Shown: positions 1 through 64,000 of the stretch, piece after piece
How the letters are laid out: each line of letters starts with the position of its first letter
Position numbering within the stretch: position 1 is the stretch's first letter
Source: Neobacillus nitrireducens
GTDB lineage: Bacteria; Bacillota; Bacilli; Bacillales; Cytobacillaceae
Length of the DNA: 64,000 nt
Assembly (NCBI RefSeq): GCF_030915405.1
Contig: NZ_CP133262.1
Location: 3,736,501 to 3,800,500 of the forward strand
Direction of reading: 5' to 3'
Notes under the pieces: generated by a model
Told to the model about the DNA's origin: nothing
What the model saw: only the letters and a program-made list of their open reading frames with translations
Database searches by the model: none
Made by a program: the position numbers and the translations under genes

Positions 1-31
1 TAAATGATTTTACGGCGGTGAGGAAAACACG

Positions 32-955
32 ATGACACTATATGAAAATACCAAAGACGTGAACGTTTATGATTTTAAAAAAGCACTCCGGTTATCAATG
101 GAACAAGTGCGCGTGCTAACACGAATTCATGATAATTTTGCTTATCAACTGGCTTCCGCTATTTCAACACAATTAAGGACGATCGTCCAAGTGGACGTGT
201 TGTCTGTTAATCAAATGATCTATGAAGAGTTTATTAAACAACTGCCAGCCTTCACTATATTAAATGTTTTTGAAACCCCGGAAAAAGGCCGAATGATTAT
301 GGAATTAAAGTCGCAGATGGCGTTTGGTATTATTGACCGCTTATTAGGCGGCCGGGATTTGCCTGTCATTTTGGAAGAAAAAACAACCTTAACACAAATC
401 GAGAATAAAATTCTTCATAATCTTTTTGCGGGGTTTGTTGAAAATCTCCAAAAATCGTGGAAAGATTTAATGAATGTAAATTTGAAGGTTGTTGAGATTG
501 AAACCAATCCACAATTTTTACAAGTAGCCATTCCCAATGAAACCGTCATTGTGATCGCATTCCAAATCAAAATCGGTGAAATCACGGAATTGATGCATAT
601 TTGCATTCCTTATATTATATTAGAACCATTCCTGCCCAAATTATCATCCTATCAATTATTCTCGACTCGTACTAAAACCAATAGTCCACAGGAATCAAAT
701 TTGTTAAAATCAAAACTGCAAGAGCTTGAAATTCCTGTCAGTGTAGAATTGGGGCGTTCAACCATCTCAATTGAAGAATTTCTATCGTTAAATGTGGGCG
801 ATATCGTTCAGCTCGAGCAGCTTTATGAGGAACCATTAAAAGCAATGGTTGGTAAAGATGTGAAGTTTTTAGTCAAGCCTGGTATGAAAAAGACGCGCCT
901 AGCCGCAGAAATTGAAACTGTTTTTGAAAAAGAGGGTAAAAAAGATGAGTTATGA
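32..955 (+). CDS. fliM: Flagellar motor switch protein FliM, short N-terminus
   Basis: FliM forms the C-ring of the flagellar switch with FliG and FliN. The 307-residue protein has the central FliM domain (LLGGRD around 107, NPQFLQ and NETVIVI around 160-180) and a C-terminal SpoA domain (about 225-290). Usual FliM proteins begin with an EIDALL-type peptide that binds CheY-P, about 30 residues before the motif VYDFKKALR. Here VYDFKKALR starts at residue 12 and the peptide is absent. An in-frame TGA at 5-7 rules out a longer start, and GGTGAGG lies just upstream of the ATG. The gene overlaps fliN by 11 bases. Identity is secure; uncoupling from CheY is inferred. Confidence 0.95.
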
Positions 956-1316
956 TGGGAAAATTTCAAAAGAAGAATTAGCTGCCTTATTAGGCGAAAA
1001 ACAAGAGGAAACAAAGCCGTTTTTATTTAAGGATTTGGAAGAACAACCTCTCAAAGACGGAGACGAGGAATCCGTCAATTTAAACCTTCTCATGGATATT
1101 AATCTAGAAGTAGTCGTTGAATTGGGGAGAACAAAAAAGAAAATAAACGAAATTTTAGAGCTGTCCCAAGGTTCGATTATTGAATTGGACCGTGTGTCAG
1201 GTGAACCAGTCGATTTATTAATCAACGGGAAAGTCGTCGCCAAAGGGGAAGTCGTCGTTATCGATGAATATTTTGGTGTCCGGATAACAAAGATTATTAG
1301 TAAGACGGTCAACTAA
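945..1316 (+). CDS. fliN: Flagellar switch protein FliN, copy 1
   Basis: This 123-residue protein is a short FliN: a C-terminal SpoA domain (about 50-120, [16 protein letters not shown]) after a charged linker. Bacillus subtilis FliY carries an extra CheC-like phosphatase domain that is missing here. The N-terminus, [12 protein letters not shown] at about residues 6-17, resembles the CheY-P binding peptide normally found on FliM or FliY. The ATG at 945 is chosen because an AGAGGG site precedes it and because FliM ends at 955, a typical overlap. A terminator follows. A second fliN lies at 10.4 kb. Confidence 0.93.
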
Positions 1317-1327
1317 TTATAAACAAG

Positions 1328-1355
1328 GGCTGATTCCATGTGAATCAGCCTTTTT
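1328..1355 (+). terminator. Intrinsic terminator after fliM-fliN
   Basis: A perfect 9-bp stem (GGCTGATTC / GAATCAGCC) with a 5-base loop is followed by five T residues. It ends the fliM-fliN transcript and separates it from fliD. Confidence 0.9.
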
Positions 1356-1454
1356 CTATCGATGACAGTAACTTTATAAAATGCTTCAACGTTCTCTCCA
1401 AAAATGCCGTTATCCTTTACTAGATACCTTATAACGGGTTCGGAGGATGGTAGG

Positions 1455-3014
1455 ATGATTACAAACAATCTTCGTTTTTCTGGTTTGGCATCAGGAATTG
1501 ATACCGAATCATTAGTAAAAAAATTAATGGATGCGGAAAAAGTACAATTAAATAAAGTGATACAAAATAAGACGAAAACGGAATGGAAAGTCGATGCTTA
1601 TCGAGAAGCCAATACGAAATTCCTAGATTTACGCACCTCGATGGAAACACTAAGACTTGAATCTACTTTTACAAAAAGTAAGCTGACTTCATCAGACAGC
1701 AGTAAGGTAGATGTCACTGTATCGGGGCTGCCGAGCAGAAGCGAGTATATCATTACTGATGTTAAGCCCTATCAACCTGGGACGCCTTCCTCTGTAAAAT
1801 TCGCTGCCACAAGTCTAGCAAGTGAGACAAGTGAATTGGGAGCGGGGAACGGATTTCAATTTACTTTGAACGGTGAAACAATCGACCTAAACGCTCAGGA
1901 TTCGATTCGCAGCTCGATCACTAAAATCAACGCCTTAGCTGACAAAACAGGCGTAACAGCAAGTTACTCAAGCGGTGATCAGGCGATTGTGTTTACCTCT
2001 AAAGATGCAGCGGGGAATATTAACATTGCCAATCTATCAAACAGCACGAATGTATTAAGGCTGGCAGAAGGAACTGTCAGTGAGATACAAAATGACTTTC
2101 CAGCAGGAAACCCAAGTGGTGCCAGTGGAAACTCGGCTATTAAGGCAATCGATGGAGAGGTAACCATTAACGGGACGAACCTGACGCTAAAGAATAATCA
2201 ACTGAACTATGATGGAATTACCTTTACCATCAAATCTGAGATACCAGCGGGAAGCCAAGTCACGATTACGAAAAAAACAGATGTGGATGCGATCTTCGAT
2301 AACATTAAAGGATTTGTCGACAAGTATAACGAGACCATTCAGACATTGCATGATAAGTTGGGTGAAAAGCGGTATAAAGACTTTGCGCCGCTATTAGATG
2401 ATCAGAAAACAGACATGAAGGAAAAAGAAATTGAATTATGGGAAGGTAAGGCCAAGAGTGGTTTATTGCAAAGTGATCGCATCATCTCTTCGGCCCTCGA
2501 TAAATTACGAACGACCATATACTCGAAGGTTAATGATATCGATGCGACAAAAATGAATACCCAATTTGATTCGCTTTCGGAAATCGGAATTACGGCGAGT
2601 TCCAATTACAAAGAAAATGGCAAGCTAGAAATCAATGAAACGAAGCTACGTGAAGCACTAGAAAACAATATCGAAGAGGTTTCATTATTATTTTCAAAAA
2701 AATATGACACAACGAAATCGACAAACAACACAGCTAATAATAAAGCGGAATTCGCTAATAGTGGGATTGGTTGGAGACTGTATGACCAACTTAATGAGAC
2801 GATGAAGGAAATATCCAAGACAGCCGGTACGTCTAATGATGCGGTCCTTTCTAAATCATTAAGTCAGTTGGATACGCAAATCGATTCATGGCAGAAGAGA
2901 TTGGAAGCGAAAGAGAATTATTATTGGAAACAATTTACAGCCATGGAGCAGGCCATTCAAAAATCTAATAGCCAAAGCGGATGGTTAACACAACAAATGG
3001 GTGGAGGGATGTAA
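1455..3014 (+). CDS. fliD: Flagellar filament capping protein FliD
   Basis: FliD caps the growing filament and helps flagellin fold. The 519-residue protein has the FliD N-terminal signature near the start (FSGLASGIDTESLVKKLM) and the FliD C-terminal domain with a terminal coiled coil (QLDTQIDSWQKRLEAKE, LTQQMGGGM at the end). The ATG at 1455 follows GGAGG with 8-base spacing; an in-frame start further upstream has no site. It heads a fliD-fliT-fliS unit, the usual order, with the fliT-like start 3 bases after its stop. A sequence loosely like a sigma-D promoter -10 (GCCGTTAT at 1406) lies upstream, but its -35 is poor. Confidence 0.95.
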   Translation: MITNNLRFSGLASGIDTESLVKKLMDAEKVQLNKVIQNKTKTEWKVDAYREANTKFLDLRTSMETLRLESTFTKSKLTSSDSSKVDVTVSGLPSRSEYIITDVKPYQPGTPSSVKFAATSLASETSELGAGNGFQFTLNGETIDLNAQDSIRSSITKINALADKTGVTASYSSGDQAIVFTSKDAAGNINIANLSNSTNVLRLAEGTVSEIQNDFPAGNPSGASGNSAIKAIDGEVTINGTNLTLKNNQLNYDGITFTIKSEIPAGSQVTITKKTDVDAIFDNIKGFVDKYNETIQTLHDKLGEKRYKDFAPLLDDQKTDMKEKEIELWEGKAKSGLLQSDRIISSALDKLRTTIYSKVNDIDATKMNTQFDSLSEIGITASSNYKENGKLEINETKLREALENNIEEVSLLFSKKYDTTKSTNNTANNKAEFANSGIGWRLYDQLNETMKEISKTAGTSNDAVLSKSLSQLDTQIDSWQKRLEAKENYYWKQFTAMEQAIQKSNSQSGWLTQQMGGGM

Positions 3015-3016
3015 GC

Positions 3017-3373
3017 TTGTATAAACAAAAGGAGGCATTACTCCAAAGGTATTACCAGCTTACAAACAAACTAATCAACGAAATGACGGAGAACGGTGTA
3101 GAAATTATTCAAGCTGCATTAAATGAACGTCAAGCGTGCATTCTGGAAATAAACCAAATGGATCAAGGTGCAGGCCAAATCCTGCTAAACCCGGCAATCG
3201 AAAAACAACTGTTACGAATTCATCCTTTGGAGGTAGAGCTTAAAAGGATGCTAGAGAGAGTACAGCAAAAGGTGCTATCCAATTTGCATGCGCTCAAAAA
3301 GGAAAAAACGATTAAACAATACGGGGAATCGACCTATGGTTCAAGTGGGTTATTTTATGACAAAAGAAAATAG
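3017..3373 (+). CDS. fliT: FliT-like flagellar chaperone
   Basis: The protein is about 118 residues, largely helical and charged, with no signal peptide or membrane segment. Its place between fliD and fliS and its size fit FliT, the FliD export chaperone, a family with weak sequence conservation. The TTG at 3017 follows GGAGGG with 8-base spacing, and translation is probably coupled to fliD. The identification rests mostly on position and helical character. Confidence 0.7.
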   Translation: MYKQKEALLQRYYQLTNKLINEMTENGVEIIQAALNERQACILEINQMDQGAGQILLNPAIEKQLLRIHPLEVELKRMLERVQQKVLSNLHALKKEKTIKQYGESTYGSSGLFYDKRK

Positions 3374-3390
3374 AGCAAAGGTGGTCAAAC

Positions 3391-3768
3391 ATGTCTCTTC
3401 GCAATCCATACCAGGCATATGAGAACAATCAAGTGCTGTTCGCAAAGGGGGGAGAGCTAACCCTTCTTTTATATCAAGGGGCGATTAAATTTATTGAACA
3501 GGCAAAGCTGGCACTGGGGAAAAATGATCTTCAGCGAGCTGGTGATCGCATGATTAAAGCCCAGAACATCATCAGCGAGTTAATGGTGACTCTTAATATG
3601 GATATTGAAATTTCCAAGTCTTTACTCCTGCTTTATGACTATGTAAAGCAAAGATTAATTGATGCGAATCTTAATAAAGACGTAAAAATATTAAATGAAG
3701 TTCAAGGAATGCTAGTTGAATTGCTAGAAACTTGGACGGAAGCAATCAAAGTCGTTAGACCTACTTAA
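3391..3768 (+). CDS. fliS: Flagellin export chaperone FliS
   Basis: FliS binds the flagellin C-terminus and keeps it unpolymerised until export. The 125-residue protein has the family features: NPYQAYENNQV at the start, then LLLYQGAIKFIEQAK, and the segment around LNMDIEISKSLLLLYDYV. An AAAGGTGG ribosome site precedes the ATG. The stop codon lies inside the left arm of the terminator that closes the fliD-fliT-fliS unit. The flagellin gene itself is not in the window. Confidence 0.95.
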   Translation: MSLRNPYQAYENNQVLFAKGGELTLLLYQGAIKFIEQAKLALGKNDLQRAGDRMIKAQNIISELMVTLNMDIEISKSLLLLYDYVKQRLIDANLNKDVKILNEVQGMLVELLETWTEAIKVVRPT

Positions 3769-3800
3769 CTGTGAATTTTTTGTTAAGTAGGTCTTTTTTC
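3758..3800 (+). terminator. Intrinsic terminator after fliS
   Basis: A 12-bp perfect stem (GACCTACTTAAC / GTTAAGTAGGTC) overlaps the fliS stop codon and is followed by TTTTTT. It isolates the fliD unit from the large flgB operon. Confidence 0.92.
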
Positions 3801-3838
3801 ATTTTTTCCCCATTGTAATATATGAAAGTGCATTGTAA

Positions 3839-3844
3839 TATAAT
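3839..3844 (+). promoter_or_regulatory. Candidate -10 element for the flgB operon
   Basis: A TATAAT hexamer lies about 45 bases before the riboswitch core, in an AT-rich stretch just after the fliS terminator. The best upstream hexamer, TTGTAA at 3813, is 20 bases away, longer than ideal, so the -35 assignment is weak. The position fits a promoter for the riboswitch leader. Confidence 0.45.
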
Positions 3845-3887
3845 AGTATTGGTAAAATTCGACCAATATCATCAGAAAACGACATTT

Positions 3888-3985
3888 ATAATCCGATAAT
3901 GGCAAACCTAGGGAAATCTAGGGACGCAAAGCTATAGGGGCTACCATCATTTTTGATCACGCCAGCCAGTTACCGAAGAGATATA
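3888..3985 (+). ncRNA. c-di-GMP-I (GEMM-I) riboswitch aptamer
   Basis: The leader of flgB holds the conserved GEMM-I core: GGCAAACC at 3901, GGGAAATC in the first hairpin (a GAAA-type loop), GGGACGCAAAGC at about 3921-3932, a second hairpin with an ATCA/TGAT stem, and the closing GCCAG...GTTACCGAAG. These are the conserved joining and receptor segments of the class I cyclic di-GMP aptamer. An intrinsic terminator follows 20-30 bases later, so control is probably by transcription termination. The aptamer call is strong. Whether ligand turns the operon on or off cannot be read from sequence alone. Confidence 0.93.
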
Positions 3986-3998
3986 GTTTATTTACTAT

Positions 3999-4028
3999 GT
4001 ACTATTCTTCGGAGTAGTACTTTTTTTT
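3999..4028 (+). terminator. Riboswitch expression-platform terminator
   Basis: A 9-bp stem GTACTATTC / GAGTAGTAC (one wobble pair) closes a TTCG tetraloop and is followed by eight T residues. It lies between the c-di-GMP aptamer and flgB, and is the likely switch point. Confidence 0.9.
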
Positions 4029-4078
4029 CGCAAAAAAATTGGGTTTATTTGCCAAGAATTAGAGAGAGGAGATTAAAA

Positions 4079-4459
4079 ATGCTACAGAATATATCGGTTC
4101 TAAATCAGGCATTAGATGCTTCTGTGTTAAGGCACAATGCCATTTCTAATAATCTGGCTAATGTGGATACCCCAAATTATAAACCGCAAAAAGTAGTTTT
4201 TGAGGAACTATTGAAGGATGAACTAGCAAACTCTTCTTTTGTGGGAAAGTTGACGAACCCCAAGCATATTCCCATCGGCAATTCAGCAGCCAGACCCTAT
4301 ATCACCGAGCAACCTGTGGTGATGCAAAATAATGGGAACGGCGTAGATGTAGATCAAGAAATGACTAATTTAACGAAAAATTCGATTTGGTATCAGACAT
4401 TAAGCTATCAGCTAGGCGAAGAATTTAATTTATTAAAAACAGCCATAAGGTCAAGGTAG
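4079..4459 (+). CDS. flgB: Flagellar proximal rod protein FlgB
   Basis: FlgB is a rod component of the basal body. The 126-residue protein shows the flagellar rod N-terminal motif (LRHNAISNNLANVDTPNYKPQ) and the C-terminal GNGVDVDQEMTNLTKNSIWYQ segment typical of FlgB. The ATG at 4079 follows GAGAGGAG. A longer reading frame upstream would run through the riboswitch and is not used. It is the first gene of the operon controlled by the c-di-GMP riboswitch. Confidence 0.97.
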   Translation: MLQNISVLNQALDASVLRHNAISNNLANVDTPNYKPQKVVFEELLKDELANSSFVGKLTNPKHIPIGNSAARPYITEQPVVMQNNGNGVDVDQEMTNLTKNSIWYQTLSYQLGEEFNLLKTAIRSR

Positions 4460-4468
4460 GGATAAAAT

Positions 4469-4909
4469 ATGTCAATGTTTCAACCTTTAAACATTAGTTC
4501 TTCCGCATTAACAGCGGGGCGTATGAAAATGGATATTATTTCTTCCAATATTGCCAATGCTACAACCACTAGAGGGAAATTGGTGAATGGGGAATGGATT
4601 CCGTATCGAAGGAAAATGGTAGAGGTCGAACCGAGTGGGACCGCACCGTTTAGTCAATTTTTAAAAAATGAAGTGGGGGCGAATGGTGTCAAGGTGACAA
4701 GAATTACCGAAGACCAGACTCCTTTCCAACCTGTTTATGACCCTGCCCATCCAGATGCAAACAAGGATGGCTATGTCATGATGCCTAACGTGGATATCAC
4801 CAAAGAGATGGTTGACCTAATGAGTGCCTCAAGAGCATATGAAGCCAATGTTACTGCATTTAATGTTGGAAAAACGATTTCGTTAAAAGCTTTAGATATT
4901 GGTAGATAA
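4469..4909 (+). CDS. flgC: Flagellar rod protein FlgC
   Basis: The 146-residue protein has the rod/hook N-terminal motif (MDIISSNIANATTT) and the conserved C-terminus (VMMPNVDITKEMVDLMSASRAYEANVTAFN). It starts 10 bases after flgB. FlgC forms the proximal rod with FlgB and FlgF. Confidence 0.97.
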   Translation: MSMFQPLNISSSALTAGRMKMDIISSNIANATTTRGKLVNGEWIPYRRKMVEVEPSGTAPFSQFLKNEVGANGVKVTRITEDQTPFQPVYDPAHPDANKDGYVMMPNVDITKEMVDLMSASRAYEANVTAFNVGKTISLKALDIGR

Positions 4910-4921
4910 GGAGTTTAAATA

Positions 4922-5221
4922 ATGAAAATAGATCAATTGATGATAAACCCATCACTTTTTATCGAAAAGAATCAACCTGTGAATGCTGCTTCACCTTCTA
5001 AAACATCCTTTTCACAAGCTTTAGGTGAGGCACTAAAGAGTGCAAACGAAACCATTATCCAATCCGAGAATATGTCAGAAAAAATTGCGACGGGCGAAAT
5101 CAAGAATATTCATGATGTAACCATTGCTGCACAAAAGGCCCAAATTGCTTTGCAGTTAACTACTCAAGTAAGAGATAAAGTGGTGGAATCGTATCAAGAA
5201 ATTATGAGAATGCAAGTATAA
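4922..5221 (+). CDS. fliE: Flagellar MS ring-rod junction protein FliE
   Basis: The protein is 99 residues long. Its second half has the FliE pattern: SFSQALGEALKSAN, then HDVTIAAQKAQIALQLTTQVRDKVVESYQEIMRMQV at the end. FliE links the MS ring to the rod. It sits between flgC and fliF as in other Bacillaceae, with an AAGGAG site. Confidence 0.96.
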   Translation: MKIDQLMINPSLFIEKNQPVNAASPSKTSFSQALGEALKSANETIIQSENMSEKIATGEIKNIHDVTIAAQKAQIALQLTTQVRDKVVESYQEIMRMQV

Positions 5222-5257
5222 TGAACGACTTAGTTTTACTAGGAAGTTAGGTGACCT

Positions 5258-6889
5258 ATGAAAGAGAAACTCGGTGATGTTAAGGGGAAAATAGTTCAAG
5301 GCTGGAAAAATACCAGCAAGAAAAATAAATCCTTCTATATTGGTACCTTTATTACGTTAATAGCCATATTTTGCTTTATCTTTTTCTTTTTGTTAAAGAC
5401 CAATTATGTACCTCTATATTCAAATAACTTAACTCAAAAAGAAATCGGTGAGATTAAGGCTGTTCTAGAAAAACAAGGGTTCACTGATTATAAGATTGCC
5501 AATAATGGCACACAAATCCTTGTTCCAAAAGAGAATGTTCCAGACCTTATCGTTAATTTAGCTTCAGAAGGTCTGCCGAAAAGCGGCCCGATTAGTTTCT
5601 CCGAACAAACTCAAAATTTGAAGTTTGGTGTAACGGAACAGGAATTAGATGTCATCGAACGAGAAACGATTCAAAAGCAATTAGCTAATTTGATGACAAA
5701 AATTAGCGGTGTTAAGAGCGCCGAAGTAATGATTACAATGCCAAAGGATAGTGTCTTTATTCGTTCGGAGAATGAAGATAAAGCCAGCGCCTCCATCATT
5801 GTTGACCTAGAACCAGGCACAGAATTAGAACAAGGACAAATTAAATCACTCTACTTCTTAGCCTCAAAGAGTATTCCAAATTTACCACAAGAGAATATTG
5901 TAATTTCCAACCAATACGGTCAACTGTTAACACTAGAAGATTCGGGTAGTGATTCCTCTTTTGTGGGGGTAGGCGACTATGAAAATCAAAGAAAAATTAA
6001 ACAAAAAGTAGAGGCCGATATTCAGCGCAGTATACAACAGATGCTCGGTACGATGTTAGGACAGGATAAAGTATACGTTCAGACGTTTGCTAAGTTGAAT
6101 TTTGATAAGGTCAAAACCCAGCAAAGTCTTGTGGAACCAATTACAAAGGACCCTAAAGACGGAACTGAGCAAGGAATCGCAGTTAGTGTGGAAGAGATAT
6201 CCAAAACTTATAATGGTACGGGAGCATCCGCTGCTAGTGGGGTAAATGGGACAGGTACGGGTGATGTTCCGGCTTACGCAGGCAGCGGCGATGCCGGAAA
6301 TAATAAGTATCAGGAAACCCAGAAAAAAGTAAACTACGAATTCAATCGGATTACAAAAGAAATCATCCAGAGTCCTTATACAATTGAAGATTTAACCATC
6401 AATGTCGGTGTCGAACCTCCCAATCCGAAAAATCCTTATTCGTTAACACAGGCAACTCAGGATAATATTCGAAGCATCATCTCGAATGTGGTGCGTACGG
6501 CAATTGATACGAACAATACAAAAACAGCATCAGATTTAAATAATCGAATTACAATCTTCCCAAGAGAATTTACAGGAAAAACGGATGTAGTTACCCCAAA
6601 AGAAACGGGGATAGAAAAACAATCCTTGTGGAATTATCTCTTAATTGGTGCGGCAGCATTGGCTTTACTGATAATTGGATTCCTTTTCATGAAATGGATG
6701 AAACGGAAAAAGGATGAAGATCTTGATCCCTTTTCCGAATACTTGGAAGCCAAAAAGATTAACGAATTTGAAGAGGATGCTAATAAAAAGAAATCCGTCC
6801 AAAATGAAATTAATCAATTAGCTGGTAAGAATACCGAAGAATTTGTTGATCTGCTGCGCTACTGGTTAAAGGAAGATAAGGAGGGGTAA
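5258..6889 (+). CDS. fliF: Flagellar MS-ring protein FliF
   Basis: FliF builds the membrane MS ring. The 543-residue protein has transmembrane segments at about 26-47 and 455-477, periplasmic ring-building domains between them (LYSNNLTQKEIGEI, PISFSEQTQNLKFGVTE), and a Gly/Ser-rich loop at about 320-350. The short cytoplasmic tail ends in EEFVDLLRYWLKE, the FliG-binding helix. Length is normal for the family. The stop is 1 base before the fliG start. Confidence 0.97.
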   Translation: MKEKLGDVKGKIVQGWKNTSKKNKSFYIGTFITLIAIFCFIFFFLLKTNYVPLYSNNLTQKEIGEIKAVLEKQGFTDYKIANNGTQILVPKENVPDLIVNLASEGLPKSGPISFSEQTQNLKFGVTEQELDVIERETIQKQLANLMTKISGVKSAEVMITMPKDSVFIRSENEDKASASIIVDLEPGTELEQGQIKSLYFLASKSIPNLPQENIVISNQYGQLLTLEDSGSDSSFVGVGDYENQRKIKQKVEADIQRSIQQMLGTMLGQDKVYVQTFAKLNFDKVKTQQSLVEPITKDPKDGTEQGIAVSVEEISKTYNGTGASAASGVNGTGTGDVPAYAGSGDAGNNKYQETQKKVNYEFNRITKEIIQSPYTIEDLTINVGVEPPNPKNPYSLTQATQDNIRSIISNVVRTAIDTNNTKTASDLNNRITIFPREFTGKTDVVTPKETGIEKQSLWNYLLIGAAALALLIIGFLFMKWMKRKKDEDLDPFSEYLEAKKINEFEEDANKKKSVQNEINQLAGKNTEEFVDLLRYWLKEDKEG

Positions 6890-6890
6890 T

Positions 6891-7892
6891 ATGCGCAAGT
6901 TAACGGGACTTCAAAAAGTGGCGATCCTTTTGGTTTCTTTAGGAAAAGAAGGTTCTTCTACGGTCTATAAACATTTGAAAGAAGATGAAGTGGAGTTATT
7001 AACAAAAGAAATTGCCAATCTTCAATGGATTGATTCAAGTGTAAAAGAAGAAGTTTTAGATGAATTTTATACGATGGCAACGGATAAAAACGTCGTTTCC
7101 AAAGGCGGCGAACATTTTGCCAAGGATTTACTTGCCTTATCATTTGGAGAAGAGAAGGCAAAGGAAATGCTCCATCGCTCTTCAGAGAAAAATCAAAAGA
7201 AGCCGTTTTACTTTGCTCATCGGGCCGAACCCGTTCAAATTTTAAACCTTTTACAATATGAAAATACCCAAACGATTGCACTTGTTTTATCTTATTTGGA
7301 TTCGCAAAAATCATCGGCTATTCTTTCTTCTTTTCCAGCAGAAAAGCAAACGGATATAGCCACAAAAATTGCGCTCATGGACACCGTTTCTCCAGAAGTG
7401 ATTCGACAGGTGGAAGAAGTTCTGCAAGAAAAACTGGCAACCACCTCGTCACATGATTATACAGTAAACAATGGAATTGATAACATCGTCAATATTTTAA
7501 CAAGCGTTGACCGCGGGACAGAAAAACATATCTTAGAAGCCTTATCGGAGCAAAGCCCAAACTTGGCAGAGGAAATCAAAGGAAAGATGTTTATCTTTGA
7601 AGATATTGCTTTCTTAGATCATTATTCCATTCAACGTATTCTCCGCGATGTTGACAGTGAAGACTTGTATTTAGCTTTAAAAATTGCCAGTGAAGATTTA
7701 AAAGAAGTAATCTATAAAAATATCTCAAAAAGACGGGCGGAATTACTTGAAGAACAAGGGAAATATGATAAGCCTGTCCGACTCAAAGAAGCAGAAGAAG
7801 CTCAAGGCCGGATTGTAAGAATCGTTCGTAAGCTGGAAGAAGAAGGCTCGATTCTGATTGAGAGAAGAGGTGGAGAGGCCGTTGTCGTCTAA
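6891..7892 (+). CDS. fliG: Flagellar motor switch protein FliG
   Basis: FliG couples the stator to the rotor. The 333-residue protein has the N-terminal FliF-binding domain (LTGLQKVAILLVSLG), the middle domain and the C-terminal torque domain (LRDVDSEDLYLALKIASEDLK, KNISKRRAELLEE, PVRLKEAEEAQ). The EHPQ surface motif of the middle domain, normally EHPQT, reads ENTQT here (about residues 124-128), so the FliM contact is divergent. The rest is well conserved. Confidence 0.96.
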   Translation: MRKLTGLQKVAILLVSLGKEGSSTVYKHLKEDEVELLTKEIANLQWIDSSVKEEVLDEFYTMATDKNVVSKGGEHFAKDLLALSFGEEKAKEMLHRSSEKNQKKPFYFAHRAEPVQILNLLQYENTQTIALVLSYLDSQKSSAILSSFPAEKQTDIATKIALMDTVSPEVIRQVEEVLQEKLATTSSHDYTVNNGIDNIVNILTSVDRGTEKHILEALSEQSPNLAEEIKGKMFIFEDIAFLDHYSIQRILRDVDSEDLYLALKIASEDLKEVIYKNISKRRAELLEEQGKYDKPVRLKEAEEAQGRIVRIVRKLEEEGSILIERRGGEAVVV

Positions 7893-8667
7893 GATTTTCA
7901 AGTCTACCACGATCTCTCCTGTCATCGAAGCTATGTTGTTATTGTCAAAGAAAAGAGGAAATGATGATACGACTGATTGCATCCAGTCAAGTCAATCCGC
8001 TGAAGAACTTCTATTAAGTGCCGAACAACAAGCAGCTGCCATTCTGAAGAGTGCAAAAGAGCAAAGTCTACTAGAAAAAGAACAAGCAGTATCCGAGCTT
8101 GAGAACTGGAAACGGATCCAGCAAGAGAAAGTGATGCAAGACCTTGAAGATATCAAACAGCAGGGCTTTCGCGCGGGGTTCGAACAAGGGAAGCAGGAAG
8201 CAGAGAGTGAATACACCTCTAAAATACAGTTGTCTCAAGAACTATTAACTAAGGCTTATCAAGATAAAAAAGAAATTATTAATGAATCTGAGCCATTTGT
8301 TATCGACTTAGCGGTCCAAATTGCATCTAAAATTATTCAAAAGGAACTTGATTCTAAACCGGAAGTATTGATTGAGATGATTAAACAAAACCTCGTCTAT
8401 TCCAATGAACGCTCGATGATTTCAATCTGTGTAAGTCCGGAAGATTTTACATTCGTCCAAAATCAGCGCAATCAATTACTTGAATCGCTGGAGGGACAGG
8501 TCGAAGTGAAAATTTTACCGGAGCATTCGATTGAAAAAGGCGGCTGTGTCATTCGCACTTCGTATGGAAGTATTGACGCTCGATTGGATGTACAGCTGAA
8601 AGAAATAAAGCAGGCATTACTGAAAACATTACAGGATGATTCGTATGAAAAAAATGCTGGAGATTGA
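7882..8667 (+). CDS. fliH: Flagellar export regulator FliH
   Basis: FliH is the peripheral stalk of the export ATPase FliI. The protein has a Glu/Gln/Lys-rich coiled coil in its first half, with GFRAGFEQGKQEAESEY as the GxxxG-like segment, and a C-terminal FliH domain (LAVQIASKIIQKELDSKP, GGCVIRTSYGSIDARLDVQL). I place the start at TTG 7882, which overlaps fliG by 11 bases and follows AGGTGGAG. A TTG at 7858 would add 8 residues. The end overlaps fliI. Confidence 0.92.
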   Translation: MSSKIFKSTTISPVIEAMLLLSKKRGNDDTTDCIQSSQSAEELLLSAEQQAAAILKSAKEQSLLEKEQAVSELENWKRIQQEKVMQDLEDIKQQGFRAGFEQGKQEAESEYTSKIQLSQELLTKAYQDKKEIINESEPFVIDLAVQIASKIIQKELDSKPEVLIEMIKQNLVYSNERSMISICVSPEDFTFVQNQRNQLLESLEGQVEVKILPEHSIEKGGCVIRTSYGSIDARLDVQLKEIKQALLKTLQDDSYEKNAGD

Positions 8668-9973
8668 TAAATATTTACATACCCTACAGACGATTAATCC
8701 GATCAAAATTAATGGAAAGGTCACCCAGGTCATCGGTCTTACCATTGAATCACAAGGTCCTGACGTCAAGATGGGCGAGGTTTGTCAAATCTATCCTGCT
8801 ACGAATGAGCCCCCATTAGAAGCAGAGGTGGTCGGCTTTAAAGGGAATCGAGTGCTGTTGATGCCATTAGGAGAAATTGTTTCGATTGGTCCAGGCTGTG
8901 AGGTGGTTGCCACGGGCAAACCGTTAACCGTTAAGGTGGGAATGGATCTACTTGGGAAGGTTTTAGATGGTTTAGGCAAACCAATGGATGAAAGCCCGCT
9001 CCCCTCTGGATTAGTTGAAGTAGTTACGAATAACAATCCACCTAATCCCTTAAAACGGCCAAGAATTCACCAGCCCTTGAATGTGGGGGTCCGCTCGATT
9101 GATGGGCTGTTAACAGTTGGCAGAGGCCAAAGGGTCGGAATATTCGCAGGGAGCGGTGTTGGAAAAAGCACGCTGCTAGGGATGATTGCGAGAAACACCA
9201 GTGCGGATGTTAACGTCATTGGCCTCATTGGAGAACGCGGCAGAGAAGTACTTGATTTTATCGAAAGAGATTTAGGAAAAGAAGGGTTGAAAAAGTCTGT
9301 CGTTGTCGTGGCCACTAGTGACCAGCCGGCCTTAGTTAGGATTAAAGGGGCGATTATCGCCACAACGATTGCAGAATTCTTCAGGGATCAAGGCTTGAGT
9401 GTCAATTTAATGATTGATTCCGTTACCCGTTACGCGATGGCGCAAAGAGAAATTGGCCTTGCGATCGGGGAACCGCCAACAACAAAGGGGTATACTCCTT
9501 CTGTTTTCGCGATGCTGCCAAAGCTGTTAGAAAGGGCAGGGACTGGGCCTAAGGGTGAAATTACCGCGTTTTATACGGTCTTAGTTGACGGCGATGATAT
9601 GAATGAACCAATCGCTGATACGGTAAGAGGAATCTTGGATGGACATATTGTATTAGATCGGAAATTAGCCCACCAAGGCCACTTTCCATCGATTAATATT
9701 CTAAATAGCGTAAGCCGCGTAATGAAAGATATTACGGCATTGGAACATATTCAGGCGGCGGAGAAAATCAAACAGTTCATGGCTGTCTATCAAGAAGCTG
9801 AGGACTTAATCAAAATTGGTGCTTATAAACAAGGGGCAAACCCAGAAATTGATTTATCCATTAAATATAAGGGCTGGATCGACACCTTCTTAAAACAAGG
9901 AGTCAATGAACCATCCCAACTAGAGCATTCCATTCAAACAATGATTGAACAATTTGGGGAGATGGTTAAATGA
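8645..9973 (+). CDS. fliI: Flagellum-specific export ATPase FliI
   Basis: FliI is the hexameric ATPase of the flagellar type III export apparatus. The roughly 442-residue protein has Walker A (AGSGVGKSTLLG), GERGREVLDFIERD, the Walker B region (LMIDSVTRYAMAQREIGLAIGEPPTTKGY) and DDMNEPIADTVRGILDGHI, all family hallmarks. The ATG at 8645 is preferred (AGGAT upstream); 8636 and 8654 are alternatives. The end overlaps fliJ by 4 bases. Confidence 0.97.
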   Translation: MKKMLEIDKYLHTLQTINPIKINGKVTQVIGLTIESQGPDVKMGEVCQIYPATNEPPLEAEVVGFKGNRVLLMPLGEIVSIGPGCEVVATGKPLTVKVGMDLLGKVLDGLGKPMDESPLPSGLVEVVTNNNPPNPLKRPRIHQPLNVGVRSIDGLLTVGRGQRVGIFAGSGVGKSTLLGMIARNTSADVNVIGLIGERGREVLDFIERDLGKEGLKKSVVVVATSDQPALVRIKGAIIATTIAEFFRDQGLSVNLMIDSVTRYAMAQREIGLAIGEPPTTKGYTPSVFAMLPKLLERAGTGPKGEITAFYTVLVDGDDMNEPIADTVRGILDGHIVLDRKLAHQGHFPSINILNSVSRVMKDITALEHIQAAEKIKQFMAVYQEAEDLIKIGAYKQGANPEIDLSIKYKGWIDTFLKQGVNEPSQLEHSIQTMIEQFGEMVK

Positions 9974-10413
9974 GTTTTCAATTTCGGTTTGAAAAAATCT
10001 TGACGATGAAAGAAAAAGAAACGGAGTCGGCATTTCATGAAATGAATGTCATTAAAACAATAAAAGAAACAGCCGAACATCAATTACTACAATTGCTTGA
10101 AAAAAAAGACAGCTATATACAAGACTACCAAACGATGATGCGAAATTCTCTTCGAGTGACAGACATCCAAGAAAAAGAGCAGTATATCCATTTCTTAAAT
10201 AAGCAAATTGATCGAGCTAGAAAAAAAGTGAACGAACTTACCCAAGAGTTTCATTTGAAAAATAATCTGTTATTGGCTAAAAACCAAGAAGAAAAGATTT
10301 GGAGTTCCTGGCGGGAAAAATCCTTAGAGGAATATACCGAAAAAATAAATAGAGAAGAACAAAATCAATTAGATGAAATGGCGGTGCTCCGCTATTTTCA
10401 CAAAAACTACTAA
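9970..10413 (+). CDS. fliJ: Flagellar export chaperone FliJ
   Basis: This 147-residue protein is an almost continuous charged coiled coil beginning FQFRFEKILTMKEKE, the typical FliJ opening. FliJ sits in the FliI hexamer and helps recycle export chaperones. It is coupled to fliI by an ATGA overlap. Confidence 0.93.
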   Translation: MSFQFRFEKILTMKEKETESAFHEMNVIKTIKETAEHQLLQLLEKKDSYIQDYQTMMRNSLRVTDIQEKEQYIHFLNKQIDRARKKVNELTQEFHLKNNLLLAKNQEEKIWSSWREKSLEEYTEKINREEQNQLDEMAVLRYFHKNY

Positions 10414-10446
10414 CAATCTGGCTAAAAAAGAGAGTGCGAACTAAAC

Positions 10447-10788
10447 ATGAATGATAAGCAGTCAAAAAGAATCCAAACGGTCCAATTTGCCCCGTTATCC
10501 GAGGGAGTTAAATCATCAAATTCTAGTAAAGAATTAAACTCCATTGAAGATGTGAATCTCCAATTAATTGTCGAACTAGGTAAAACGAATATGAAGGTCA
10601 GGGACATTCTGAAAATTAAACCCGGCGTGATTATATCCGTCGATAAATTAGCTGGGGAGCATGTGGATGTGGTCATTAACGAATCAGCTGTGGCCGAAGC
10701 GGAAGTGGTCGTCGTGGATGAAAAATTTGCGATTCGCATCACGGATATCGTTTCTAAGCAAGAACGCGAAGAAAGAATGAACGATTAG
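10447..10788 (+). CDS. fliN: Flagellar switch protein FliN, copy 2
   Basis: This is a second FliN-type protein of 113 residues. A short polar N-terminus leads into a SpoA domain (about 37-105: LQLIVELGKTNMKVRDILKIKPG, VVVDEKFAIRITDIV). It lacks the EELAALL-type peptide of copy 1. In the Bacillus subtilis operon this interval holds ylxF, fliK, flgD, flgE, fliL, fliM, fliY and cheY, and only this gene remains here. Two FliN copies plus the SpoA domain of FliM imply a switch ring with three different SpoA subunits. The division of labour is unknown. Confidence 0.9.
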   Translation: MNDKQSKRIQTVQFAPLSEGVKSSNSSKELNSIEDVNLQLIVELGKTNMKVRDILKIKPGVIISVDKLAGEHVDVVINESAVAEAEVVVVDEKFAIRITDIVSKQEREERMND

Positions 10789-10799
10789 AGGTGTGCAGA

Positions 10800-11396
10800 T
10801 TGAAGAATATCCATCTAAAGATCACCTTAGTTTTCGGTTTCCTTTTACTGTTTTCTTCGTTTTCACATCATCAAGCGGCCTATGCTAAGGAGGGCAATAC
10901 CGTTTATGATGCCTATCAAACGGGTAAAGGCCAAAAAAATACGGTTGCTACCCAGGGAACACCTTCAGCAGGGGAAAAGAATTCGCTTGTACCTGAAGTT
11001 CTGAAATTTATTTTTTCGTTTGCCGCAATTATCATTCTATTACTCTTGTGTTTAAAATTTCTGAAAGCCAAATCGAAGCAAATGACTTCGCAGGGCCCCA
11101 TGTATACGATGGGCGGCCATTCATTAGGTGGGAATCGCTCCCTGCAATTAATGATGATTGGCACAACACTGTATATCTTAGGAGTCGGCAATGATGTTCA
11201 ACTGCTTCGGACCATCGAACCCGGAGAAGAACAAGATTTGATTTTGCAATCACTTGTAGTAGAAGCAGAAAAAAAGCAACTACCTAAACTTTTTCCTTTT
11301 AAAAAGAAACAGACAGAGGATTGGGAACAAACCTTTCTGTCGCAAATGAACCAGGTTCATTCAACCAGTATTCCAATCAACAAGTTAAAAGACTAA
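10800..11396 (+). CDS. fliO: Flagellar biosynthesis protein FliO/FliZ
   Basis: The roughly 198-residue protein has an N-terminal signal-like hydrophobic segment, a periplasmic stretch and one strong transmembrane helix (IIILLLLCLKFL), then a cytoplasmic domain (GGNRSLQLMMIGTTLYILGVG, VQLLRTIEPGEE) typical of FliO. FliO assists FliP assembly in the export gate. The start is probably TTG 10800, after AGAGGTG; a GTG at 10791 is possible. Its place before fliP is canonical. Confidence 0.9.
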   Translation: MKNIHLKITLVFGFLLLFSSFSHHQAAYAKEGNTVYDAYQTGKGQKNTVATQGTPSAGEKNSLVPEVLKFIFSFAAIIILLLLCLKFLKAKSKQMTSQGPMYTMGGHSLGGNRSLQLMMIGTTLYILGVGNDVQLLRTIEPGEEQDLILQSLVVEAEKKQLPKLFPFKKKQTEDWEQTFLSQMNQVHSTSIPINKLKD

Positions 11397-11416
11397 CAAA
11401 GATGGCGGAGATTCAG

Positions 11417-12157
11417 TTGCTAAAAAAAATATGTATCCTATTACCTTTTCTTATGTTGAGCTTTTATGATGTTAGTTTTGCCGCCTTTGATGCGACCATA
11501 CCCGGTGTGAATTTGAGTAGTTCGGAGCCGGGAGGCGTGTCCACATCCATCAAAATCATGCTTCTCTTAACGATTCTTTCTGTGGCCCCGTCCATTCTGC
11601 TGCTGATGACTTCGTTTACGAGAATTGTGATTGTCTTATCGTTTGTGCGAACATCACTGGGCACACAGCAAATGCCGCCTAACCAGGTCATCATTGGTCT
11701 GTCGCTGTTCCTCACGATGTTTATTATGGGCCCCGTCTTTTCTGATATTAACAAAGAGGCCTATCAGCCGTTTATGGATGGGAAATTGACTCAGGAACAA
11801 GCACTTGATACGGCCGCAAAGCCAATCAAAGAATTTATGGCCAAGCACACAAGGGAAAAAGACTTAAACTTATTTCTCGATTATTCGAAGCAGAAAAAGC
11901 CAGAAACAATCGATGATATTCCCTTACATGTGTTAGTTCCAGCCTATTCGATCAGTGAGCTAAAAACGGCTTTTCAAATGGGATTTATGATTTTTCTCCC
12001 TTTTTTAATCATTGATATGATTGTGTCCAGCATTTTAATGGCCATGGGGATGATGATGCTGCCACCTGTTCTGATCAGTTTACCATTTAAAATATTGTTA
12101 TTCATTTTAGTAGATGGCTGGCATTTAATTGTTAAATCCTTACTTACCAGCTTTTAA
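11417..12157 (+). CDS. fliP: Flagellar export gate protein FliP
   Basis: FliP is a core subunit of the export gate. It shows the signatures SSEPGGVSTSIKIMLLLTILSVAPS, FTRIVIVLSFVRTSLGTQQMPPNQV and GLSLFLTMFIMGPV, with the C-terminal MGFMIFLPFLIIDMIVSSILMAMGMMMLPP. I choose TTG 11417, preceded by GGCGGAG; an ATG at 11402 would add 5 residues. The N-terminus is a cleavable-type signal sequence, as in other FliP proteins. Confidence 0.95.
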   Translation: MLKKICILLPFLMLSFYDVSFAAFDATIPGVNLSSSEPGGVSTSIKIMLLLTILSVAPSILLLMTSFTRIVIVLSFVRTSLGTQQMPPNQVIIGLSLFLTMFIMGPVFSDINKEAYQPFMDGKLTQEQALDTAAKPIKEFMAKHTREKDLNLFLDYSKQKKPETIDDIPLHVLVPAYSISELKTAFQMGFMIFLPFLIIDMIVSSILMAMGMMMLPPVLISLPFKILLFILVDGWHLIVKSLLTSF

Positions 12158-12174
12158 ATAAGAGAGGTACGATC

Positions 12175-12444
12175 ATGACACCGGAAATGGTTATTGAAAT
12201 TTCGAAGCAAAGTGTTTATGTCACAGGTCTTGTCGCTGCGCCTATTTTAATACTTGCTTTAGCAGTGGGTTTAATTATTAGTATTTTTCAAGCGGTTACC
12301 CAAATCCAAGAGCAAACACTCGTGTTTGTTCCAAAAATGATTGCCGTTTTTATTGGTTTATTGGTTTTTGGACCGTGGATGTTAAGGCAGTTATTAAACT
12401 TTACGGAACAAATCTTTGGCAATCTGTCACAGTTTGTAGGGTAA
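12175..12444 (+). CDS. fliQ: Flagellar export gate protein FliQ
   Basis: The protein is 89 residues with two transmembrane helices and the FliQ motif ISIFQAVTQIQEQTLVFVPKM. It lies between fliP and fliR in the canonical order, with an AGAGAGG site. Confidence 0.97.
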   Translation: MTPEMVIEISKQSVYVTGLVAAPILILALAVGLIISIFQAVTQIQEQTLVFVPKMIAVFIGLLVFGPWMLRQLLNFTEQIFGNLSQFVG

Positions 12445-12453
12445 CTTACAGTG

Positions 12454-13233
12454 ATGGACTGGTTAAATGAATTACCTGTTTTTCTACTTATCATGGTTCG
12501 GATGGCTTGTTTTTTTATGACGGTTCCGATTTTTATGTCGAGATCCATTCCAGCATCTTTTAAAATTGGACTCTCTTTTTTCTTGGCGGTTATTGTCACC
12601 ATTTCAACCGAGCAAGCTGAGATTCACGCCTTTTCAGCAGGATTCATCCTCCTCATTATGAAGGAAGCAATGATCGGATTAGGTCTCGGCTTCATTGCCT
12701 CTATTCTTTTTTATGCGATTCAATTAGCCGGAACCTTGATTGATCTTCAAAGTGGTTTTGCGATGGGAGCAGTGTTCGACCCTCAGGCTGGAACAAACGC
12801 CAATTTATCGGGAAGGTTTAAAAACGCCTTGGCGACACTGTTTCTATTATCGCTCGATGGTCACCATTTAATCATCCAAGGTGTACTTGAAAGCTATCAA
12901 TGGATTCCGGTGGATGCGCTGGTGCCTGCCTTAATCGATGGCAGCATCTCAACGTTCTTACTAGAAACGTTTAAAAGCTCGTTTGAAATAGCGTTTTTAC
13001 TGGCATCACCGATTGTGTTTACGTTATTTTTGGTTGATTTAGTGCTTGGCATCATTGGAAAAACATCACCGCAAATCAATCTGATGGTCGTCGGCTTTTC
13101 AGTGAAAATTGGTGTCTATTATCTTGTTTTATTATTAGCGCTACCAGGCTTTTTCCTGTTGCTTCATCGTTTGTTTGCACAGATGTTTGAAGCTGTCGGT
13201 CATATGATTCAAATTATGGGAGCATCTATATGA
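12454..13233 (+). CDS. fliR: Flagellar export gate protein FliR
   Basis: The roughly 259-residue membrane protein has about six helices and the FliR motifs ALTLFL-like segment LATLFLLSLDGHHLIIQ and IGKTSPQINLMVVGFSVKIG. It ends with an ATGA overlap onto flhB. GTG 12451 and ATG 12454 are adjacent possible starts. Confidence 0.95.
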   Translation: MDWLNELPVFLLIMVRMACFFMTVPIFMSRSIPASFKIGLSFFLAVIVTISTEQAEIHAFSAGFILLIMKEAMIGLGLGFIASILFYAIQLAGTLIDLQSGFAMGAVFDPQAGTNANLSGRFKNALATLFLLSLDGHHLIIQGVLESYQWIPVDALVPALIDGSISTFLLETFKSSFEIAFLLASPIVFTLFLVDLVLGIIGKTSPQINLMVVGFSVKIGVYYLVLLLALPGFFLLLHRLFAQMFEAVGHMIQIMGASI

Positions 13234-14333
13234 GGGGAAACAGTGACAGCCGCTTTTTACTAACATTAGATTTACAATTTTTCGCGGAGGAAAAAACAGA
13301 AAAAGCGACGCCGCAGAAGAGAAGGGAATCGAGAAGAAAAGGCCAAGTAGCCAAGAGTGCTGAGGTAGCTTCATCCTTGATGCTAGTGTCATTTTTTCTA
13401 TTCTTGCTCTATTATGGCAAATACTTTGCGACGAACATTCTAGTTTTGTTTCAAAATATTTTTTCTTCCTATTTATTACTAGATTTATCTGCAGCGAGTA
13501 CACATAAGCTGTTCGTCGATTTATCGCTGCTTACTATAAAAATTGTCTTGCCGATTTTAGCCATGTTGTTTGTTGTTGGCTTATTGTCAAATTACCTGCA
13601 GTTTGGTTTTTTATTGACCACGGAAAATTTAAAATTTGATTTTAAAAAAATTAATCCGCTTGAAGGGGCGAAACGGATTTTATCGGCCCGGTCGCTTGTG
13701 GACTTACTTAAAAATATTTTGAAGATTGTCCTCATTGGCGGGATGGCCTATTTTTTACTTAAAAAGGAAATAGGAACCTTTTTGCACCTTTCCCAAATGG
13801 GGATTAGGCAAATTATTGATTACCTTTTTACGATTATCATTAAAGTCGGAGTGTTTACCTCAGGCGTATATGTGGTTTTAGGAGCAGCTGATTTTCTTTA
13901 TCAAAAATATGACCATGAGAAGAAAATGAAGATGTCATTAAAGGAAATAAAAGATGAACATAAAAAAAGTGAAGGTGATCCCTTGGTCAAGGGGAAAATC
14001 AAGGAATTGCAACGAGCGATGTCGTTAAACCGAATGATGTCGGATGTGCCAAAGGCAGATGTTATCATCACGAACCCCACCCACTATGCGATTGCGATTA
14101 TGTATGATGCCAATGATACAAGGGCACCAGTGGTGATCGCAAAGGGTGTTGACTTTATGGCGCAAAAAATAAAAGAAATTGGAAAAGAAAATGGGATTAT
14201 TTTATCTGAAAATAGGCCGTTAGCCCGGGCCTTGTATGCAAATGTGGAGATTGGTCAGGAGATTCCCGAGGAATTGTTTAAAGCAGTCGCTGAAATCCTC
14301 GCCTATGTTTATCGTTTAAAAGGAAAGTTCTAA
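13230..14333 (+). CDS. flhB: Flagellar export switch protein FlhB
   Basis: FlhB controls the switch from rod/hook to filament export. The 367-residue protein has LQFFAEEKTEKATPQKRRESRRKGQVAKS at the N-terminus, four transmembrane helices, and a cytoplasmic domain with the autocleavage motif NPTH (in ADVIITNPTHYAIA), then VVIAKGVDFMAQKIKEI and ENRPLARALY. The cleavage motif is intact. Confidence 0.97.
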   Translation: MRGNSDSRFLLTLDLQFFAEEKTEKATPQKRRESRRKGQVAKSAEVASSLMLVSFFLFLLYYGKYFATNILVLFQNIFSSYLLLDLSAASTHKLFVDLSLLTIKIVLPILAMLFVVGLLSNYLQFGFLLTTENLKFDFKKINPLEGAKRILSARSLVDLLKNILKIVLIGGMAYFLLKKEIGTFLHLSQMGIRQIIDYLFTIIIKVGVFTSGVYVVLGAADFLYQKYDHEKKMKMSLKEIKDEHKKSEGDPLVKGKIKELQRAMSLNRMMSDVPKADVIITNPTHYAIAIMYDANDTRAPVVIAKGVDFMAQKIKEIGKENGIILSENRPLARALYANVEIGQEIPEELFKAVAEILAYVYRLKGKF

Positions 14334-14358
14334 GTCGTTCAGAGAATAAGGTGGAAAA

Positions 14359-16410
14359 ATGAAGTTTAAAGAAATTTTCGTATTACTTGCTGTGTTACTC
14401 ATCGTTGTCATGATGGTCATCCCATTGCCTACGATACTAATAGATATCTTGCTGATCATTAATATCTCTCTATCTATCACGATTTTACTAGTTGGAATGA
14501 ATACAAAGGAACCCTTAGATTTCTCGATTTTTCCGTCTTTGCTACTGTTAACGACACTATTTCGGTTAGCGTTAAATGTCTCAACCACTCGTTCCATCCT
14601 TTCGCATGGGAATGCCGGCCATGTGGTAGCAACTTTTGGAGAGTTCGTGATTGGTGGAAATCCGGTCATTGGATTTATCATTTTTTTAATCCTCGTTATT
14701 ATTCAATTCCTTGTGATTACGAAGGGTTCAGAGCGGGTAGCCGAAGTGGCTGCAAGGTTCACCCTAGATGCAATGCCAGGTAAACAAATGAGTATCGACG
14801 CCGATTTAAATGCAGGGATGATTAGTGAAAAAGACGCTCGTGCGCGCCGGGAAAAAGTAGGGCATGAAGCTGATTTCTACGGGGCGATGGACGGGGCAAG
14901 CAAGTTCGTTAAAGGGGACGCGATTGCTGGAATCATCATTTTATTTATTAATGTCATCGGTGGTTTCGTCATTGGGATGACCATGATGGGGATGGATTTT
15001 GCTGAGGCCGCGAGTACCTTTACGTTATTATCAGTTGGAGATGGTCTTGTTAGTCAAATCCCAGCACTGTTAATTTCAACAGCAACGGGGATCATCGTTA
15101 CACGAGCAGCCTCTGATGGCAGCCTAGGTGATGACTTAACCCAGCAATTATTTGCCTATCCGAAGTTGATTTATGTGGTTGCTGGCTGTATTGCTTTATT
15201 TGGTTTGGTTACGCCGATTGGAATTCTGTTAACATGGAGTATTGCTGGTCTGTTAATTTTTTCCGCCTATAAAATGCAAAAAGCAAAAGATAAAGAAGCC
15301 GAAGAATTGGAAGAAATGCCAGAACTGCCAATCGAAGAAGAAAATAGTCCGGAGAATGTGCTGAACCTGCTGCAAGTGGATTCATTGGAATTTGAATTTG
15401 GGTTAGGTTTGATTCCATTAGCGGATGCCACACAAGGCGGCGATATTTTAGACCGGGTCATCGCGATTCGAAAACAAATCGCTTTAGAGTTAGGATTAGT
15501 GATTCCAATCATCAGGATTCGCGATAATGTCAATTTAGAATCAAATGAGTACATGATTAAGTTAAAAGGCAACGAGATCGCCCAAGGGGAAATCTTCCTT
15601 AATCACTATTTGATGCTCGCACCGGATGATGAAGATCACGGTATCATCGGGATTGAAACGGTCGAGCCAACCTTTGGCCTACCGGCTTTATGGATCAATG
15701 ATGAGATGAAACGGAAAGCAGAGATCTATGGCTATACCGTGGTGGATGCTACGTCCGTCATCACCACCCATCTAGCTGAGACGATCAAACGGTATGCGCA
15801 CGAGATTTTAGGTAGAGAAGAAACGAAGCAACTGATTGACAAGGTGAAAGAAACATATCCCTCCATTGTGGAAGAGCTTGTTCCATCCTTGTTATCGATA
15901 GGTCAGATTCAAAAAGTATTACAAAAGCTGTTGAAAGAAAAAGTCTCGATTCGCAATTTGCCTGTCATCCTTGAAACCCTTGCTGATTGGGCTGTTTTTA
16001 CGAAAAATCCAGATTATTTGACCGAGTATGTGAGGCAGAGTCTATCAAGACAAATTACCCAAAAGTTGACTGTGGGTAAAATGATTCAAGTGATTACCGT
16101 AAATGCCCAAGTTGAAAAGATGATTAGCGAAAATCTTCAAGAAACAGAGCAAGGGATTTATCTAACGCTAGATCCGCAATCGATTCAGCAATTGGTCCTA
16201 TCTTTAAATGAGACAATCCAACAGGTTGTGAAGGTGGGAATTCAGCCGATTATCATGACATCGCCAACGATTCGGATGTATGTCAAGCAAATTGTGGAAC
16301 GTATTAATGAGGATATCCCTGTGATTTCATTTAACGAATTGGAATCAGATGTGGAAGTTCAAAATATTGGTGTCGTTCATTTTCAAGATGTTGGAGTGGT
16401 TACCGCATGA
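14359..16410 (+). CDS. flhA: Flagellar export gate protein FlhA
   Basis: FlhA is the large export-gate subunit that docks chaperone-substrate complexes. The 683-residue protein has eight N-terminal membrane helices with the FHIPEP-region motifs (LLTTLFRLALNVSTTRSIL, ARFTLDAMPGKQMSIDADLNAG, ARAASDGSLG-type segment) and a cytoplasmic domain from about residue 320. It overlaps flhF by 4 bases. Confidence 0.97.
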   Translation: MKFKEIFVLLAVLLIVVMMVIPLPTILIDILLIINISLSITILLVGMNTKEPLDFSIFPSLLLLTTLFRLALNVSTTRSILSHGNAGHVVATFGEFVIGGNPVIGFIIFLILVIIQFLVITKGSERVAEVAARFTLDAMPGKQMSIDADLNAGMISEKDARARREKVGHEADFYGAMDGASKFVKGDAIAGIIILFINVIGGFVIGMTMMGMDFAEAASTFTLLSVGDGLVSQIPALLISTATGIIVTRAASDGSLGDDLTQQLFAYPKLIYVVAGCIALFGLVTPIGILLTWSIAGLLIFSAYKMQKAKDKEAEELEEMPELPIEEENSPENVLNLLQVDSLEFEFGLGLIPLADATQGGDILDRVIAIRKQIALELGLVIPIIRIRDNVNLESNEYMIKLKGNEIAQGEIFLNHYLMLAPDDEDHGIIGIETVEPTFGLPALWINDEMKRKAEIYGYTVVDATSVITTHLAETIKRYAHEILGREETKQLIDKVKETYPSIVEELVPSLLSIGQIQKVLQKLLKEKVSIRNLPVILETLADWAVFTKNPDYLTEYVRQSLSRQITQKLTVGKMIQVITVNAQVEKMISENLQETEQGIYLTLDPQSIQQLVLSLNETIQQVVKVGIQPIIMTSPTIRMYVKQIVERINEDIPVISFNELESDVEVQNIGVVHFQDVGVVTA

Positions 16411-17552
16411 AGATTAAAAGATATATCGTAAAGTCACTACCACAGGCCGTGCAGCAGATACGGTTAGAGTTAGGAGAAAATGCCGTCATTCTTAATACGA
16501 AGGAAATGAAAACAGGAGGTTTTCTTGGCCTGTTTCAAAGGAAACAGCTAGAAGTAATCGCTGCCTCGGAGGAGTCTGATCAGAAGCGTGAGCCATCTGG
16601 GCCTATACAGACCAATAAGGAACAAGTTGATACAGAAGTTCTTAACAGGTTAAATCAGATGGAAAAGCTGCTTGGACAATTTGTCACCAATCAAAATCAA
16701 TCACAGGATCAAACTTCACGAGGATTAGCAAAATGGATGAAACGGTTAGAGGATCAGGAAGTTGATGCTGAAGTTATACAGTTTATTGCCAAAAGAATTA
16801 CGTCTCTCCACCCTTTATTGGAGCAGAAAACCGAAAGGGAAATTGGGAATATTGTCATCAGCACCTTAACAAAGTTATTTCAGGAGTGCGTTGCACCAGA
16901 AGGTTTGGATTCAAATGTTAACATGATTACTTTAATTGGACCGACGGGTGTGGGTAAAACGACAACCATTGCTAAACTTGCTTCAAGACAAGTGTTAAAT
17001 CAGCGGAAAAAGGTCGGCTTTTTAACGGCAGATACCTTCCGAATCGCTGCGATTGAGCAGCTAAAGACCTATGCCACCATTTTGAATATCCCGATTGAAG
17101 TTGTCGAGAGTTCAGATCAGCTAAAACAATCACTGGTTAACTTAAAGAATTGCCAAATGATTTTCATGGACAGTGCAGGAAGAAATTACCTAGAAGAGCA
17201 ATATATCGAAGAAATAAATGAATTACTCACACAACAATTAAAGCAAGAGAATCACTTGGTCCTTAGTATGACTGCCAGGTGGAAGGATATGAAACAGATT
17301 GTAGAAAAAATGAAATCGGTGCAAATTGATCGAGTCATCCTCACAAAGTGGGATGAAAGCACTTGTTATGGAGCTGCATTAAATTTAGTTTATCATTACC
17401 CGTACCCATTATCTTTTCTTAGTTTGGGACAAGGTGTTCCAGAAGACATTATGCTAGCAGACCCAGAATATATGGCTAAAAAGATTGTGGGAGTCGATGA
17501 AGATGAAGCAGGATCAAGCACACAGACTGAGAGAATTGCATCAGCGTATTAA
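16407..17552 (+). CDS. flhF: Flagellar SRP-type GTPase FlhF
   Basis: FlhF is an SRP-family GTPase that places and numbers flagella together with FlhG. The 381-residue protein has the basic N-terminal domain (IKRYIVKSLPQAVQQIRLELG, AVILNTKEMKTGGFLGLF) and an NG domain with GPTGVGKTTTIAKLA, TADTFRIAAIEQLKTYA, DSAGR and TKWDEST. The last motif replaces the usual TKLDE leucine with tryptophan. It overlaps flhG by about 50 bases. Confidence 0.96.
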   Translation: MKIKRYIVKSLPQAVQQIRLELGENAVILNTKEMKTGGFLGLFQRKQLEVIAASEESDQKREPSGPIQTNKEQVDTEVLNRLNQMEKLLGQFVTNQNQSQDQTSRGLAKWMKRLEDQEVDAEVIQFIAKRITSLHPLLEQKTEREIGNIVISTLTKLFQECVAPEGLDSNVNMITLIGPTGVGKTTTIAKLASRQVLNQRKKVGFLTADTFRIAAIEQLKTYATILNIPIEVVESSDQLKQSLVNLKNCQMIFMDSAGRNYLEEQYIEEINELLTQQLKQENHLVLSMTARWKDMKQIVEKMKSVQIDRVILTKWDESTCYGAALNLVYHYPYPLSFLSLGQGVPEDIMLADPEYMAKKIVGVDEDEAGSSTQTERIASAY

Positions 17553-18375
17553 TAATATGAAACAGGGAAGGGAAACCAAAGTTGTATCAATCACAAGTGG
17601 TAAAGGTGGAGTTGGCAAGTCCAATTTTGCGATAAACTTTGCCTTAGCACTGGTTGAAGCAGGACAAAAAGTGGTCCTTATCGACTTAGATATTGGGATG
17701 GCCAACCTTGAAATCCTTTTAGGAATGAATGTTAAGGACCATCTGATAGATATGGTAAGGCATAAAAAAAATATTTGGGACGTCCTTGAAAAAGGGCCCA
17801 ATGGCTTAGAACTGATTTCCGGCGGGAGCGGCTTTGAGGAAATTTTGGATTTAAGTGAACACGATACTAATTATTTATTTACTGAACTAGGAAGACTGGA
17901 CGGGTATGCGGATATCATTTTATTTGACACAGGGGCAGGCCTTTCGAAGGAATCGCAGCGTTGCCATTTAGCGGCAGATGAAATTATTCTTGTTACAACT
18001 CCTGAACCCACAGCGATCACAGATGCCTATTCCGTCGTTAAAATTTTAAATCATCAAGATTCGAACCTTCAAGTTCGGTTAGTGGTAAACCGTGTCCAAA
18101 ACTCACAAGATGGGATTGCGATTGCTAATCGGGTGCGCCTGGTGACGAAACAGTTTTTAGCAAAAGAGATCGATGTTCTGGGATTTCTGCCGAATGATTC
18201 GATCGTGTTTCAATCGGTGCTAGAACAGTCCCCTTTTTACCTAAAATATCCTAAGTCTCAACCGGCTAAATGGATGAAGGATATGGTGAATATCTATTTG
18301 AATATGGATAATCGCACGAATATTACCGGGGTAAAGGGTTTTATCAACAAGCTTTCTCAATTGGTTAAAAAATAA
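17503..18375 (+). CDS. flhG: Flagellar number regulator FlhG (MinD-like ATPase)
   Basis: FlhG (YlxH) is a ParA/MinD-type ATPase partner of FlhF. The protein has the deviant Walker A SGKGGVGKSNFAINFA, DLDIGMANLEILLGMN, and DTGAGLSKES. Its N-terminus, MKQDQAHRLREL, matches the conserved FlhF-activating DQAxxLR helix, which decides the start at ATG 17503 inside the end of flhF. Methionines at 17485 and 17497 are less likely starts. Confidence 0.93.
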   Translation: MKQDQAHRLRELHQRINNMKQGRETKVVSITSGKGGVGKSNFAINFALALVEAGQKVVLIDLDIGMANLEILLGMNVKDHLIDMVRHKKNIWDVLEKGPNGLELISGGSGFEEILDLSEHDTNYLFTELGRLDGYADIILFDTGAGLSKESQRCHLAADEIILVTTPEPTAITDAYSVVKILNHQDSNLQVRLVVNRVQNSQDGIAIANRVRLVTKQFLAKEIDVLGFLPNDSIVFQSVLEQSPFYLKYPKSQPAKWMKDMVNIYLNMDNRTNITGVKGFINKLSQLVKK

Positions 18376-18411
18376 CTTAAGATATCGTATCAAACTGGAG
18401 GAGGGGTACTT

Positions 18412-19125
18412 TTGAGTCAACAGCTGGAAGAAAAGTTATTTGATCAATACCTGCCATTGGTCCATAAAATAGTAAAGAATACAAAAAGAAGTCTTCCCCA
18501 CAATGTGGAAGAGGACGAACTCCTTTCTTTCGGTATGATGGGTTTATTAGATGCCCTCCGAAAATATGACCAACGTGAAAATGTAAAGTTTGAAACCTAT
18601 GCCTCACAAAGAATCCGTGGCGAAATTTATGACGGTTTACGCAGGAACGATCCGTTGTCGAGAACGTTAAGGAAAAAAGAAAAAGAAGTGAAGCATGCAT
18701 ACGAAGTTTTAGAGCAAAACCTATTTAGGAAGCCAACCATTTCGGAAGTAAGTAATTATTTACAGATCAGTGAGCACGACTGTAAAAAGATTATGACACA
18801 AGTTTCTTTTGAAAAACAAGAATCCTTATTTGAACCAATTGAACAGGGAGAAGAGGCTCAATTAAAGATTGATTTACTTGCAGACCAATCCGTAGTGGAG
18901 CAATCTAAGATAATAGAAGAGAAAGAGCGCAGCAAAATTCTAGCTTCATTAATCGATGATTTACCTGAGAAAGAAAGGATCATTCTATCATTGATCTATT
19001 ATGAGAATTTGAGTATGAGTGAAGTCGGGAGAATATTAGATCTACATAAATCAAGAATTTCACAGCTGAATTCACAAATCCTAAAAAAACTAAAAAAAGT
19101 ACTTGAAAAGGAATGGAGCGAATGA
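18412..19125 (+). CDS. fliA: Flagellar sigma factor, FliA/SigD family
   Basis: The 237-residue protein is a sigma-28-type factor. Region 2 is seen at about 30-90 (DELLSFGMMGLLDALRKYD, FETYASQRIRGEIYDGLRR), a central region 3, and region 4 at about 185-230 (LPEKERIILSLIYYENLSMSEVGRIL). It starts at TTG behind a very strong GGAGGAGGGG. The location at the end of the flagellar operon matches sigD of Bacillus subtilis, but the chemotaxis genes that normally come before it are missing. Confidence 0.93.
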   Translation: MSQQLEEKLFDQYLPLVHKIVKNTKRSLPHNVEEDELLSFGMMGLLDALRKYDQRENVKFETYASQRIRGEIYDGLRRNDPLSRTLRKKEKEVKHAYEVLEQNLFRKPTISEVSNYLQISEHDCKKIMTQVSFEKQESLFEPIEQGEEAQLKIDLLADQSVVEQSKIIEEKERSKILASLIDDLPEKERIILSLIYYENLSMSEVGRILDLHKSRISQLNSQILKKLKKVLEKEWSE

Positions 19126-19305
19126 CCTGCCAAGCAATTGGGGGTCATTTTGTCTGTTTAGGAACGGGAAAACAAGGAAAAGGGCTCAACGATAATGAAA
19201 AAAAGCCGTTAATAGTAATAAACAGGCAGGTGAATTTTACTGATCATGAAAAGGGATATCGTTTTTATGATTTATATAGATTTTTAATAAAGGGGTATAT
19301 TATCT

Positions 19306-19731
19306 ATGGCACTAAAATCGTTAACTTTACATTCTTCAAACATAGAAATTTCCAATTTAATAAATGAAAATTCTTACCGGATAAAAATAAATTATCCGTT
19401 AGAATCCGTCCTGACTTTAATTAATCGAAAAGAAATCGAGATAGGGATAGAAGAAGAGAATACCGTTGTCTTTATTGAAAATATCGGTCCAGGCGGATTG
19501 AGGTTTTTATCCAATTTAAAATTAATGGTCGATCAGAAGATTATCTTTTCTTTTGAGACAGAGGAAATAAACGAAATCCATATTCAAGGGGTCATTATTT
19601 GGAAGGATGAGATGTCTGAAGGACTCTATATGTATGGTGTACATTTTTATTTAGAGGAAAACACACGTGCCCAATTTACGGAATTGCTAAATGATTATTC
19701 AGAAAAGCATTTTACCCGAAACGAAGGTTAG
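19306..19731 (+). CDS. PilZ-like domain protein
   Basis: The 141-residue protein looks like a single PilZ-type beta-barrel. The segment IENIGPGGLRFLSN (about 60-73) corresponds to the D/NxSxxG motif, with glycine in place of serine, and a later VIIWKDEMSEGLYMYGVHF is typical of PilZ barrels. An arginine motif is not clear. Members bind c-di-GMP in many bacteria. Next to a flagellar operon with a c-di-GMP riboswitch, a motility-brake or adaptor role is plausible but inferred. The ATG at 19306 follows AAAGGGG. Confidence 0.7.
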   Translation: MALKSLTLHSSNIEISNLINENSYRIKINYPLESVLTLINRKEIEIGIEEENTVVFIENIGPGGLRFLSNLKLMVDQKIIFSFETEEINEIHIQGVIIWKDEMSEGLYMYGVHFYLEENTRAQFTELLNDYSEKHFTRNEG

Positions 19732-19753
19732 TGTGCCTCCCATAAATTTTCAA

Positions 19754-19782
19754 TTGACGTTTTGTTTAGTGTTCTATAATAT
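19754..19782 (+). promoter_or_regulatory. Sigma-A-type promoter of the preQ1 riboswitch
   Basis: TTGACG at 19754-19759 and TAATAT at 19777-19782 are separated by 17 bases; the overlapping TATAAT at 19775 gives 15. It lies 30 bases before the preQ1 aptamer. Confidence 0.7.
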
Positions 19783-19811
19783 ATGGGGAAGAGAATACCC
19801 GTACTTGCGAA

Positions 19812-19850
19812 AGAGGTTCATAGCTGATACCCTCTATAAAAAACTATGGA
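19812..19850 (+). ncRNA. preQ1-I riboswitch aptamer
   Basis: The sequence AGAGGTTCATAGC, then ACCCTCTATAAAAAAC, matches the preQ1 class I aptamer. AGAGG pairs with CCTCT as P1, and the A-rich tail forms the H-type pseudoknot. A 12-bp terminator hairpin follows, and queF, a gene of queuosine synthesis, is the next coding region. This is the standard arrangement for this riboswitch, which turns expression off when preQ1 is plentiful. Confidence 0.93.
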
Positions 19851-19862
19851 TTCATGACTATA

Positions 19863-19893
19863 AAGCCATGTCCATATTGGACGTGGCTTTTTT
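19863..19893 (+). terminator. preQ1 riboswitch terminator
   Basis: AAGCCATGTCCA and TGGACGTGGCTT form a 12-bp stem (one wobble) followed by T residues. It lies between the aptamer and queF and is the likely regulatory terminator. Confidence 0.9.
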
Positions 19894-19983
19894 GTTGGAT
19901 TCTTTTAGTTTGAAAAATAGAGCTGTGCAGCAAAAAACACTCTCTTGAAGAAGTCTCGGGATATAATACTAGGGGGTTCTTTT

Positions 19984-20484
19984 ATGTCTGGCAGAAGCCA
20001 TGAAGAAGGTTTAAAGGATTTAACTTTATTAGGTAATCAAGGGACTACCTATTCATTTGAATATGCACCAGAGGTGTTGGAGGCGGTTGATAATCTGCAT
20101 CCGGATCGTGATTATTTCGTGAAATTTAATTGCCCGGAATTTACTAGTTTATGCCCGCTGACGCGCCAGCCGGATTTTGCTACAATGTATATTTCGTATG
20201 TTCCAGACCAAAAGATTGTCGAGAGTAAGTCATTGAAGTTGTATTTGTTCAGTTTCAGAAATCATGGCGATTTCCATGAGGATTGTGTGAATATCATCAT
20301 GAATGATTTAATTAAGCTGCTTGACCCACGGTATATTGAGGTTTGGGGCAAGTTCACTCCACGGGGCGGGATTTCGATTGACCCATGGTGCAATTATGGG
20401 AAGCCGGGAACCAAGTACGAAGAGATGGCTCATTTCCGCTTGATGAATCATGATCTTTATCCGGAAAAAGTGGATAACCGTTAA
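19984..20484 (+). CDS. queF: NADPH-dependent 7-cyano-7-deazaguanine reductase QueF
   Basis: QueF reduces preQ0 to preQ1 in queuosine synthesis. The 166-residue unimodular protein has [18 protein letters not shown] with the catalytic cysteine at about 57, the QueF motif [20 protein letters not shown] (NADPH site), and [12 protein letters not shown] near the end. The ATG at 19984 follows AGGGGG. It stands alone without queCDE, between its riboswitch and a terminator. Confidence 0.96.
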
Positions 20485-20491
20485 AATATTC

Positions 20492-20515
20492 GGCCGGATT
20501 TCCGGCCTTTTTTTT
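20492..20515 (+). terminator. Intrinsic terminator after queF
   Basis: GGCCGGA / TCCGGCC stem with a 2-base spacer, followed by eight T residues. Confidence 0.9.
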
Positions 20516-20529
20516 ATGTGGTGTGGGGT

Positions 20530-20596
20530 CTCCGCGGGTTATTTCACCAGTAAATGGGGGTTATCCGCTAGTGAATGGCACCCAATCACCAGAAAT
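20530..20596. repeat. Short local repeats between queF and a small gene
   Basis: Three imperfect units of about 22 bases share the pattern ACCAGTAAATGG, GCTAGTGAATGG and ACCAGAAATG. They resemble the other locally repeated intergenic stretches of this window, but copies are short and diverged. Confidence 0.4.
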
Positions 20597-20597
20597 G

Positions 20598-20628
20598 ATT
20601 AAAAGCCACGAATCTCCCGTGGCTTGTT
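20598..20628 (-). terminator. Terminator of the small acidic ORF
   Basis: Read on the minus strand, AAGCCACG pairs with CGTGGCTT and is followed by TT. It lies 10 bases after the stop of the minus-strand small gene. Confidence 0.7.
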
Positions 20629-20637
20629 GTGTTTAAG

Positions 20638-20805
20638 TTACCAGACATAATCGTCATTTTCTTCTTCCTGACTGTCATCATCTGTTAGTTTGTCTTCGAG
20701 CCATTGGTCACGGGTGATTCCAGTGAACATGATTTCATTTTGAACCTCTTCACTATTCCATTCATCATCCAGCATACTCGCTCGAAGATTTGGATCTATT
20801 GTCAT
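20638..20805 (-). CDS. Small acidic hypothetical protein
   Basis: A 55-residue reading frame starts at ATG 20805 behind a near-perfect GGAGGTGA ribosome site on the minus strand. It is followed by a terminator. The product begins MTIDPNLRASMLDDEW and ends in a very acidic tail (DDDSQEEENDDYVW). No membrane segment or known motif is seen. The strong site and the downstream terminator argue that it is real. I do not recognise the family. Confidence 0.7.
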   Translation of the reverse strand: MTIDPNLRASMLDDEWNSEEVQNEIMFTGITRDQWLEDKLTDDDSQEEENDDYVW

Positions 20806-20966
20806 CTTTTTTTCACCTCCACTACTATCATTACCAATTTTCTCGTGAGTATAATTGATGTAGTGAGCGTCTGATTAAAAAATTGCACGCTTCATGATGG
20901 AGTGGAGGGCAGCTCGGGTTCGATTCTTTCCAGCATACAGGTAAGAACGCAACAATAAAAGAAAGC

Positions 20967-21791
20967 ATGGTGTTATCATTGGATATTGGTGGTTTTGATA
21001 TAAAAAGGAAGCTCTATTCGAATGAATTTGGCCTTAGTGTTTTTGAAGTAGTGGAACAGGAAACGAAAAGGACGTATATCCTCAGGTTAGCTGATTTCTC
21101 TAATAAATCCATGGACTTTAAAAAGGCCCAATGGAATCAGTTACAGGAGGAGTATCAGAGAGTTATCTCCGACTATAGCCATTTACCGCGCATCCTGCAG
21201 CTGGCGAAGGTCGACGAAGATCACTTGTTTATCCTATTAGAATGCGAGGAAGGGCTGACATTACTAGAAAAAGGGACGCTAGCGTCAGATGAAGTAAAAC
21301 AGCTGGTTACAGCAGTCAAGCATCTTCACGAAAAAGGAATCATTCATGGGTCGATTTCTGCTGAGAACATCTGGATTACTTCGAACGGAAAAGTGATTTT
21401 ATATGGGGCCGGGGAGGCCAAAATCCTGGAAGGAAAACCACGGTTAGGGGCTGTTTCTGATATTCGGCAGTTGATCAAAATCATCCGCATGCATTCCGAC
21501 ATTAGAGAGTCAGCCGGAGAAATGCTTGCAATAGAGGACCCGACAACAGTGGAAGAATTAGAAAGGCTTCTCGCTAGTGCTGATCGGAAAATAGCCATCA
21601 GTGACGATAATAAATTGGCTTCATTTTTTGAAAGAAAAAGCATCGGCCAAAAACAGGAAGCTGACAATAAACGCCAAAAGAAGCTAAGTAATCAACAAGG
21701 CGATACGAGGAAATCACGAAATCGCCTAATCATTCTTGGTGGGGTAGTCAGTTTAGCACTGCTTTTTCTGCTTGCTTATTTTTTACTTTGA
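20967..21791 (+). CDS. Membrane-anchored protein-kinase-like protein (pseudokinase)
   Basis: The 274-residue protein resembles a bacterial Ser/Thr kinase fold truncated in its C-lobe, with one C-terminal transmembrane helix at about 251-273. The catalytic loop reads HGSISAEN (127-134) instead of HRDxKxxN, the DFG position reads YGA (146-148), and no VAIK-type lysine is evident (YILRLAD at 37-43). All three catalytic residues therefore appear lost while the binding-loop asparagine stays. A sensory or scaffold role at the membrane is likely. The ribosome site is weak (AAGAAAG), so the start is less certain. Confidence 0.75.
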   Translation: MVLSLDIGGFDIKRKLYSNEFGLSVFEVVEQETKRTYILRLADFSNKSMDFKKAQWNQLQEEYQRVISDYSHLPRILQLAKVDEDHLFILLECEEGLTLLEKGTLASDEVKQLVTAVKHLHEKGIIHGSISAENIWITSNGKVILYGAGEAKILEGKPRLGAVSDIRQLIKIIRMHSDIRESAGEMLAIEDPTTVEELERLLASADRKIAISDDNKLASFFERKSIGQKQEADNKRQKKLSNQQGDTRKSRNRLIILGGVVSLALLFLLAYFLL

Positions 21792-21816
21792 AAAATAACA
21801 AATATTTTCCAAATAG

Positions 21817-21852
21817 GAGAAAGGCCGGATCCACGGGAATCCGGCCTTTCTC
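21817..21852. terminator. Bidirectional terminator
   Basis: A 14-bp perfect stem (GAGAAAGGCCGGAT / ATCCGGCCTTTCTC) lies between the convergent pseudokinase gene and the DUF2922 gene. It is A-rich on the left and followed by TCAAAAA on the right. Confidence 0.8.
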
Positions 21853-21857
21853 AAAAA

Positions 21858-22076
21858 TTAAACTAATTCATAATCCGTTACGCTACGGTCGACGACTCTT
21901 GCTCCTTTTGCCGAAATAAACTTGCCACTTCCCGATGTGAATATATCGGATGCAATAATTTGCGACATCGACATCTTGACGACCTCTTCATCGATCGGCT
22001 CCTTCGGATTGTCGACAGTGATACGAGCAGTCTTGCCAAGTTCGGTACCGAATTGTAATTCTAAAGTTTTTGCCAC
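21858..22076 (-). CDS. DUF2922 family protein, copy 1
   Basis: The 72-residue protein starts MAKTLELQFGTELGKTARITV and ends VDRSVTDYELV, matching the DUF2922 family of Bacillaceae. Function is unknown. It starts at GTG behind GGAGGTGA and is downstream of a DUF1659 gene on the same strand. A close paralogue lies at 34.3 kb in the same arrangement. Confidence 0.85.
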   Translation of the reverse strand: MAKTLELQFGTELGKTARITVDNPKEPIDEEVVKMSMSQIIASDIFTSGSGKFISAKGARVVDRSVTDYELV

Positions 22077-22116
22077 AGTTATTCACCTCCTTTCTTAGCC
22101 TCAGTCGATGACCCTA

Positions 22117-22335
22117 TTATGCTAGAATTTCCACGCTGTCATTTCGTTCGACCTTTTTCAGCGTATCAGTGCCTAAAACAGAAAGTGCTAATGCCGCCTG
22201 AAATAACTGGTCGGTCGTCGCTTCCTTTTTTACATTGCTAAAAGTTTTGGCCCGTAGAATGAGCTCGCCATTATCATCCATTCCTGCCTCATACACTAAA
22301 CGAAGCTTTGTCCCTTCCAAAAGTGATTGTGCCAT
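22117..22335 (-). CDS. DUF1659 family protein, copy 1
   Basis: The 72-residue protein (MAQSLLEGTKLRLVYEAGMDD, AKTFSNVKKEATTDQLFQAA, RNDSVEILA at the end) matches DUF1659, a small family of unknown role found beside DUF2922 genes. A strong AAAGGGGGTGAGG site precedes it. A paralogue lies at 34.5 kb. No YvrJ gene accompanies this copy. Confidence 0.85.
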   Translation of the reverse strand: MAQSLLEGTKLRLVYEAGMDDNGELILRAKTFSNVKKEATTDQLFQAALALSVLGTDTLKKVERNDSVEILA

Positions 22336-22647
22336 TGTCCCTCACCCCCTTTCACCTTCTATATAGAAGAAAGTCGGCAAAAAGGACAGGGGGAAGGAAA
22401 TATTTGTTATAAAGGATGAGTTTCTACTATTCCAATCAATTTAATATACTAGTTAAACATGGCAGCACTTATTCTAAAATAGAATTATTGAACGTTTACT
22501 TTTAAAAAATTTGTAGAAATTTGTTTAGTCGATCATATATTGACAAGAAGTAGGAATTGACTTATTCTGGAGTTAACTAATTTTTCTGACAAAATATCTT
22601 CACTCTTTAAATCTCCTTCGCTAAAATCAACTTAGAATCGCTTATTT

Positions 22648-22661
22648 TGTAAGCGCTTTTA
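22648..22661 (+). promoter_or_regulatory. Candidate cre site (CcpA)
   Basis: TGTAAGCGCTTTTA fits the catabolite-responsive element consensus TGWAANCGNTNWCA with one mismatch. Its place before a sugar-catabolic regulon fits carbon catabolite repression. Confidence 0.6.
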
Positions 22662-22715
22662 ACGGATTACAACCTATTCACTACTTCCAGAAAAATTCAC
22701 ATTAGTTTGCTGTAA

Positions 22716-22729
22716 ATGGTATATACCAT
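22716..22729. promoter_or_regulatory. Candidate FrlR operator 1
   Basis: The perfect palindrome ATGGTATATACCAT lies about 80 bases before the GntR-type regulator gene. The same core recurs at 23.58 kb and 27.87 kb, always in front of frl genes. The HutC subfamily binds palindromes of this type. Confidence 0.8.
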
Positions 22730-22810
22730 AAGAAGGAATAAGAGTTTACAAATGAAGCAAAAATACTATATCCTTTGTATTAAATAGATGAATATACAGG
22801 AGAAATAGAG

Positions 22811-23548
22811 ATGAGTAGAATGATCCGTGATGAAGAGGATATTCCTTTTTACAAACAATTAAAGAATAAGATCCTTGACGAGATAGAGAGCGGTAAGCTT
22901 AAGCACGGTGATAGGCTTCCGTCGGAAAGGGAATTGGCTGAGCAGTTTCAAATCAGCCGGATGACCGCAAGACATACCTTGTCAATCCTCGAAAGGGAAG
23001 GTGTTGTGGAAAGACGTGTAGGTTCGGGAACCTTTATTAACAATCAGAAAATCCAAATGGACTTTGTTACGTTTAATAGTTTTACCAAAAACATGCTGAG
23101 CAAAGGATTAATACCGAGCACACAGATTCTTTCGATTCGTAAAATTGAAGCAACACCTAATTTAGCTCAAAAGCTAAAACTCGCCTCAGGAGAGATACTG
23201 ATTGCCATTCAACGGCTTCGGCTTGTTAATGAGACTCCAATCTCAATTGAAGAATCATTCCTGGCAGAGAAAATTTGTCCTGGACTCGATGAAATGATTA
23301 CGGATAATGATTCCTTGTATGAGATTTTAGAAAGAGAATACGGGATCGTCCTTGTCATGGCAAAGGAGTTTATGCAGGTGGCGGTATCTGATGAAAGTGA
23401 GAGCAAGCTGTTAAAAGTCCGTTCCGAGAGTCCGTGTATATTTCAAGAAGCAGTTGCTTTTGATAGTAATGAAAAGGAAATAGAATTTTCGACTTCGTTA
23501 ACGAGAAGTGACATCGTTAAGTTTTATTCTGAATTAAAGTTGAAATGA
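22811..23548 (+). CDS. frlR: GntR/HutC-family regulator of the fructoselysine locus
   Basis: The 245-residue protein has an N-terminal GntR winged helix-turn-helix (about 10-75: PFYKQLKNKILDEIESGKLKHGDRLPSERELAEQF, SRMTARHTLSILEREGVVERRVGSGTFI) and a C-terminal UTRA effector domain (about 90-240). It is followed by the sugar kinase and the importer genes, as expected for FrlR of Bacillus. Its own promoter has one copy of the palindrome, so autoregulation is likely. The stop lies in the left arm of a hairpin. Confidence 0.88.
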   Translation: MSRMIRDEEDIPFYKQLKNKILDEIESGKLKHGDRLPSERELAEQFQISRMTARHTLSILEREGVVERRVGSGTFINNQKIQMDFVTFNSFTKNMLSKGLIPSTQILSIRKIEATPNLAQKLKLASGEILIAIQRLRLVNETPISIEESFLAEKICPGLDEMITDNDSLYEILEREYGIVLVMAKEFMQVAVSDESESKLLKVRSESPCIFQEAVAFDSNEKEIEFSTSLTRSDIVKFYSELKLK

Positions 23549-23574
23549 TGGTTAAAATCATTTCAACTTTAATT
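23532..23574 (+). terminator. Hairpin at the end of frlR
   Basis: A perfect 18-bp inverted repeat (arms 23532-23549 and 23557-23574, 7-base loop) contains the frlR stop codon. No long T run follows apart from the arm itself, so it may be a weak terminator or an mRNA-end hairpin. Confidence 0.6.
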
Positions 23575-23576
23575 AA

Positions 23577-23590
23577 GTGGTATATACCAT
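23577..23590. promoter_or_regulatory. Candidate FrlR operator 2
   Basis: GTGGTATATACCAT is the second copy of the palindrome, 25 bases before the frlD-like kinase start. It probably controls the kinase-importer transcript. Confidence 0.8.
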
Positions 23591-23614
23591 TAGTCATTTT
23601 AGGAGGGTTTTTTC

Positions 23615-24460
23615 ATGAAGGTAATCGGTGTGGGTGATAATGTGGTGGATAAATATGTTTATAAGAAAACGATGTACCCAGGTGGAAATGCGTTAAATTT
23701 TAGTGTTTATGCCAAGCAGTTAGGGGTTGAAGCAGCATACCTTGGTGTGTTCGGCAATGATCGGGCTGCCCGGCATATTATTGCCACCTTAAAAAGCTTG
23801 GAGGTGGATATTTCCCATTGCCGGCAGCATGAAGGGGAGAATGGCTTTGCCGCGGTTGATTTAGTGGATGGTGACCGCGTGTTCATCGGTGGGAATGGGG
23901 GCGGTGTTCAAGTTGAGCATCCAATCGTCCTCAGCCTAGAAGATGTGGAATATATTAAAAGGTTTGATATCGCTCATACCAGCATTTACAGTGAAATGAA
24001 TTCAGAATTACATAAGTTAAAAGAATCCGGAATCCTAGTATCCTATGACTTTTCAAGTGATTATAACGATGAATTGCTTGAGAAGAATTGCCAGTATATT
24101 GATTTCAGCTTGCTGTCGTGTGGGAAATTGGCCGATGAGGAAGTAGAGAGTCTACTAAAACGTGTCTATTCCTATGGGAGTAAATTAGTGCTGGGTACAA
24201 TGGGTTCCAGAGGCTCAGTTATCTATGACGGCCAATCCTTTTACCGCCAGGAGCCTCACTTTGTTCAGCCCCTTGATACGCTAGGTGCGGGGGATTCCTT
24301 TTTTACCGCATTTATTTTACATTATCTCACTGAAAAAAGGAAAAATCCTGATATTCATCAGAATACCTTCCTTTTAAAAAGCAGCATGGAAGAAGGGGCA
24401 AAGTTTGCGGCAAAAACCTGTCTAGTTGATGGTGCCTTTGGTCATGGGATTCCTTTTTAA
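23615..24460 (+). CDS. frlD: Fructoselysine 6-kinase-like PfkB sugar kinase
   Basis: The 281-residue PfkB/ribokinase-family protein has GGNALNFSVYAKQLG (substrate glycine motif) and the catalytic DTLGAGDSFFTAF near residue 225. In this neighbourhood it most likely phosphorylates an imported Amadori compound such as fructoselysine at C6 for the SIS-domain deglycases. A strong AGGAGGG site precedes it. The exact substrate is inferred from context. Confidence 0.88.
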   Translation: MKVIGVGDNVVDKYVYKKTMYPGGNALNFSVYAKQLGVEAAYLGVFGNDRAARHIIATLKSLEVDISHCRQHEGENGFAAVDLVDGDRVFIGGNGGGVQVEHPIVLSLEDVEYIKRFDIAHTSIYSEMNSELHKLKESGILVSYDFSSDYNDELLEKNCQYIDFSLLSCGKLADEEVESLLKRVYSYGSKLVLGTMGSRGSVIYDGQSFYRQEPHFVQPLDTLGAGDSFFTAFILHYLTEKRKNPDIHQNTFLLKSSMEEGAKFAAKTCLVDGAFGHGIPF

Positions 24461-24560
24461 TATCTTATGACATTGGAATATTACTTTCGGTATAGGTTTA
24501 GGAGGTGAAGGGAGTCCACTTTGTTTTGGTTGATGTAAAAAAATAAGGAGGGTTAATGAA

Positions 24561-25853
24561 ATGAGAAGGAAGATAAACGTTTTATTAGCAGTACTATTGG
24601 CGTTCGCGCTCGTCTTGACAGGATGTTCTAGTTCCTCTTCCAGCGGTGAAGAGTCGGGGAAGGTCGTTTTAAAGTTTTTGCATAAGTGGCCGCAGCCAGA
24701 ATATGCTCCCTATTTTGAAGAGGTAGTGAAGGCTTTTGAAAAAGAAAATCCAGATATCAAGATAAAAATGGAAGCGATTGCAGATGAACCGATTAAAGAT
24801 AAACTCCGTGTAATCCTAGGCGGTAATGAAGTTCCTGACATAATGTTTTCCTGGTCGGGTGAATTTGCCCGGAAATTTGTTCGTGCCGATGCAGCCTTAG
24901 ATTTAACTCCTTATTTAAATGAAGATACGGCTTGGAAGGATAGTTTTATTCCAGCATCGCTTCAGCCTTTCACATCCAACGGGAAAAATTATGGGATTCC
25001 ACTTCGTTTTAATGGTAAATTCTTTGTTTACAACAAGAAGATTTTTGATAAATACCAACTGCAGGCACCGACTACATGGGATGAATTTATCCAAGTTCTA
25101 GACACCCTGAAAAAGGGCGGAGAAACGCCGATTATTCTTGGAAACCAAAGCCCATGGGCAGCGATTCATTATTTAACAGGATTAAACCAAAAGATGGTCG
25201 CACAGGATGTGAGAATGAAAGATTATAATCCTAAATCAGGAGAGTTCACAGATCCTGGCTATGTTAAAGCAATGGAAATGTTGGCTGATTTGAATAAAAA
25301 GGGTTATTTTATGAAGAATGTTAACTCTAGTTCTCATGATATGGCACAGCAGCTCTTTGCGGCTGGTAAGGGGGCAATCTTCTATGTTGAATTAGAAGAG
25401 TTCCAAACCATCGAGAATAATATGAAAGGAAACTGGGGCTTCTTCCCTATGCCGTCCATTGCAGATGGTAAGGGCAGCCAAAGTTTCATCACTGGCGCAC
25501 CGGATGGATTTATTGTTTCTTCAAAAACAAAGCATCCGAAAGAAGCCATCAAATTCTTAAAGTTTTTAACTAGCAAAGATAATGCTTTAAAGCTTGTAAA
25601 ACAAATTGGCTGGCCAAGTCCGATTGACGGGGCAACCAACCCAGATACAGCTTTGAAGGAAGTAGCGGAAGGTGTCGATTATATGAAGAAAGCCGAAGGT
25701 ATGGCTGAGTGGCTCGATACAGACGTTCATGCAAAGGTAGCAGATGTGTATTTATCCAACATTCAGCTGTTGCTTGATGGATCCAAATCACCAGAGGAAA
25801 TTATCAAAGAAGTGCAAAAGGTTGCCAAACAGGTACAGAGCGAAGTGGAATAA
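24561..25853 (+). CDS. frlO: Sugar/amine ABC transporter substrate-binding lipoprotein
   Basis: The 430-residue protein has a lipoprotein signal (LVLTGCSS, lipid cysteine at 22) and the family 1 extracellular solute-binding fold (KFLHKWPQPEYAPYFEEVVKAFEKENPDIKI; PTTWDEFIQVLDTLKKGG; PDGFIVSSKTKHPKEAIKFLKFL). It is followed by two permease genes and no ATPase gene. In Bacillus subtilis the matching importer borrows the shared ATPase MsmX. AAGGAGGG precedes the ATG. Confidence 0.9.
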   Translation: MRRKINVLLAVLLAFALVLTGCSSSSSSGEESGKVVLKFLHKWPQPEYAPYFEEVVKAFEKENPDIKIKMEAIADEPIKDKLRVILGGNEVPDIMFSWSGEFARKFVRADAALDLTPYLNEDTAWKDSFIPASLQPFTSNGKNYGIPLRFNGKFFVYNKKIFDKYQLQAPTTWDEFIQVLDTLKKGGETPIILGNQSPWAAIHYLTGLNQKMVAQDVRMKDYNPKSGEFTDPGYVKAMEMLADLNKKGYFMKNVNSSSHDMAQQLFAAGKGAIFYVELEEFQTIENNMKGNWGFFPMPSIADGKGSQSFITGAPDGFIVSSKTKHPKEAIKFLKFLTSKDNALKLVKQIGWPSPIDGATNPDTALKEVAEGVDYMKKAEGMAEWLDTDVHAKVADVYLSNIQLLLDGSKSPEEIIKEVQKVAKQVQSEVE

Positions 25854-25978
25854 AGAAAAGCGGAGCCGCTGGGCGACGGAACTAGACAATATACAAAGTT
25901 ATTATATGTTTCACTTTTATAAACGAGAAAGGGTAGGCAGGGTACACTTGCTTACCCCCTCCTAGGAGGAAGTTGGGG
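25854..25978. other. Intercistronic spacer between frlO and frlN
   Basis: The spacer begins with AAAAGCGGAGCCGCTGGGCG, which resembles a fragment of an AGCGGAG-type repeat common in Bacillaceae genomes. It then holds a GGGTAGGCAGG...CTTACCCCC inverted repeat before the AGGAGGAAG site of the permease. No gene is seen. Confidence 0.4.
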
Positions 25979-26866
25979 ATGACAAGAACATTTCGAAACA
26001 GCCGAACCGCCATACTTTATATTTTGCCAGCGCTCCTTTTCATCCTGTTTTTTGTATTTTTGCCGATCATGTTAAACCTGTATAACAGTTTGTTTCGGTG
26101 GAATTCCTTTGAAGCGGGAAAAGTTTTTGTTGGCTTAGAGTACTATGGCAGACTTTTTAAGGATCCAATCTTTTTTACCGCTTTGAAAAATAATTCCCTG
26201 TATGCCGTCATTTCATTAGTGTTCCAGGTTGGTTTGGGCTTAATCATTGCCGCCATTTTAGAAGATAAATTAATTAGAAGGTTTCAGCCCTTTTTCCGAA
26301 CTGTCTTTTTTATCCCGTCTGTTATTTCAATTGCAGTAGTTGGTTTGTTATGGCAGCTTCTCTATAACCCGGAAGTGGGTTTAGTGAACGGCGTCTTAAA
26401 GACATTAGGACAATCAGAATGGGCCCTCTCATGGCTGGGAGATAGTAAAACGGCCATTTATGCAGTTGTTGCTGTTTCACAATGGCAGTACACCGGTTAT
26501 ATGGTGATGTTATTCTTGCTTGCGATGCAAAAAATTCCTTTTGAATATTATGAAGCGGCAATGATTGATGGAGCTTCTAAGATAAAAACGTTCTTATATA
26601 TTACCTTACCGCAGATGAAGGAAATGATTCTTGTCGGAACGGTGATTACCGTGATTGGTGCATTCAAAGTATTTGATGAAGTGTATGTGATGACCAATGG
26701 GGGACCAGGTCGTTCAACAGAGGTATTAGGAACGATGCTGTATCGGGCCGCCTTCCGAAATGATGAAATGGGCTATGCCTCCACGATTGGGACGATTATT
26801 TTTGTCGTAACCCTTACCCTATCCTTAATTCAGTTGAAAATAGGCAAATCGGGACAGGAGGCGTAA
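25979..26866 (+). CDS. frlN: ABC sugar transporter permease, first subunit
   Basis: The roughly 295-residue protein has six transmembrane helices and the MalF/UgpA-type EAA loop (YYEAAMIDGASKIKTFLYITLPQMK). The start is placed at ATG 25979, 9 bases after AGGAGGAAG; a TTG at 25973 is too close to that site. It pairs with the next permease. Confidence 0.9.
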   Translation: MTRTFRNSRTAILYILPALLFILFFVFLPIMLNLYNSLFRWNSFEAGKVFVGLEYYGRLFKDPIFFTALKNNSLYAVISLVFQVGLGLIIAAILEDKLIRRFQPFFRTVFFIPSVISIAVVGLLWQLLYNPEVGLVNGVLKTLGQSEWALSWLGDSKTAIYAVVAVSQWQYTGYMVMLFLLAMQKIPFEYYEAAMIDGASKIKTFLYITLPQMKEMILVGTVITVIGAFKVFDEVYVMTNGGPGRSTEVLGTMLYRAAFRNDEMGYASTIGTIIFVVTLTLSLIQLKIGKSGQEA

Positions 26867-26870
26867 GGCA

Positions 26871-27770
26871 ATGACGACTAATAACCCAGTTGTAAAGACG
26901 AATGAAATAAAAGAAATCAAGACAGGGAGCCCAAGACTATCCTTGAAGGTGAAAAATAGAATCTTTCAAACGGGTGTCCTTATATGGTTTAGTCTCTTTG
27001 CATTGGTGATCATTTATCCGATCATATGGCTCGGCTTGAGTGGACTTAAATCCAATGCGGACTTTTTCTTAAATACTTGGTCGCTGCCGAGGGAATGGCT
27101 ATGGGAGAATTACAAAGCTGCGTGGGATGCAGGGATTGGCCACTTTTTCCTAAATAGTGTGTTCATCACGGTGATCTCAGTTGTAACGGTGCTGCTGCTC
27201 GGGTCAATGGCAGCATATGGATTGAGCCGCTTCCAGTTTAAAGGCCAGAATATTTTATTGATGATTATTCTAAGCGGGTTAATGTTGGCACCGCAGGTCA
27301 GTTTAATTCCTTTATACAAATTACTGCAGGCGATTGGACTTTATAATACCTATTGGGCATTGATTTTACCATATGTGGCTTTTCAACTGCCGTTTTCAAT
27401 TTTTTTAATGCGATCCTATTTTCTATCGATTCCGAAAGAACTTGAGGAGTCGGCGATTATTGATGGATGTAATAGTTGGAAGGTATATCGGCATATAATT
27501 GTTCCGATGGGCAAACCGATTATTGCCTCGTGTGCATTACTAACGGGGATGAATGTGTGGAATGAATTTATGTTTGCGTTAGTTTTTGTAGAAGACTCTG
27601 CCCTAAGGACAATTCCAGTGGGTCTGATGAATTTGCGCAGTCAGTTGAATACCAATTTCGGTATCCAATTAGCTGGGTTGGCCATTTCGGCGCTGCCAAT
27701 GATTATCGCGTATATTGTATTCCAAAAGCAATTTGTCCGTGGCCTATCGGCCGGAAGTGTAAAAGGATAA
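26871..27770 (+). CDS. frlM: ABC sugar transporter permease, second subunit
   Basis: The 299-residue protein is a MalG/UgpE-type permease with six helices and the EAA loop (LEESAIIDGCNSWKVYRHIIVPMGKP). It starts 4 bases after the first permease, behind GGAGGCG. Together with frlO and frlN it forms the importer. Confidence 0.9.
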   Translation: MTTNNPVVKTNEIKEIKTGSPRLSLKVKNRIFQTGVLIWFSLFALVIIYPIIWLGLSGLKSNADFFLNTWSLPREWLWENYKAAWDAGIGHFFLNSVFITVISVVTVLLLGSMAAYGLSRFQFKGQNILLMIILSGLMLAPQVSLIPLYKLLQAIGLYNTYWALILPYVAFQLPFSIFLMRSYFLSIPKELEESAIIDGCNSWKVYRHIIVPMGKPIIASCALLTGMNVWNEFMFALVFVEDSALRTIPVGLMNLRSQLNTNFGIQLAGLAISALPMIIAYIVFQKQFVRGLSAGSVKG

Positions 27771-27784
27771 GTCAGCTTGTGAAA

Positions 27785-27847
27785 GAGTGGAATGAGCATG
27801 AAAAAAGATAGGAAGAGTTCGAGTTCCTAGTTCATGCTCATTCACTC
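27785..27847 (+). repeat. Long hairpin between frlM and frlB
   Basis: GAGTGGAATGAGCATGAA (27785-27802) pairs with TTCATGCTCATTCACTC (27831-27847), 17 bp with one bulge. A smaller inner stem TAGGAA/TTCCTA extends it. No T run follows, so it is not a classical terminator. Confidence 0.65.
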
Positions 27848-27869
27848 CAGTTTCATATGATTGGTTTAA

Positions 27870-27883
27870 ATGGTATATACCAA
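27870..27883. promoter_or_regulatory. Candidate FrlR operator 3
   Basis: ATGGTATATACCAA is the third copy of the palindrome, 180 bases before the first deglycase gene. It implies a separate regulated promoter for the deglycase transcript. Confidence 0.78.
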
Positions 27884-28061
27884 ATGATATTTTTCACTTT
27901 GGGCTGACTACTCTACGATGAATTTGGGACGTTTGTACTGCAGTTTGCATGTATTTTTATTTGTGGATTTGCCTTGATTTGTTTCGAAACATTTCAAAGG
28001 CTCCAATATAGCCAAAAAGAAGTTTTAACGGTAAAAGTCAATAAATAGAGGAGGATAAAAA

Positions 28062-29027
28062 ATGTTAACAGACGTACAAAAGGCTTTGGATGTGTTTAAA
28101 GAAAGGGACATTGATCGTGTCTATTTCGTAGGATGCGGTGGCTCATCTTCTCTCATGTATGCAAGCAAATATGTATTAGACCGGGAAAGTGAAACGATTG
28201 ATTCGGACCTGTATAGTTCAAATGAGTTTATTCATCGTAACCCACGGAAACTTAATGAAAAGTCGCTGGTGATTTTGTGCTCCCACTATGGAAAAACACC
28301 GGAGACGGTTGAGGCTGCCCGGTTTGCAAGGGGAAAAGGCGCAATTACCGTCTCGTTAACCTTTGATTCCCAATCGCCGCTTGCCCAAGCTTCTGAATAT
28401 GTCATTGTTTATGAGGATGGGCAAGAAGCGAAGTATGTGAATGAGTCACCGGCTGTGATGCTTGAACTTGTTTTTGGTCTTCTAGCAGCTAAGGAAGGGA
28501 ATGAAAAGTTTTCCGATATCATTTCGTCTTTAGAAAATTTAGACCCAATATTAGTCCAGGAGAAGGCAAAGTATTTAAATCAGGCAAAGGAATTTGCCCA
28601 ATCCTATAAAGATGAAAAAGTAATTTACACGATGGCAAGCGGCGCCAATTATGGAATTGCTTATTGGTTCGCGATTTGCTTGCTGATGGAAATGCAGTGG
28701 ATTCATTCCCATGCCCTCCATGCCGGCGAATATTTCCATGGGCCATTTGAAGTCTTGGATAAAGACGTGCCAGTGATTCAATTATTAGGTTTAGACGAGA
28801 CGCGTCCATTAGAAGAACGCTCATTAGAATTCACTCAAAAATATGGAGAAAGGGTAGTTGTCCTTGATGCAAAGGAATTTGACCTGACAGGTGTAGCCGA
28901 AAGTGTCAAAGGCTACATTGCCCCACTCGTTCTGCAAACCATTCTGCGCCAATACGCAGAAGAATTAGCAACAGCCCGCAACCATCCACTAAGCACAAGA
29001 AGATATATGTGGAAAGTACCTTACTAA
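28062..29027 (+). CDS. frlB: Fructoselysine-6-phosphate deglycase FrlB
   Basis: The 321-residue SIS-domain protein has the sugar-isomerase motifs FVGCGGSSSLMYASKY and ILCSHYGKTPETVEAA. Its second half (MASGANYG, MEMQWIHSHALHAGEYFHGPFE, LLGLDETRPLEER, ATARNHPLSTRRYMWKV) is very close to Bacillus FrlB as I know it. FrlB cleaves fructoselysine 6-phosphate to glucose 6-phosphate and lysine. AGGAGG precedes it. Confidence 0.9.
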   Translation: MLTDVQKALDVFKERDIDRVYFVGCGGSSSLMYASKYVLDRESETIDSDLYSSNEFIHRNPRKLNEKSLVILCSHYGKTPETVEAARFARGKGAITVSLTFDSQSPLAQASEYVIVYEDGQEAKYVNESPAVMLELVFGLLAAKEGNEKFSDIISSLENLDPILVQEKAKYLNQAKEFAQSYKDEKVIYTMASGANYGIAYWFAICLLMEMQWIHSHALHAGEYFHGPFEVLDKDVPVIQLLGLDETRPLEERSLEFTQKYGERVVVLDAKEFDLTGVAESVKGYIAPLVLQTILRQYAEELATARNHPLSTRRYMWKVPY

Positions 29028-29031
29028 AAAA

Positions 29032-29044
29032 GGTGTCAGGCACC
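29032..29044 (+). repeat. REP-like core, copy 1
   Basis: Exact GGTGTCAGGCACC, 4 bases after the frlB stop codon. It is the leftmost copy noticed in the window. Confidence 0.85.
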
Positions 29045-29105
29045 AACTGTGTTTTTATCAATGATAGTCTCAATAATTTAATTATGAATTTGGAGGTAAT
29101 TTTTG

Positions 29106-30119
29106 ATGTTAAAATTTGATGCGGATTTATTTTTGCAATTGGTTGGGAAAGAGGCATTAGCGAAGAGAGAGGAAATAGAGAAGATTGTGGATGAAATTTC
29201 GGCTAAAGGATTTAAAAACATATTCTTAATTGGTTCCGGTGGAACGATTGCAATGATGTATCCATATGAGTATATTTTTAAGTCTAATTCCACGCTGGAG
29301 GTTCATGCAGAGATTGCGGCTGAGCTGCTAGTAATGAATAATCGCCACTTGACCAAAGATTCTGTTTGTATCTTTGCTTCTGTTACGGGAACCACAAAAG
29401 AAACAGTAGCTGCTGCTGAGTTCTGCAAGAGCAAAGGAGCCACAACCATAGGACTAGTAGCTGAACAAGGCACCCCATTGGCTGAGACGGTGGAGTATTA
29501 CATCTCTACTGGTCATGAGAAGCATTCGTTTGATACCTTCTTTATTCACTTACAGCTGCTTACGTTTCGCTTTATTTATAACAATGATGAATTCCCGCAA
29601 TATGATCAGTTTGCGAAAGAAATTGCCCTTTTACCACAAGGGATGGTCGATGCGTTAGAGCAGTTTGACTCCCAAGCGGAGCAATTTGCAATAAAGCATA
29701 AGAATACCGACTACCACATGCTGGTTGGGGCCGGGAACCTTTGGGGCAATACCTATTCCTACGCCATGTGTATCCTGGAGGAAATGCAATGGATTAGGTC
29801 GAAATCCATTCACGCCGCTGAGTTCTTCCACGGCACGCTTGAACTGGTGGAGGAGGATACAAGTGTAATTTTATTCAAAGGCGAAGATGAAACTCGTCCA
29901 TTGGTGGAACGTGTGGAACGATTCGCAGAAAATATTACTAAGGAATTGTTCATTTTGGATACAAAGGATTACCGTTTGGATGGAATCAGTGAGGAATTCA
30001 GAAAGCACTTTGCTGTCTGCCTGAACTGGGCACTGACTGGCCGAATCAGTGTCTACCTTGAGCGTGAAAGAAATCATCCGTTAGAAATCCGCAGATATTA
30101 CCGTAAAATGGCTTATTAG
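29106..30119 (+). CDS. SIS-domain sugar isomerase/deglycase paralogue A
   Basis: The roughly 337-residue protein is a double-SIS protein related to FrlB but clearly distinct: IGSGGTIAMMYPYEYIFK, SVTGTTKETVAAAEFCKSKG, and IHAAEFFHGTLELVEEDTSV instead of the FrlB HAGEYFHGPFE. It is much closer to the next gene. It probably deglycates another phosphorylated Amadori-type substrate such as a glucoselysine- or amino-acid-derived compound; that is inference. ATG 29106 follows GGAGGTAA. Confidence 0.78.
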   Translation: MLKFDADLFLQLVGKEALAKREEIEKIVDEISAKGFKNIFLIGSGGTIAMMYPYEYIFKSNSTLEVHAEIAAELLVMNNRHLTKDSVCIFASVTGTTKETVAAAEFCKSKGATTIGLVAEQGTPLAETVEYYISTGHEKHSFDTFFIHLQLLTFRFIYNNDEFPQYDQFAKEIALLPQGMVDALEQFDSQAEQFAIKHKNTDYHMLVGAGNLWGNTYSYAMCILEEMQWIRSKSIHAAEFFHGTLELVEEDTSVILFKGEDETRPLVERVERFAENITKELFILDTKDYRLDGISEEFRKHFAVCLNWALTGRISVYLERERNHPLEIRRYYRKMAY

Positions 30120-30131
30120 GAGGCGGCGATA

Positions 30132-31145
30132 GTGTATAACTTTGATGTGGAAAGATATTTAACGATCCAAAATGGTGCCTTATCTCTTAAGGATGAATTT
30201 GATCAGGTGATTGATTCATTGATAGAGAACGGATTGGAAAATTTATTCTTTGTCGGAACTGGCGGTGCGGCCATCCTAATGCAACCGGCTGAATATATTT
30301 TAAAAACATATTCCACCTTACCCGTTTTTACAGAAATCTCTTCGGAATTGATGTTGATGGGCCATCAGCACTTGGGTGAGCATTCACTGGTTATTTTGCC
30401 ATCTTTATCTGGTACAACGAAAGAAACAGTGGAGGCGGCTGCATTTTGTAAGGAAAAAGGGGCGGTAACGATCAGCTTGGTGGGGCATGCCTCGACACCA
30501 TTAGCGAATAGAACCGATTATACTTTTGTGAATTATGCGGCTGATGATACCTCCTGTGAATCGTTCTATATCCAGTCCTATTTGCTAGTGTTCCGTTTAT
30601 TGTATAAGCAAAATGAATTTCCCGACTATCAACAATTTGTTGAGGAATTGAGACATCTGCCAACTGTGCTCCTTTCCGTGAAAGAAGCAATCGAACCGCG
30701 GGCAGCTGAGTTTGCCTGCAAACATAAGGAGACGCCCTACCATATCCTCTCAGGAGCAGGTATCGATTGGGGTCAAACCTATTATTATGGCATGTGTATT
30801 TTAGAGGAAATGCAATGGATTAAAACACGTCCGGTTCATGCATCCGATTTTTTCCATGGTACATTGGAATTAGTAGAAGAGGATACGAGCATTATCCTCT
30901 TAAAAGGTGAGGATTTGACCCGTCCACTTACGGAAAGAGTCGAGCGTTTTGCTGAACATTATTCGAAGGAATTAACTGTTTTTGATACGAAGGATTATCG
31001 ATTAGCGGGTATTTCTAATGGGTTGAGAAGTCTTATTTCTCCGATTGTTTTTGCGGCCTTGCTTGAGAGAGTCAGCTGCCACTTGGAAAAGCAAAGAAAG
31101 CATCCGCTGACAACAAGAAGATATTATAAAAAGGTACCCTTTTGA
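30132..31145 (+). CDS. SIS-domain sugar isomerase/deglycase paralogue B
   Basis: The 337-residue protein is a tandem paralogue of the preceding gene (VGTGGAAILMQPAEYILK, SLSGTTKETVEAAAFCKEKG, VHASDFFHGTLELVEEDTS, KHPLTTRRYYKKV). It starts at GTG behind GGAGGCG, 12 bases after its neighbour. A heteromeric complex with paralogue A is possible. A terminator follows, closing the locus. Confidence 0.78.
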   Translation: MYNFDVERYLTIQNGALSLKDEFDQVIDSLIENGLENLFFVGTGGAAILMQPAEYILKTYSTLPVFTEISSELMLMGHQHLGEHSLVILPSLSGTTKETVEAAAFCKEKGAVTISLVGHASTPLANRTDYTFVNYAADDTSCESFYIQSYLLVFRLLYKQNEFPDYQQFVEELRHLPTVLLSVKEAIEPRAAEFACKHKETPYHILSGAGIDWGQTYYYGMCILEEMQWIKTRPVHASDFFHGTLELVEEDTSIILLKGEDLTRPLTERVERFAEHYSKELTVFDTKDYRLAGISNGLRSLISPIVFAALLERVSCHLEKQRKHPLTTRRYYKKVPF

Positions 31146-31166
31146 TAGTATCAATGGATTGAGTGC

Positions 31167-31198
31167 AGCCCTCACATCTTTTGTGAGGGCTCTTATTA
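31167..31198 (+). terminator. Terminator at the end of the frl locus
   Basis: AGCCCTCAC / GTGAGGGCT stem with a 7-base loop, followed by CTTATTATTT. It lies between the convergent SIS gene and the amidase gene. Confidence 0.8.
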
Positions 31199-31287
31199 TT
31201 TAGTTCATATCTTAGTTAAAAAGTATCGGTTTCAATTTCCAAATATCATTGGGAAGAAGAGAGGAGCTACGTGTAGACTCCTGCGAT

Positions 31288-32766
31288 TCAATATCCAGCA
31301 TGGATCATTTGTTCATAGAGGTTTAAAATCGATTGTCCGTAGGTTGTACCTGGAACAGCCCATTTTCCGTTTAAAGCGGTCCATGTGGGAGCAGAACCTC
31401 TGTCGACAAGTTGAAAGCGGGGGTCAACTAATGGATATTGATTGGGTAGTGGCTTCGTAGTGGCATACGCGTACAGGTGCTGAAGCTGGGTAAGGACCCC
31501 TTCTTCCTCATTTTTAAAGCTTGCCCCTCGCGTATCTCCTCCAGTTGCTCCAATTCCTGCATAGTTGTTCTGTCCTGGATTGACGACTCCGGTAAACCGA
31601 AAATAGTCTGTTTCGTGGATGGCTTGTGCAAAGGCAACATCCCCTCTAATCCCGTAGTAATTCCCGTAAGTTTGATAAAATTGACCTAATTCCGGTGCGT
31701 TAGGGTTGACCTTTTTCACAAATTGATCCATCTGTTCCGGTGATAGGAAAGTCGGACCTAAAACGGTAAACAGGCCCGGGTCCGCTATGATTGGTGCTTC
31801 TTTTGGACTATTGCTTGGGGTAGGACTTGTGTTTGAATTCGTGCTAGTGCTGGGTTTTGCTGTTGCCGCTTTTGTGGTGTTGGCTGCTGGTTTTTGGGTG
31901 ACTGATTTAGTTGTCGTTGTACTTGTTTTTTCAGTAATAATAAATGCATCATCGTATCCTAATTTTTCGATTGCCTTGAGGCGTTTTTCTGCCTTGGCGT
32001 TGGTTGTATAGGATGCAACTTTTACTCGGTACCAGGTGGCCCCCGATATTTTTGTAGAAACGATCGCTGATTTAATGCTCTTTTTCTTTAATTCTGCGAC
32101 CCTGTCTTTTGCATTTTCTTTCGATTTATAGGAGCCTACATAGACGGTATAGACTGTTTTTGTCGTGGCTTGAGTTATTTTGGGTGTGGTTGTTGTTTTC
32201 GTAGTTTCCTTCGTCACTTTGCGTTTTAGATTAAAGGCCTTGGCTATTCCGTTGACATGACCCTGAGCGACTTTTAGATGCCAAGAAGAATCCTTCATCA
32301 GCTCGGCATCATGTTTATTGCTTATAAAGCCGTTTTCCGTTAGGAGTGACGGCATTTTGGTTTCCCTGATTACATGAAAATTGGCCTTTTTTTGTCCGCG
32401 GTCCTTCAGTTGATTCACCTTTATGACTTCGCTATGGATGATATCTTGGTATTTTGCAGCTTTACTTGAATCAGATAACCCGTCGTAAATAAAATCCTCA
32501 TATCCTTGGGCGGAATTGTCAGCCGAATTGATGTGAATAGCCAGGAAAAAGTCTGGGTCCCAGTCGTTGGCGGCACTTGAGCGCTCAGCTAAGCCTTTAG
32601 TGGTATCGCTTGTACGACTCATCTTTACTTGAACATTTTCATAATCCTTTAGGATAATCGTTCGTATTTTAAGCGCAATTGCTAAGGTAATATCTTTTTC
32701 ATTCAGTCCATTATCTTGGGCGCCGGGATCTTCTCCGCCATGACCTGGGTCTAAATACAGCTTCAT
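31288..32766 (-). CDS. Cell-wall amidase with SPOR and glucosaminidase domains
   Basis: The 492-residue protein has an N-terminal amidase_3 domain (1-180: DPGHGGEDPGAQ, LAIHINSA, LLTENGFIS hold the zinc and catalytic residues), a SPOR domain (about 208-283), a Thr/Pro-rich linker, and a C-terminal glucosaminidase-type domain (about 340-490, catalytic region AIHETDYF). It has no signal peptide, like CwlC, which digests the mother-cell wall after sporulation. The combined activities would cut both peptide and glycan links. Its first 280 residues match the neighbouring amidase, so one arose from the other. Confidence 0.88.
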   Translation of the reverse strand: MKLYLDPGHGGEDPGAQDNGLNEKDITLAIALKIRTIILKDYENVQVKMSRTSDTTKGLAERSSAANDWDPDFFLAIHINSADNSAQGYEDFIYDGLSDSSKAAKYQDIIHSEVIKVNQLKDRGQKKANFHVIRETKMPSLLTENGFISNKHDAELMKDSSWHLKVAQGHVNGIAKAFNLKRKVTKETTKTTTTPKITQATTKTVYTVYVGSYKSKENAKDRVAELKKKSIKSAIVSTKISGATWYRVKVASYTTNAKAEKRLKAIEKLGYDDAFIITEKTSTTTTKSVTQKPAANTTKAATAKPSTSTNSNTSPTPSNSPKEAPIIADPGLFTVLGPTFLSPEQMDQFVKKVNPNAPELGQFYQTYGNYYGIRGDVAFAQAIHETDYFRFTGVVNPGQNNYAGIGATGGDTRGASFKNEEEGVLTQLQHLYAYATTKPLPNQYPLVDPRFQLVDRGSAPTWTALNGKWAVPGTTYGQSILNLYEQMIHAGY

Positions 32767-32865
32767 ACTTACCCCTCCATTTCTTTTAAAATACGTTCAA
32801 CTATATCTTATGGTAAACCCAATCTCGTGGACTCTATCTGAATTGCTAAACATGAAAAACCATAC

Positions 32866-32906
32866 AAAAGACCCCCTCTTTTTATTGATAGGTAGGAGGT
32901 CTTTTG
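32866..32906 (-). terminator. Terminator after the CwlC-like gene
   Basis: On the minus strand, AAAAGACCTCCT pairs with AGGGGGTCTTTT around a 17-base loop, ending in TTTT. It lies about 80 bases after the 32984 gene stop. Confidence 0.65.
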
Positions 32907-32946
32907 GAAGGCGGTGTCCTTTTGGGGCGGACAAGTGTACATAAGC

Positions 32947-32959
32947 GGTGCCTGACACC
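32947..32959 (-). repeat. REP-like core, copy 2, with conserved tail
   Basis: GGTGCCTGACACC is the core in minus orientation. On the minus strand it is followed by GCTTATGTACACTTGTCCG, a version of the longer tail also seen at 50.85, 55.13 and 61.73 kb. Confidence 0.85.
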
Positions 32960-32983
32960 AAAATATACACTTTAAATACTTGT

Positions 32984-33802
32984 TCATTCTGCAACAAGGA
33001 AGGCGTCTTTGATGCCGGCCTTTTTTACATCATCTAAGCGTTCTTCGGCATTTTCTCGGCTAGAGAAGGCACCTGCTTGGACTCGGTACCATGTTTCTCC
33101 AGAGATTTTTGTGGTATCGACGAATGATTCGATGCCTTTTGACTTCAGTTGGTCTACTCGCTCGTCGGCATTTTCTTTCGATTTGAAGGAACCGGCAATG
33201 ACTTTGAATAGCGTACCGGAATCTGGTTTATCAGGTTTCGGGGGTTCAGTGGGCTTACGTTTCAGGCCAAAGGCTTTGGCAATTCCGTTGACGTGACCTT
33301 GTGCTACTTTTTGTATCCAGGAAGATTGTTTCATTAGTGCGGCGTCATGGTCATTACTGATAAAGCCATTTTCCGATAAGAGTGCCGGCATATCTGTTTC
33401 ACGTAACACGTGAAAGTTCGCCTTTTTCTGGCCGCGATCTTGCAGTTGATTTACTTTCATAACTTCGGCATGGATAATATCTTGGTATTGGGCTGCTTTA
33501 GAAGTGTTAGATAAGCCACTATAAATATAGTCCTCGTATCCTAGGGCTGAGCTTGGGCCGGAATTGATGTGAATAGCCAAGAAAAAATCTGCCCCCCATG
33601 CATTCGCCTCACTCGATCGCTGACTTAAGCTCTTTGTCGTATCGCTGCTCCGACTCATTTTCACATTAATGTTCTCATAATCATTTTGTAAAATGGACCG
33701 TATTTTAAGCGCGATAGCTAATGTTACATCTTTTTCATCCAATCCATGACCTTGAGCCCCAGGGTCTTGTCCGCCATGGCCTGGATCTAAATAAAGCTTC
33801 AT
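32984..33802 (-). CDS. CwlC-like N-acetylmuramoyl-L-alanine amidase
   Basis: The 272-residue protein has an amidase_3 domain (about 1-180: DPGHGGQDPGAQ, LAIHINSG, LLSENGFIS) and a C-terminal SPOR domain (about 200-270, FKVIAGSFKSKENADERVDQLKSKG). No signal peptide is seen, as in the sporulation amidase CwlC. ATG 33802 is preceded by GGAGAGGATGAA; the open frame continues upstream without a ribosome site. The gene is a shorter relative of the downstream 492-residue amidase. Confidence 0.9.
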   Translation of the reverse strand: MKLYLDPGHGGQDPGAQGHGLDEKDVTLAIALKIRSILQNDYENINVKMSRSSDTTKSLSQRSSEANAWGADFFLAIHINSGPSSALGYEDYIYSGLSNTSKAAQYQDIIHAEVMKVNQLQDRGQKKANFHVLRETDMPALLSENGFISNDHDAALMKQSSWIQKVAQGHVNGIAKAFGLKRKPTEPPKPDKPDSGTLFKVIAGSFKSKENADERVDQLKSKGIESFVDTTKISGETWYRVQAGAFSSRENAEERLDDVKKAGIKDAFLVAE

Positions 33803-34011
33803 TTCATCCTCTCCATTTCTAAAAAATTGATTATATATACATGTTATGTGACTATGGACAAACATGTGCAGGTGCTTGTCATGGTATTTTGGTGGTTGGA
33901 TTACACCAAAGATAAATTTTCTTTGTTACCGAGGGGGCAGATGAATGGCAGTTTGGGTAAGAAAGAGAGCCCTTAAATGACCGAACTCTCATTCGTAGCG
34001 AGCTTCGGGTA

Positions 34012-34047
34012 ACAAAGAACACCCCTCGCCAATTTGGTCAGGGGTTG
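34012..34047 (-). terminator. Terminator after yvrJ
   Basis: On the minus strand, ACCCCTGACC pairs with the GAGGGGT segment and is followed by GTTCTTTGTT. It lies 10 bases after the yvrJ stop. Confidence 0.6.
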
Positions 34048-34055
34048 TTCCGCAA

Positions 34056-34199
34056 TTATATCCGTTCCTTCATCCGCTCGGGGAGATTCTGAATCGAGGT
34101 GACAACCATATCAAGCTTTGACTCAATCCGGTAAAGCAGATAAAGGGTCACTACGATAGGAAATCCAACCTCGCTAATGATTGGAATCAATTGTTCCAC
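34056..34199 (-). CDS. yvrJ: YvrJ family small membrane protein
   Basis: A 47-residue frame starts at GTG 34199 behind GAGGTGAAAAAAA. The product opens MEQLIPIISEVGFPIVVTLYLL, a single membrane helix followed by RIESKLDMVVTSIQNLPER, which is the YvrJ pattern. YvrJ genes typically sit with DUF1659 and DUF2922 genes, as here, but their role is unknown. A terminator lies between it and the DUF2922 gene and another just after it. Confidence 0.88.
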   Translation of the reverse strand: MEQLIPIISEVGFPIVVTLYLLYRIESKLDMVVTSIQNLPERMKERI

Positions 34200-34216
34200 T
34201 TTTTTTCACCTCGCTT

Positions 34217-34250
34217 TTTTAAAAAAAGGCCGTCCCTAAGGGGAATCGGC
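34217..34250 (-). terminator. Terminator after DUF2922 copy 2
   Basis: On the minus strand, AGGCCG and CGGCCT flank a loop with a nested CCCTTAGGG, followed by TTTTTTT. It lies between the DUF2922 and yvrJ genes, so yvrJ may depend on read-through. Confidence 0.8.
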
Positions 34251-34260
34251 CTCTCACTTA

Positions 34261-34479
34261 TTAAACCAATTCATAGTCCGTCACGTTACGGTCAATGACA
34301 CGTGCGCCTTTCGCAACGACAAGCTTACCACCTGCTGAAGTAAAAATATCAGCTGCGATAATTTGCGTCATCGATTGCTTGACGACTGCCTCATCAATCG
34401 GTTCTTTTGGATTTTCGACTGATAAACTGACGGTCTTGCCCATCTCCGTCCCAAATTGTAAATCTAAGACTTTTGCCAT
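34261..34479 (-). CDS. DUF2922 family protein, copy 2
   Basis: The 72-residue protein (MAKVLDLQFGTEMGKTVSLSV ... DRNVTDYELV) is a close paralogue of the 21.9 kb gene. ATG 34479 follows GGGAGGTGAGAT. It is downstream of DUF1659 copy 2 and upstream of yvrJ. Function is unknown. Confidence 0.86.
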   Translation of the reverse strand: MAKVLDLQFGTEMGKTVSLSVENPKEPIDEAVVKQSMTQIIAADIFTSAGGKLVVAKGARVIDRNVTDYELV

Positions 34480-34519
34480 ATATCTCACCTCCCATCGCTA
34501 GATTATTCCTCCAATATCA

Positions 34520-34738
34520 TTACGCTAAAATTTCCGTGCTGTCATTTCGTTCCACTTTGTTCAGCATGTCCTTGCATAGAACAGTAATCGCTTGCGATGC
34601 TTGAAATAACTGTTCAACCGTTGCTTCCTTTTTAATATTGCTAAACGTTTTTGCTCTTAGGATGGGTGCACCCTTTTCATCCACACCAACCTCAAAGACC
34701 ATACGAAGCTTTGTTCCTTCTAATAATGCTTGTGCCAT
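34520..34738 (-). CDS. DUF1659 family protein, copy 2
   Basis: The 72-residue protein (MAQALLEGTKLRMVFEVGVDE ... RNDSTEILA) is a paralogue of the 22.1 kb gene. ATG 34738 follows AGGAGGTGG. It is the first gene of the DUF1659-DUF2922-yvrJ set. Confidence 0.86.
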   Translation of the reverse strand: MAQALLEGTKLRMVFEVGVDEKGAPILRAKTFSNIKKEATVEQLFQASQAITVLCKDMLNKVERNDSTEILA

Positions 34739-34875
34739 GATCAACCACCTCCTTTCACCCTTTATATAGAGAAAAGTCGGCTAAAAGGACATGGTAAAAG
34801 AAAATAATATAAATAAAGTTGATTAATGCTATACTTGGGGAACGGCTTTGGTTTCTGAAAGGAGTTAACAATCTA

Positions 34876-35067
34876 ATGAAGTATTTGAAATCACAAATGC
34901 AGCAGTTAATTAAGGATAATAAAGAATTGCATACACGCTTAAAAGAGTTGAAGGTAGAACACGGACTCGAAAAAAACACGGCCCTAAAGGCTTTATACCA
35001 TTCAGAAGTTGCGGATGGCGGAAAGTATATGACAGCGTACCAGGCGCTTGACCTACCTAAAAAATAG
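34876..35067 (+). CDS. Small hypothetical protein
   Basis: A 63-residue product starts at ATG 34876 after GGAG. The first half is a charged helix likely to be a coiled coil (LKSQMQQLIKDNKELHTRLKELKVEHGLEKN). The tail reads ADGGKYMTAYQALDLPKK. I do not recognise the family. A strong terminator follows, which supports a real transcript. Confidence 0.65.
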   Translation: MKYLKSQMQQLIKDNKELHTRLKELKVEHGLEKNTALKALYHSEVADGGKYMTAYQALDLPKK

Positions 35068-35073
35068 ATACCC

Positions 35074-35122
35074 AAAAAAAGAGTGTGAGGCACCGCATTA
35101 GGTGCCTCACACTCTTTTTTTT
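35074..35122. terminator. Bidirectional terminator containing a REP-like variant
   Basis: A perfect stem of about 21 bp (GAGTGTGAGGCACC with an A-rich extension, loop GCATTA, and its complement) is flanked by seven A and eight T. The segment GTGTGAGGCACC differs from the REP core by one base, so this terminator may derive from an inverted pair. Confidence 0.92.
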
Positions 35123-35126
35123 AAAA

Positions 35127-36431
35127 TTAATGTTGTAAAAATGCCAATTGAATAAAGAACAACACGGCAAACACGTATAGCAAGGGATGAATTTCACGCC
35201 ACTTCCCTTTTACTAATTTTAACAGTGGATAACTGATGAAACCAAGCGCGATTCCTGTCGAAATACTTGATGTAAGCGGCATGCTCAAAACAGTTAAAAA
35301 GGCAGGGAAGGCTTCATCTAGCTCATTCCAGTGGATTTTTGCAATACTTCCCATCATGAGACTGCCGACAATAATCAATGCCGGTGCGGTAATGGCAGAA
35401 ATCCCGGAAACCGTACTAACCAGTGGACCGAAGAAGGCGGACAGGATGAACAGGATTGCCACCGTCAGGGAAGTTAAACCAGTTCGTCCTCCAACTGCGA
35501 CCCCTGATGTCGATTCAATATAGGCGGTTGTTGGGCTCGTCCCAAACATCGCACCCACTGCAGTACCAATCGAATCAGCGAGTAAAGCTTCTCTCGCCCG
35601 CGGCAATTTGCCACCTTTCATTAAACCCGCTTGGTTCGCAACACCAATCAACGTACCAGTGGTATCAAAAATGGTCACTAATATGAATGAAAAGACAACG
35701 GCATAAAGGCTGTGCTGAATTACATCGGTCAGCGCTGTCACTGGATTAGCAATGATTAATCCTTCTGGCAAAGTCGGCATGGCCATAAAACCATGAGTAA
35801 ATTCAAGCTGGCCGGTAAAGAAGGCAATGAGCCCAGTTAGGACCATTCCAAAAAATATTGCCCCATTGACTCGAAGTGCCATCAATACTAATGTAATTGC
35901 CAGTCCGACTATCGCTAACAGAGCGGAAGGTGAATGAAGATCGCCGAGACCGACAAGATTCGTCGGATGTGCTGTAATAATTTTTGTAAGACGCAAACCG
36001 ATAAAAGCAATAAACAAACCGATTCCGGCGGTAATCCCGTGCTTAAGGTTATCCGGGATGGCGTCAATTAATTTTTCCCTCAGGGGAGTTAACGATAAAA
36101 TGACGAAGATAACACCAGCAATAAAAACAGCGGCAAAGGCTGTATGGTAAGTTATCCCCGGATGGCTGCCGACAACAGAATAAGAGAAGTAGGCGTTGAG
36201 CCCCATGCCTGGTGCAATAGCAATTGGATAATTAGCAAATAGCGCCATCCAGAGGGTTGCGACAACTGCAGAAATGATAGTTGCGGTGAACACCTGCGCA
36301 AACGGAACCCCAGCATCGGCAAGAATAACCGGATTGACAACGACGATATAGACCATTGTAAAAAAGGTGGTAATCCCTGCAAGCAGTTCTGTTTTTGTAT
36401 TGGTATGATTTTCTTTAAGTTTAAACATCAT
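35127..36431 (-). CDS. AzgA-type purine permease (PbuG/PbuO-like)
   Basis: The 434-residue membrane protein has about 12 helices and NCS2/AzgA motifs: ELLAGITTFFTMVYIVVVNPVIL, APGMGLNAYFSYSVVG, and TSPTTAYIESTSGVAVGGRTGL. Relatives import guanine and hypoxanthine. A sigma-A-like promoter (TTGTCT, 17 bases, TAATAT) is seen upstream on the minus strand. No guanine riboswitch is present. Two CGAA-centred boxes upstream might be PurR sites, but their spacing is not ideal. Confidence 0.9.
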   Translation of the reverse strand: MMFKLKENHTNTKTELLAGITTFFTMVYIVVVNPVILADAGVPFAQVFTATIISAVVATLWMALFANYPIAIAPGMGLNAYFSYSVVGSHPGITYHTAFAAVFIAGVIFVILSLTPLREKLIDAIPDNLKHGITAGIGLFIAFIGLRLTKIITAHPTNLVGLGDLHSPSALLAIVGLAITLVLMALRVNGAIFFGMVLTGLIAFFTGQLEFTHGFMAMPTLPEGLIIANPVTALTDVIQHSLYAVVFSFILVTIFDTTGTLIGVANQAGLMKGGKLPRAREALLADSIGTAVGAMFGTSPTTAYIESTSGVAVGGRTGLTSLTVAILFILSAFFGPLVSTVSGISAITAPALIIVGSLMMGSIAKIHWNELDEAFPAFLTVLSMPLTSSISTGIALGFISYPLLKLVKGKWREIHPLLYVFAVLFFIQLAFLQH

Positions 36432-36440
36432 TGTTCCTCC

Positions 36441-36486
36441 AAAATACGAACGTTATATTAAGACTTAAACTATATTATTCGTTTTT
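36441..36486 (-). promoter_or_regulatory. Possible PurBox pair
   Basis: AAAATACGAACGTTAT (36441-36456) and the oppositely directed ATTATTCGTTTTT (36474-36486) resemble the two inverted PurBoxes of PurR-controlled promoters. The distance between cores is about 27 bases, slightly longer than usual, and the second box is AT-rich. Confidence 0.35.
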
Positions 36487-36542
36487 AGATAAAAAGACAA
36501 GAGGTATCCCTAATTTTGTTCTATTTTTGTAACAGTTATACT

Positions 36543-36555
36543 GGTGCCTGACACC
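36543..36555 (-). repeat. REP-like core, copy 3
   Basis: GGTGCCTGACACC, minus orientation, between the purine permease and the GGDEF gene. Confidence 0.85.
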
Positions 36556-36582
36556 AACAAGGGGGAGGATTCCTTCCACGAA

Positions 36583-36640
36583 AAAGAGAACCACCCCATG
36601 CTTTGTAAACAACAAGCGAAAAGGGGGGGTTCTCTTTCTT
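36583..36640. terminator. Terminator after the GGDEF gene
   Basis: AAAGAGAACCACCCC pairs with GGGGGGGTTCTCTTT around a 26-base loop. On the minus strand it ends in TTCTCTTTTTC. It lies just after the stop of the diguanylate cyclase gene. Confidence 0.8.
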
Positions 36641-36646
36641 AATTAA

Positions 36647-38155
36647 CTAAATTTGACTAACTGTCCTAACCGAGTTAGGAGTTGGGTTTATCATTGTCCT
36701 TTTTTGATCACATTTTTCTTTGTACATCTCCTGGTCAGCCATTTCGAGGATTTTTTCAAGTGTAATGCCGGTGCCTGGTTTATAGTGATAAAAACCATAG
36801 CTAGCTGAGATGGAATAAGGCTTTTGATTGCTTCCATTAATCTCCTCAAACCCGTGCTTAATGTTTCTTACAAGCTGCTGGACATCCTTCATTTGCTTTT
36901 GGAAGAAGACAAGGATAAATTCATCCCCGCCCAGTCGAAATAAGACGTCGTTATTTGTAATTTGTTGGTTGATTGTATCACAGCAAGTTTTAATTAAATC
37001 ATCGCCTGTCGAGTGGCCGAACAGATCATTTGTTTTTTTCAAATCGTTAATATCGATATAGCAGATAATGAATTCTTGAGATTCTGAACCAGCGCTCAAT
37101 TGCTGGCTGAGCAGCTCCAGCCCACTTCGACGATTAAGCACTCCAGTAAGCATATCAAACGAAGCATGTTTATAAAGTTCTTCCTCATTTTTTTTCAAAT
37201 CTGTGATATCTGTGACGCCAATCAGGATACAAGCTTCATCCAGATAATTGATCAATTCTAAACTCAACATGACCCATTTGCGAATATCAGGAGTAATTTG
37301 TTGTTCGACGCAATAGTTTTTGATACTCTTCTGCTCTTTCAGGCGACTAACGATATTGTGTTTCTCTTCCTCGGTTTTAAATAAGAACTTTCCGTTTAAT
37401 GGAGTCGAGTCGGTACTTTGCAGATGGTAGTATTCGCTTGCATGGCGATTCATCAGCAATATCTCATCATTATCAAGCCTTATAAGGATAATCGGGTTCG
37501 GATTGAGGTTGAATAGGCGCCTGAAATTTTCCCCATTCCTTTTAAGCTTCATTTTGTTTGAAAAATCACTTTTACGAAACGAATAGAATGATAGGGATAT
37601 CAAAAATGATAGGACTAAGGTACCTGTTGAATTAATCATTTTCGATAAAAATGTGAAGTGTTCATGTTCGATTAGATATAAACCCGTAATGAATAATATA
37701 TGTATACCCAAAAATAGGATCAAAAGTTTTCTTGGCTGCATTGGAAATAAGACGCCAACTCCTAATAAAATAATAATATAGGAGTAGATATTGCCAGTAA
37801 ATAATTGACTATTAATAGATGAAGCTGCCCCAATAAGTAGATAGCAGAGGATATACCAAGTAACGATAACCCTCTTGGGAATATTTCTGTAAAATTTATA
37901 TATGAATAGGAATAAAAGAGAGATGATAAAACCTGCAATATGTATAGCTGAAAGATTGAATTTAAATATAGGACTGCTCATTTTTTTAAATAGGAAAAAG
38001 TCAACGATGAAAAAACAAGGGTAGGTAGAAATTAACATATATGAAACGAGCTTAATTCTCTCAAATAATACCTCGTAGTTATTTTGTAGAAACTCTTGAT
38101 CAGGAACATAATTCATATCTATTCTATTAAAAAGATTGTTTGGAAAGGACCTCAA
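36647..38155 (-). CDS. Membrane diguanylate cyclase with PAS and GGDEF domains
   Basis: The roughly 502-residue protein has six or so transmembrane helices in its first 200 residues, a PAS-like segment (FNLNPNPIILIRLDNDEILLMN), and a C-terminal GGDEF domain with an intact RLGGDEF about 90 residues from the end. The RxxD inhibitory site that normally precedes GGDEF is absent (TNNDVLF). It should make c-di-GMP. The TTG at 38155 has AAGGGGTGG upstream and is preferred; ATG 38197 would add 14 residues but lacks a good site. Confidence 0.88.
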   Translation of the reverse strand: MRSFPNNLFNRIDMNYVPDQEFLQNNYEVLFERIKLVSYMLISTYPCFFIVDFFLFKKMSSPIFKFNLSAIHIAGFIISLLFLFIYKFYRNIPKRVIVTWYILCYLLIGAASSINSQLFTGNIYSYIIILLGVGVLFPMQPRKLLILFLGIHILFITGLYLIEHEHFTFLSKMINSTGTLVLSFLISLSFYSFRKSDFSNKMKLKRNGENFRRLFNLNPNPIILIRLDNDEILLMNRHASEYYHLQSTDSTPLNGKFLFKTEEEKHNIVSRLKEQKSIKNYCVEQQITPDIRKWVMLSLELINYLDEACILIGVTDITDLKKNEEELYKHASFDMLTGVLNRRSGLELLSQQLSAGSESQEFIICYIDINDLKKTNDLFGHSTGDDLIKTCCDTINQQITNNDVLFRLGGDEFILVFFQKQMKDVQQLVRNIKHGFEEINGSNQKPYSISASYGFYHYKPGTGITLEKILEMADQEMYKEKCDQKRTMINPTPNSVRTVSQI

Positions 38156-38226
38156 ATATTCCACCCCTTTTTTACCATTCCTCGAGTATTTTAGCATAGA
38201 TTATGAGGTCTGTCACAAAATAGGAC

Positions 38227-38239
38227 GGTGTTAGGCACT
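38227..38239 (+). repeat. REP-like core, copy 4 (variant)
   Basis: GGTGTTAGGCACT, two bases off the core. It forms a direct pair with the copy 36 bases downstream. Confidence 0.7.
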
Positions 38240-38262
38240 AATAGAGTGGCTAAAAAAATATT

Positions 38263-38275
38263 GGTGTCAGGCATC
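38263..38275 (+). repeat. REP-like core, copy 5 (variant)
   Basis: GGTGTCAGGCATC, one base off the core, directly before the bidirectional terminator. Confidence 0.75.
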
Positions 38276-38288
38276 AAATTCACATGGA

Positions 38289-38328
38289 AAAAGCCCAAAC
38301 TTGTCCTAATGGACAAATTTGGGCTTTT
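38289..38328. terminator. Bidirectional terminator after alaT
   Basis: AAAGCCCAAACTTGTCC and GGACAAATTTGGGCTTT form a 17-bp stem around TAAT, flanked by A and T runs. It closes alaR-alaT. Confidence 0.88.
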
Positions 38329-38338
38329 AAGGTTATGG

Positions 38339-39553
38339 TTATTGGTTTATTTTTATTTCTTCTACTAACTTTTCACCATAGATTCCCTTTGACTCAAGGA
38401 ATTTCTGGATTCTTTTCATGGCTTCTTGCAGCTGCGGCATGGAGGCTGCGTAGGAGCAACGAATATACCCTTCGCCGCTTTCCCCAAACACATTGCCAGG
38501 TACGACCGCGACCTTTTCCTTCATTAGCAGTTCTTCGGCGAATTGTTCGGAACTGAGTCCGGTTGCCATGATGGAAGGAAAAACGTAAAAAGCTCCTCCT
38601 GGCGTGTGGCAGTCCAAACCGATTTTATTCAAGGTATGCACGACATAGTTCCGTCTCATTCGGTAGCTTCGCTTCATCGCTTCCACTTCATGAAAGGTAT
38701 TCTTCAATGCTTCGAGGGCGCCGTATTGGAGCATGGTTGGTGCACACATGGTGGTGTATTGAAAAATTTTCAACATCACCTCGACAAATTCTTTAGGAGC
38801 AGCAAGCATCCCCAAGCGCCAACCAGTCATTGCAAACCCTTTTGAGAATCCATTGATTAGGATGGTTCGCTCATACATCCCTTCAATGGCTGCAAAACTG
38901 GTATAGGTTTCTTCGTAGGTTAATTCCGCGTAAATCTCGTCGGAAATGACGATTAAATCGTGCTTTTCCACGATTGCGGCAATTTCCTTTAGTTCTTCCT
39001 TATTTAAGGTAGAGCCAGTTGGATTGTTTGGAGAACAAAACAAGATGGCCTTTGTTTTTTCGGTAATCGCTCCTTCGAGTTGCTCGGCTGTTAATTTAAA
39101 CCCATTAGCAGGTGATGTGGAAATAGTGACGGGAGTCCCGCCGGCAATCGCAACTAACGGGGCGTAAGAAACGAATGCTGGTTCAACAATCAGCACTTCA
39201 TCGCCTTGGTTTAAAATGGCACGGAAGGCAAGGTCAATTGCCTGGCTAGCCCCGACGGTGACGATAATTTGGTTTGTTGGATCATAATTGACAGCAAATC
39301 TCGTCCGAAGGTAATTTGAGATTTCCTGCCGTAATTCTAATAATCCCGGGTTCGCAGTATAAGCGGTATAGCCTTGCTCCAGTGATAAAATCGCTGCTTC
39401 GCGAATGTTCCAAGGGGTTACGAAATCTGGTTCGCCAACCCCTAATGAAATGACATCTTTCATACTGGCAGCTAGGTCGAAAAACTTCCTGATCCCAGAA
39501 GGCTGTAATTCTCGAGCGGTTTCGGATATATAGTGGGAGTACTCTTTTTTCAT
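38339..39553 (-). CDS. alaT: Alanine aminotransferase-like PLP enzyme AlaT
   Basis: The 404-residue class I/II aminotransferase has SGIRKFFDLAASMKDVISLGVGEPDFVTPWNIREAA, SPNNPTGS, SDEIYAELTYEE and the PLP-lysine region GFSKGFAMTGWRLG. It is very similar to Bacillus AlaT (YugH). It overlaps the Lrp-type regulator gene by 4 bases, the same order as alaR-alaT. Earlier annotation of such genes as aspartate aminotransferase is an alternative. Confidence 0.88.
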   Translation of the reverse strand: MKKEYSHYISETARELQPSGIRKFFDLAASMKDVISLGVGEPDFVTPWNIREAAILSLEQGYTAYTANPGLLELRQEISNYLRTRFAVNYDPTNQIIVTVGASQAIDLAFRAILNQGDEVLIVEPAFVSYAPLVAIAGGTPVTISTSPANGFKLTAEQLEGAITEKTKAILFCSPNNPTGSTLNKEELKEIAAIVEKHDLIVISDEIYAELTYEETYTSFAAIEGMYERTILINGFSKGFAMTGWRLGMLAAPKEFVEVMLKIFQYTTMCAPTMLQYGALEALKNTFHEVEAMKRSYRMRRNYVVHTLNKIGLDCHTPGGAFYVFPSIMATGLSSEQFAEELLMKEKVAVVPGNVFGESGEGYIRCSYAASMPQLQEAMKRIQKFLESKGIYGEKLVEEIKINQ

Positions 39554-40053
39554 GGTGTAATCACCATTCTCCGGTCTTTATCATCGCTGCCGCCAAAAAT
39601 CACTCCATCATGTTTGTATTTTTTTAACATGAAATGCGTCGTGGTTGAAACGACATTATCAATCGTTGACAGCTTTTCCGATACAAAGGTTGCGATTTGG
39701 TTCATGGTCTGTCCTTCAATCGTGATCGACAAATCATAGGCACCGCTCATCAGGTATAGAGAGGTGACCTCTGGAAAGCGATAAATTCTCTCAGCGACCG
39801 CATCAAATCCCACTCCGCGCTTCGGTGTCACCTTGACATCGATCATCGCGATAATGTTTTCCTGCCCCTCGACTTTGCTCCAATCGATAAGAGCTGGATA
39901 ACTGACGATCACCTTTTCTTCTTCTAACTTTTTAATGGTATTTCTAACGGTTTCTTCGCTGCTCATCACCATCAAAGCAACTGTTTCTACAGAGATTTTG
40001 TGGTTTTCTTCGATGAGCTTTAATATTTCCAATTCTTCGTTCGTTAATTTCAT
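39550..40053 (-). CDS. alaR: Lrp/AsnC-family regulator AlaR
   Basis: The roughly 167-residue protein has an N-terminal winged helix (LTNEELEILKLIEENHKISVETVALMVMSSEETVRNTIKKLEEEKVI) and a C-terminal RAM effector domain (IIAMIDVKVTPKRGVGFDAVAERI, SLYLMSGAYDLSITIEG). ATG 40053 follows GAGGTG with good spacing; a GTG at 40062 overlaps the site. It probably controls the coupled alaT gene. Confidence 0.88.
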   Translation of the reverse strand: MKLTNEELEILKLIEENHKISVETVALMVMSSEETVRNTIKKLEEEKVIVSYPALIDWSKVEGQENIIAMIDVKVTPKRGVGFDAVAERIYRFPEVTSLYLMSGAYDLSITIEGQTMNQIATFVSEKLSTIDNVVSTTTHFMLKKYKHDGVIFGGSDDKDRRMVITP

Positions 40054-40198
40054 ATGCGGCACCTCAATTTTTATTTCATATAGTTGATTTTAATGGAGGA
40101 AGATGCACAACACAAATCAAAAATTCGAAACAATGAAATAAATTAGGATTATTTGCTATTGAACGTAGCATTGCTGAAGAGAACGAAAGTAAAAAAAA

Positions 40199-40256
40199 TT
40201 TACAAACAATACCATTTCTTTACAAAACTATACAAACCATTAATAATCAGTTAACA
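40199..40256 (+). promoter_or_regulatory. Possible Pho box upstream of pstS
   Basis: TTTACA, TTTACA, TATACA and TTAACA occur at 40199, 40219, 40229 and 40251, roughly at multiples of 10-11 bases. This resembles the direct-repeat TT(A/T/C)ACA site of PhoP. The region is AT-rich, so chance matches are possible. Confidence 0.5.
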
Positions 40257-40320
40257 AAAAAGGATTAATCTTATACCTGTAAACAAACAACAATCATAAT
40301 TCTTAGGGGGATTTAAAGAA

Positions 40321-41253
40321 ATGAAACGATTGAAAAATTTAAGCCTACTCACCTTGCTAGCAGCGTTAATGGTTTTCATGGCAGCATGTGGGGGCACAAC
40401 AACTTCTACAGATAAGAAAGAAGGTACTGCTAAGAAGGAAGCACCAAAAATAGAAGAAGTAAAAGAATTATCCGGTACATTAAGCATATCTGGTTCCTCT
40501 GCGATGCAGCCGTTAGTAGCAGCAGCTGCTGAAGAGTTTATGGCTGAAAATCCTAAAGTTGATATTCAAGTAAATGCGGGTGGATCTGGTACCGGCTTAT
40601 CACAAGTTGCTGAAGGATCTGTTCAAATCGGTAACTCTGATGTTTTTGCAGAGGAAAAAGAAGGTATCCCAGCGGATCAAATTGTTGACCATAAAATTGC
40701 TGTAGTAGGTATGACTGCTGCCGTTAACCCTAAAGTAGGGATTAAAGATATTAAAAAAGCGGATATAATTAAAGTTTTCACTGGAAAAATCACAAACTGG
40801 AAAGAACTTGGCGGAGCCGATCAAAAAATCGTTCTTGTCAACCGTCCTGATTCTTCTGGAACTCGTGCCATTTTTAATAAATTTGCTCTTGATGGTGCAA
40901 CACCAGCTGAAGGAATTACGGAAGATTCTTCAAACACAGTTAAAAAGATTATTAATGAAACAGACGGTGCGATTGGTTACCTTGCATTCTCATATTTCAC
41001 TGATGAAACTGTAACTCCTCTTGCTATTGACGGTGTTGAACCAACGGCAGAAAATGTACAAACAGGTAAATTCCCAGTTTGGGCTTACCAACACTCTTAT
41101 ACAAAAGGTGAGGCTACAGATCTTGCAAAAACCTTCCTTGATTATATGATGTCAGATGATATCCAAAATACTTTATTACAAGAACAAGGATACCTGCCTG
41201 TGACAAAAATGCAAGTTGAACGTGATGCACAAGGCAATCAGAAAAATCTTTAA
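40321..41253 (+). CDS. pstS: Phosphate-binding lipoprotein PstS
   Basis: The 310-residue protein has a lipobox (MVFMAACGG) and the PstS motifs SGTLSISGSSAMQPLVAAAAEEFM, NAGGSGTGLSQVAEG, VNRPDSSGTRAIFNKF and GAIGYLAFSY. It binds phosphate for the high-affinity Pst importer. No pstC, pstA or pstB follows; a terminator and an unrelated operon do. It may therefore serve an importer encoded elsewhere. Confidence 0.92.
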   Translation: MKRLKNLSLLTLLAALMVFMAACGGTTTSTDKKEGTAKKEAPKIEEVKELSGTLSISGSSAMQPLVAAAAEEFMAENPKVDIQVNAGGSGTGLSQVAEGSVQIGNSDVFAEEKEGIPADQIVDHKIAVVGMTAAVNPKVGIKDIKKADIIKVFTGKITNWKELGGADQKIVLVNRPDSSGTRAIFNKFALDGATPAEGITEDSSNTVKKIINETDGAIGYLAFSYFTDETVTPLAIDGVEPTAENVQTGKFPVWAYQHSYTKGEATDLAKTFLDYMMSDDIQNTLLQEQGYLPVTKMQVERDAQGNQKNL

Positions 41254-41293
41254 AGCTAATAGTTTATTTTCAAATAGTTTAGTAAACTGTTAG

Positions 41294-41336
41294 AAAAAGC
41301 CTTCATTTCTTAAGTACAGGAATGGAGGCTTTTTTG
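41294..41336 (+). terminator. Terminator after pstS
   Basis: AAAAAGCCTTCATTTCT pairs with AGGAATGGAGGCTTTTTT with one mismatch, followed by a T run. Confidence 0.85.
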
Positions 41337-41515
41337 TCATTCTAAGATGTTTTTAATAGCTTCTATTTGAAAAAATGCTCAAATAATTTTCTTCCTCCCG
41401 TGCTACGCCCATCATTAGTAAATAGTTTTAATAGATTAATACTCTCATTACTATATGTTACACCATCAAACTTAAGATTTTATTAAGGAGTCAGTTTCAA
41501 CAACAATAATAATTC

Positions 41516-41570
41516 AGGTGTCAGGCGCCATGTGAAATTTTCACATGGTGCCTGACACCTTTTATTTTTT
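41516..41570. repeat. Inverted REP pair (REPIN-like hairpin)
   Basis: Two cores, 41517-41529 and 41547-41559, face each other within a 22-bp hairpin (arms 41516-41537 and 41539-41560) with one wobble pair and almost no spacer. A TTTTATTTTTTTT tract follows, so on the plus strand it would act as a terminator. It lies alone in a 420-base gap. Confidence 0.88.
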
Positions 41571-41673
41571 TAAGGATAAGTTAAGGAACGCACATGATAA
41601 TAGGCTCATCAAATAAAACTTCTCTGGTGTTGAAGGGCGAAATTGCAGCAGGGAGCAAAAGGAGTCAATAGAG

Positions 41674-42663
41674 TTGAAAAAGTGGATTTGGATTTTTATC
41701 AGTGTTTTGGTCATCGGTTTTGTCGGGTTCCAGTACTATAAATCGAAAACCGTGAGCACGGAAGCAACGGCTCAAACCCGGACCGCCGTTGTCCAGCAAG
41801 GAAAACTAGAAGTTAAAATTAGTGGTTCCGGCACTGTTGAACCTGTGACGAGTGAGGATATTAAATCAACCATCGATAATGACGAAATTGATGAAGTATT
41901 AGTTTCAGCTGGTGACACCGTAAGTGAAGGTGATGAGTTGATTACTTTCACCGATGATAGTGACCCGATTACAGCACCGGCTGATGGTAAAATTACTACC
42001 ATTTCCCTTACAGATGGAGAACGGGTAACAAATGGACAGGTTGTCGCTCATCTAACCGATTACAAGAATTTACAAACGGTTGTCCAAGTGGATGAGTTGG
42101 ACATTACAAAAATTAAAAAGAAACAGACAGTCGGCATATCCGTGAGTGCGTATCCTGATACCACTTTTACCGGAAAGGTATCAGCGATTGCAGCGGAGGG
42201 AACCTCTGAAAATGGAACATCCACATTTGCTGTCACCATTCATATTGATCAACCGAAAAACTTAAAAGTCGGGATGAGTACAGAAGCAAGTATTTTAACC
42301 CAAAGTAAGGAAAATGCGCTCTTCGTTCCAGTTGATGGAGTGTATACAAGCAATAACGAGAAATATGTGATTGTGACTGCTTCTGCGACTGATACGAATT
42401 CCACTGCAACCACAGGTACAACTGAGCAAAAGACGGTAAAAACAGGAATTGCGACGGATGATTATGTAGAACTAACTGAAGGGGTTACAGCAGGTGAAAC
42501 GATTCAATTGCCTGAACTCACCACGAGCAGCACCACCTCCAATAGACAAGGTGGTATGATGCAAGGCGGTATGGGCGGTATGGGAGCCATGACTGGCGGC
42601 GGAATGCCTCCAAGCGGCGCGGGCCAAGGACAATCTGGTTCAACCGGAAAGGGTGGCAATTAA
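41674..42663 (+). CDS. MacA/YknX-like membrane-fusion protein
   Basis: The 329-residue protein has an N-terminal membrane anchor, a split lipoyl/barrel-sandwich domain ([36 protein letters not shown]) and a beta-barrel region, as in HlyD/MacA adaptors. The C-terminal 45 residues are rich in Gly and Met ([14 protein letters not shown]), unusual for the family. It is translationally coupled to the ATPase gene. With the next two genes it forms an ABC exporter like YknXYZ, involved in peptide or antibiotic resistance in relatives. Confidence 0.87.
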
Positions 42664-43373
42664 TGAGTACCCCAATTATTGAAATTAAAAATATGATGAA
42701 GACCTATAAACTTGGCGGTGAAACAGTTCATGCCCTCAATGATGTGTCGTTAGAAATTCAAAAAGGTGAATTTCTAGCAATCATTGGACCTTCAGGTTCA
42801 GGGAAGTCCACTTTAATGAATATGGTTGGCTGCCTGGACCGCCCGAATAAAGGTACCTATCACCTTGATGGTAAAGATATTGGAAAAATGGATGATAACA
42901 GCTTAGCGACAATTCGGAATCGAAAAATCGGGTTTATTTTTCAAAACTTTAACTTATTAGGTAAACTATCGGCCCTCGAAAATGTGGAATTGCCTTTGTT
43001 GTATGCGGGTATGCCAACTCGTGAAAGGCGTGAACGAGCTTTAGAGGGATTGGATAAGGTTGGCTTGATGGACCGTGCTGGGCACCTGCCGACCCAGCTA
43101 TCTGGAGGTCAGCAGCAGAGGGTGGCAATTGCGAGAGCCCTTGTTGGCCAGCCGGCGATTCTCCTTGCCGATGAACCAACAGGCGCGCTTGATAGTAAAA
43201 CAAGTAAGGAGATTCTTTTGTTAATGAAGGAATTGAATGAATTAGGACATACGATTATTTTAATTACGCATGATCTTGAGATTGCGAAACAAGCGAGAAG
43301 AATGGTCAGTATTCAAGATGGCCAGCTCTTTGAGAATGGGGGTGTCCTGATTGGGAATGCTGCAATCCATTAA
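42663..43373 (+). CDS. MacB/YknY-like ABC transporter ATPase
   Basis: The 236-residue ATPase has Walker [10 protein letters not shown], the Q-loop region IFQNFNLL, the signature LSGGQQQR, Walker [14 protein letters not shown] and the H-loop ILITHD. Length and motifs match the LolD/MacB ATPase group. It overlaps the permease start by 23 bases. Confidence 0.93.
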
Positions 43374-44517
43374 AATGGCGCTTCGGAGTATTCGGAGCAA
43401 TAAACTCCGGGCGGTCCTGACGATGCTTGGCATCATCATTGGGGTCTCGTCTGTGATTGTCCTGGTGTCGATTGCTCAAGGATCAGCGAAAAACGTTACG
43501 AGCCAAATCAATCAATTAGGAACCAACCTTTTGACGGTAAATACCTATAGCACCGATATTGAATTATCCGAGGATAAAATTAGTAAGTTAAGTGAGATTG
43601 ATGGGGTAAAAGCGGTCGCGCCGGTTGTTTCTGGCCGGGTCTATGTGAAGAAAGAGCGGACGTCCTCGCAGATTACCTTAACAGGGACCAATGCTGCTTA
43701 CTCAGACGTTCGTGATGCGAAGGTCAGTCAAGGACGCTTTATTACCGATTTGGATGTCGAGTACCGCCAAAAGATCGTGGTTCTTGGAGCGGACACCGCT
43801 GCAACCTTCTTCGGTGCATCGAATCCAATCGGTCAATACATTCAGGTGTCAGGCACCTCGTTCAAAGTAGTCGGAGTATTGGCTTCGAAAGGTAGTTCAC
43901 TCGGGCAAAGCGGCGATAATGTAGTGATTGTCCCCTTGAGTACGGGGCAACGGTTGGTAGGCAGTACGACAATTAGCACCGTTTATTTACAAGGCAAAAG
44001 TGAAGATCAAATGGATTTCGTGATGAACGAGGTCAAAATGTCACTCGCTAGTATGTATCCTGGTAAAAGTGACTATTATGGCGTGACAAATCAGCAGGAC
44101 GTCATGGATACGATGAGTTCCGTATCTGATACGATGACCATGATGCTTGGCGGAATCGCGAGTATCTCCTTATTGGTCGGCGGGATCGGCATCATGAATA
44201 TCATGCTTGTGTCCGTGTCAGAACGGACGAAGGAGATCGGCATCAGAAAAGCAATTGGCGCGAAACGACGGGATGTTCTCTTGCAATTCTTAATTGAGGC
44301 CGTCGTGTTGAGTTCGATGGGTGGATTAATCGGAATTTTATTCGGGGTAGGATTAGGAAAAGTTGTCTCGTCGTTAATGAGTTTAAGTATTTCATACTCA
44401 CCAACTGTGATTCTATCATCCTTCTTATTCTCGCTTGTAGTGGGTGTCGTCTTCGGTGTATTCCCAGCCAACAAAGCATCAAAATTGAATCCAATTCAAG
44501 CGCTTCGCTACCAATAA
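43351..44517 (+). CDS. MacB/YknZ-like ABC transporter permease
   Basis: The 388-residue protein has an N-terminal helix with [27 protein letters not shown], a large extracellular MacB-type domain (about 50-250), and three C-terminal helices ([57 protein letters not shown]). These are standard MacB features. The coding sequence contains an exact copy of the 13-base REP core at 43845-43857. Confidence 0.92.
43845..43857 (+). repeat. REP-like core inside the permease gene
   Basis: Exact GGTGTCAGGCACC inside an intact reading frame, encoding the residues V-S-G-T in [12 protein letters not shown]. The protein segment looks normal for MacB, so this could be chance or a tolerated insertion or conversion. 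Confidence 0.7.
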
Positions 44518-44523
44518 TTGGTG

Positions 44524-44560
44524 GTGTCAGGCACCAATCAAGTATTGGTGTCAGGCACTT
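44524..44560 (+). repeat. Direct pair of REP-like cores
   Basis: GGTGTCAGGCACC at 44524-44536 and GGTGTCAGGCACT at 44548-44560, 24 bases apart in the same orientation, directly after the permease stop codon. Confidence 0.85.
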
Positions 44561-44637
44561 TCTATAAAAGGTCGTTCAATGCAGCGGCATTTTTACACAA
44601 TTTGATCTATAAAATCAACGAAATGAGGAGAATGTAT

Positions 44638-45165
44638 ATGAAAAAAATGAGAAAAGCACACTTATGGATTGGATTAATCTGTTCTATCTTTATTTTAATC
44701 GAGTCGGTGACAGGATTGCTCATGAACGAGCCGTGGTTAATCGGGCAAACCCAAATGGAAGGAAATAAAGGCAATTTCCAACCAGGCCAGTTTAATCGTG
44801 GAGCAGGCCAGCAAGGTGCCTTCCCATCAGATCAAAACCAAGCAGCAGGGCAAACTCAACAAGCGCAGGCTCCAAAAGCTAATGGTCAAACACAGACAAA
44901 TGGTCAAACTCAAGGTCAACCAGGACAAAACGCAGCAGTTCAATTCGGTGGCCGCCCTGGAGGAGAAGGTGGAACGAGTTCAATCACCGGTATCATTAGA
45001 GGTCTTCATGAAGGGAAAATCGGCACAACGAATGTAAAATGGCTGGTTGACTTAGTGGCAGTCGCCATGATCTTCTTAACAGGTTCAGGCATTTACCTTT
45101 CCTTGAAAGTCCTCAAAGCCGATAGAAAGAGAAAAAATCGTAATTCAGACGGTCAAGTAGCGTAA
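44638..45165 (+). CDS. PepSY-type membrane protein with Gln/Gly-rich loop
   Basis: The 175-residue protein has an N-terminal helix (KAHLWIGLICSIFILIESVTGLLMNEPW), a low-complexity Gln/Gly/Asn loop at about 40-115, and a second helix (LVDLVAVAMIFLTGSGIYLSLKV). The helix pattern resembles PepSY-associated transmembrane proteins. ATG 44638 follows GAGGAG; the open frame upstream includes the repeat pair and is not used. It follows the MacAB-like genes and may be a partner. Confidence 0.68.
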   Translation: MKKMRKAHLWIGLICSIFILIESVTGLLMNEPWLIGQTQMEGNKGNFQPGQFNRGAGQQGAFPSDQNQAAGQTQQAQAPKANGQTQTNGQTQGQPGQNAAVQFGGRPGGEGGTSSITGIIRGLHEGKIGTTNVKWLVDLVAVAMIFLTGSGIYLSLKVLKADRKRKNRNSDGQVA

Positions 45166-45174
45166 GAAAAGAAG

Positions 45175-45211
45175 GGTGTCAGGCACTAAAGAGTACCTGA
45201 CATCTTTTTTT
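45175..45211 (+). terminator. Terminator built from an inverted REP pair
   Basis: GGTGTCAGGCACT pairs with AGTACCTGACATC (two wobble pairs) around AAAG and is followed by seven T residues. The right arm is a diverged inverted copy of the core. Confidence 0.85.
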
Positions 45212-45364
45212 GCAAGACATCCATATTCTGGAATGGTTGATGCAGAGTGGAATTAACCTTATTTTCCTATTGTTAATAAATGCATATTCCTTTAAGAAAT
45301 TGTTTTTTTTAAGATTATGATATAATAATACAGGTATTAAATTTCTAGCTAAGGGGAAATGAAT

Positions 45365-46336
45365 ATGATTCTCGTCGTTGGCGGAGCAGGTTACATTGGT
45401 AGCCATCTTGTGAAGGAATTAGTAGAAAAAGAAGAAGTAGTTGTTCTCGATAACTTAACGACTGGTCATCGCCAAGCAGTGGACAGCCGGGCTGTCTTTG
45501 TTGAAGGTGATCTCGGCAATGAAGAAGATTTACAAATGATCTTTAAAAGTTATCCAATCGATGCTGTTATGCACTTTGCTGCTTTTAGTTTGGTAGGGGA
45601 GTCTGTAGTTGATCCTTTGAAATATTATCAGAATAATGTGGCAGCAACGCTTACTCTGTTAAAAGTCATGATGAAAAATAATGTAAAAAACTTTATTTTC
45701 TCTTCCACCGCTGCTACTTATGGTATTCCTGATGTGGAACTGATTGATGAAACAACTCCAACCAGACCGATTAATCCTTATGGGCATTCCAAACTGATGA
45801 TTGAGCAGATCTTGTCTGATTTCTCAAAATCCTATGGATTAAATTATGTGATTCTTCGCTACTTTAATGCAGCGGGCGCTCATCAATCAGCAGTGATTGG
45901 CGAGAGTCATGACCCGGAAACTCATTTAATTCCAATCATCCTGCAACAACTGTTAGGGAAGCGGGAAAAGGTATCGGTGTTCGGATCGGATTATGATACG
46001 GCAGATGGTACATGTATTCGCGATTACATCCACGTAACTGATTTAGCCAGTGCTCATATCCTCGCACTCGAGGCATTATTAACCGGGAAGAAATCAACAG
46101 AGATTTATAACCTTGGCAACGGACTGGGCTATTCGGTTAAGGAAGTTATTGAAACCTGTGAAAAAGTAACTGGTGTGGAAGCAAATGTAGAAATGGCTGA
46201 CCGCCGTGCAGGAGATCCTGCCATGCTAGTCGCCTCCTCTCAAAAGATTTTTAGTGAGCTTGGCTGGAAGGCTGAACGAAACTTGGAAAAGATCATTGCG
46301 GATGCCTGGAAATGGCACCAACAGCAGCAATATTAA
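45365..46336 (+). CDS. galE: UDP-glucose 4-epimerase GalE
   Basis: The 323-residue SDR enzyme has VGGAGYIGSHLVKEL (NAD site), DNLTTGH, SSTAATYG and the catalytic YGHSKLM motif, then YFNAAGA and CIRDYIHVTDLA. It interconverts UDP-glucose and UDP-galactose. ATG 45365 has AAGGGG at 8 bases; the ATG at 45359 is too close to that site. A TATAAT at 45321 is a likely -10. Confidence 0.95.
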   Translation: MILVVGGAGYIGSHLVKELVEKEEVVVLDNLTTGHRQAVDSRAVFVEGDLGNEEDLQMIFKSYPIDAVMHFAAFSLVGESVVDPLKYYQNNVAATLTLLKVMMKNNVKNFIFSSTAATYGIPDVELIDETTPTRPINPYGHSKLMIEQILSDFSKSYGLNYVILRYFNAAGAHQSAVIGESHDPETHLIPIILQQLLGKREKVSVFGSDYDTADGTCIRDYIHVTDLASAHILALEALLTGKKSTEIYNLGNGLGYSVKEVIETCEKVTGVEANVEMADRRAGDPAMLVASSQKIFSELGWKAERNLEKIIADAWKWHQQQQY

Positions 46337-46372
46337 TTTTCTAAATTAACTACAAAAGCAAATGTTCTAAGT

Positions 46373-46403
46373 TAACCCTCTCGTTGTAGAGGGTTACTTT
46401 TTT
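46373..46403 (+). terminator. Terminator after galE
   Basis: TAACCCTCT / AGAGGGTTA stem followed by eight T residues. Confidence 0.88.
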
Positions 46404-46535
46404 TTACGATGATTATTTGGAATGGGGGACAACTGGGTAGAGAAGAATTTTTTTCTATGGATAATATTTGGAATTTGATGGTTCCTATCTAGTACGTTAA
46501 GATTAGGTTATTAAATTTGCTAAGGGGTCCTTTTT

Positions 46536-47867
46536 ATGGATGGGAAAAGTACGGAACGTGAAGAAAATCATTACGATAAGGTTTCGAGTATTCAATTATT
46601 AATAGAACGGCTCGACTTAACCTTAGCCTTCAGTAAGAGATATCAAATGTCAAGTGCGGTAGGTTATTTGCGTATATTCTTGCCGTCAGAACTCTCACAT
46701 CCTAAAGATAATGATAGCGAAATAATTCTCCTCAATAAAATTTCGGCAAGATTGCAAGGCTCGTTGCGAGATATTGATACTGTAATCAAGGTCAATTCCA
46801 CAGATTTTATGATCGTAATTGCTGATATTACCGAGCATGACTGCAAAGTGATCTGTGAACGGATTATTCATTCCATATCAGCTCCGTATCCGATTGATTT
46901 TCATAATTTTACGATTGGCAGCAGTATGGGGATTTGCATGTACCCCTATGGCTCCGAAGAACCGGATGAACTCAAGACCATGGCAAAGATGCAAATGTAT
47001 GATGCCCAAGAGCTGGGAGAAAATCGCTTTTCTTTTTATAAAGGGAATTTAAATCAAACCGCTTACCGGAAAGTGATCATCGAAAATGATCTTCCCTATG
47101 CGCTCAAAAAAGGGGAGCTTTATGTTCACTATCAGCCACAATATTTTTTAAAAGAGCGGGCTATCAATGGTGCAGAAGCGCTAATCCGTTGGAGCCATCC
47201 AAGTTTAGGTGAAGTTCCCCCGGGGGAATTTATCAGCTATGCGGACGAAGCTGGCATGCTAAACGGTCTGTTTTTCTGGGTATTTGAAGAGGTCTGTCAA
47301 AAGATGTCGAGCATGAAGGACAGGAGCCTGAAATATTCGATTAACTTGTCTGTGAATCAACTCCTACTGGATTCTCTTATCTTGGATATCTCGAATATTC
47401 TAAAGCGGTACTCGATCCAAGCAGCACAAATTACTTTGGAGATTACCGAGAATATTGAGATATACACGGTTAAAAAGGTAAATGAGAAACTGCACTTTTT
47501 AAAAGAAATGGGATTCACGATCGCCTTAGATGACTTCGGAAATGGATACTTCTCGTTTTCAGACTTTATTAAGCTGCCGATTGATTTTATAAAGCTGGAC
47601 CGTGATTTCGTGTTTAGCCTTTTGAAAAATAACAAACATAAGGGTGTTATAACGCCAATTATTCAGATGGCTCATAACTTGGAACTACAGGTTATTATAG
47701 AAGGAATTGAAGACCACACCCAGTTTGCGGAATGGGTGAAACTCGACTGTGATTTAATCCAAGGTTATTTTATTAGTGAGCCGATTTCGTTTGAGGAACT
47801 GACTGAATTGATTGCAGAAATTGAGAACAGAGTGGCGCTAGATTTTTCAGTGAATGAATTGCAATAA
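46536..47867 (+). CDS. c-di-GMP phosphodiesterase with degenerate GGDEF and EAL domains
   Basis: The 443-residue soluble protein has a GGDEF-like domain whose signature is lost (VNSTDF at about 86-91) and an EAL domain from about 185. The EAL domain keeps EALIRW (214-219), LSVNQ, LEITE, LDDFGNGY, IKLD and IIEGIE, so it is probably an active phosphodiesterase. It has no membrane segment. It may set the c-di-GMP level seen by the flagellar riboswitch. GGGTCC upstream is a weak site. Confidence 0.88.
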   Translation: MDGKSTEREENHYDKVSSIQLLIERLDLTLAFSKRYQMSSAVGYLRIFLPSELSHPKDNDSEIILLNKISARLQGSLRDIDTVIKVNSTDFMIVIADITEHDCKVICERIIHSISAPYPIDFHNFTIGSSMGICMYPYGSEEPDELKTMAKMQMYDAQELGENRFSFYKGNLNQTAYRKVIIENDLPYALKKGELYVHYQPQYFLKERAINGAEALIRWSHPSLGEVPPGEFISYADEAGMLNGLFFWVFEEVCQKMSSMKDRSLKYSINLSVNQLLLDSLILDISNILKRYSIQAAQITLEITENIEIYTVKKVNEKLHFLKEMGFTIALDDFGNGYFSFSDFIKLPIDFIKLDRDFVFSLLKNNKHKGVITPIIQMAHNLELQVIIEGIEDHTQFAEWVKLDCDLIQGYFISEPISFEELTELIAEIENRVALDFSVNELQ

Positions 47868-47882
47868 AAGGATGGATTAATA

Positions 47883-48728
47883 ATGAAGAAAACGGTAAAA
47901 GATATTATCTATATTTTTATAGGGGCGCTTATTTTTGCGGTGGGTGTCAATTATTTTACAATCCCGAACCATCTCTCAGAGGGCGGTATTTTAGGGATTA
48001 CGATTATTACCCACTATTTGTTTGATTGGTCGCCGGGTGTCGTGAATTTTGTCTTGAATGTTGCTCTGTTAGCGGTGGGTTATAAATTTTTTGAAAAAAG
48101 AACATTTATCTATACGCTGATTTCAATTGCAGCTTGCTCGTTGTTTTTATTTTTAACCGAGGATATCGGTCATCGATTAACCGATGATACATTTTTAGCT
48201 GCGATTTTCGCTGGTTTGCTTGTAGGTGTCGGGCTGGGATTGATTTTCCGGACGGGAGGAACCTCGGGTGGGTCGACGATTTTAGCAAGATTAGCGAATC
48301 AGTTGCTAGGCTGGAGCATTGGCAAGGGAATGCTGATCATTGATATTTTAGTAGTGATTGGCTCGATTTTCATCATCGGCTTGGAAAAATCGATGTATAC
48401 GCTATTGATTGTGTTTATCGGAGCGAAAGCGATTGATTTCATCGTGGAAGGTTTGGACGAAAAGGTAGCGGTGATGATTATTTCCAGTTGCCCTGAAAAG
48501 GTCCTGGACAATATCACTAGCCGGATGTCGCGTGGGTTGACTGTCCTAGATGGCCGCGGCGGCTACACAGGACAGAACAGAGAAGTCCTGTATATCGTTA
48601 TCAATAAGCAAGAAATCGTCCAGCTGAAAAGTATTATTAATGAAGTAGATGGAAACGCCTATGTTACCGTCCATACCGTCCATGAGATGATTGGGCACGG
48701 GTATAAAGCAAGTAAAACGAATGCCTGA
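47883..48728 (+). CDS. YitT/DUF2179 family membrane protein
   Basis: The 281-residue protein has five or six transmembrane helices (FIGALIFAVGVNYFTIPNHLSEGGILGI, GLIFRTGGTSGGSTILARL) and a C-terminal DUF2179 domain (VTVLDGRGGYTGQNREVLYIVINKQE). Function is unknown. Its stop codon lies inside an inverted REP pair, so the last residues may have been altered by that insertion. Confidence 0.9.
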   Translation: MKKTVKDIIYIFIGALIFAVGVNYFTIPNHLSEGGILGITIITHYLFDWSPGVVNFVLNVALLAVGYKFFEKRTFIYTLISIAACSLFLFLTEDIGHRLTDDTFLAAIFAGLLVGVGLGLIFRTGGTSGGSTILARLANQLLGWSIGKGMLIIDILVVIGSIFIIGLEKSMYTLLIVFIGAKAIDFIVEGLDEKVAVMIISSCPEKVLDNITSRMSRGLTVLDGRGGYTGQNREVLYIVINKQEIVQLKSIINEVDGNAYVTVHTVHEMIGHGYKASKTNA

Positions 48729-48747
48729 CACCCATTGGTGTCAGGCA
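48722..48747. repeat. Inverted REP pair at the yitT stop codon
   Basis: TGCCTGACACC and GGTGTCAGGCA form a perfect 11-bp inverted repeat around CATT. The TGA of the left arm is the stop codon of the upstream gene. The pair sits between two convergent genes. Confidence 0.9.
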
Positions 48748-48751
48748 CTAT

Positions 48752-50794
48752 TTATATTTTCTCAATACTTACTCGTCCTGAGAAGAAGGTCGCCCCGCCG
48801 CCCATATCGGCAATTCGGTCGGGGGTGAGGGTGTTAACTAGCTGTTTTGTGTCCCCGGAATCCGCCCATAGACCTTGTGTGGCTACCACTCCAGGAAGGA
48901 CATTTTCCCCAACCGTCGCCTTTAACATACATTCCCCGCGCTGGTTCCAGACTCGAACCATATCTCCATCTTCAATCGCCGCCTTCCATGCATCTTGGAG
49001 ATTCATATACACTCTTAGCTCCTTTTCCAAGCTGATATGCTTTTGATTGTTGGAAAAAGTAGAATTTAAGAAATGATGATTGGGGCCTGGAACAAACTGA
49101 TACGGATGATCGCCGTCGTTTACTAAAGGTATATACGTTGGCAACGAGGGATAGCCGTCCTCTAGCATTTTCTGTGAAAGTAATTCGATTTTTCCGCTAG
49201 GGGTTGGCAGGTTCCCAGGGAAAATAGGTTTCACCTTTGCTTTCATAAAATGCTGCTCCATTAAAGCTTCGTAATTAATTCCATCTAAATACGGATTGCG
49301 AGGATTGTTTAAGGCTTGTGTAATCATTTCCGCTTCTGTCTCTTCAAAAACCGATTCAGCGAAACCCATTCCCCTTGCGAGCAGCTTGAACACATCGAGA
49401 TTGGACTTGGACTCGACATACGGTTCAATGACCGGCTGCTGTAGTTGAATGTAATGATGCCAATACGATGTGTAGATGTCTGTATTTTCGAAGGAGGATG
49501 TCGATGGCAGGACAATATCTGCATATTTGGCTGTTTCTGTTAAAAATAAATCATGGACTACGGTAAATAAATCCTCACGTGCGAGGCCATTTCTGACCTT
49601 GTTAGATTCCGGTGCAACTACAGCAGGGTTTGAGCCGTATACATAGAGTGACTTCACAGGTGGATCTAGCGTGAGCAAAGTGTCGCCGAGTAAGTTCATG
49701 TTAATCACGCGGGTTTGTTTATTTTCCAATAGATCCGGTCGCTGCAGGTTTGCAGTATTTGAAGCTAGATAAGCCGAATTTCCTTTGATCGCACCACCGC
49801 CCTTGACAAGCCATTGGCCGGTGAGAGCCGGAAGGCAGGAAACGGTTCGGACGAACATTCCGCCATTATCGTGATGCTGGGGTCCGTTGCCAATCCGAAT
49901 AAAAGCAGGCGACGTTTCACCGTACATCCGTGCCAGCTTATAGATATCTTCGACCGGTACACCCGTGATAGCAGAAACCCTGTGAGGGTCATACTGGACG
50001 ACATGTTCACGCAGTTCGTCGTGGCCAACCGTATATTTTTGTAAAAAGTCCCGATTGACTCGATTTTCGGAAAATAAGATGTGCATCATCCCTAAAGCAA
50101 GCGCACTGTCGGTTCCAGGTAAAATTGGAATAAACCAATCTGCTAATCTACCGGTTTGATTTTTGTGAACATCAATGACGATAATTTTCGCGCCATTTTG
50201 TTTGCGGGCTTTTTGAGCAAGGGCGATTTGATGCATGTTAGTGCTCGCCGCATTAATCCCCCAAAAAATGAATAATTTCGAATGAATCGTATCTTCAGGG
50301 TCGATTCCGAGACTGCCGCCCATCGTATATTTATAGCCTTCCGAACCAGCGGATGAACAAATGGTTTGATCTAACCGGGATGCCCCGAGGCGATGGAAAA
50401 ACCGGCGGTCCATGCCCTCCGCATTAAGCCGGCCCATGTTTCCATAAAAGCTATAGGGAAGAATGCTCTCCGGACCGTCGGATTCAATCAGCTCCTTCCA
50501 GCGGGAGGTAATCGTTTGGATTGCTTCTTCCCAACTGATTCGTTCAAATTTACCCTCGCCTTTGGGCCCCGTACGTTTCAACGGATAGGTGAGACGATTT
50601 TCATCATAAATCCGTTCCGTCATATTCCGGACTTTGTTACAGATATGCCCTTTGGTAACCGGATGCTGCGGGTCGCCATCCACCTTGATAATCCTCCCGT
50701 TTTCTTTATGCAGAAGTAAGCCGCACTGATCCGGACAATCCAGCGGACAAACGGCGTGAAAAACACCTTCTCGTTCATCAATAAAAGAAGCCAT
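48752..50794 (-). CDS. Molybdopterin-dependent oxidoreductase (YoaE-like)
   Basis: The 680-residue protein belongs to the DMSO-reductase family. The N-terminus has a 4Fe-4S motif (VCPLDCPDQCGLL, fourth cysteine in GHICNK at about 52). Molybdopterin-binding segments follow, with a conserved cysteine in TICSSAGSEG near 140 that may ligate Mo, and a C-terminal dinucleotide-binding domain. It has no Tat signal and is probably cytoplasmic. No electron-transfer partner gene is adjacent. It resembles Bacillus subtilis YoaE; the substrate is unknown. Confidence 0.87.
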   Translation of the reverse strand: MASFIDEREGVFHAVCPLDCPDQCGLLLHKENGRIIKVDGDPQHPVTKGHICNKVRNMTERIYDENRLTYPLKRTGPKGEGKFERISWEEAIQTITSRWKELIESDGPESILPYSFYGNMGRLNAEGMDRRFFHRLGASRLDQTICSSAGSEGYKYTMGGSLGIDPEDTIHSKLFIFWGINAASTNMHQIALAQKARKQNGAKIIVIDVHKNQTGRLADWFIPILPGTDSALALGMMHILFSENRVNRDFLQKYTVGHDELREHVVQYDPHRVSAITGVPVEDIYKLARMYGETSPAFIRIGNGPQHHDNGGMFVRTVSCLPALTGQWLVKGGGAIKGNSAYLASNTANLQRPDLLENKQTRVINMNLLGDTLLTLDPPVKSLYVYGSNPAVVAPESNKVRNGLAREDLFTVVHDLFLTETAKYADIVLPSTSSFENTDIYTSYWHHYIQLQQPVIEPYVESKSNLDVFKLLARGMGFAESVFEETEAEMITQALNNPRNPYLDGINYEALMEQHFMKAKVKPIFPGNLPTPSGKIELLSQKMLEDGYPSLPTYIPLVNDGDHPYQFVPGPNHHFLNSTFSNNQKHISLEKELRVYMNLQDAWKAAIEDGDMVRVWNQRGECMLKATVGENVLPGVVATQGLWADSGDTKQLVNTLTPDRIADMGGGATFFSGRVSIEKI

Positions 50795-50851
50795 AGCCTA
50801 GTTAATCTCCTTTCTCGATTCATTTGAATTATGAAGATAGCTGCTGAAGTT

Positions 50852-50895
50852 GGTGTCAGGCACCGAACGTGGACATTTGTACTCTTGGAGTGGAC
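50852..50895 (+). repeat. REP-like element with long tail, copy at 50.85 kb
   Basis: GGTGTCAGGCACC is followed by GAACGTGGACATTTGTAC, close to the tails at 55.13 and 61.73 kb (GGACATTTGT core). It lies between the molybdoenzyme gene and a divergent lipoprotein gene. Confidence 0.85.
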
Positions 50896-51012
50896 ATGAT
50901 TCGTTGCTTTGTTTTATGTGATTTCTAATAATGCTACTATCATAACATCAAATTCGTTGTTAGGAACAAATATGATAAGCTATTTTTATATGTGATTGAG
51001 AGGGGATTTTTT

Positions 51013-51507
51013 ATGAAGATTTGGAGAATGATAGGGTTATTAATTTTATTGATTGCATTAATGACAGCCTGTAAGAAAGAAATTCCTAACACCAATACGG
51101 CAAAGGACAATGTTGTCGTTTTAAATAATGAAACCATCCAAGGGATGGAGAAGGGGATTCTAGTTGGAACTCCACTCCGGTTGGATAAAAAAATCCGCTT
51201 AGCGGATGTCGAAAAAGTTTGGGGAAAATATGAGGAAATGCATGATCATGAGGATATCCATACCTATGTCTATACGATAAAGAATCGCCGAATTGTAATA
51301 GATGAAGAGGAACTAAAAACACTTTACCTGTTTCACATTGAGATTGGGATAACTCGAGAAGAATTACTTGCGAAAATGGGGACCCCCACCGAAGGAAAGA
51401 AAACGGGGAAGTCGCTCGTGTATCAAAAAAACGATTATCGAATCACCTTTCGTTACATTGATGATAAAACATGGGATTTAATCTTGTTTAAGGCTCCGCA
51501 AGATTAG
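51013..51507 (+). CDS. Small lipoprotein, possibly YjgB/DUF4309-like
   Basis: The 164-residue protein has a lipobox (LIALMTACKK) and a soluble domain with GILVGTPLRLDKKIRLADVEKVWGKYEE and LAKMGTPTEGKKTGKSLVYQKNDY, which resembles the repeated module of YjgB-like proteins. ATG 51013 follows GAGAGGGG. Function is unknown; the family assignment is tentative. Confidence 0.7.
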   Translation: MKIWRMIGLLILLIALMTACKKEIPNTNTAKDNVVVLNNETIQGMEKGILVGTPLRLDKKIRLADVEKVWGKYEEMHDHEDIHTYVYTIKNRRIVIDEEELKTLYLFHIEIGITREELLAKMGTPTEGKKTGKSLVYQKNDYRITFRYIDDKTWDLILFKAPQD

Positions 51508-51612
51508 TAAGTTTGGGAAATCCATATACCTTGAGGGTTTCCATCCCCTATTTTCTTTAGGTTATAGAAATATTATAATAGTTGAGGAATATGCATTTGA
51601 TAGGAGGAACAT

Positions 51613-53505
51613 ATGGGACATTGCAATAGGAAACAGACAATCGTTATAGGAATACTAGGAGTTTTTCTTACTTTAATAACTTTTAGTTTTACTAGCTTTC
51701 AAGTTGCAGCTGAGGATAGTACTGCCACTAGGAACGCGCAAAAAGAGTATAGCAAACTAATGGTTCAAACGATTAATACAGAGAGAGAAAAAGCGGGCCA
51801 ACCTGCTCTTAAAATGGCAGCACCTCTAAATGAAATTGCTAACTATAAAGCAAAAACTTTTGCTGTAGATGGTGTCACAGTCATGGATACATTACCAGAG
51901 CTGCTCGAAGAATTCTATGATAATATCAACTATCAATCCGCTGAAGAGATAGTTGAATACCGAGAATACCATGAAACCTATCCTTCGATTGCCGTCGAAG
52001 AGTGGATGAATGATTCTAGTAAAAGAGCGAAATTGTTAAACGAGAAATTTAATTACATTGGGGTTGGTTATAATTCATCGGGCTGGGTGGTTTATTTTTT
52101 AGAAACAACCGATACCCTCAAGGTAGACAATTCCACTGTTAATGATTCCTATCTTGCAAGTAGGCCAAAAATGGATTTCTCGACTCTATACGATGGTCTC
52201 TCGATTTTATCGGGTACTATGATACATTCGGGCAACTTCCGCTGGCAAGGAAGCATAATGGGTTTTGAGTGGAGAAGAGATCCGAAAGGTAATTCGATTA
52301 TCGAGCAGGATTTGCTTTTTAGAACACATATTAAAAGAACCGCAAGCAAGCTCCATGAAGGGGAAGTTCCTATCATTAATAGTGATAACACATTCCTTGA
52401 TCCTAGGTATTATCAATTTGAAAAAGGTAAACAGGTCCGTTTTTTCAACTGGCACAACGGGGTCGCAAGTAAACCCGTAGACTTTATAGTTCAAGAAGCG
52501 CCAGAACCAGAAAAGGCTGTGGTTCAGCGTGCTGTTAATGATGAACGGTACGTAACAGGTCAAGGGAATCCAGGAAATGCAGTAATGGTAAAAATCAGCA
52601 CAAGTAATAGTCTGAAATATTATTTTTCAACAGTGAAGGAAAACGGAACCTTCAGTGTAGACGTAGGATACTGGCCAGCTGAAACTGCGATTGTAGTCAC
52701 GCAAATGAACACGTTTGGGAAGGAAAGTAAAAAACAAAGTTATTTTGTAAAGACAGGTCTGCCACCGGCTGAACCTGCAGTTGAGCAAATAACTAATGCT
52801 GCATCCAACATCACAGTAACAGGTGAGAAAAACAGTACAGCATATGTTTATCTTGGAGCTAAAAGGCTAGCTGTAGGCAAACTAGACAGTAAAGGTAAAT
52901 CAACTATTCCGATTACCAAGCAGAAGCAAGGGACCAAACTTGCGGTCTTTTTAAAAGACTTTGCTGGTAATCAAGGAAAAGCAGCGACCGTCAGTGTTGC
53001 GAAAAAGAATCCTCCTAAAAAACCGAAGACTGGTGAAATTTCCAATAAATCAAAATCGATTTCGGTGGTAGGAGAAGCTGAATCTACAGCATATGTTTAT
53101 AGGGGCTCGAAAAAACTAGCCTCTGCAAAAATTCCTAGTAGTGGAAAAGTAACGTTGAAAGTAACTTCACAAAAGGCAGGTACGAAGCTATCCTTCTATG
53201 TGGTAGACGGTGCAGGCAATAAAAGTCCAGTATTCAGTTATAAGGTAAAGGATAAACTTGCGCCGACGAAACCAAACGTTACAAAAGTTACTAATAAAAC
53301 AACAAAGGTCCTCGTTAAAGGGGAAAAGGGATCCAAGGTTTATATCTATAGGGGTGGAAAGCTGATAGGAAAAGGAACCATCAGCATGAAAACTGGAAAA
53401 ACCTATATTAAAATCCCAAAACAGAAAAGTAAAGCATCATTAACTATCTATCTCAAAGATAGTGCAGGGAATAAAAGTAATTTGTGCTTAATCAAGGTAA
53501 AATAG
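51613..53505 (+). CDS. Secreted CAP-domain protein with Ig-like repeats
   Basis: The 630-residue protein has a signal peptide (about 1-34), a CAP/SCP-like domain (about 45-190: INTEREKAGQPALKM, AVEEWMNDSSKRAKLLNEKFNYIGVGY), a second CAP-like or spacer region with GTMIHSGNFRWQG, and several bacterial Ig-like repeats in the C-terminal 240 residues (STAYVYLGAKRLAVGKLDSKG; STAYVYRGSKKLASAKIPSSG; KVYIYRGGKLIGKGTI). It is probably wall-associated. The stop codon touches a REP-like core. Confidence 0.78.
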   Translation: MGHCNRKQTIVIGILGVFLTLITFSFTSFQVAAEDSTATRNAQKEYSKLMVQTINTEREKAGQPALKMAAPLNEIANYKAKTFAVDGVTVMDTLPELLEEFYDNINYQSAEEIVEYREYHETYPSIAVEEWMNDSSKRAKLLNEKFNYIGVGYNSSGWVVYFLETTDTLKVDNSTVNDSYLASRPKMDFSTLYDGLSILSGTMIHSGNFRWQGSIMGFEWRRDPKGNSIIEQDLLFRTHIKRTASKLHEGEVPIINSDNTFLDPRYYQFEKGKQVRFFNWHNGVASKPVDFIVQEAPEPEKAVVQRAVNDERYVTGQGNPGNAVMVKISTSNSLKYYFSTVKENGTFSVDVGYWPAETAIVVTQMNTFGKESKKQSYFVKTGLPPAEPAVEQITNAASNITVTGEKNSTAYVYLGAKRLAVGKLDSKGKSTIPITKQKQGTKLAVFLKDFAGNQGKAATVSVAKKNPPKKPKTGEISNKSKSISVVGEAESTAYVYRGSKKLASAKIPSSGKVTLKVTSQKAGTKLSFYVVDGAGNKSPVFSYKVKDKLAPTKPNVTKVTNKTTKVLVKGEKGSKVYIYRGGKLIGKGTISMKTGKTYIKIPKQKSKASLTIYLKDSAGNKSNLCLIKVK

Positions 53506-53517
53506 GTGTCAGACACC
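53505..53517 (+). repeat. REP-like core variant at a stop codon
   Basis: GGTGTCAGACACC starts at the last base of the TAG stop of the CAP-domain gene and abuts a terminator. Confidence 0.75.
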
Positions 53518-53521
53518 AAAA

Positions 53522-53555
53522 AAAGACCGCTTAGACGACAGTTTAAGCGGTCTTT
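53522..53555. terminator. Bidirectional terminator
   Basis: AAAGACCGCTTA and TAAGCGGTCTTT form a 12-bp stem with flanking A and T runs between two convergent genes. Confidence 0.9.
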
Positions 53556-53582
53556 TTTATCCAATGATTGAAGTTAGATTTA

Positions 53583-54029
53583 TTACTGCCCAAGCTGTTT
53601 TATTTGATCGAGGATGCTGCTGATTTCCTGGACGCTTTGAAATATTTCGGTATTTTCAAGGACAGAAGGGTCGAGAACTCCATTTTTATAATTTTTTAAG
53701 TACAGGTCAATTCCAGCAGTTAGTTTGTTGTTTTGGTCCACCAGTTGCTGGTGTAAATCGACCGCTATTTCAGGAGCTTGAAGTTTGTTAAAGGTAGAGA
53801 TTTCTTGTTTCATATCCTGGAGCATCGTTTTGAGTTCAGCTGCGGCTTGCTTGTTGCCAACTGCTTGTTGCGCAATTGAGGGAGCATCATTTGCAAATGC
53901 CGTCGCCTTGTCTAAATAGTTCTTCGCCTCATTGGCATATGTGAGCGTATCTTTCGCATCATTTAACAGGGAACAGCCGCTCAGGAGTAATCCAATGATT
54001 GCAGCTAAAACTAATAACTTCTTTTTCAT
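53583..54029 (-). CDS. DUF6376-like lipoprotein
   Basis: The 148-residue protein has a lipobox (GLLLSGCSLL) and a helical body (YANEAKNYLDKATAFANDAPSIAQQAV, LKTMLQDMKQEISTFNKLQAPEIA). It looks like the DUF6376 lipoproteins of Bacillus, whose function is unknown. AGGTTTCAGC and GGAGG precede the start. Confidence 0.75.
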   Translation of the reverse strand: MKKKLLVLAAIIGLLLSGCSLLNDAKDTLTYANEAKNYLDKATAFANDAPSIAQQAVGNKQAAAELKTMLQDMKQEISTFNKLQAPEIAVDLHQQLVDQNNKLTAGIDLYLKNYKNGVLDPSVLENTEIFQSVQEISSILDQIKQLGQ

Positions 54030-54083
54030 GCTGAAACCTCCGTTTTATTATTTTATTCTATCTAAAAGTGAAGGTTACTAAAC

Positions 54084-54096
54084 GGTGTCAGGCACC
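54084..54096 (+). repeat. REP-like core at 54.08 kb
   Basis: Exact GGTGTCAGGCACC between the divergent lipoprotein and ferritin-like genes. Confidence 0.85.
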
Positions 54097-54202
54097 ATTA
54101 TTGATATTTTCATAATGGTTTTATTGAAAAGTACAGAATAGTATGCACCCGGGAACCCCGTTATACGTAGGATATACATGAGAATCAACGGGAGGTTTTA
54201 CG

Positions 54203-54646
54203 ATGTATCCTTACACAAATTACTACGATGCCTTATATAGACAAAATAATAAATTGATACGAGAAGTGGAAAAAGCAATGAGTGGAGAGTACAATGCTAT
54301 AAATTGTTATAGCCAATTAGCAAATTTGGCTCATAATGAGAAGGAGAAAAGTCGGATTCTTGAAATTCGCCAAGATGAAATAAAGCACTATCAACAATTT
54401 GAACAGATCTATACGAAGCTAACTAGGAGAAAGCCCCAACAACCAAAACTCAGTGAGGAATGCCCAGATGTTTACTTAGCTGGATTGGAGTTTGCCTTAG
54501 AGGATGAGCAAAATACAGTGGATTTTTATCTGGAAGTCGCTGATGGTGCTTCTGATCCAACGATTAAAGAGGCTTTTCGAAGAGCGGCTGCAGATGAACA
54601 AAATCATGCGGTTTGGTTTCTGTACTTTCTCACAAAAAATAAGTAG
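54203..54646 (+). CDS. Ferritin-like domain protein
   Basis: The 147-residue protein has two helix pairs with the metal-ligand pattern of ferritin-like and rubrerythrin proteins: E in AMSGEYNAINCY, EIRQDEIKHYQQFE, LEDEQNTVDFYLE and AADEQNHAVWF. No rubredoxin cysteines are present. A diiron oxidase or spore-associated role is possible. GGGAGG precedes the start. Confidence 0.82.
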   Translation: MYPYTNYYDALYRQNNKLIREVEKAMSGEYNAINCYSQLANLAHNEKEKSRILEIRQDEIKHYQQFEQIYTKLTRRKPQQPKLSEECPDVYLAGLEFALEDEQNTVDFYLEVADGASDPTIKEAFRRAAADEQNHAVWFLYFLTKNK

Positions 54647-54699
54647 CTTATTCTGATGACCTCCAACCTGCTTTTTCTGGGATTACAGGAATTTAAAAA

Positions 54700-54735
54700 G
54701 AACACCCTTGTCACTATTGGCAAGGGTGATTTTAA
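54700..54735 (-). terminator. Terminator of the small membrane gene
   Basis: On the minus strand, CACCCTTG and CAAGGGTG form an 8-bp stem followed by TTCTTTTT. Confidence 0.7.
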
Positions 54736-54752
54736 TGTGTTCATCGTTAGCT

Positions 54753-55028
54753 TTAATCCCCGCCACCACCTGAGTCTCCACCTGAATCACCGCCCCCATC
54801 GGAACCCCCGCCGTCAACAGGGTCGTCTGAATCACTTTCGTAATCATGTACATAATCATGGCTATAGGAACTTTTTCTTCCATTTCTTAAACTTGGGAAG
54901 ATGAAAAAGGCAGCGATAATTGCTAAGGTTCCAAAGAACTCCTGCACTCCAAAAATAAGATAAATACCATAGACCAGAAGTAATGCACCTACCAGCCATT
55001 GAATAACTCTTACCGTTTTCAGAGACAT
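54753..55028 (-). CDS. Small membrane protein with Gly/Asp-rich tail
   Basis: The 91-residue protein has two hydrophobic helices (VIQWLVGALLLVYGIYLIFG and TLAIIAAFFIF) and a hydrophilic tail ending in repeated GGGSD/GGDS units. GGGGGGATGTCTC precedes the start and a terminator follows. I do not recognise the family. Confidence 0.72.
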   Translation of the reverse strand: MSLKTVRVIQWLVGALLLVYGIYLIFGVQEFFGTLAIIAAFFIFPSLRNGRKSSYSHDYVHDYESDSDDPVDGGGSDGGGDSGGDSGGGGD

Positions 55029-55372
55029 CCCCCCAAATCAAACGTAAGAAATTTAATACCCTACAAAATAAATATTACAATTTGGGACTTTTTATGCATA
55101 TTTTTTAGATATTGGTGTCATTAATGGTGTCAGGCACCACTCGCGGACATTTGTCCCTCCAGGGGAGACGAATGATAGTGCTAAAATTTATGGATTTTAG
55201 GAGAATTTTGATGAAGTATAGAGGATTCTTAGAGAGGATGTCGAAATGTATCTTTAGTAGTTTATTCTTCTGTTCCTGTCTTTTGGGGAATGCCTGCTTC
55301 TGATCCCTCATTTTTCTGCATCAATCCCCCATTTGAATTTTTAATCCCATAACAAAATAAGGAGTGAATGCA
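55029..55372. other. Intergenic region before the RAYT gene
   Basis: The 344 bases hold the REP-like element and AT-rich sequence. A 63-codon open frame at 55112-55303 starts inside the repeat and has no ribosome site, so I do not call a gene. Confidence 0.5.
55126..55170 (+). repeat. REP-like element with long tail upstream of the RAYT gene
   Basis: GGTGTCAGGCACC is followed by ACTCGCGGACATTTGTCC. A partial copy, TTGGTGTCATTA, lies just before it at 55112. This is the nearest copy to the transposase, about 200 bases upstream. Confidence 0.88.
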
Positions 55373-55981
55373 ATGGTTCGCAGTGTTCGGACTTGGTTTC
55401 AAGGTGCAAAGTATCATGTTACAAGTAGAGGTATTCGGAAAAGTCCACTTTTTTTCGATGATGATGATTTTGAGAAGTACCTTGCTTTAGTTAAAGAAAC
55501 AAAAGAACGTTATCCCTTCATCCTCCACACCTACTGCTTAATGTCCAATCATACCCACTTACAGATCGAAACGAAAGATACCCCATTGAGTCTTATCATG
55601 AAACATCTCAACACCAAATTTGCCAAGTATTTTAATAGAAAATACAATTTCTCCGGGCATGTATTCGAAAAACGATACGGAGACGAGCTTCTCAATTCCT
55701 CCGAATATGAGATCGACGTTAGTAAATATATTCACCTAAATCCCGTATCAGCTGGAATGGTGGCAAATCCTGAGGATTATCCCTGGAGCAGCTACCGAGC
55801 CTTTGTCTATGGGGAAAGTATCCCTCTGATTGCTCCAAAAACCCTTCTTTCCTATTTCCCTGACCCATCAACACAACACTATGAAAATTATATAAAATCA
55901 TTACCAACCGACAAATTTTACTGGGAGGATGGAAAACTTAACATGCTTGAAAGGAAGGAAGAGACATGTGGGCTAAAGTAA
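55373..55981 (+). CDS. REP-associated tyrosine transposase (RAYT, IS200-like)
   Basis: The 202-residue protein belongs to the Y1/HUH transposase group. It shows YHVTSRGIRKSPLFFDDDDFEKYL, the HUH pair in MSNHTHLQIE (H60, H62), FSGHVFEKRY, and YIHLNPVSAGMVANPEDYPWSSY with the likely catalytic tyrosine at 119. Single-copy genes of this type occur with REP palindromes and are thought to mobilise them. ATG 55373 has AAGGAG at 8 bases. It overlaps the yifB gene by 16 bases and lies between REP copies at 55.13 and 57.48 kb. No IS200-type end structures are seen. Confidence 0.9.
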   Translation: MVRSVRTWFQGAKYHVTSRGIRKSPLFFDDDDFEKYLALVKETKERYPFILHTYCLMSNHTHLQIETKDTPLSLIMKHLNTKFAKYFNRKYNFSGHVFEKRYGDELLNSSEYEIDVSKYIHLNPVSAGMVANPEDYPWSSYRAFVYGESIPLIAPKTLLSYFPDPSTQHYENYIKSLPTDKFYWEDGKLNMLERKEETCGLK

Positions 55982-57459
55982 CCAGTATCGGATTAAAAGG
56001 AATGGAAGGATATCGGATGCATGTTGAGGTTGGCTCGTACGTTGGAAATGATTCGTTTAAAATTGTCGGGTTGCCCGATGCTGCTGTGAAAGAATCAAAG
56101 GAGCGGATCATTGCGGCACTTCGAACCTTAGGATATCACCTATCGGGCCAAAAAGTTATTATTAATCTATCACCGGCGGATCAAAAAAAATACGGATCTA
56201 TGTTTGATTTTCCGATGGCAATTGCAGTTCTGCAAAGTTTGCATGAACTGGAGGTAATCGTGCCCGAGAATACTGGTTTTCTAGGATCATTATCGTTGGA
56301 TGGATCGATTCAGCCTGTCGAAGGGATGCTCCCAGCCGTACTAGCGGCAAAAAGGCTGGGGATTCAAAGGCTTTATATGCCCTTTGACGAGGAATTGCCA
56401 GTATTAGATCTTAAGCCATTGGAAATCATCTATGTTTCTAGTTTGCAGGAGGCAATTGGACATCTTTCCGGTCAATGGGTTCCTCCGATTTATAAAGAAG
56501 AAAGGGATGAGAAATTCCGCAGCATTGAATATTTGGATTTGAAACAGATTATTGGTCATCAAGAAGCGAAACATGCGTTAGAAGTAGCAGCTGCTGGCAA
56601 ACACCATGTCTTACTGACCGGACCACCTGGTTGTGGGAAAAGTATGTTAGCTGAAAGTTTTCCGTCCATCTTACCAGCGTTAACAAAAGAGTCGTTGCTA
56701 GAGGTTATCAGCCTTTATCAACTGAGTCAAAATTCCTTTCCTCACTCGAATATGCCACCCTATCGAAATCCTCACCACTCCGCTTCAGGTGTATCAATTA
56801 TTGGTGGAGGACAATACCCAAAGCCAGGCGAAATATCGTTAGCCCATCATGGTGTATTGTTTCTTGATGAAATCGGGGAATTTTCGAAAAAAACATTAGA
56901 TATGCTGCGGCAACCATTAGAAAGTGGCTTAATCATGATAAGTCGAACCCATGCAACGATTACCTATCCAGCATCCTTTATTTTGATCGCGGCGATGAAT
57001 CCTTGCCCATGTGGCCATGCAGGGTCAACTACACATTATTGTACCTGTTCAAAAAAACAAATTCTTGCCTATCAAAATAGGCTTTCCGGTCCGCTTCGAG
57101 ATCGGTTTGATATTAATCTTTCCCTTAGGCCCATTGATATTAATGCAGCAGCACATGAAAAGGAAGGAGAGGCCTCAATAATTGTCAGGGAGAGAGTGGA
57201 GGAAGCAAGGAAGAGGCAATATAATCGTTATGGCATGGAGGTTTGCAATAGCAGAATCCCATACGAAATCCTATTAAGCAAAAGCCCGCTGACGGACACG
57301 CAACATTCCACATTACAGAGACTAGCCATTAAAAACAGTTGGAGCAATCGCACCCAAATCAAAATCATCCGTCTCGCCCGCACCATCTCCGACCTCCAAG
57401 CCAGTCCCACCATAACAGACCAAAGTATCTGGGAAGCCATTGAGTTAAATGAGGTGTAA
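55966..57459 (+). CDS. comM: YifB/ComM-family Mg-chelatase-like AAA+ ATPase
   Basis: The 497-residue protein has an N-terminal Lon-S16-like domain (IGLKGMEGYRMHVEVG, IVGLPDAAVKESKERI), a chelatase ATPase with Walker A TGPPGCGKSMLAE, LFLDEIGEF and AAMNPCPCG, and a C-terminal helical domain. Relatives promote branch migration during natural transformation. The start overlaps the end of the RAYT gene, so the two are probably co-transcribed. Confidence 0.92.
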   Translation: MWAKVTSIGLKGMEGYRMHVEVGSYVGNDSFKIVGLPDAAVKESKERIIAALRTLGYHLSGQKVIINLSPADQKKYGSMFDFPMAIAVLQSLHELEVIVPENTGFLGSLSLDGSIQPVEGMLPAVLAAKRLGIQRLYMPFDEELPVLDLKPLEIIYVSSLQEAIGHLSGQWVPPIYKEERDEKFRSIEYLDLKQIIGHQEAKHALEVAAAGKHHVLLTGPPGCGKSMLAESFPSILPALTKESLLEVISLYQLSQNSFPHSNMPPYRNPHHSASGVSIIGGGQYPKPGEISLAHHGVLFLDEIGEFSKKTLDMLRQPLESGLIMISRTHATITYPASFILIAAMNPCPCGHAGSTTHYCTCSKKQILAYQNRLSGPLRDRFDINLSLRPIDINAAAHEKEGEASIIVRERVEEARKRQYNRYGMEVCNSRIPYEILLSKSPLTDTQHSTLQRLAIKNSWSNRTQIKIIRLARTISDLQASPTITDQSIWEAIELNEV

Positions 57460-57474
57460 AAGATTTGGTGGTTT

Positions 57475-57487
57475 GGTGTCAGGCACC
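57475..57487 (+). repeat. REP-like core downstream of yifB
   Basis: Exact GGTGTCAGGCACC, 16 bases after the comM stop. With the 55.13 kb copy it flanks the RAYT-comM pair in direct orientation. Confidence 0.85.
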
Positions 57488-57763
57488 AGATAAAGAGCAC
57501 CACATTATTCTAACGGGTTCGGTTTCCTATGGCAAAACGTGTCAATTTGCATTGGAAAATGCAAACCTAAATGTAATCCTTTTTGCACTATAAAATGTAG
57601 GACAATATGTAAGTCTAGAGAGATTAAAGAAACATTAGAAATATAGAGGGTTTATTCCCTTGCTATTTTTGCTAATAATTGCTAGTTCATCATATGAATT
57701 ACGATATTGCAAATCATTTTCACCTTCTCCGTATCGATTTCGTGTAGGTATGAGAATTCATAG

Positions 57764-57946
57764 GCGGAGAATTTCCGGCTATTGTATAAAGAGGAAGCTT
57801 AAGAAGCAGATATAAGCGGAGATATTCCGGTTATCTGCTCTTAATAAGACAAAATCCAAGGATTAGGATAATATAACCGGAAAAACTTCCCTTATTCTAA
57901 AGGAAATATAGGTATTACCCAATTTAACCGGAAATTTTCCGTTTAT
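57764..57946. repeat. Four CCGGAAA palindromic repeats, both orientations
   Basis: Two copies read GCGGAGAATTTCCGGCTAT (57764) and GCGGAGATATTCCGGTTAT (57816). Two are reversed, ATAACCGGAAAAACTTCC (57873) and TTAACCGGAAATTTTCCG (57924). The consensus is an imperfect palindrome of about 20 bases spaced by roughly 50 bases. Confidence 0.8.
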
Positions 57947-58112
57947 TTTTCATATAAAGTGAATTCAAAATTCAGTTATAACAGAGACTTTCTTCTGTAT
58001 CCCAATTTGTAAGTAAAAATGTAGTATATTCTGCTGAGGTACACTGGCTATTGTACCCCCACATTTTAATAGACAAATTGTACTATTTTATTGAAATGCC
58101 TTATAAACAAAA

Positions 58113-58160
58113 AATGACCTCCAACTTTAGATACAATTTGAAGGTCATTTTGTATTACAT
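58113..58160. terminator. Terminator after the membrane protease gene
   Basis: AAAATGACCTCCAA pairs with TTTGAAGGTCATTTT (one mismatch). On the minus strand it lies about 40 bases after the protease stop. Confidence 0.7.
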
Positions 58161-58197
58161 TTTTAATGTTTGCGACAGTTTACGGAACCCGTTCACA

Positions 58198-59580
58198 CTA
58201 TTCCCCATCTTTTTTCTGTTTTTTCTGTGCCTCTTGGAGGGCGAGGAGGATATCTTGAACGTCGATTTTTCCGTCGTTATTTAGATCGGTTAAGGTGTTT
58301 TCAGGTACAGTTGGCGGCGGGTTTACCGGAGTTGGGGTTGGAGTAACCGGTGCCGCAGCAACTGCTTGTTGTTTCGGTCTAAAGGCAAACGTGAATAATA
58401 GGAGAACAAGAATCAGCAATCCGGCAACACCATCCACGATATAGAAAATAGTGGCATAATCGGACCAGAGCGTTTTACTGCTGCCCATCTTCTTCTCAGA
58501 GTTTGCAATAAATTGTTTGATTTCAGAATGATTTGGATAGATGCGCTGAACGGCCTCGAATTTTTCTAAAGCATGCTTATAATAGCCGCCCCAGTATAGG
58601 TTAAGTCCTTCCTGATAAAGTTTATCTGTATCACTCTTCGCATTTTTAGCACCGGCTTGGTTGACAAATTCTTTCACGGTATTAACAGGCACGGCAAAGT
58701 TGAACCCTTGGACTTCTTGACCGTTGACTGTGTCGCCCCTAAACGTGAGTAAGCCAATGATCTCGCCCTTTGCATTGATGACTGGTCCACCGCTATTGCC
58801 GTGTGTGGCCGCCGCATTAATTTGAATGACCGGGCTTCCTTGTTCCGTCTTTTTGGAGGTTGCCGAAATTTGACCTGCATTCATTGAAGAAACTAAGGAT
58901 GAATCGGGTGATAATAGGTCTGAATCGGCGGCAGCAGGGTAGCCACTAACCCAAACATTATCTTGATTTTGGATATTATCCGAATCTCCAAGCGGTAAGG
59001 TCGGCAGGTTTTTCCCTTCAATTTTTAGGACAGCGACATCTTTTCCTTCATTAATAGGGGCCCCATAGCTTTTAACCTCTCCATCCAGTACATCCCCGCC
59101 AGGTAAAACTACTTTCAGCACCTTCTGGATGTCCGTGTATTGTGTATATTGGACCATATAATTGTAGGCTGTTTTATAGTCTGCCTTAAAATAGTCTGCG
59201 ATGATCGTTACTAGTTGTTCAAACGCGGCGTTGGCAATATCTTCATCTTCCTTTTGAGTCGCTTCCACAACATGAGCATTGGTGACAATATAACCGTTAG
59301 AGCTAATAATGGCCCCTGAGCCTGAGCCGCCTACAACAGATTGGTTATTTAGCTGCTCCAATATGGCAATGACTTCAGGATCATTGGGATTATTAAATTG
59401 CCACTTCACAACAGTATAATCGACGATCCGAACGACTGCAGGCTTAGAGTATTCCGCCAGTTTTTGTGCTTGAGTAATTTTCCCAGCAGCTGGTTTGAGA
59501 TTGATGAGGAAAATCGAAGCCACCATTACTGCAATAAGTAGCAAGCTGATAGGTATGGTAAAAAGGGCCCTTTTTTTCAA
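58198..59580 (-). CDS. Membrane HtrA-like serine protease with TPR and dockerin-like tail
   Basis: The 460-residue protein has an N-terminal anchor (about 8-28) and an S1C trypsin-like domain with the triad H103 (VTNAHVVE), D181 (DVAVLKIEG) and S263 (HGNSGGPVI). A TPR-like segment (about 320-360) and a second membrane helix (376-399) follow. The Pro-rich tail carries one calcium-loop-like motif, DLNNDGKIDVQDILLAL (432-448), as in dockerin or EF-hand proteins. No PDZ domain is seen. By topology the tail should be cytoplasmic. The start is TTG after GTAGGAGTG. Confidence 0.85.
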   Translation of the reverse strand: MKKRALFTIPISLLLIAVMVASIFLINLKPAAGKITQAQKLAEYSKPAVVRIVDYTVVKWQFNNPNDPEVIAILEQLNNQSVVGGSGSGAIISSNGYIVTNAHVVEATQKEDEDIANAAFEQLVTIIADYFKADYKTAYNYMVQYTQYTDIQKVLKVVLPGGDVLDGEVKSYGAPINEGKDVAVLKIEGKNLPTLPLGDSDNIQNQDNVWVSGYPAAADSDLLSPDSSLVSSMNAGQISATSKKTEQGSPVIQINAAATHGNSGGPVINAKGEIIGLLTFRGDTVNGQEVQGFNFAVPVNTVKEFVNQAGAKNAKSDTDKLYQEGLNLYWGGYYKHALEKFEAVQRIYPNHSEIKQFIANSEKKMGSSKTLWSDYATIFYIVDGVAGLLILVLLLFTFAFRPKQQAVAAAPVTPTPTPVNPPPTVPENTLTDLNNDGKIDVQDILLALQEAQKKQKKDGE

Positions 59581-59815
59581 AATAAATTCACTCCTACGAA
59601 GGATATTGTAAAAATATACTCTGCAATATATTCGCCCCTGGGAAAAAAGTAATATTGTACATCAAAAATTTTTAGATAATTGCAAGGTGTCATGGGTATT
59701 TGAGGAATTTCCATGACAAATGGAGAGGATTGCTTTTTTCAAAAATGGGTAATCTTTGGTATCATGTTTAGTGAATGAATATGATATCGAACTGAAGATA
59801 TAGTTGGAGGCCTTT

Positions 59816-60964
59816 ATGGAGAATCGATTGAAGGTAATGACGGTGTTTGGAACAAGACCGGAAGCAATAAAGATGGCACCCTTGGTAAAAGAATTAGAGA
59901 AATATCCTGATAAAATTAAGCCGATTGTGACGGTGACGGCGCAGCACCGTGAAATGCTTGACCAAGTGCTGCATATTTTTGAAATTACGCCTGATTATGA
60001 CTTAAATATAATGAAGGAACGGCAATCTCTGCTGGATGTTACGACGCGCAGCTTAGACGGACTCAATCAAGTTCTTGCAGATGTCAAACCAGATATTGTG
60101 CTGGTCCACGGTGATACGACAACCACATTTGTGGCAAGTTTAGCGGCTTTTTATCACTCGATTCCGATTGGACATGTCGAGGCTGGGCTACGGACTCATA
60201 ATAAATATTCGCCGTACCCTGAGGAAATGAACCGACAGTTGACAGGGGTCTTGGCCGATCTTCATTTCTCACCAACGGTTCAATCGAAGCACAATCTTTT
60301 GGTGGAAAATAAGCGGGAAGAGGCGATTTATATCACTGGAAATACGGCCATTGATGCGCTAAAAACAACGGTTCGAGCCAATTATTCTCATCCTGTATTA
60401 GACAGACTCGGAAATGACCGGTTAATTCTTATGACGGCCCATCGCAGGGAAAACACAGGGGAACCCATGGAAAATATGTTCCGAGCGATTTGCCGTGTGG
60501 TCGACCAACATGCCGATGTGCAGGTGGTTTATCCCGTCCATATGAATCCGGTGGTTCGTGAAATTGCCAAACGAGTGCTGGGGGATAACGAGAGAATTCA
60601 TCTAATTGAGCCTTTGGATGTGATTGACTTCCATAACTTTGCCTCAAGGGCCTATCTGATTTTGACTGATTCTGGTGGTGTACAGGAAGAGGCGCCGTCT
60701 TTGGGTGTACCGGTATTAGTTTTACGTGAGACCACCGAGCGCCCGGAAGGAATTGAAGCAGGTACCTTAAAACTGGCTGGAACCGATGAAGAAACCATCT
60801 TCCGGTTAGCAGATGAACTGTTGTCAGATCAAGTAGCACATGACAAAATGGCTCACGCCTCCAATCCATACGGAGATGGTTACGCCTCCGAACGAATCGT
60901 CAAAGCCATTCTCCACCACTTTGAAAATGGGGAACGGCCAGCGGACTTTGGGGTTGAGAAATAA
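59816..60964 (+). CDS. mnaA: UDP-N-acetylglucosamine 2-epimerase
   Basis: The 382-residue protein has the family motifs VFGTRPEAIKMAPLV, TAQHREMLDQVL, VHGDTTTTF, GHVEAGLRT, YPEEMNRQL, TAHRRENTGEP and TDSGGVQEEAP. It makes UDP-ManNAc for teichoic acid linkage units or polysaccharide. ATG 59816 follows GGAGG with 5-base spacing; the upstream TTG at 59804 is less likely. Confidence 0.95.
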   Translation: MENRLKVMTVFGTRPEAIKMAPLVKELEKYPDKIKPIVTVTAQHREMLDQVLHIFEITPDYDLNIMKERQSLLDVTTRSLDGLNQVLADVKPDIVLVHGDTTTTFVASLAAFYHSIPIGHVEAGLRTHNKYSPYPEEMNRQLTGVLADLHFSPTVQSKHNLLVENKREEAIYITGNTAIDALKTTVRANYSHPVLDRLGNDRLILMTAHRRENTGEPMENMFRAICRVVDQHADVQVVYPVHMNPVVREIAKRVLGDNERIHLIEPLDVIDFHNFASRAYLILTDSGGVQEEAPSLGVPVLVLRETTERPEGIEAGTLKLAGTDEETIFRLADELLSDQVAHDKMAHASNPYGDGYASERIVKAILHHFENGERPADFGVEK

Positions 60965-60986
60965 CCTTTTTAGGAGATATAGTTAG

Positions 60987-61373
60987 ATGAAAATTAATAA
61001 AATCCATCATATTGCGGTGATTTGTTCGGATTATCAAAAATCGAAGGATTTTTATGTTCGAATCTTAGGATTGACACCTATTAATGAAGTTTATCGCACG
61101 GAAAGAGATTCCTATAAGCTTGATTTGGAAGTGAATGGTCAATACCAGATTGAGTTGTTTTCGTTTCCAAATCCTGCTGTTCGGCCAAACTATCCTGAAG
61201 CAGCTGGTTTAAGACATCTTGCGTTTGAAGTAGATGATGTCGAAGAAGCGGTAGAATATATGAAAAACCATCAAGTGAAGGTGGAAGACATCCGAGTGGA
61301 CCCCGTCACCAACAAGAAATTCTCCTTTTTCCCGGATCCTGATGGGCTCCCGATTGAGCTTTATGAGAAGTAA
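60987..61373 (+). CDS. Glyoxalase/VOC-family protein
   Basis: The 128-residue protein is a single vicinal-oxygen-chelate unit: IHHIAVICSDYQKSKDFYVRILGL, then LRHLAFEVDDVEEAVEYM and FFPDPDGLPIELYE. The metal-ligand positions H, E and H/E are present. It resembles GloA2/YaeR-type proteins; the substrate is not known. A GGAGAT site precedes it, 22 bases after mnaA. Confidence 0.85.
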   Translation: MKINKIHHIAVICSDYQKSKDFYVRILGLTPINEVYRTERDSYKLDLEVNGQYQIELFSFPNPAVRPNYPEAAGLRHLAFEVDDVEEAVEYMKNHQVKVEDIRVDPVTNKKFSFFPDPDGLPIELYEK

Positions 61374-61439
61374 GTTGAAGCTCGTGAGATTTATTATGTA
61401 GTAGTTTGATTTATGTGTTTATAGCAGTAATTCAGGTTG

Positions 61440-61593
61440 TTGACGACCGTAATGGGAGAAAAGGAGTCCATTAGGTAGCCAATAGAGGGTATTGATGACC
61501 GAAAAGAGAAAAAAGAGCAATTTTGGTTGTCAATAGGGGCTATTGACGACCAAAATCGGATCGAAGGAGTCGATTGGGGCGTTAACAACCTAC
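61440..61593. repeat. Three tandem 51-52-base repeats
   Basis: The motif TTGACGACC (TTGATGACC in the middle unit) starts at 61440, 61492 and 61543. Each unit continues with a purine-rich run, then a (T/C)ATT...G segment and a TCAATAG-like end. Units are diverged. The 377-base gap around them has no credible gene. Confidence 0.75.
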
Positions 61594-61642
61594 AATATTC
61601 TATTCCTTGGGGCTGACAGGAAATTAATGATCATCCCAGACA

Positions 61643-61683
61643 AAGAGCAAGACCTCAAATCACATTGTGGTCTTGCTCTCTTT
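61643..61683 (+). terminator. Intrinsic terminator
   Basis: AGAGCAAGACC pairs with GGTCTTGCTCT around a 14-base loop, followed by CTTTATA. It would close the mnaA-glyoxalase unit. Confidence 0.7.
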
Positions 61684-61709
61684 ATACTGTCCATCCCCTG
61701 CGTACAAAG

Positions 61710-61742
61710 GATGCGAACTGTCCACGAGCGGTGCCTGACACC
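61710..61742 (-). repeat. REP-like element with long tail, copy at 61.73 kb
   Basis: The core GGTGCCTGACACC (61730-61742) is in minus orientation. Its minus-strand tail, GCTCGTGGACAGTTCG, matches the tails at 50.85 and 55.13 kb. It abuts the end of the Gly/His-rich gene. Confidence 0.85.
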
Positions 61743-61750
61743 ATGCATCT

Positions 61751-62422
61751 TTATCTAGGCAAGCCTAAATTTGGATTTGGAAGTCCATATTCGCTTGGAG
61801 ACCATGAGCCGTAACCGCTTATACCTGGGGGTGGTTGGAGCTGCTGTCCGTACATGTTCATATTTGGGCCGAATCCAGGGTATCCTGGACCGCCGACAGG
61901 AGGATAGCCTAAGCCTCCACCAAGTCCTGCCCCATATGGGTTGTAACCTTGAACAGGTCCACCACCGTATCCGCTGAACCCGCCGTAACCTGGGAATCCG
62001 CCATATCCGTTAGGATTCGGTCCGTTTCCTAGCGCAGCGCCTCCTAAATAACCTAAGCCAAGCCCAAGCAAGCTAGACCCCAATGATCCAAGGTTAAATC
62101 CTGAATGTCCATCATGATGCTGCGGTCCACCATGATGCTGCATCCCGCCATGATACTGCGGCCCGCCATGATTCTGTGACCCACCATGATTCTGCATCCC
62201 GCCATGATACTGCGGCCCGCCTTGATTCTGTGATCCACCATGATTCTGTGACCCACCATGATGCTGCGGTCCACCATGATGATGCGGCCCGCCAAAATGT
62301 TCCGCCCCACCATGAAATTGCCCCCCGCCATGATGTTGTTGACCACCTTGGAATTGTCTACTATCATAATGTGGATTTAATCCAGTTTGATACTCCACGG
62401 GCATATAATAAGGATTATACAT
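61751..62422 (-). CDS. Gly/His-rich repeat protein, possibly spore coat
   Basis: The 223-residue protein starts MYNPYYMPVEYQTG and has about twelve hexapeptide-type repeats of the form HGG(P/S/M)Q(H/N/Y) at about 25-105. A Gly/Leu-rich hydrophobic segment (LGSLGSSLLGLGLGYLGGAALG) and a Gly/Tyr/Pro-rich tail follow. Many Bacillaceae coat proteins have this composition, but no family is certain. The His repeats could bind metal. ATG 62422 follows GAGGAGAGAGGAG; the frame upstream of it has no site. Confidence 0.78.
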   Translation of the reverse strand: MYNPYYMPVEYQTGLNPHYDSRQFQGGQQHHGGGQFHGGAEHFGGPHHHGGPQHHGGSQNHGGSQNQGGPQYHGGMQNHGGSQNHGGPQYHGGMQHHGGPQHHDGHSGFNLGSLGSSLLGLGLGYLGGAALGNGPNPNGYGGFPGYGGFSGYGGGPVQGYNPYGAGLGGGLGYPPVGGPGYPGFGPNMNMYGQQLQPPPGISGYGSWSPSEYGLPNPNLGLPR

Positions 62423-62648
62423 AATATTCTCCTCTCTCCTCACGATCGTAACCATCCTATGCATGTGATTAAATTACTCTTGGGCAGAGTCCAATTAATT
62501 GGGGTTATCGCACCATCGCAAATGAAAAATACGTCTCTAGACCTAGAATTCTTTCCGTTTGAGGTCTATGGCGGGCAGGAGTTTTTTCGTGTATTGTTGA
62601 AGTATTAAATGGAAATAATTTTCTATTTGGTATATATTTTGAGTGAAA
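62423..62648. other. Gap between the Gly/His-rich gene and xpaC
   Basis: No gene or repeat is recognised in this stretch, up to the promoter in front of xpaC. Confidence 0.5.
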
Positions 62649-62675
62649 TGAAACATTCCATTGAATTCATTCGTA
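62649..62675 (+). promoter_or_regulatory. Sigma-W-type promoter of xpaC-telA
   Basis: TGAAAC (62649-62654) and CGTA (62672-62675) are separated by 17 bases, matching the extracytoplasmic sigma-W consensus TGAAAC-N16/17-CGTA. It lies 38 bases before the xpaC start. Confidence 0.78.
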
Positions 62676-62712
62676 GTAATATAAAGATGTCTTAAGTCAG
62701 GAGTCGATTATA

Positions 62713-63369
62713 ATGAACCCGATTTTGTCGTTTCTTCTTCGCTCTTTTGTAGCCGTCCCAGTAACGGTGTTAACTTGGCTAATTAGCTATTTTCCTATGG
62801 ACCAGACTTTTTGGACGGCGACTGGAATAGCAGTAACTGCAGGGATTCTTATCCATTTCATCCTTTCTATTGTGATGAACACTAGCTTTTTAAAAAAGCA
62901 TCAGATCTCAAGAAAAGAATACCGATACATTCGAAAAAATCTAAATGAAGCGAAACAGAAAATCAATCGCTTGAATAAAAACCTTTTTACCATTCGTGAT
63001 ATTTCATCGGTAAAACAAAGATTAGATCTTCTTAGAATCACAAAAAAGATACACAAGATGACAACAAAAGAGCCGAAGCGATTTTACCAGGCTGAACAGT
63101 TTTATTTTTCACATTTAGATTCAATCGTTGAACTTACCGAAAAATATAGCTTCTTATCCTCGCAGCCGAAAAAGAACATGGAAATGGGCCAATCCCTGAT
63201 TGAAACTCGCCATACACTTAATGAACTAACCAAGGTAGTGGAAGAGGATTTATATAAAGTGATTTCAGATGATATCGATCACTTGAATTTTGAAATTGAC
63301 GTCGCAAAACATACCCTCAATAAGCAAAAGAACGCTAAATTTCCGGAAGAAAATAGGTGGCTAAAATGA
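62713..63369 (+). CDS. xpaC: XpaC family membrane protein
   Basis: The 218-residue protein has two N-terminal helices (about 5-25 and 33-53) and a long basic helical domain (EYRYIRKNLNEAKQKINRLNKNL, HTLNELTKVVEEDLYKVI). It matches the XpaC family named for 5-bromo-4-chloroindolyl phosphate hydrolysis, and its pairing with telA is typical. It overlaps the next gene by 4 bases. The biochemical role is unsettled. Confidence 0.88.
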   Translation: MNPILSFLLRSFVAVPVTVLTWLISYFPMDQTFWTATGIAVTAGILIHFILSIVMNTSFLKKHQISRKEYRYIRKNLNEAKQKINRLNKNLFTIRDISSVKQRLDLLRITKKIHKMTTKEPKRFYQAEQFYFSHLDSIVELTEKYSFLSSQPKKNMEMGQSLIETRHTLNELTKVVEEDLYKVISDDIDHLNFEIDVAKHTLNKQKNAKFPEENRWLK

Positions 63370-64000
63370 ATGAAAACAACCCAGTCCAACCCAATAAAAC
63401 AGGCGATTTATTAGATGATATTCTCTCCGACCCGTTTGGGGATAAGCTTGAGCTTGCTAAAAAACCAGTCACGCATACAGGTGAGGCGAAACCGGTTAAA
63501 TTAATTGATGTCATACCGGAAGAACATCGTGCAAAGGCGTATCAGATTGCCGAGCAAATCGATCCGACAAACCATCAATCGATGATTCAATACGGTACCC
63601 AAGCCCAAGGTAAGCTGCTGTCTTTCTCCCATACGATGCTAGAGCATGTGCAGAAACAAGATGTAGGTGAAATCGGGCAAATCATTAGTGATTTAATGAA
63701 GCGCTTGGATGAAGTGAATCCGGACGATTTGAAGGATGGGAAGCCATCCTTATTTGCTCGTATGTTTGGCAAAATTTCCGGTTCCATTCAAGAAGTGCTA
63801 TCAAAATATCAAAAAACAGGCGCTCAAATCGACCGGATCAGCGTAAAACTTGACCGCAGTAAAAATGTCCTAATGTCTGATATTAAGTTGTTAGAACAGC
63901 TGTATGAGACCAATAAAGAATACTTTCATGCCCTTAATGTCTATATTGCCGCTGGGGAGATTAAGCTGGAAGAAATGCAAGAGAAGATCATTCCGCAGCT
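63366..64000 (+). CDS. telA: TelA/YaaN family toxic-anion resistance protein (partial)
   Basis: The frame opens at ATG 63366 (MNENNPVQPNKTGDLLDDIL) and runs open to the window end, 211 codons so far. The start overlaps the xpaC stop (ATGA). The sequence FARMFGKISGSIQEVLSKYQKTGAQIDRI and LDRSKNVLMSDIKLLEQLYETNKEYF is typical of TelA/YaaN proteins, linked to tellurite and cell-envelope stress. It is truncated by the window edge. Confidence 0.9.
   Translation, partial: MNENNPVQPNKTGDLLDDILSDPFGDKLELAKKPVTHTGEAKPVKLIDVIPEEHRAKAYQIAEQIDPTNHQSMIQYGTQAQGKLLSFSHTMLEHVQKQDVGEIGQIISDLMKRLDEVNPDDLKDGKPSLFARMFGKISGSIQEVLSKYQKTGAQIDRISVKLDRSKNVLMSDIKLLEQLYETNKEYFHALNVYIAAGEIKLEEMQEKIIPQ

What the first reader, a model, noticed from the sequence alone, without database searches (positions are those of the whole stretch)
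29032..61742. Dispersed REP-like family (core GGTGTCAGGCACC) with a resident RAYT transposase
About 20 copies of this 13-base core occur between 29 and 62 kb, almost all between genes, in single, direct-pair and inverted-pair forms. Several carry a longer tail with GGACA-TTTGT (32.95, 50.85, 55.13, 61.73 kb). A RAYT gene at 55373-55981 is flanked by two copies. This matches the REP/RAYT systems known from proteobacteria, where the transposase spreads or maintains the repeats. I know of no detailed description for this core in Bacillaceae, though that is from memory only.
Basis: partly seen in the sequence, partly recalled or inferred. Interest (0 to 1): 0.82.

Follow-up and report, generated by a model that had tools for sequence, protein, structure and literature searches.

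The report
REPIN–RAYT system with ComM partner
A Neobacillus chromosome carries nearly two hundred copies of a tiny hairpin repeat matched to one domesticated transposase, and that transposase gene is paired with a special form of the ComM DNA helicase, a pairing seen again in other Gram-positive bacteria that may explain how such repeats spread.

Summary
The core occurs at 21 places in the window at up to 2 mismatches (shuffles 0.44) and 181 times exactly in the 5.15-Mb genome (reversed control 0). The genome has one Y1 transposase gene, the window's RAYT.

The unit is a REPIN: REP, palindromic spacer, inverted REP. The REP is untypical: 13 nt, 4-bp stem, loop N-CAG-N, no GTAG/GTGG/CGTC tag (0 of 84).

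In 60 Neobacillus genomes the RAYT clade predicts the REP letter: 27 of 27 clade-A genomes hold GGTGTCAGGCACC (23–333 copies), 19 of 19 others GGTGACAGGCACC (35–111). Seven of 14 genomes without such a RAYT still hold 72–198 copies, somewhat more decayed.

Unexpected: 54 of 56 long comM genes there lie beside a RAYT. In a ComM tree, 44 sampled unlinked genes from other Bacilli separate from a lineage in which 41 of 45 are RAYT-linked. Other Bacillaceae RAYT loci carry other N-CAG-N REPs.

Mobility and ComM's role are inferred.

The parts
55364..55981 (+). RAYT (HuH-Y1, REP-associated tyrosine transposase), 205 aa; alternative start 55373
   Evidence: Pfam Y1_Tnp over cut-off; NCBIfam REP_Tyr_transpos 76.7 bits, cut-off 80; H63-x-H65 and Y122-xxx-NP in 24 relatives; best fold match 4er8; only Y1_Tnp in the genome
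55966..57459 (+). comM/yifB-type AAA+ helicase gene, 497 aa, overlaps RAYT by 16 bases
   Evidence: TIGR00368 455.5 bits over cut-off 362.4; PDB ComM 8rxd E 1e-85; adjacency
29032..29044 (+). REP, exact, single
32947..32959 (-). REP, exact, with remnant like the type II spacer
35082..35113 (.). REP-like inverted pair (AGTGTGAGGCACC, 2 mismatches each) followed by a T run
36543..36555 (-). REP, exact, single
38227..38275 (+). two REPs in direct order (2 and 1 mismatches)
41517..41559 (.). type I REPIN: REP, ATGTGAAATTTTCACAT spacer, inverted REP
43845..43857 (+). core match inside a gene, kept in five relatives; may be chance
44523..44559 (+). two REPs in direct order; no REP at this site in G031, G043, G019
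45175..45204 (.). short inverted pair, right arm decayed; right arm better kept in G021 and G054
48720..48749 (.). REP pair, tail to tail (2 and 1 mismatches)
50852..50890 (+). REP with left half of type II spacer
53505..53517 (+). REP variant, 1 mismatch
54084..54096 (+). REP, exact, single; kept at the same place 96-107 bases before the 147-aa gene in five relatives (one with 1 mismatch)
55126..55165 (+). REP with type II spacer remnant, upstream of RAYT
57475..57487 (+). REP, exact, downstream of comM
61730..61742 (-). REP with type II spacer remnant

Best explanation
This is a REPIN-RAYT system of a distinct, untagged REP type. The repeated unit is a 43- or 50-base single-strand hairpin: a 13-base REP (4-bp stem GGTG/CACC, loop TCAGG), a palindromic spacer and an inverted REP. 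The single resident HuH-Y1 protein reads the REP letters on single-stranded DNA, cuts and rejoins REPINs and so keeps a population of matching copies; when it is lost the copies stay and decay. The RAYT gene overlaps that of a dedicated ComM-type AAA+ helicase and is probably made with it; the helicase most likely moves the branch at the strand-exchange step, letting the excised single-stranded REPIN displace a strand at its new site or helping to close the gap at the old one. Shown by sequence: the units, the RAYT clade to REP-letter match, more decay without RAYT, the RAYT-ComM pairing and its ComM lineage. Inferred: single-strand cutting, mobility, co-transcription and ComM's function.
For: REPIN units: 20 REP..iREP pairs in 464 kb, 11 of them with the same 37-base offset; 38 of 107 copies have an inverted partner, 0 of 107 with a reversed-letter control; both REPIN types fold into one hairpin, -24.6 and -28.8 kcal/mol. 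RAYT clade versus REP letter: clade A 27 of 27 hold the T-form (23-333), other A/B RAYTs 19 of 19 the A-form (35-111) with 0-10 T-form copies. Candidate contact: residue 24 is I in 21 of 23 T-majority clade-A rows, N in 15 of 19 A-form rows and N in all 4 A-majority clade-A rows. Decay: exact share 0.77 in 21 genomes with RAYT, 0.68 in 7 without (p 0.0003, not corrected for kinship). RAYT-ComM: 54 of 56 long comM genes beside a RAYT; 44 unlinked ComM from other Bacilli lie on one side of a branch, all 41 sampled linked ones on the other, among them 5 newly fetched ones. REP type recurs: 33 of 80 RAYT loci have a stem4-loop5 13-mer at least three times, 32 of these with CAG in the loop, shuffles 0 of 400.
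Against: No clean gain of a whole REPIN at an otherwise identical empty site was found; the within-species differences seen are losses. ComM is not needed for RAYT or REP persistence: 47 of 80 RAYT loci show no comM in the fetched flanks, and G030, G010, G033 and G039 keep a full-length RAYT beside a broken or nearly lost comM while holding 193 and 54 T-form, and 78 and 75 A-form copies. Four comM loci of the genus without a RAYT nearby (two long, two pieces) fall inside the RAYT-linked lineage, so that lineage is 41 of 45 linked, not all. Six clade-A genomes hold 43-100 A-form copies besides the T-form. Residue 24 has exceptions (G048, G011, G002 hold I, G052 V, with the A-form). Few independent changes underlie the residue correlations (1 to 4 pairs).
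Confidence: 0.76

Rival explanations
1. The repeats are host elements, chiefly 3'-end hairpins (terminators, mRNA stabilisers), kept by selection; the RAYT is incidental.
For: 92 of 107 copies lie outside ORFs although about 81% of bases are ORF; 29 of 78 classified copies lie between convergent genes, where about 23% of intergenic bases are, and 11 of 78 between divergent ones. Some inverted pairs are followed by T runs. A single REP 106 bases before the 147-aa gene is kept in five relatives.
Against: The one-letter loop difference follows the RAYT clade in 46 of 46 genomes and barely changes hairpin strength (-2.1 and -2.0 kcal/mol); 69 of 107 copies have no inverted partner; copies are more decayed without RAYT.
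Confidence: 0.12
2. The RAYT and comM are neighbours only through inherited synteny, with no joint function.
For: In clades A and B the pair lies in one order; 47 of 80 wider RAYT loci lack comM in the fetched flanks; four comM loci of the linked lineage have no RAYT nearby.
Against: Three arrangements occur (RAYT then comM; comM then RAYT; divergent) and paralogous pairs occur at several loci of one genome, e.g. G050; the linked lineage is separate from 44 sampled unlinked ComM; in the genus only 2 of 56 long comM genes lack a nearby RAYT.
Confidence: 0.3
3. The T-form and A-form populations differ by common descent alone and the RAYT did not choose them.
For: Clades A and B differ at many residues, and independent changes are few.
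Against: In 40 of the 46 genomes tens to hundreds of dispersed copies share one letter with few of the other, which passive loci would not do in step; the four clade-A genomes with residue N24 are the ones with an A-form majority.
Confidence: 0.13

Closest known systems
REPIN-RAYT systems of Pseudomonas and E. coli (REPtrons)
   Same: Single chromosomal HuH-Y1 gene, many intergenic palindromes, REP/inverted-REP doublets, each RAYT with its own REP; REPs without a RAYT are also known there (PMC6006769, passage).
   Different: 13-nt REP without a 5' GTAG/GTGG or CGTC tag (0 of 84), N-CAG-N loop, palindromic spacers, host Bacillaceae, ComM-type neighbour. RAYT has F-E-K-R where E. coli has W94-Q95-P-R.
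TnpAY1 subclasses of PMC6006769 (2.1 to 2.8)
   Same: Y---NP signature (YIHLNP here), HuH-Y distance about 57.
   Different: The paper found no REPs for subclasses 2.1 and 2.3, and untagged, weaker structures for 2.6 and class 3 (section 12 read); which subclass this RAYT belongs to was not determined.
ComM helicase of natural transformation
   Same: Same family (8rxd, E 1e-85).
   Different: Linked lineage separate from sampled unlinked ComM of Bacilli. [quoted passage not shown]
bcr1 of the Bacillus cereus group
   Same: Dispersed repeat in a Bacillus group (named in passages of PMC3733652 and PMC2267715).
   Different: About 150 bases long by those passages; not compared by sequence here.

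Membership tests
RAYT / TnpA-REP | HuH motif and Y---NP catalytic tyrosine | tested here: met
   H63, H65 and Y122 invariant in 24, N126 nearly so, P127 invariant
RAYT / TnpA-REP | Y1_Tnp family and RAYT fold | tested here: met
   PF01797 44.8 bits, cut-off 23; model pLDDT 88, best match 4er8, E 1.3e-8
RAYT / TnpA-REP | NCBIfam equivalog cut-off for REP_Tyr_transpos | tested here: not met
   76.7 bits, cut-off 80
RAYT / TnpA-REP | Low-copy chromosomal gene, not carried by mobile DNA | tested here: met
   One in genome; comM neighbour shared across A/B clades; 28 plasmid records and 1 phage record match, each under 60% identity
REP | High-copy, mostly intergenic imperfect palindrome | tested here: met
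   181 copies; 92 of 107 outside ORFs
REP | 5' GTAG/GTGG or CGTC tag | tested here: not met
   0 of 84 within 6 bases upstream
REP | 20-50 nt length | tested here: not met
   Information falls to 0.06-0.64 bits per base outside the 13-mer
REPIN | REP and inverted REP around a spacer, foldable as one hairpin | tested here: met
REPIN-RAYT system | RAYT acts on the REP DNA | not testable with these tools
   Needs a cleavage assay; only the clade-letter match is shown
ComM | Sequence family of ComM | tested here: met
ComM | Branch-migration helicase, role in transformation | not testable with these tools

The most novel reading that the evidence does not exclude
A domesticated HuH-Y1 transposase and a dedicated ComM-lineage helicase form a two-protein machine of Bacillota that moves or maintains untagged N-CAG-N REPINs through single-strand cutting plus branch migration, borrowing the last step of natural transformation; each pair reads its own REP through a few residues (24, perhaps 102), so one-letter REP switches follow one-residue changes.
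Probability: 0.43. Interest if true: 0.88.

Novelty: new variant of a known kind. Interest (0 to 1): 0.73.

Why it matters
How REPs and REPINs disseminate is described as unresolved (PMC8266576, introduction). This gives a Gram-positive system with a one-letter REP switch that follows RAYT clade, that is, natural matched and mismatched enzyme-substrate pairs, and a candidate partner, a ComM-type helicase, for the step after cutting. It also ties a ComM lineage of Bacillota to something other than plain transformation. Untagged 13-nt REPs can be overlooked by searches that require a GT[AG]G tag, such as the one in PMC6006769.

Tried and rejected
Single REP as the basic unit: rejected, because spacer halves match full REPINs, and at three sites of one 20-kb stretch what is a single REP in one genome is a full REPIN in a relative. 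RAYT gene as its own REP-flanked mobile cassette: not supported; it keeps its comM neighbour across the genus and no close plasmid or phage homologue was found. Independent role for GTGGACATTTGTCCAC: all 10 exact matches in the 231 loci then held lie inside REPINs. Rfam gave one match in the window, a riboswitch, none for the repeats.

Searches show it there (one mismatch in G019). I lowered two odds slightly for this.

Residue 102 (aligned to E. coli Q95, a tag contact in PMC8266576, first part of the discussion read): E/D with GGTG stems in 16 of 17, another residue with GGGG/AGGG in 13 of 15 (Fisher 5e-6), but only 1 supported independent pair, so a lead only. One search used 34 loci: 32 plus L132 and L141, to which I gave the A-form on fewer copies; L127 was left out, and the two TGAG loci were not in this table.

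Paper searches (5.39 million open papers): the core string, 0 papers; its complement and five related strings, 2 papers, on Zika and glioma by their listing; REPIN with RAYT and Bacillus as whole words, 0 (which would miss plurals); three of YifB, RAYT, ComM, REP-associated, transposase, 11 listed, none with both rayt and yifb or comm. The six-group RAYT paper cited in PMC6006769 was not found in the library and the ComM paper was not held, so priority is not established. One search was badly designed (outer Ns ignored) and is not used. One search failed by a script error.
Full report
CHECK OF THE OBSERVATION. The window (Neobacillus, judged by the named relatives) has 21 places within 2 mismatches of the core between 29 and 62 kb, 11 of them exact, against a shuffle mean of 0.44. 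The genome has 181 exact copies and 0 of the reversed control, so the window is about five times richer than the genome average. The genome has one Y1_Tnp gene, at window 55364-55981.

WHAT THE UNIT IS. In 464 kb of the genome (the window plus 20 stretches chosen because they hold copies: 72 of the first 100 listed) there are 120 matches at up to 2 mismatches. Twenty pairs are in REP then inverted-REP order: offset 37 (11 pairs), 30 (4), 17-19 (4), 35 (1); 6 pairs are in the reverse and 3 in direct order. The 37 type has a spacer around GTGGACATTTGTCCAC, the 30 type ATGTGAAWWTTTCACAT. Of 107 matches at up to 1 mismatch, 38 have an inverted partner downstream at up to 3 mismatches, 0 a reversed-letter one. 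As single-stranded DNA the 43- and 50-base units fold into one hairpin (z -10.5 and -11.6), the 13-mer into a weak 4-bp stem. So these are REPINs and, I infer, remnants of them. Information falls to at most 0.64 bits per base outside the 13-mer, and 0 of 84 exact copies have GTAG, GTGG or CGTC in the 6 bases upstream.

WITHIN-SPECIES CHANGES. In one 20-kb stretch compared with G021 (same species) and G054, one REPIN of G000 is a single REP in G021 by a loss of 37 bases, with CACC at both ends; another is cut to one REP in G021 by a deletion of about 85 bases; and one single of G000 is a full REPIN in both relatives. Other sites of the stretch are the same, unjoined, changed in small ways, or have gaps in the draft. 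These are losses. No clean whole-REPIN gain was seen. In the window, 44523 has no REP in G031, G043 and G019, whereas 54084 is kept in five relatives.

WHERE THE COPIES LIE. By crude ORF calling 92 of 107 copies are outside ORFs (81% of bases are ORF). Of the 78 that could be classified 38 lie between co-directional, 29 between convergent and 11 between divergent genes; intergenic bases split 39,542, 16,666 and 16,690.

THE PROTEIN. Pfam Y1_Tnp is over cut-off; NCBIfam REP_Tyr_transpos just under its own (76.7 against 80). H63, H65 and Y122 are invariant in 24 relatives. The AlphaFold model (pLDDT 88) matches the E. coli RAYT-REP complex 4er8 best, then IS200/IS605 transposases. A profile aligns F101-E102-K103-R104 with E. 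coli W94-Q95-P-R.

MATCH BETWEEN RAYT AND REP. The same 60 genomes of the genus were searched for the T-form, the A-form GGTGACAGGCACC, the T-form with one mismatch and the RAYT. Forty-six hold an A/B-type RAYT. In the RAYT tree (68 rows) clade A (27 rows, support 100/99; one has a stop and one is truncated) has 23-333 T-form copies in 27 of 27; A-form copies are 0-17 in 21 and 43-100 in 6 (G032, G059, G009, G003, G010, G013). The other 19, which are not shown to be one clade, have 35-111 A-form and 0-10 T-form copies in 19 of 19. Residue 24 is I in 21 of 23 clade-A rows with T-form majority, N in 15 of 19 A-form rows (I in 3, V in 1) and N in all 4 clade-A rows with A-form majority, which looks like a convergent change.

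GENOMES WITHOUT THE RAYT. Fourteen of 60 lack an A/B RAYT; 7 of them have 72-198 T-form copies (G021, G019, G036, G042, G049, G012, G022), the other 7 have 0-34. In G021 a deletion of about 2 kb took the RAYT and most of comM; G036 keeps fragments of both and G042 of the RAYT; G019, a one-contig genome, has neither at the site (L099, no hit); in G049 the site was not joined; G012 and G022 were not examined at the site, and hold more distant RAYTs. The exact share of T-like copies is 0.77 in 21 genomes with an intact RAYT (25 intact, 4 mixed ones left out; 2 with a broken RAYT, 0.72 and 0.75, not used) and 0.68 in the 7 (p 0.0003, kinship not corrected); the seven low-copy ones, not in the test, range from 0 to 0.67. 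I read this as relic decay.

THE COMM PARTNER. The gene overlapping the RAYT end is ComM family. Of 64 comM loci of 100 bits or more in the 60 genomes, 58 have a RAYT within 600 bases and one more at 614; of 56 long ones, 54 (from the lists). By that count 40 of the 46 A/B RAYTs have one; of later rank slices of the same list 14 of 31 and 3 of 19, the last fragments not counted. Order varies: RAYT then comM in A, B and part of the next class; comM then RAYT in the rest and in L119. Among 80 named loci from a wide scan (the best 80 of 579, partly the same genomes) 33 have a comM match, 29 over 150 bits and 28 of those on the same strand, including Clostridium, Tissierellia and Pelotomaculum; 47 do not.

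TEST OF THE COMM LINEAGE. Thirty comM loci, the best-scoring of a class-wide search, had no RAYT in flanks of up to 1.5 kb. As these were the most typical ComM, I fetched 20 lower-scoring loci: 5 had a RAYT (L277 beside another piece of comM, 9.5 kb from the piece used), 15 had not. With 36 linked rows of my choosing (40 chosen, 4 too short) the tree of 85 rows (L276 left out as too short) separates linked (41) from unlinked (44) by one change, support 95. The two long and two partial comM loci of the genus without a RAYT were then added: all four fall inside the linked lineage, so it holds 41 linked of 45 and the unlinked 44 stay apart. In G023 the contig ends about 240 bases beyond the gene start. 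Long branches among unlinked rows and the quick method are caveats.

OTHER REPS OF THIS TYPE. In 33 of 80 RAYT loci a 13-mer with 4-bp stem and 5-base loop occurs at least three times; the top one has CAG in the loop centre in 32 (for example GGGGTCAGACCCC, GGGGACAGTCCCC, GGTGCCAGGCACC, TGAGCCAGGCTCA); 0 of 400 shuffles reach three copies. GGNGNCAGNCNCC is above its reversed control in 17 of 17 genomes tried, the own one and 16 chosen for having such a locus (11-233 against 1-16). Several of the abundant ones have no comM beside that RAYT (for example L157 and L159).

HOW IT PROBABLY WORKS. From IS200/IS605 and E. coli RAYT biochemistry (PMC8266576, introduction and first part of the discussion read) a Y1 enzyme cuts single-stranded REP hairpins in a strand-specific manner, reading loop or bulge bases. 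Here the base that differs between T- and A-form is a loop base, the expected kind of reading point. I infer that single-stranded REPINs are the substrate, that slippage or cutting turns REPINs into singles, and that the ComM partner supplies branch migration. ComM is not required for persistence of RAYT or REPs, so it is at most an aid.

VERDICT. Real, and a REPIN-RAYT system in how it is built, but with a REP that fails the tag and length features of most described REPs; I call it a new variant. The RAYT-ComM pairing is the most surprising result. The searches for prior reports cover only open papers.

Noticed in passing
window about 57500-58195: Element of roughly 690 bases with ends AACGGGTTC / GGAACCCGTT in inverted order; matches at three other places in the 400-kb sample of the genome (two nearly full length, one partial, about 79-83% identity) and many in relatives. 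MITE-like.
   Followed up: partly
window 3891-3977: c-di-GMP-I riboswitch, 79.5 bits.
   Followed up: no
window 54203-54646: Gene with weak, below cut-off similarity to encapsulin-associated ferritin-like proteins, upstream of many clade-A RAYTs, with a conserved single REP before it.
   Followed up: partly
own genome 2.5-3.0 Mb: REP copies are dense here: 43 of the first 100 listed copies; perhaps the replication terminus region, not tested.
   Followed up: no
L119, L120, L121: Longer RAYT-like proteins (262-271 aa) in the genus, one (L119) beside a comM paralogue.
   Followed up: partly
G009, G003, G010, G013: Clade-A genomes with both REP forms and more A- than T-form; may be in the middle of a REP switch.
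   Followed up: partly
G050 (L102): One contig stretch holds two further RAYT-comM pairs, one in each gene order.
   Followed up: no
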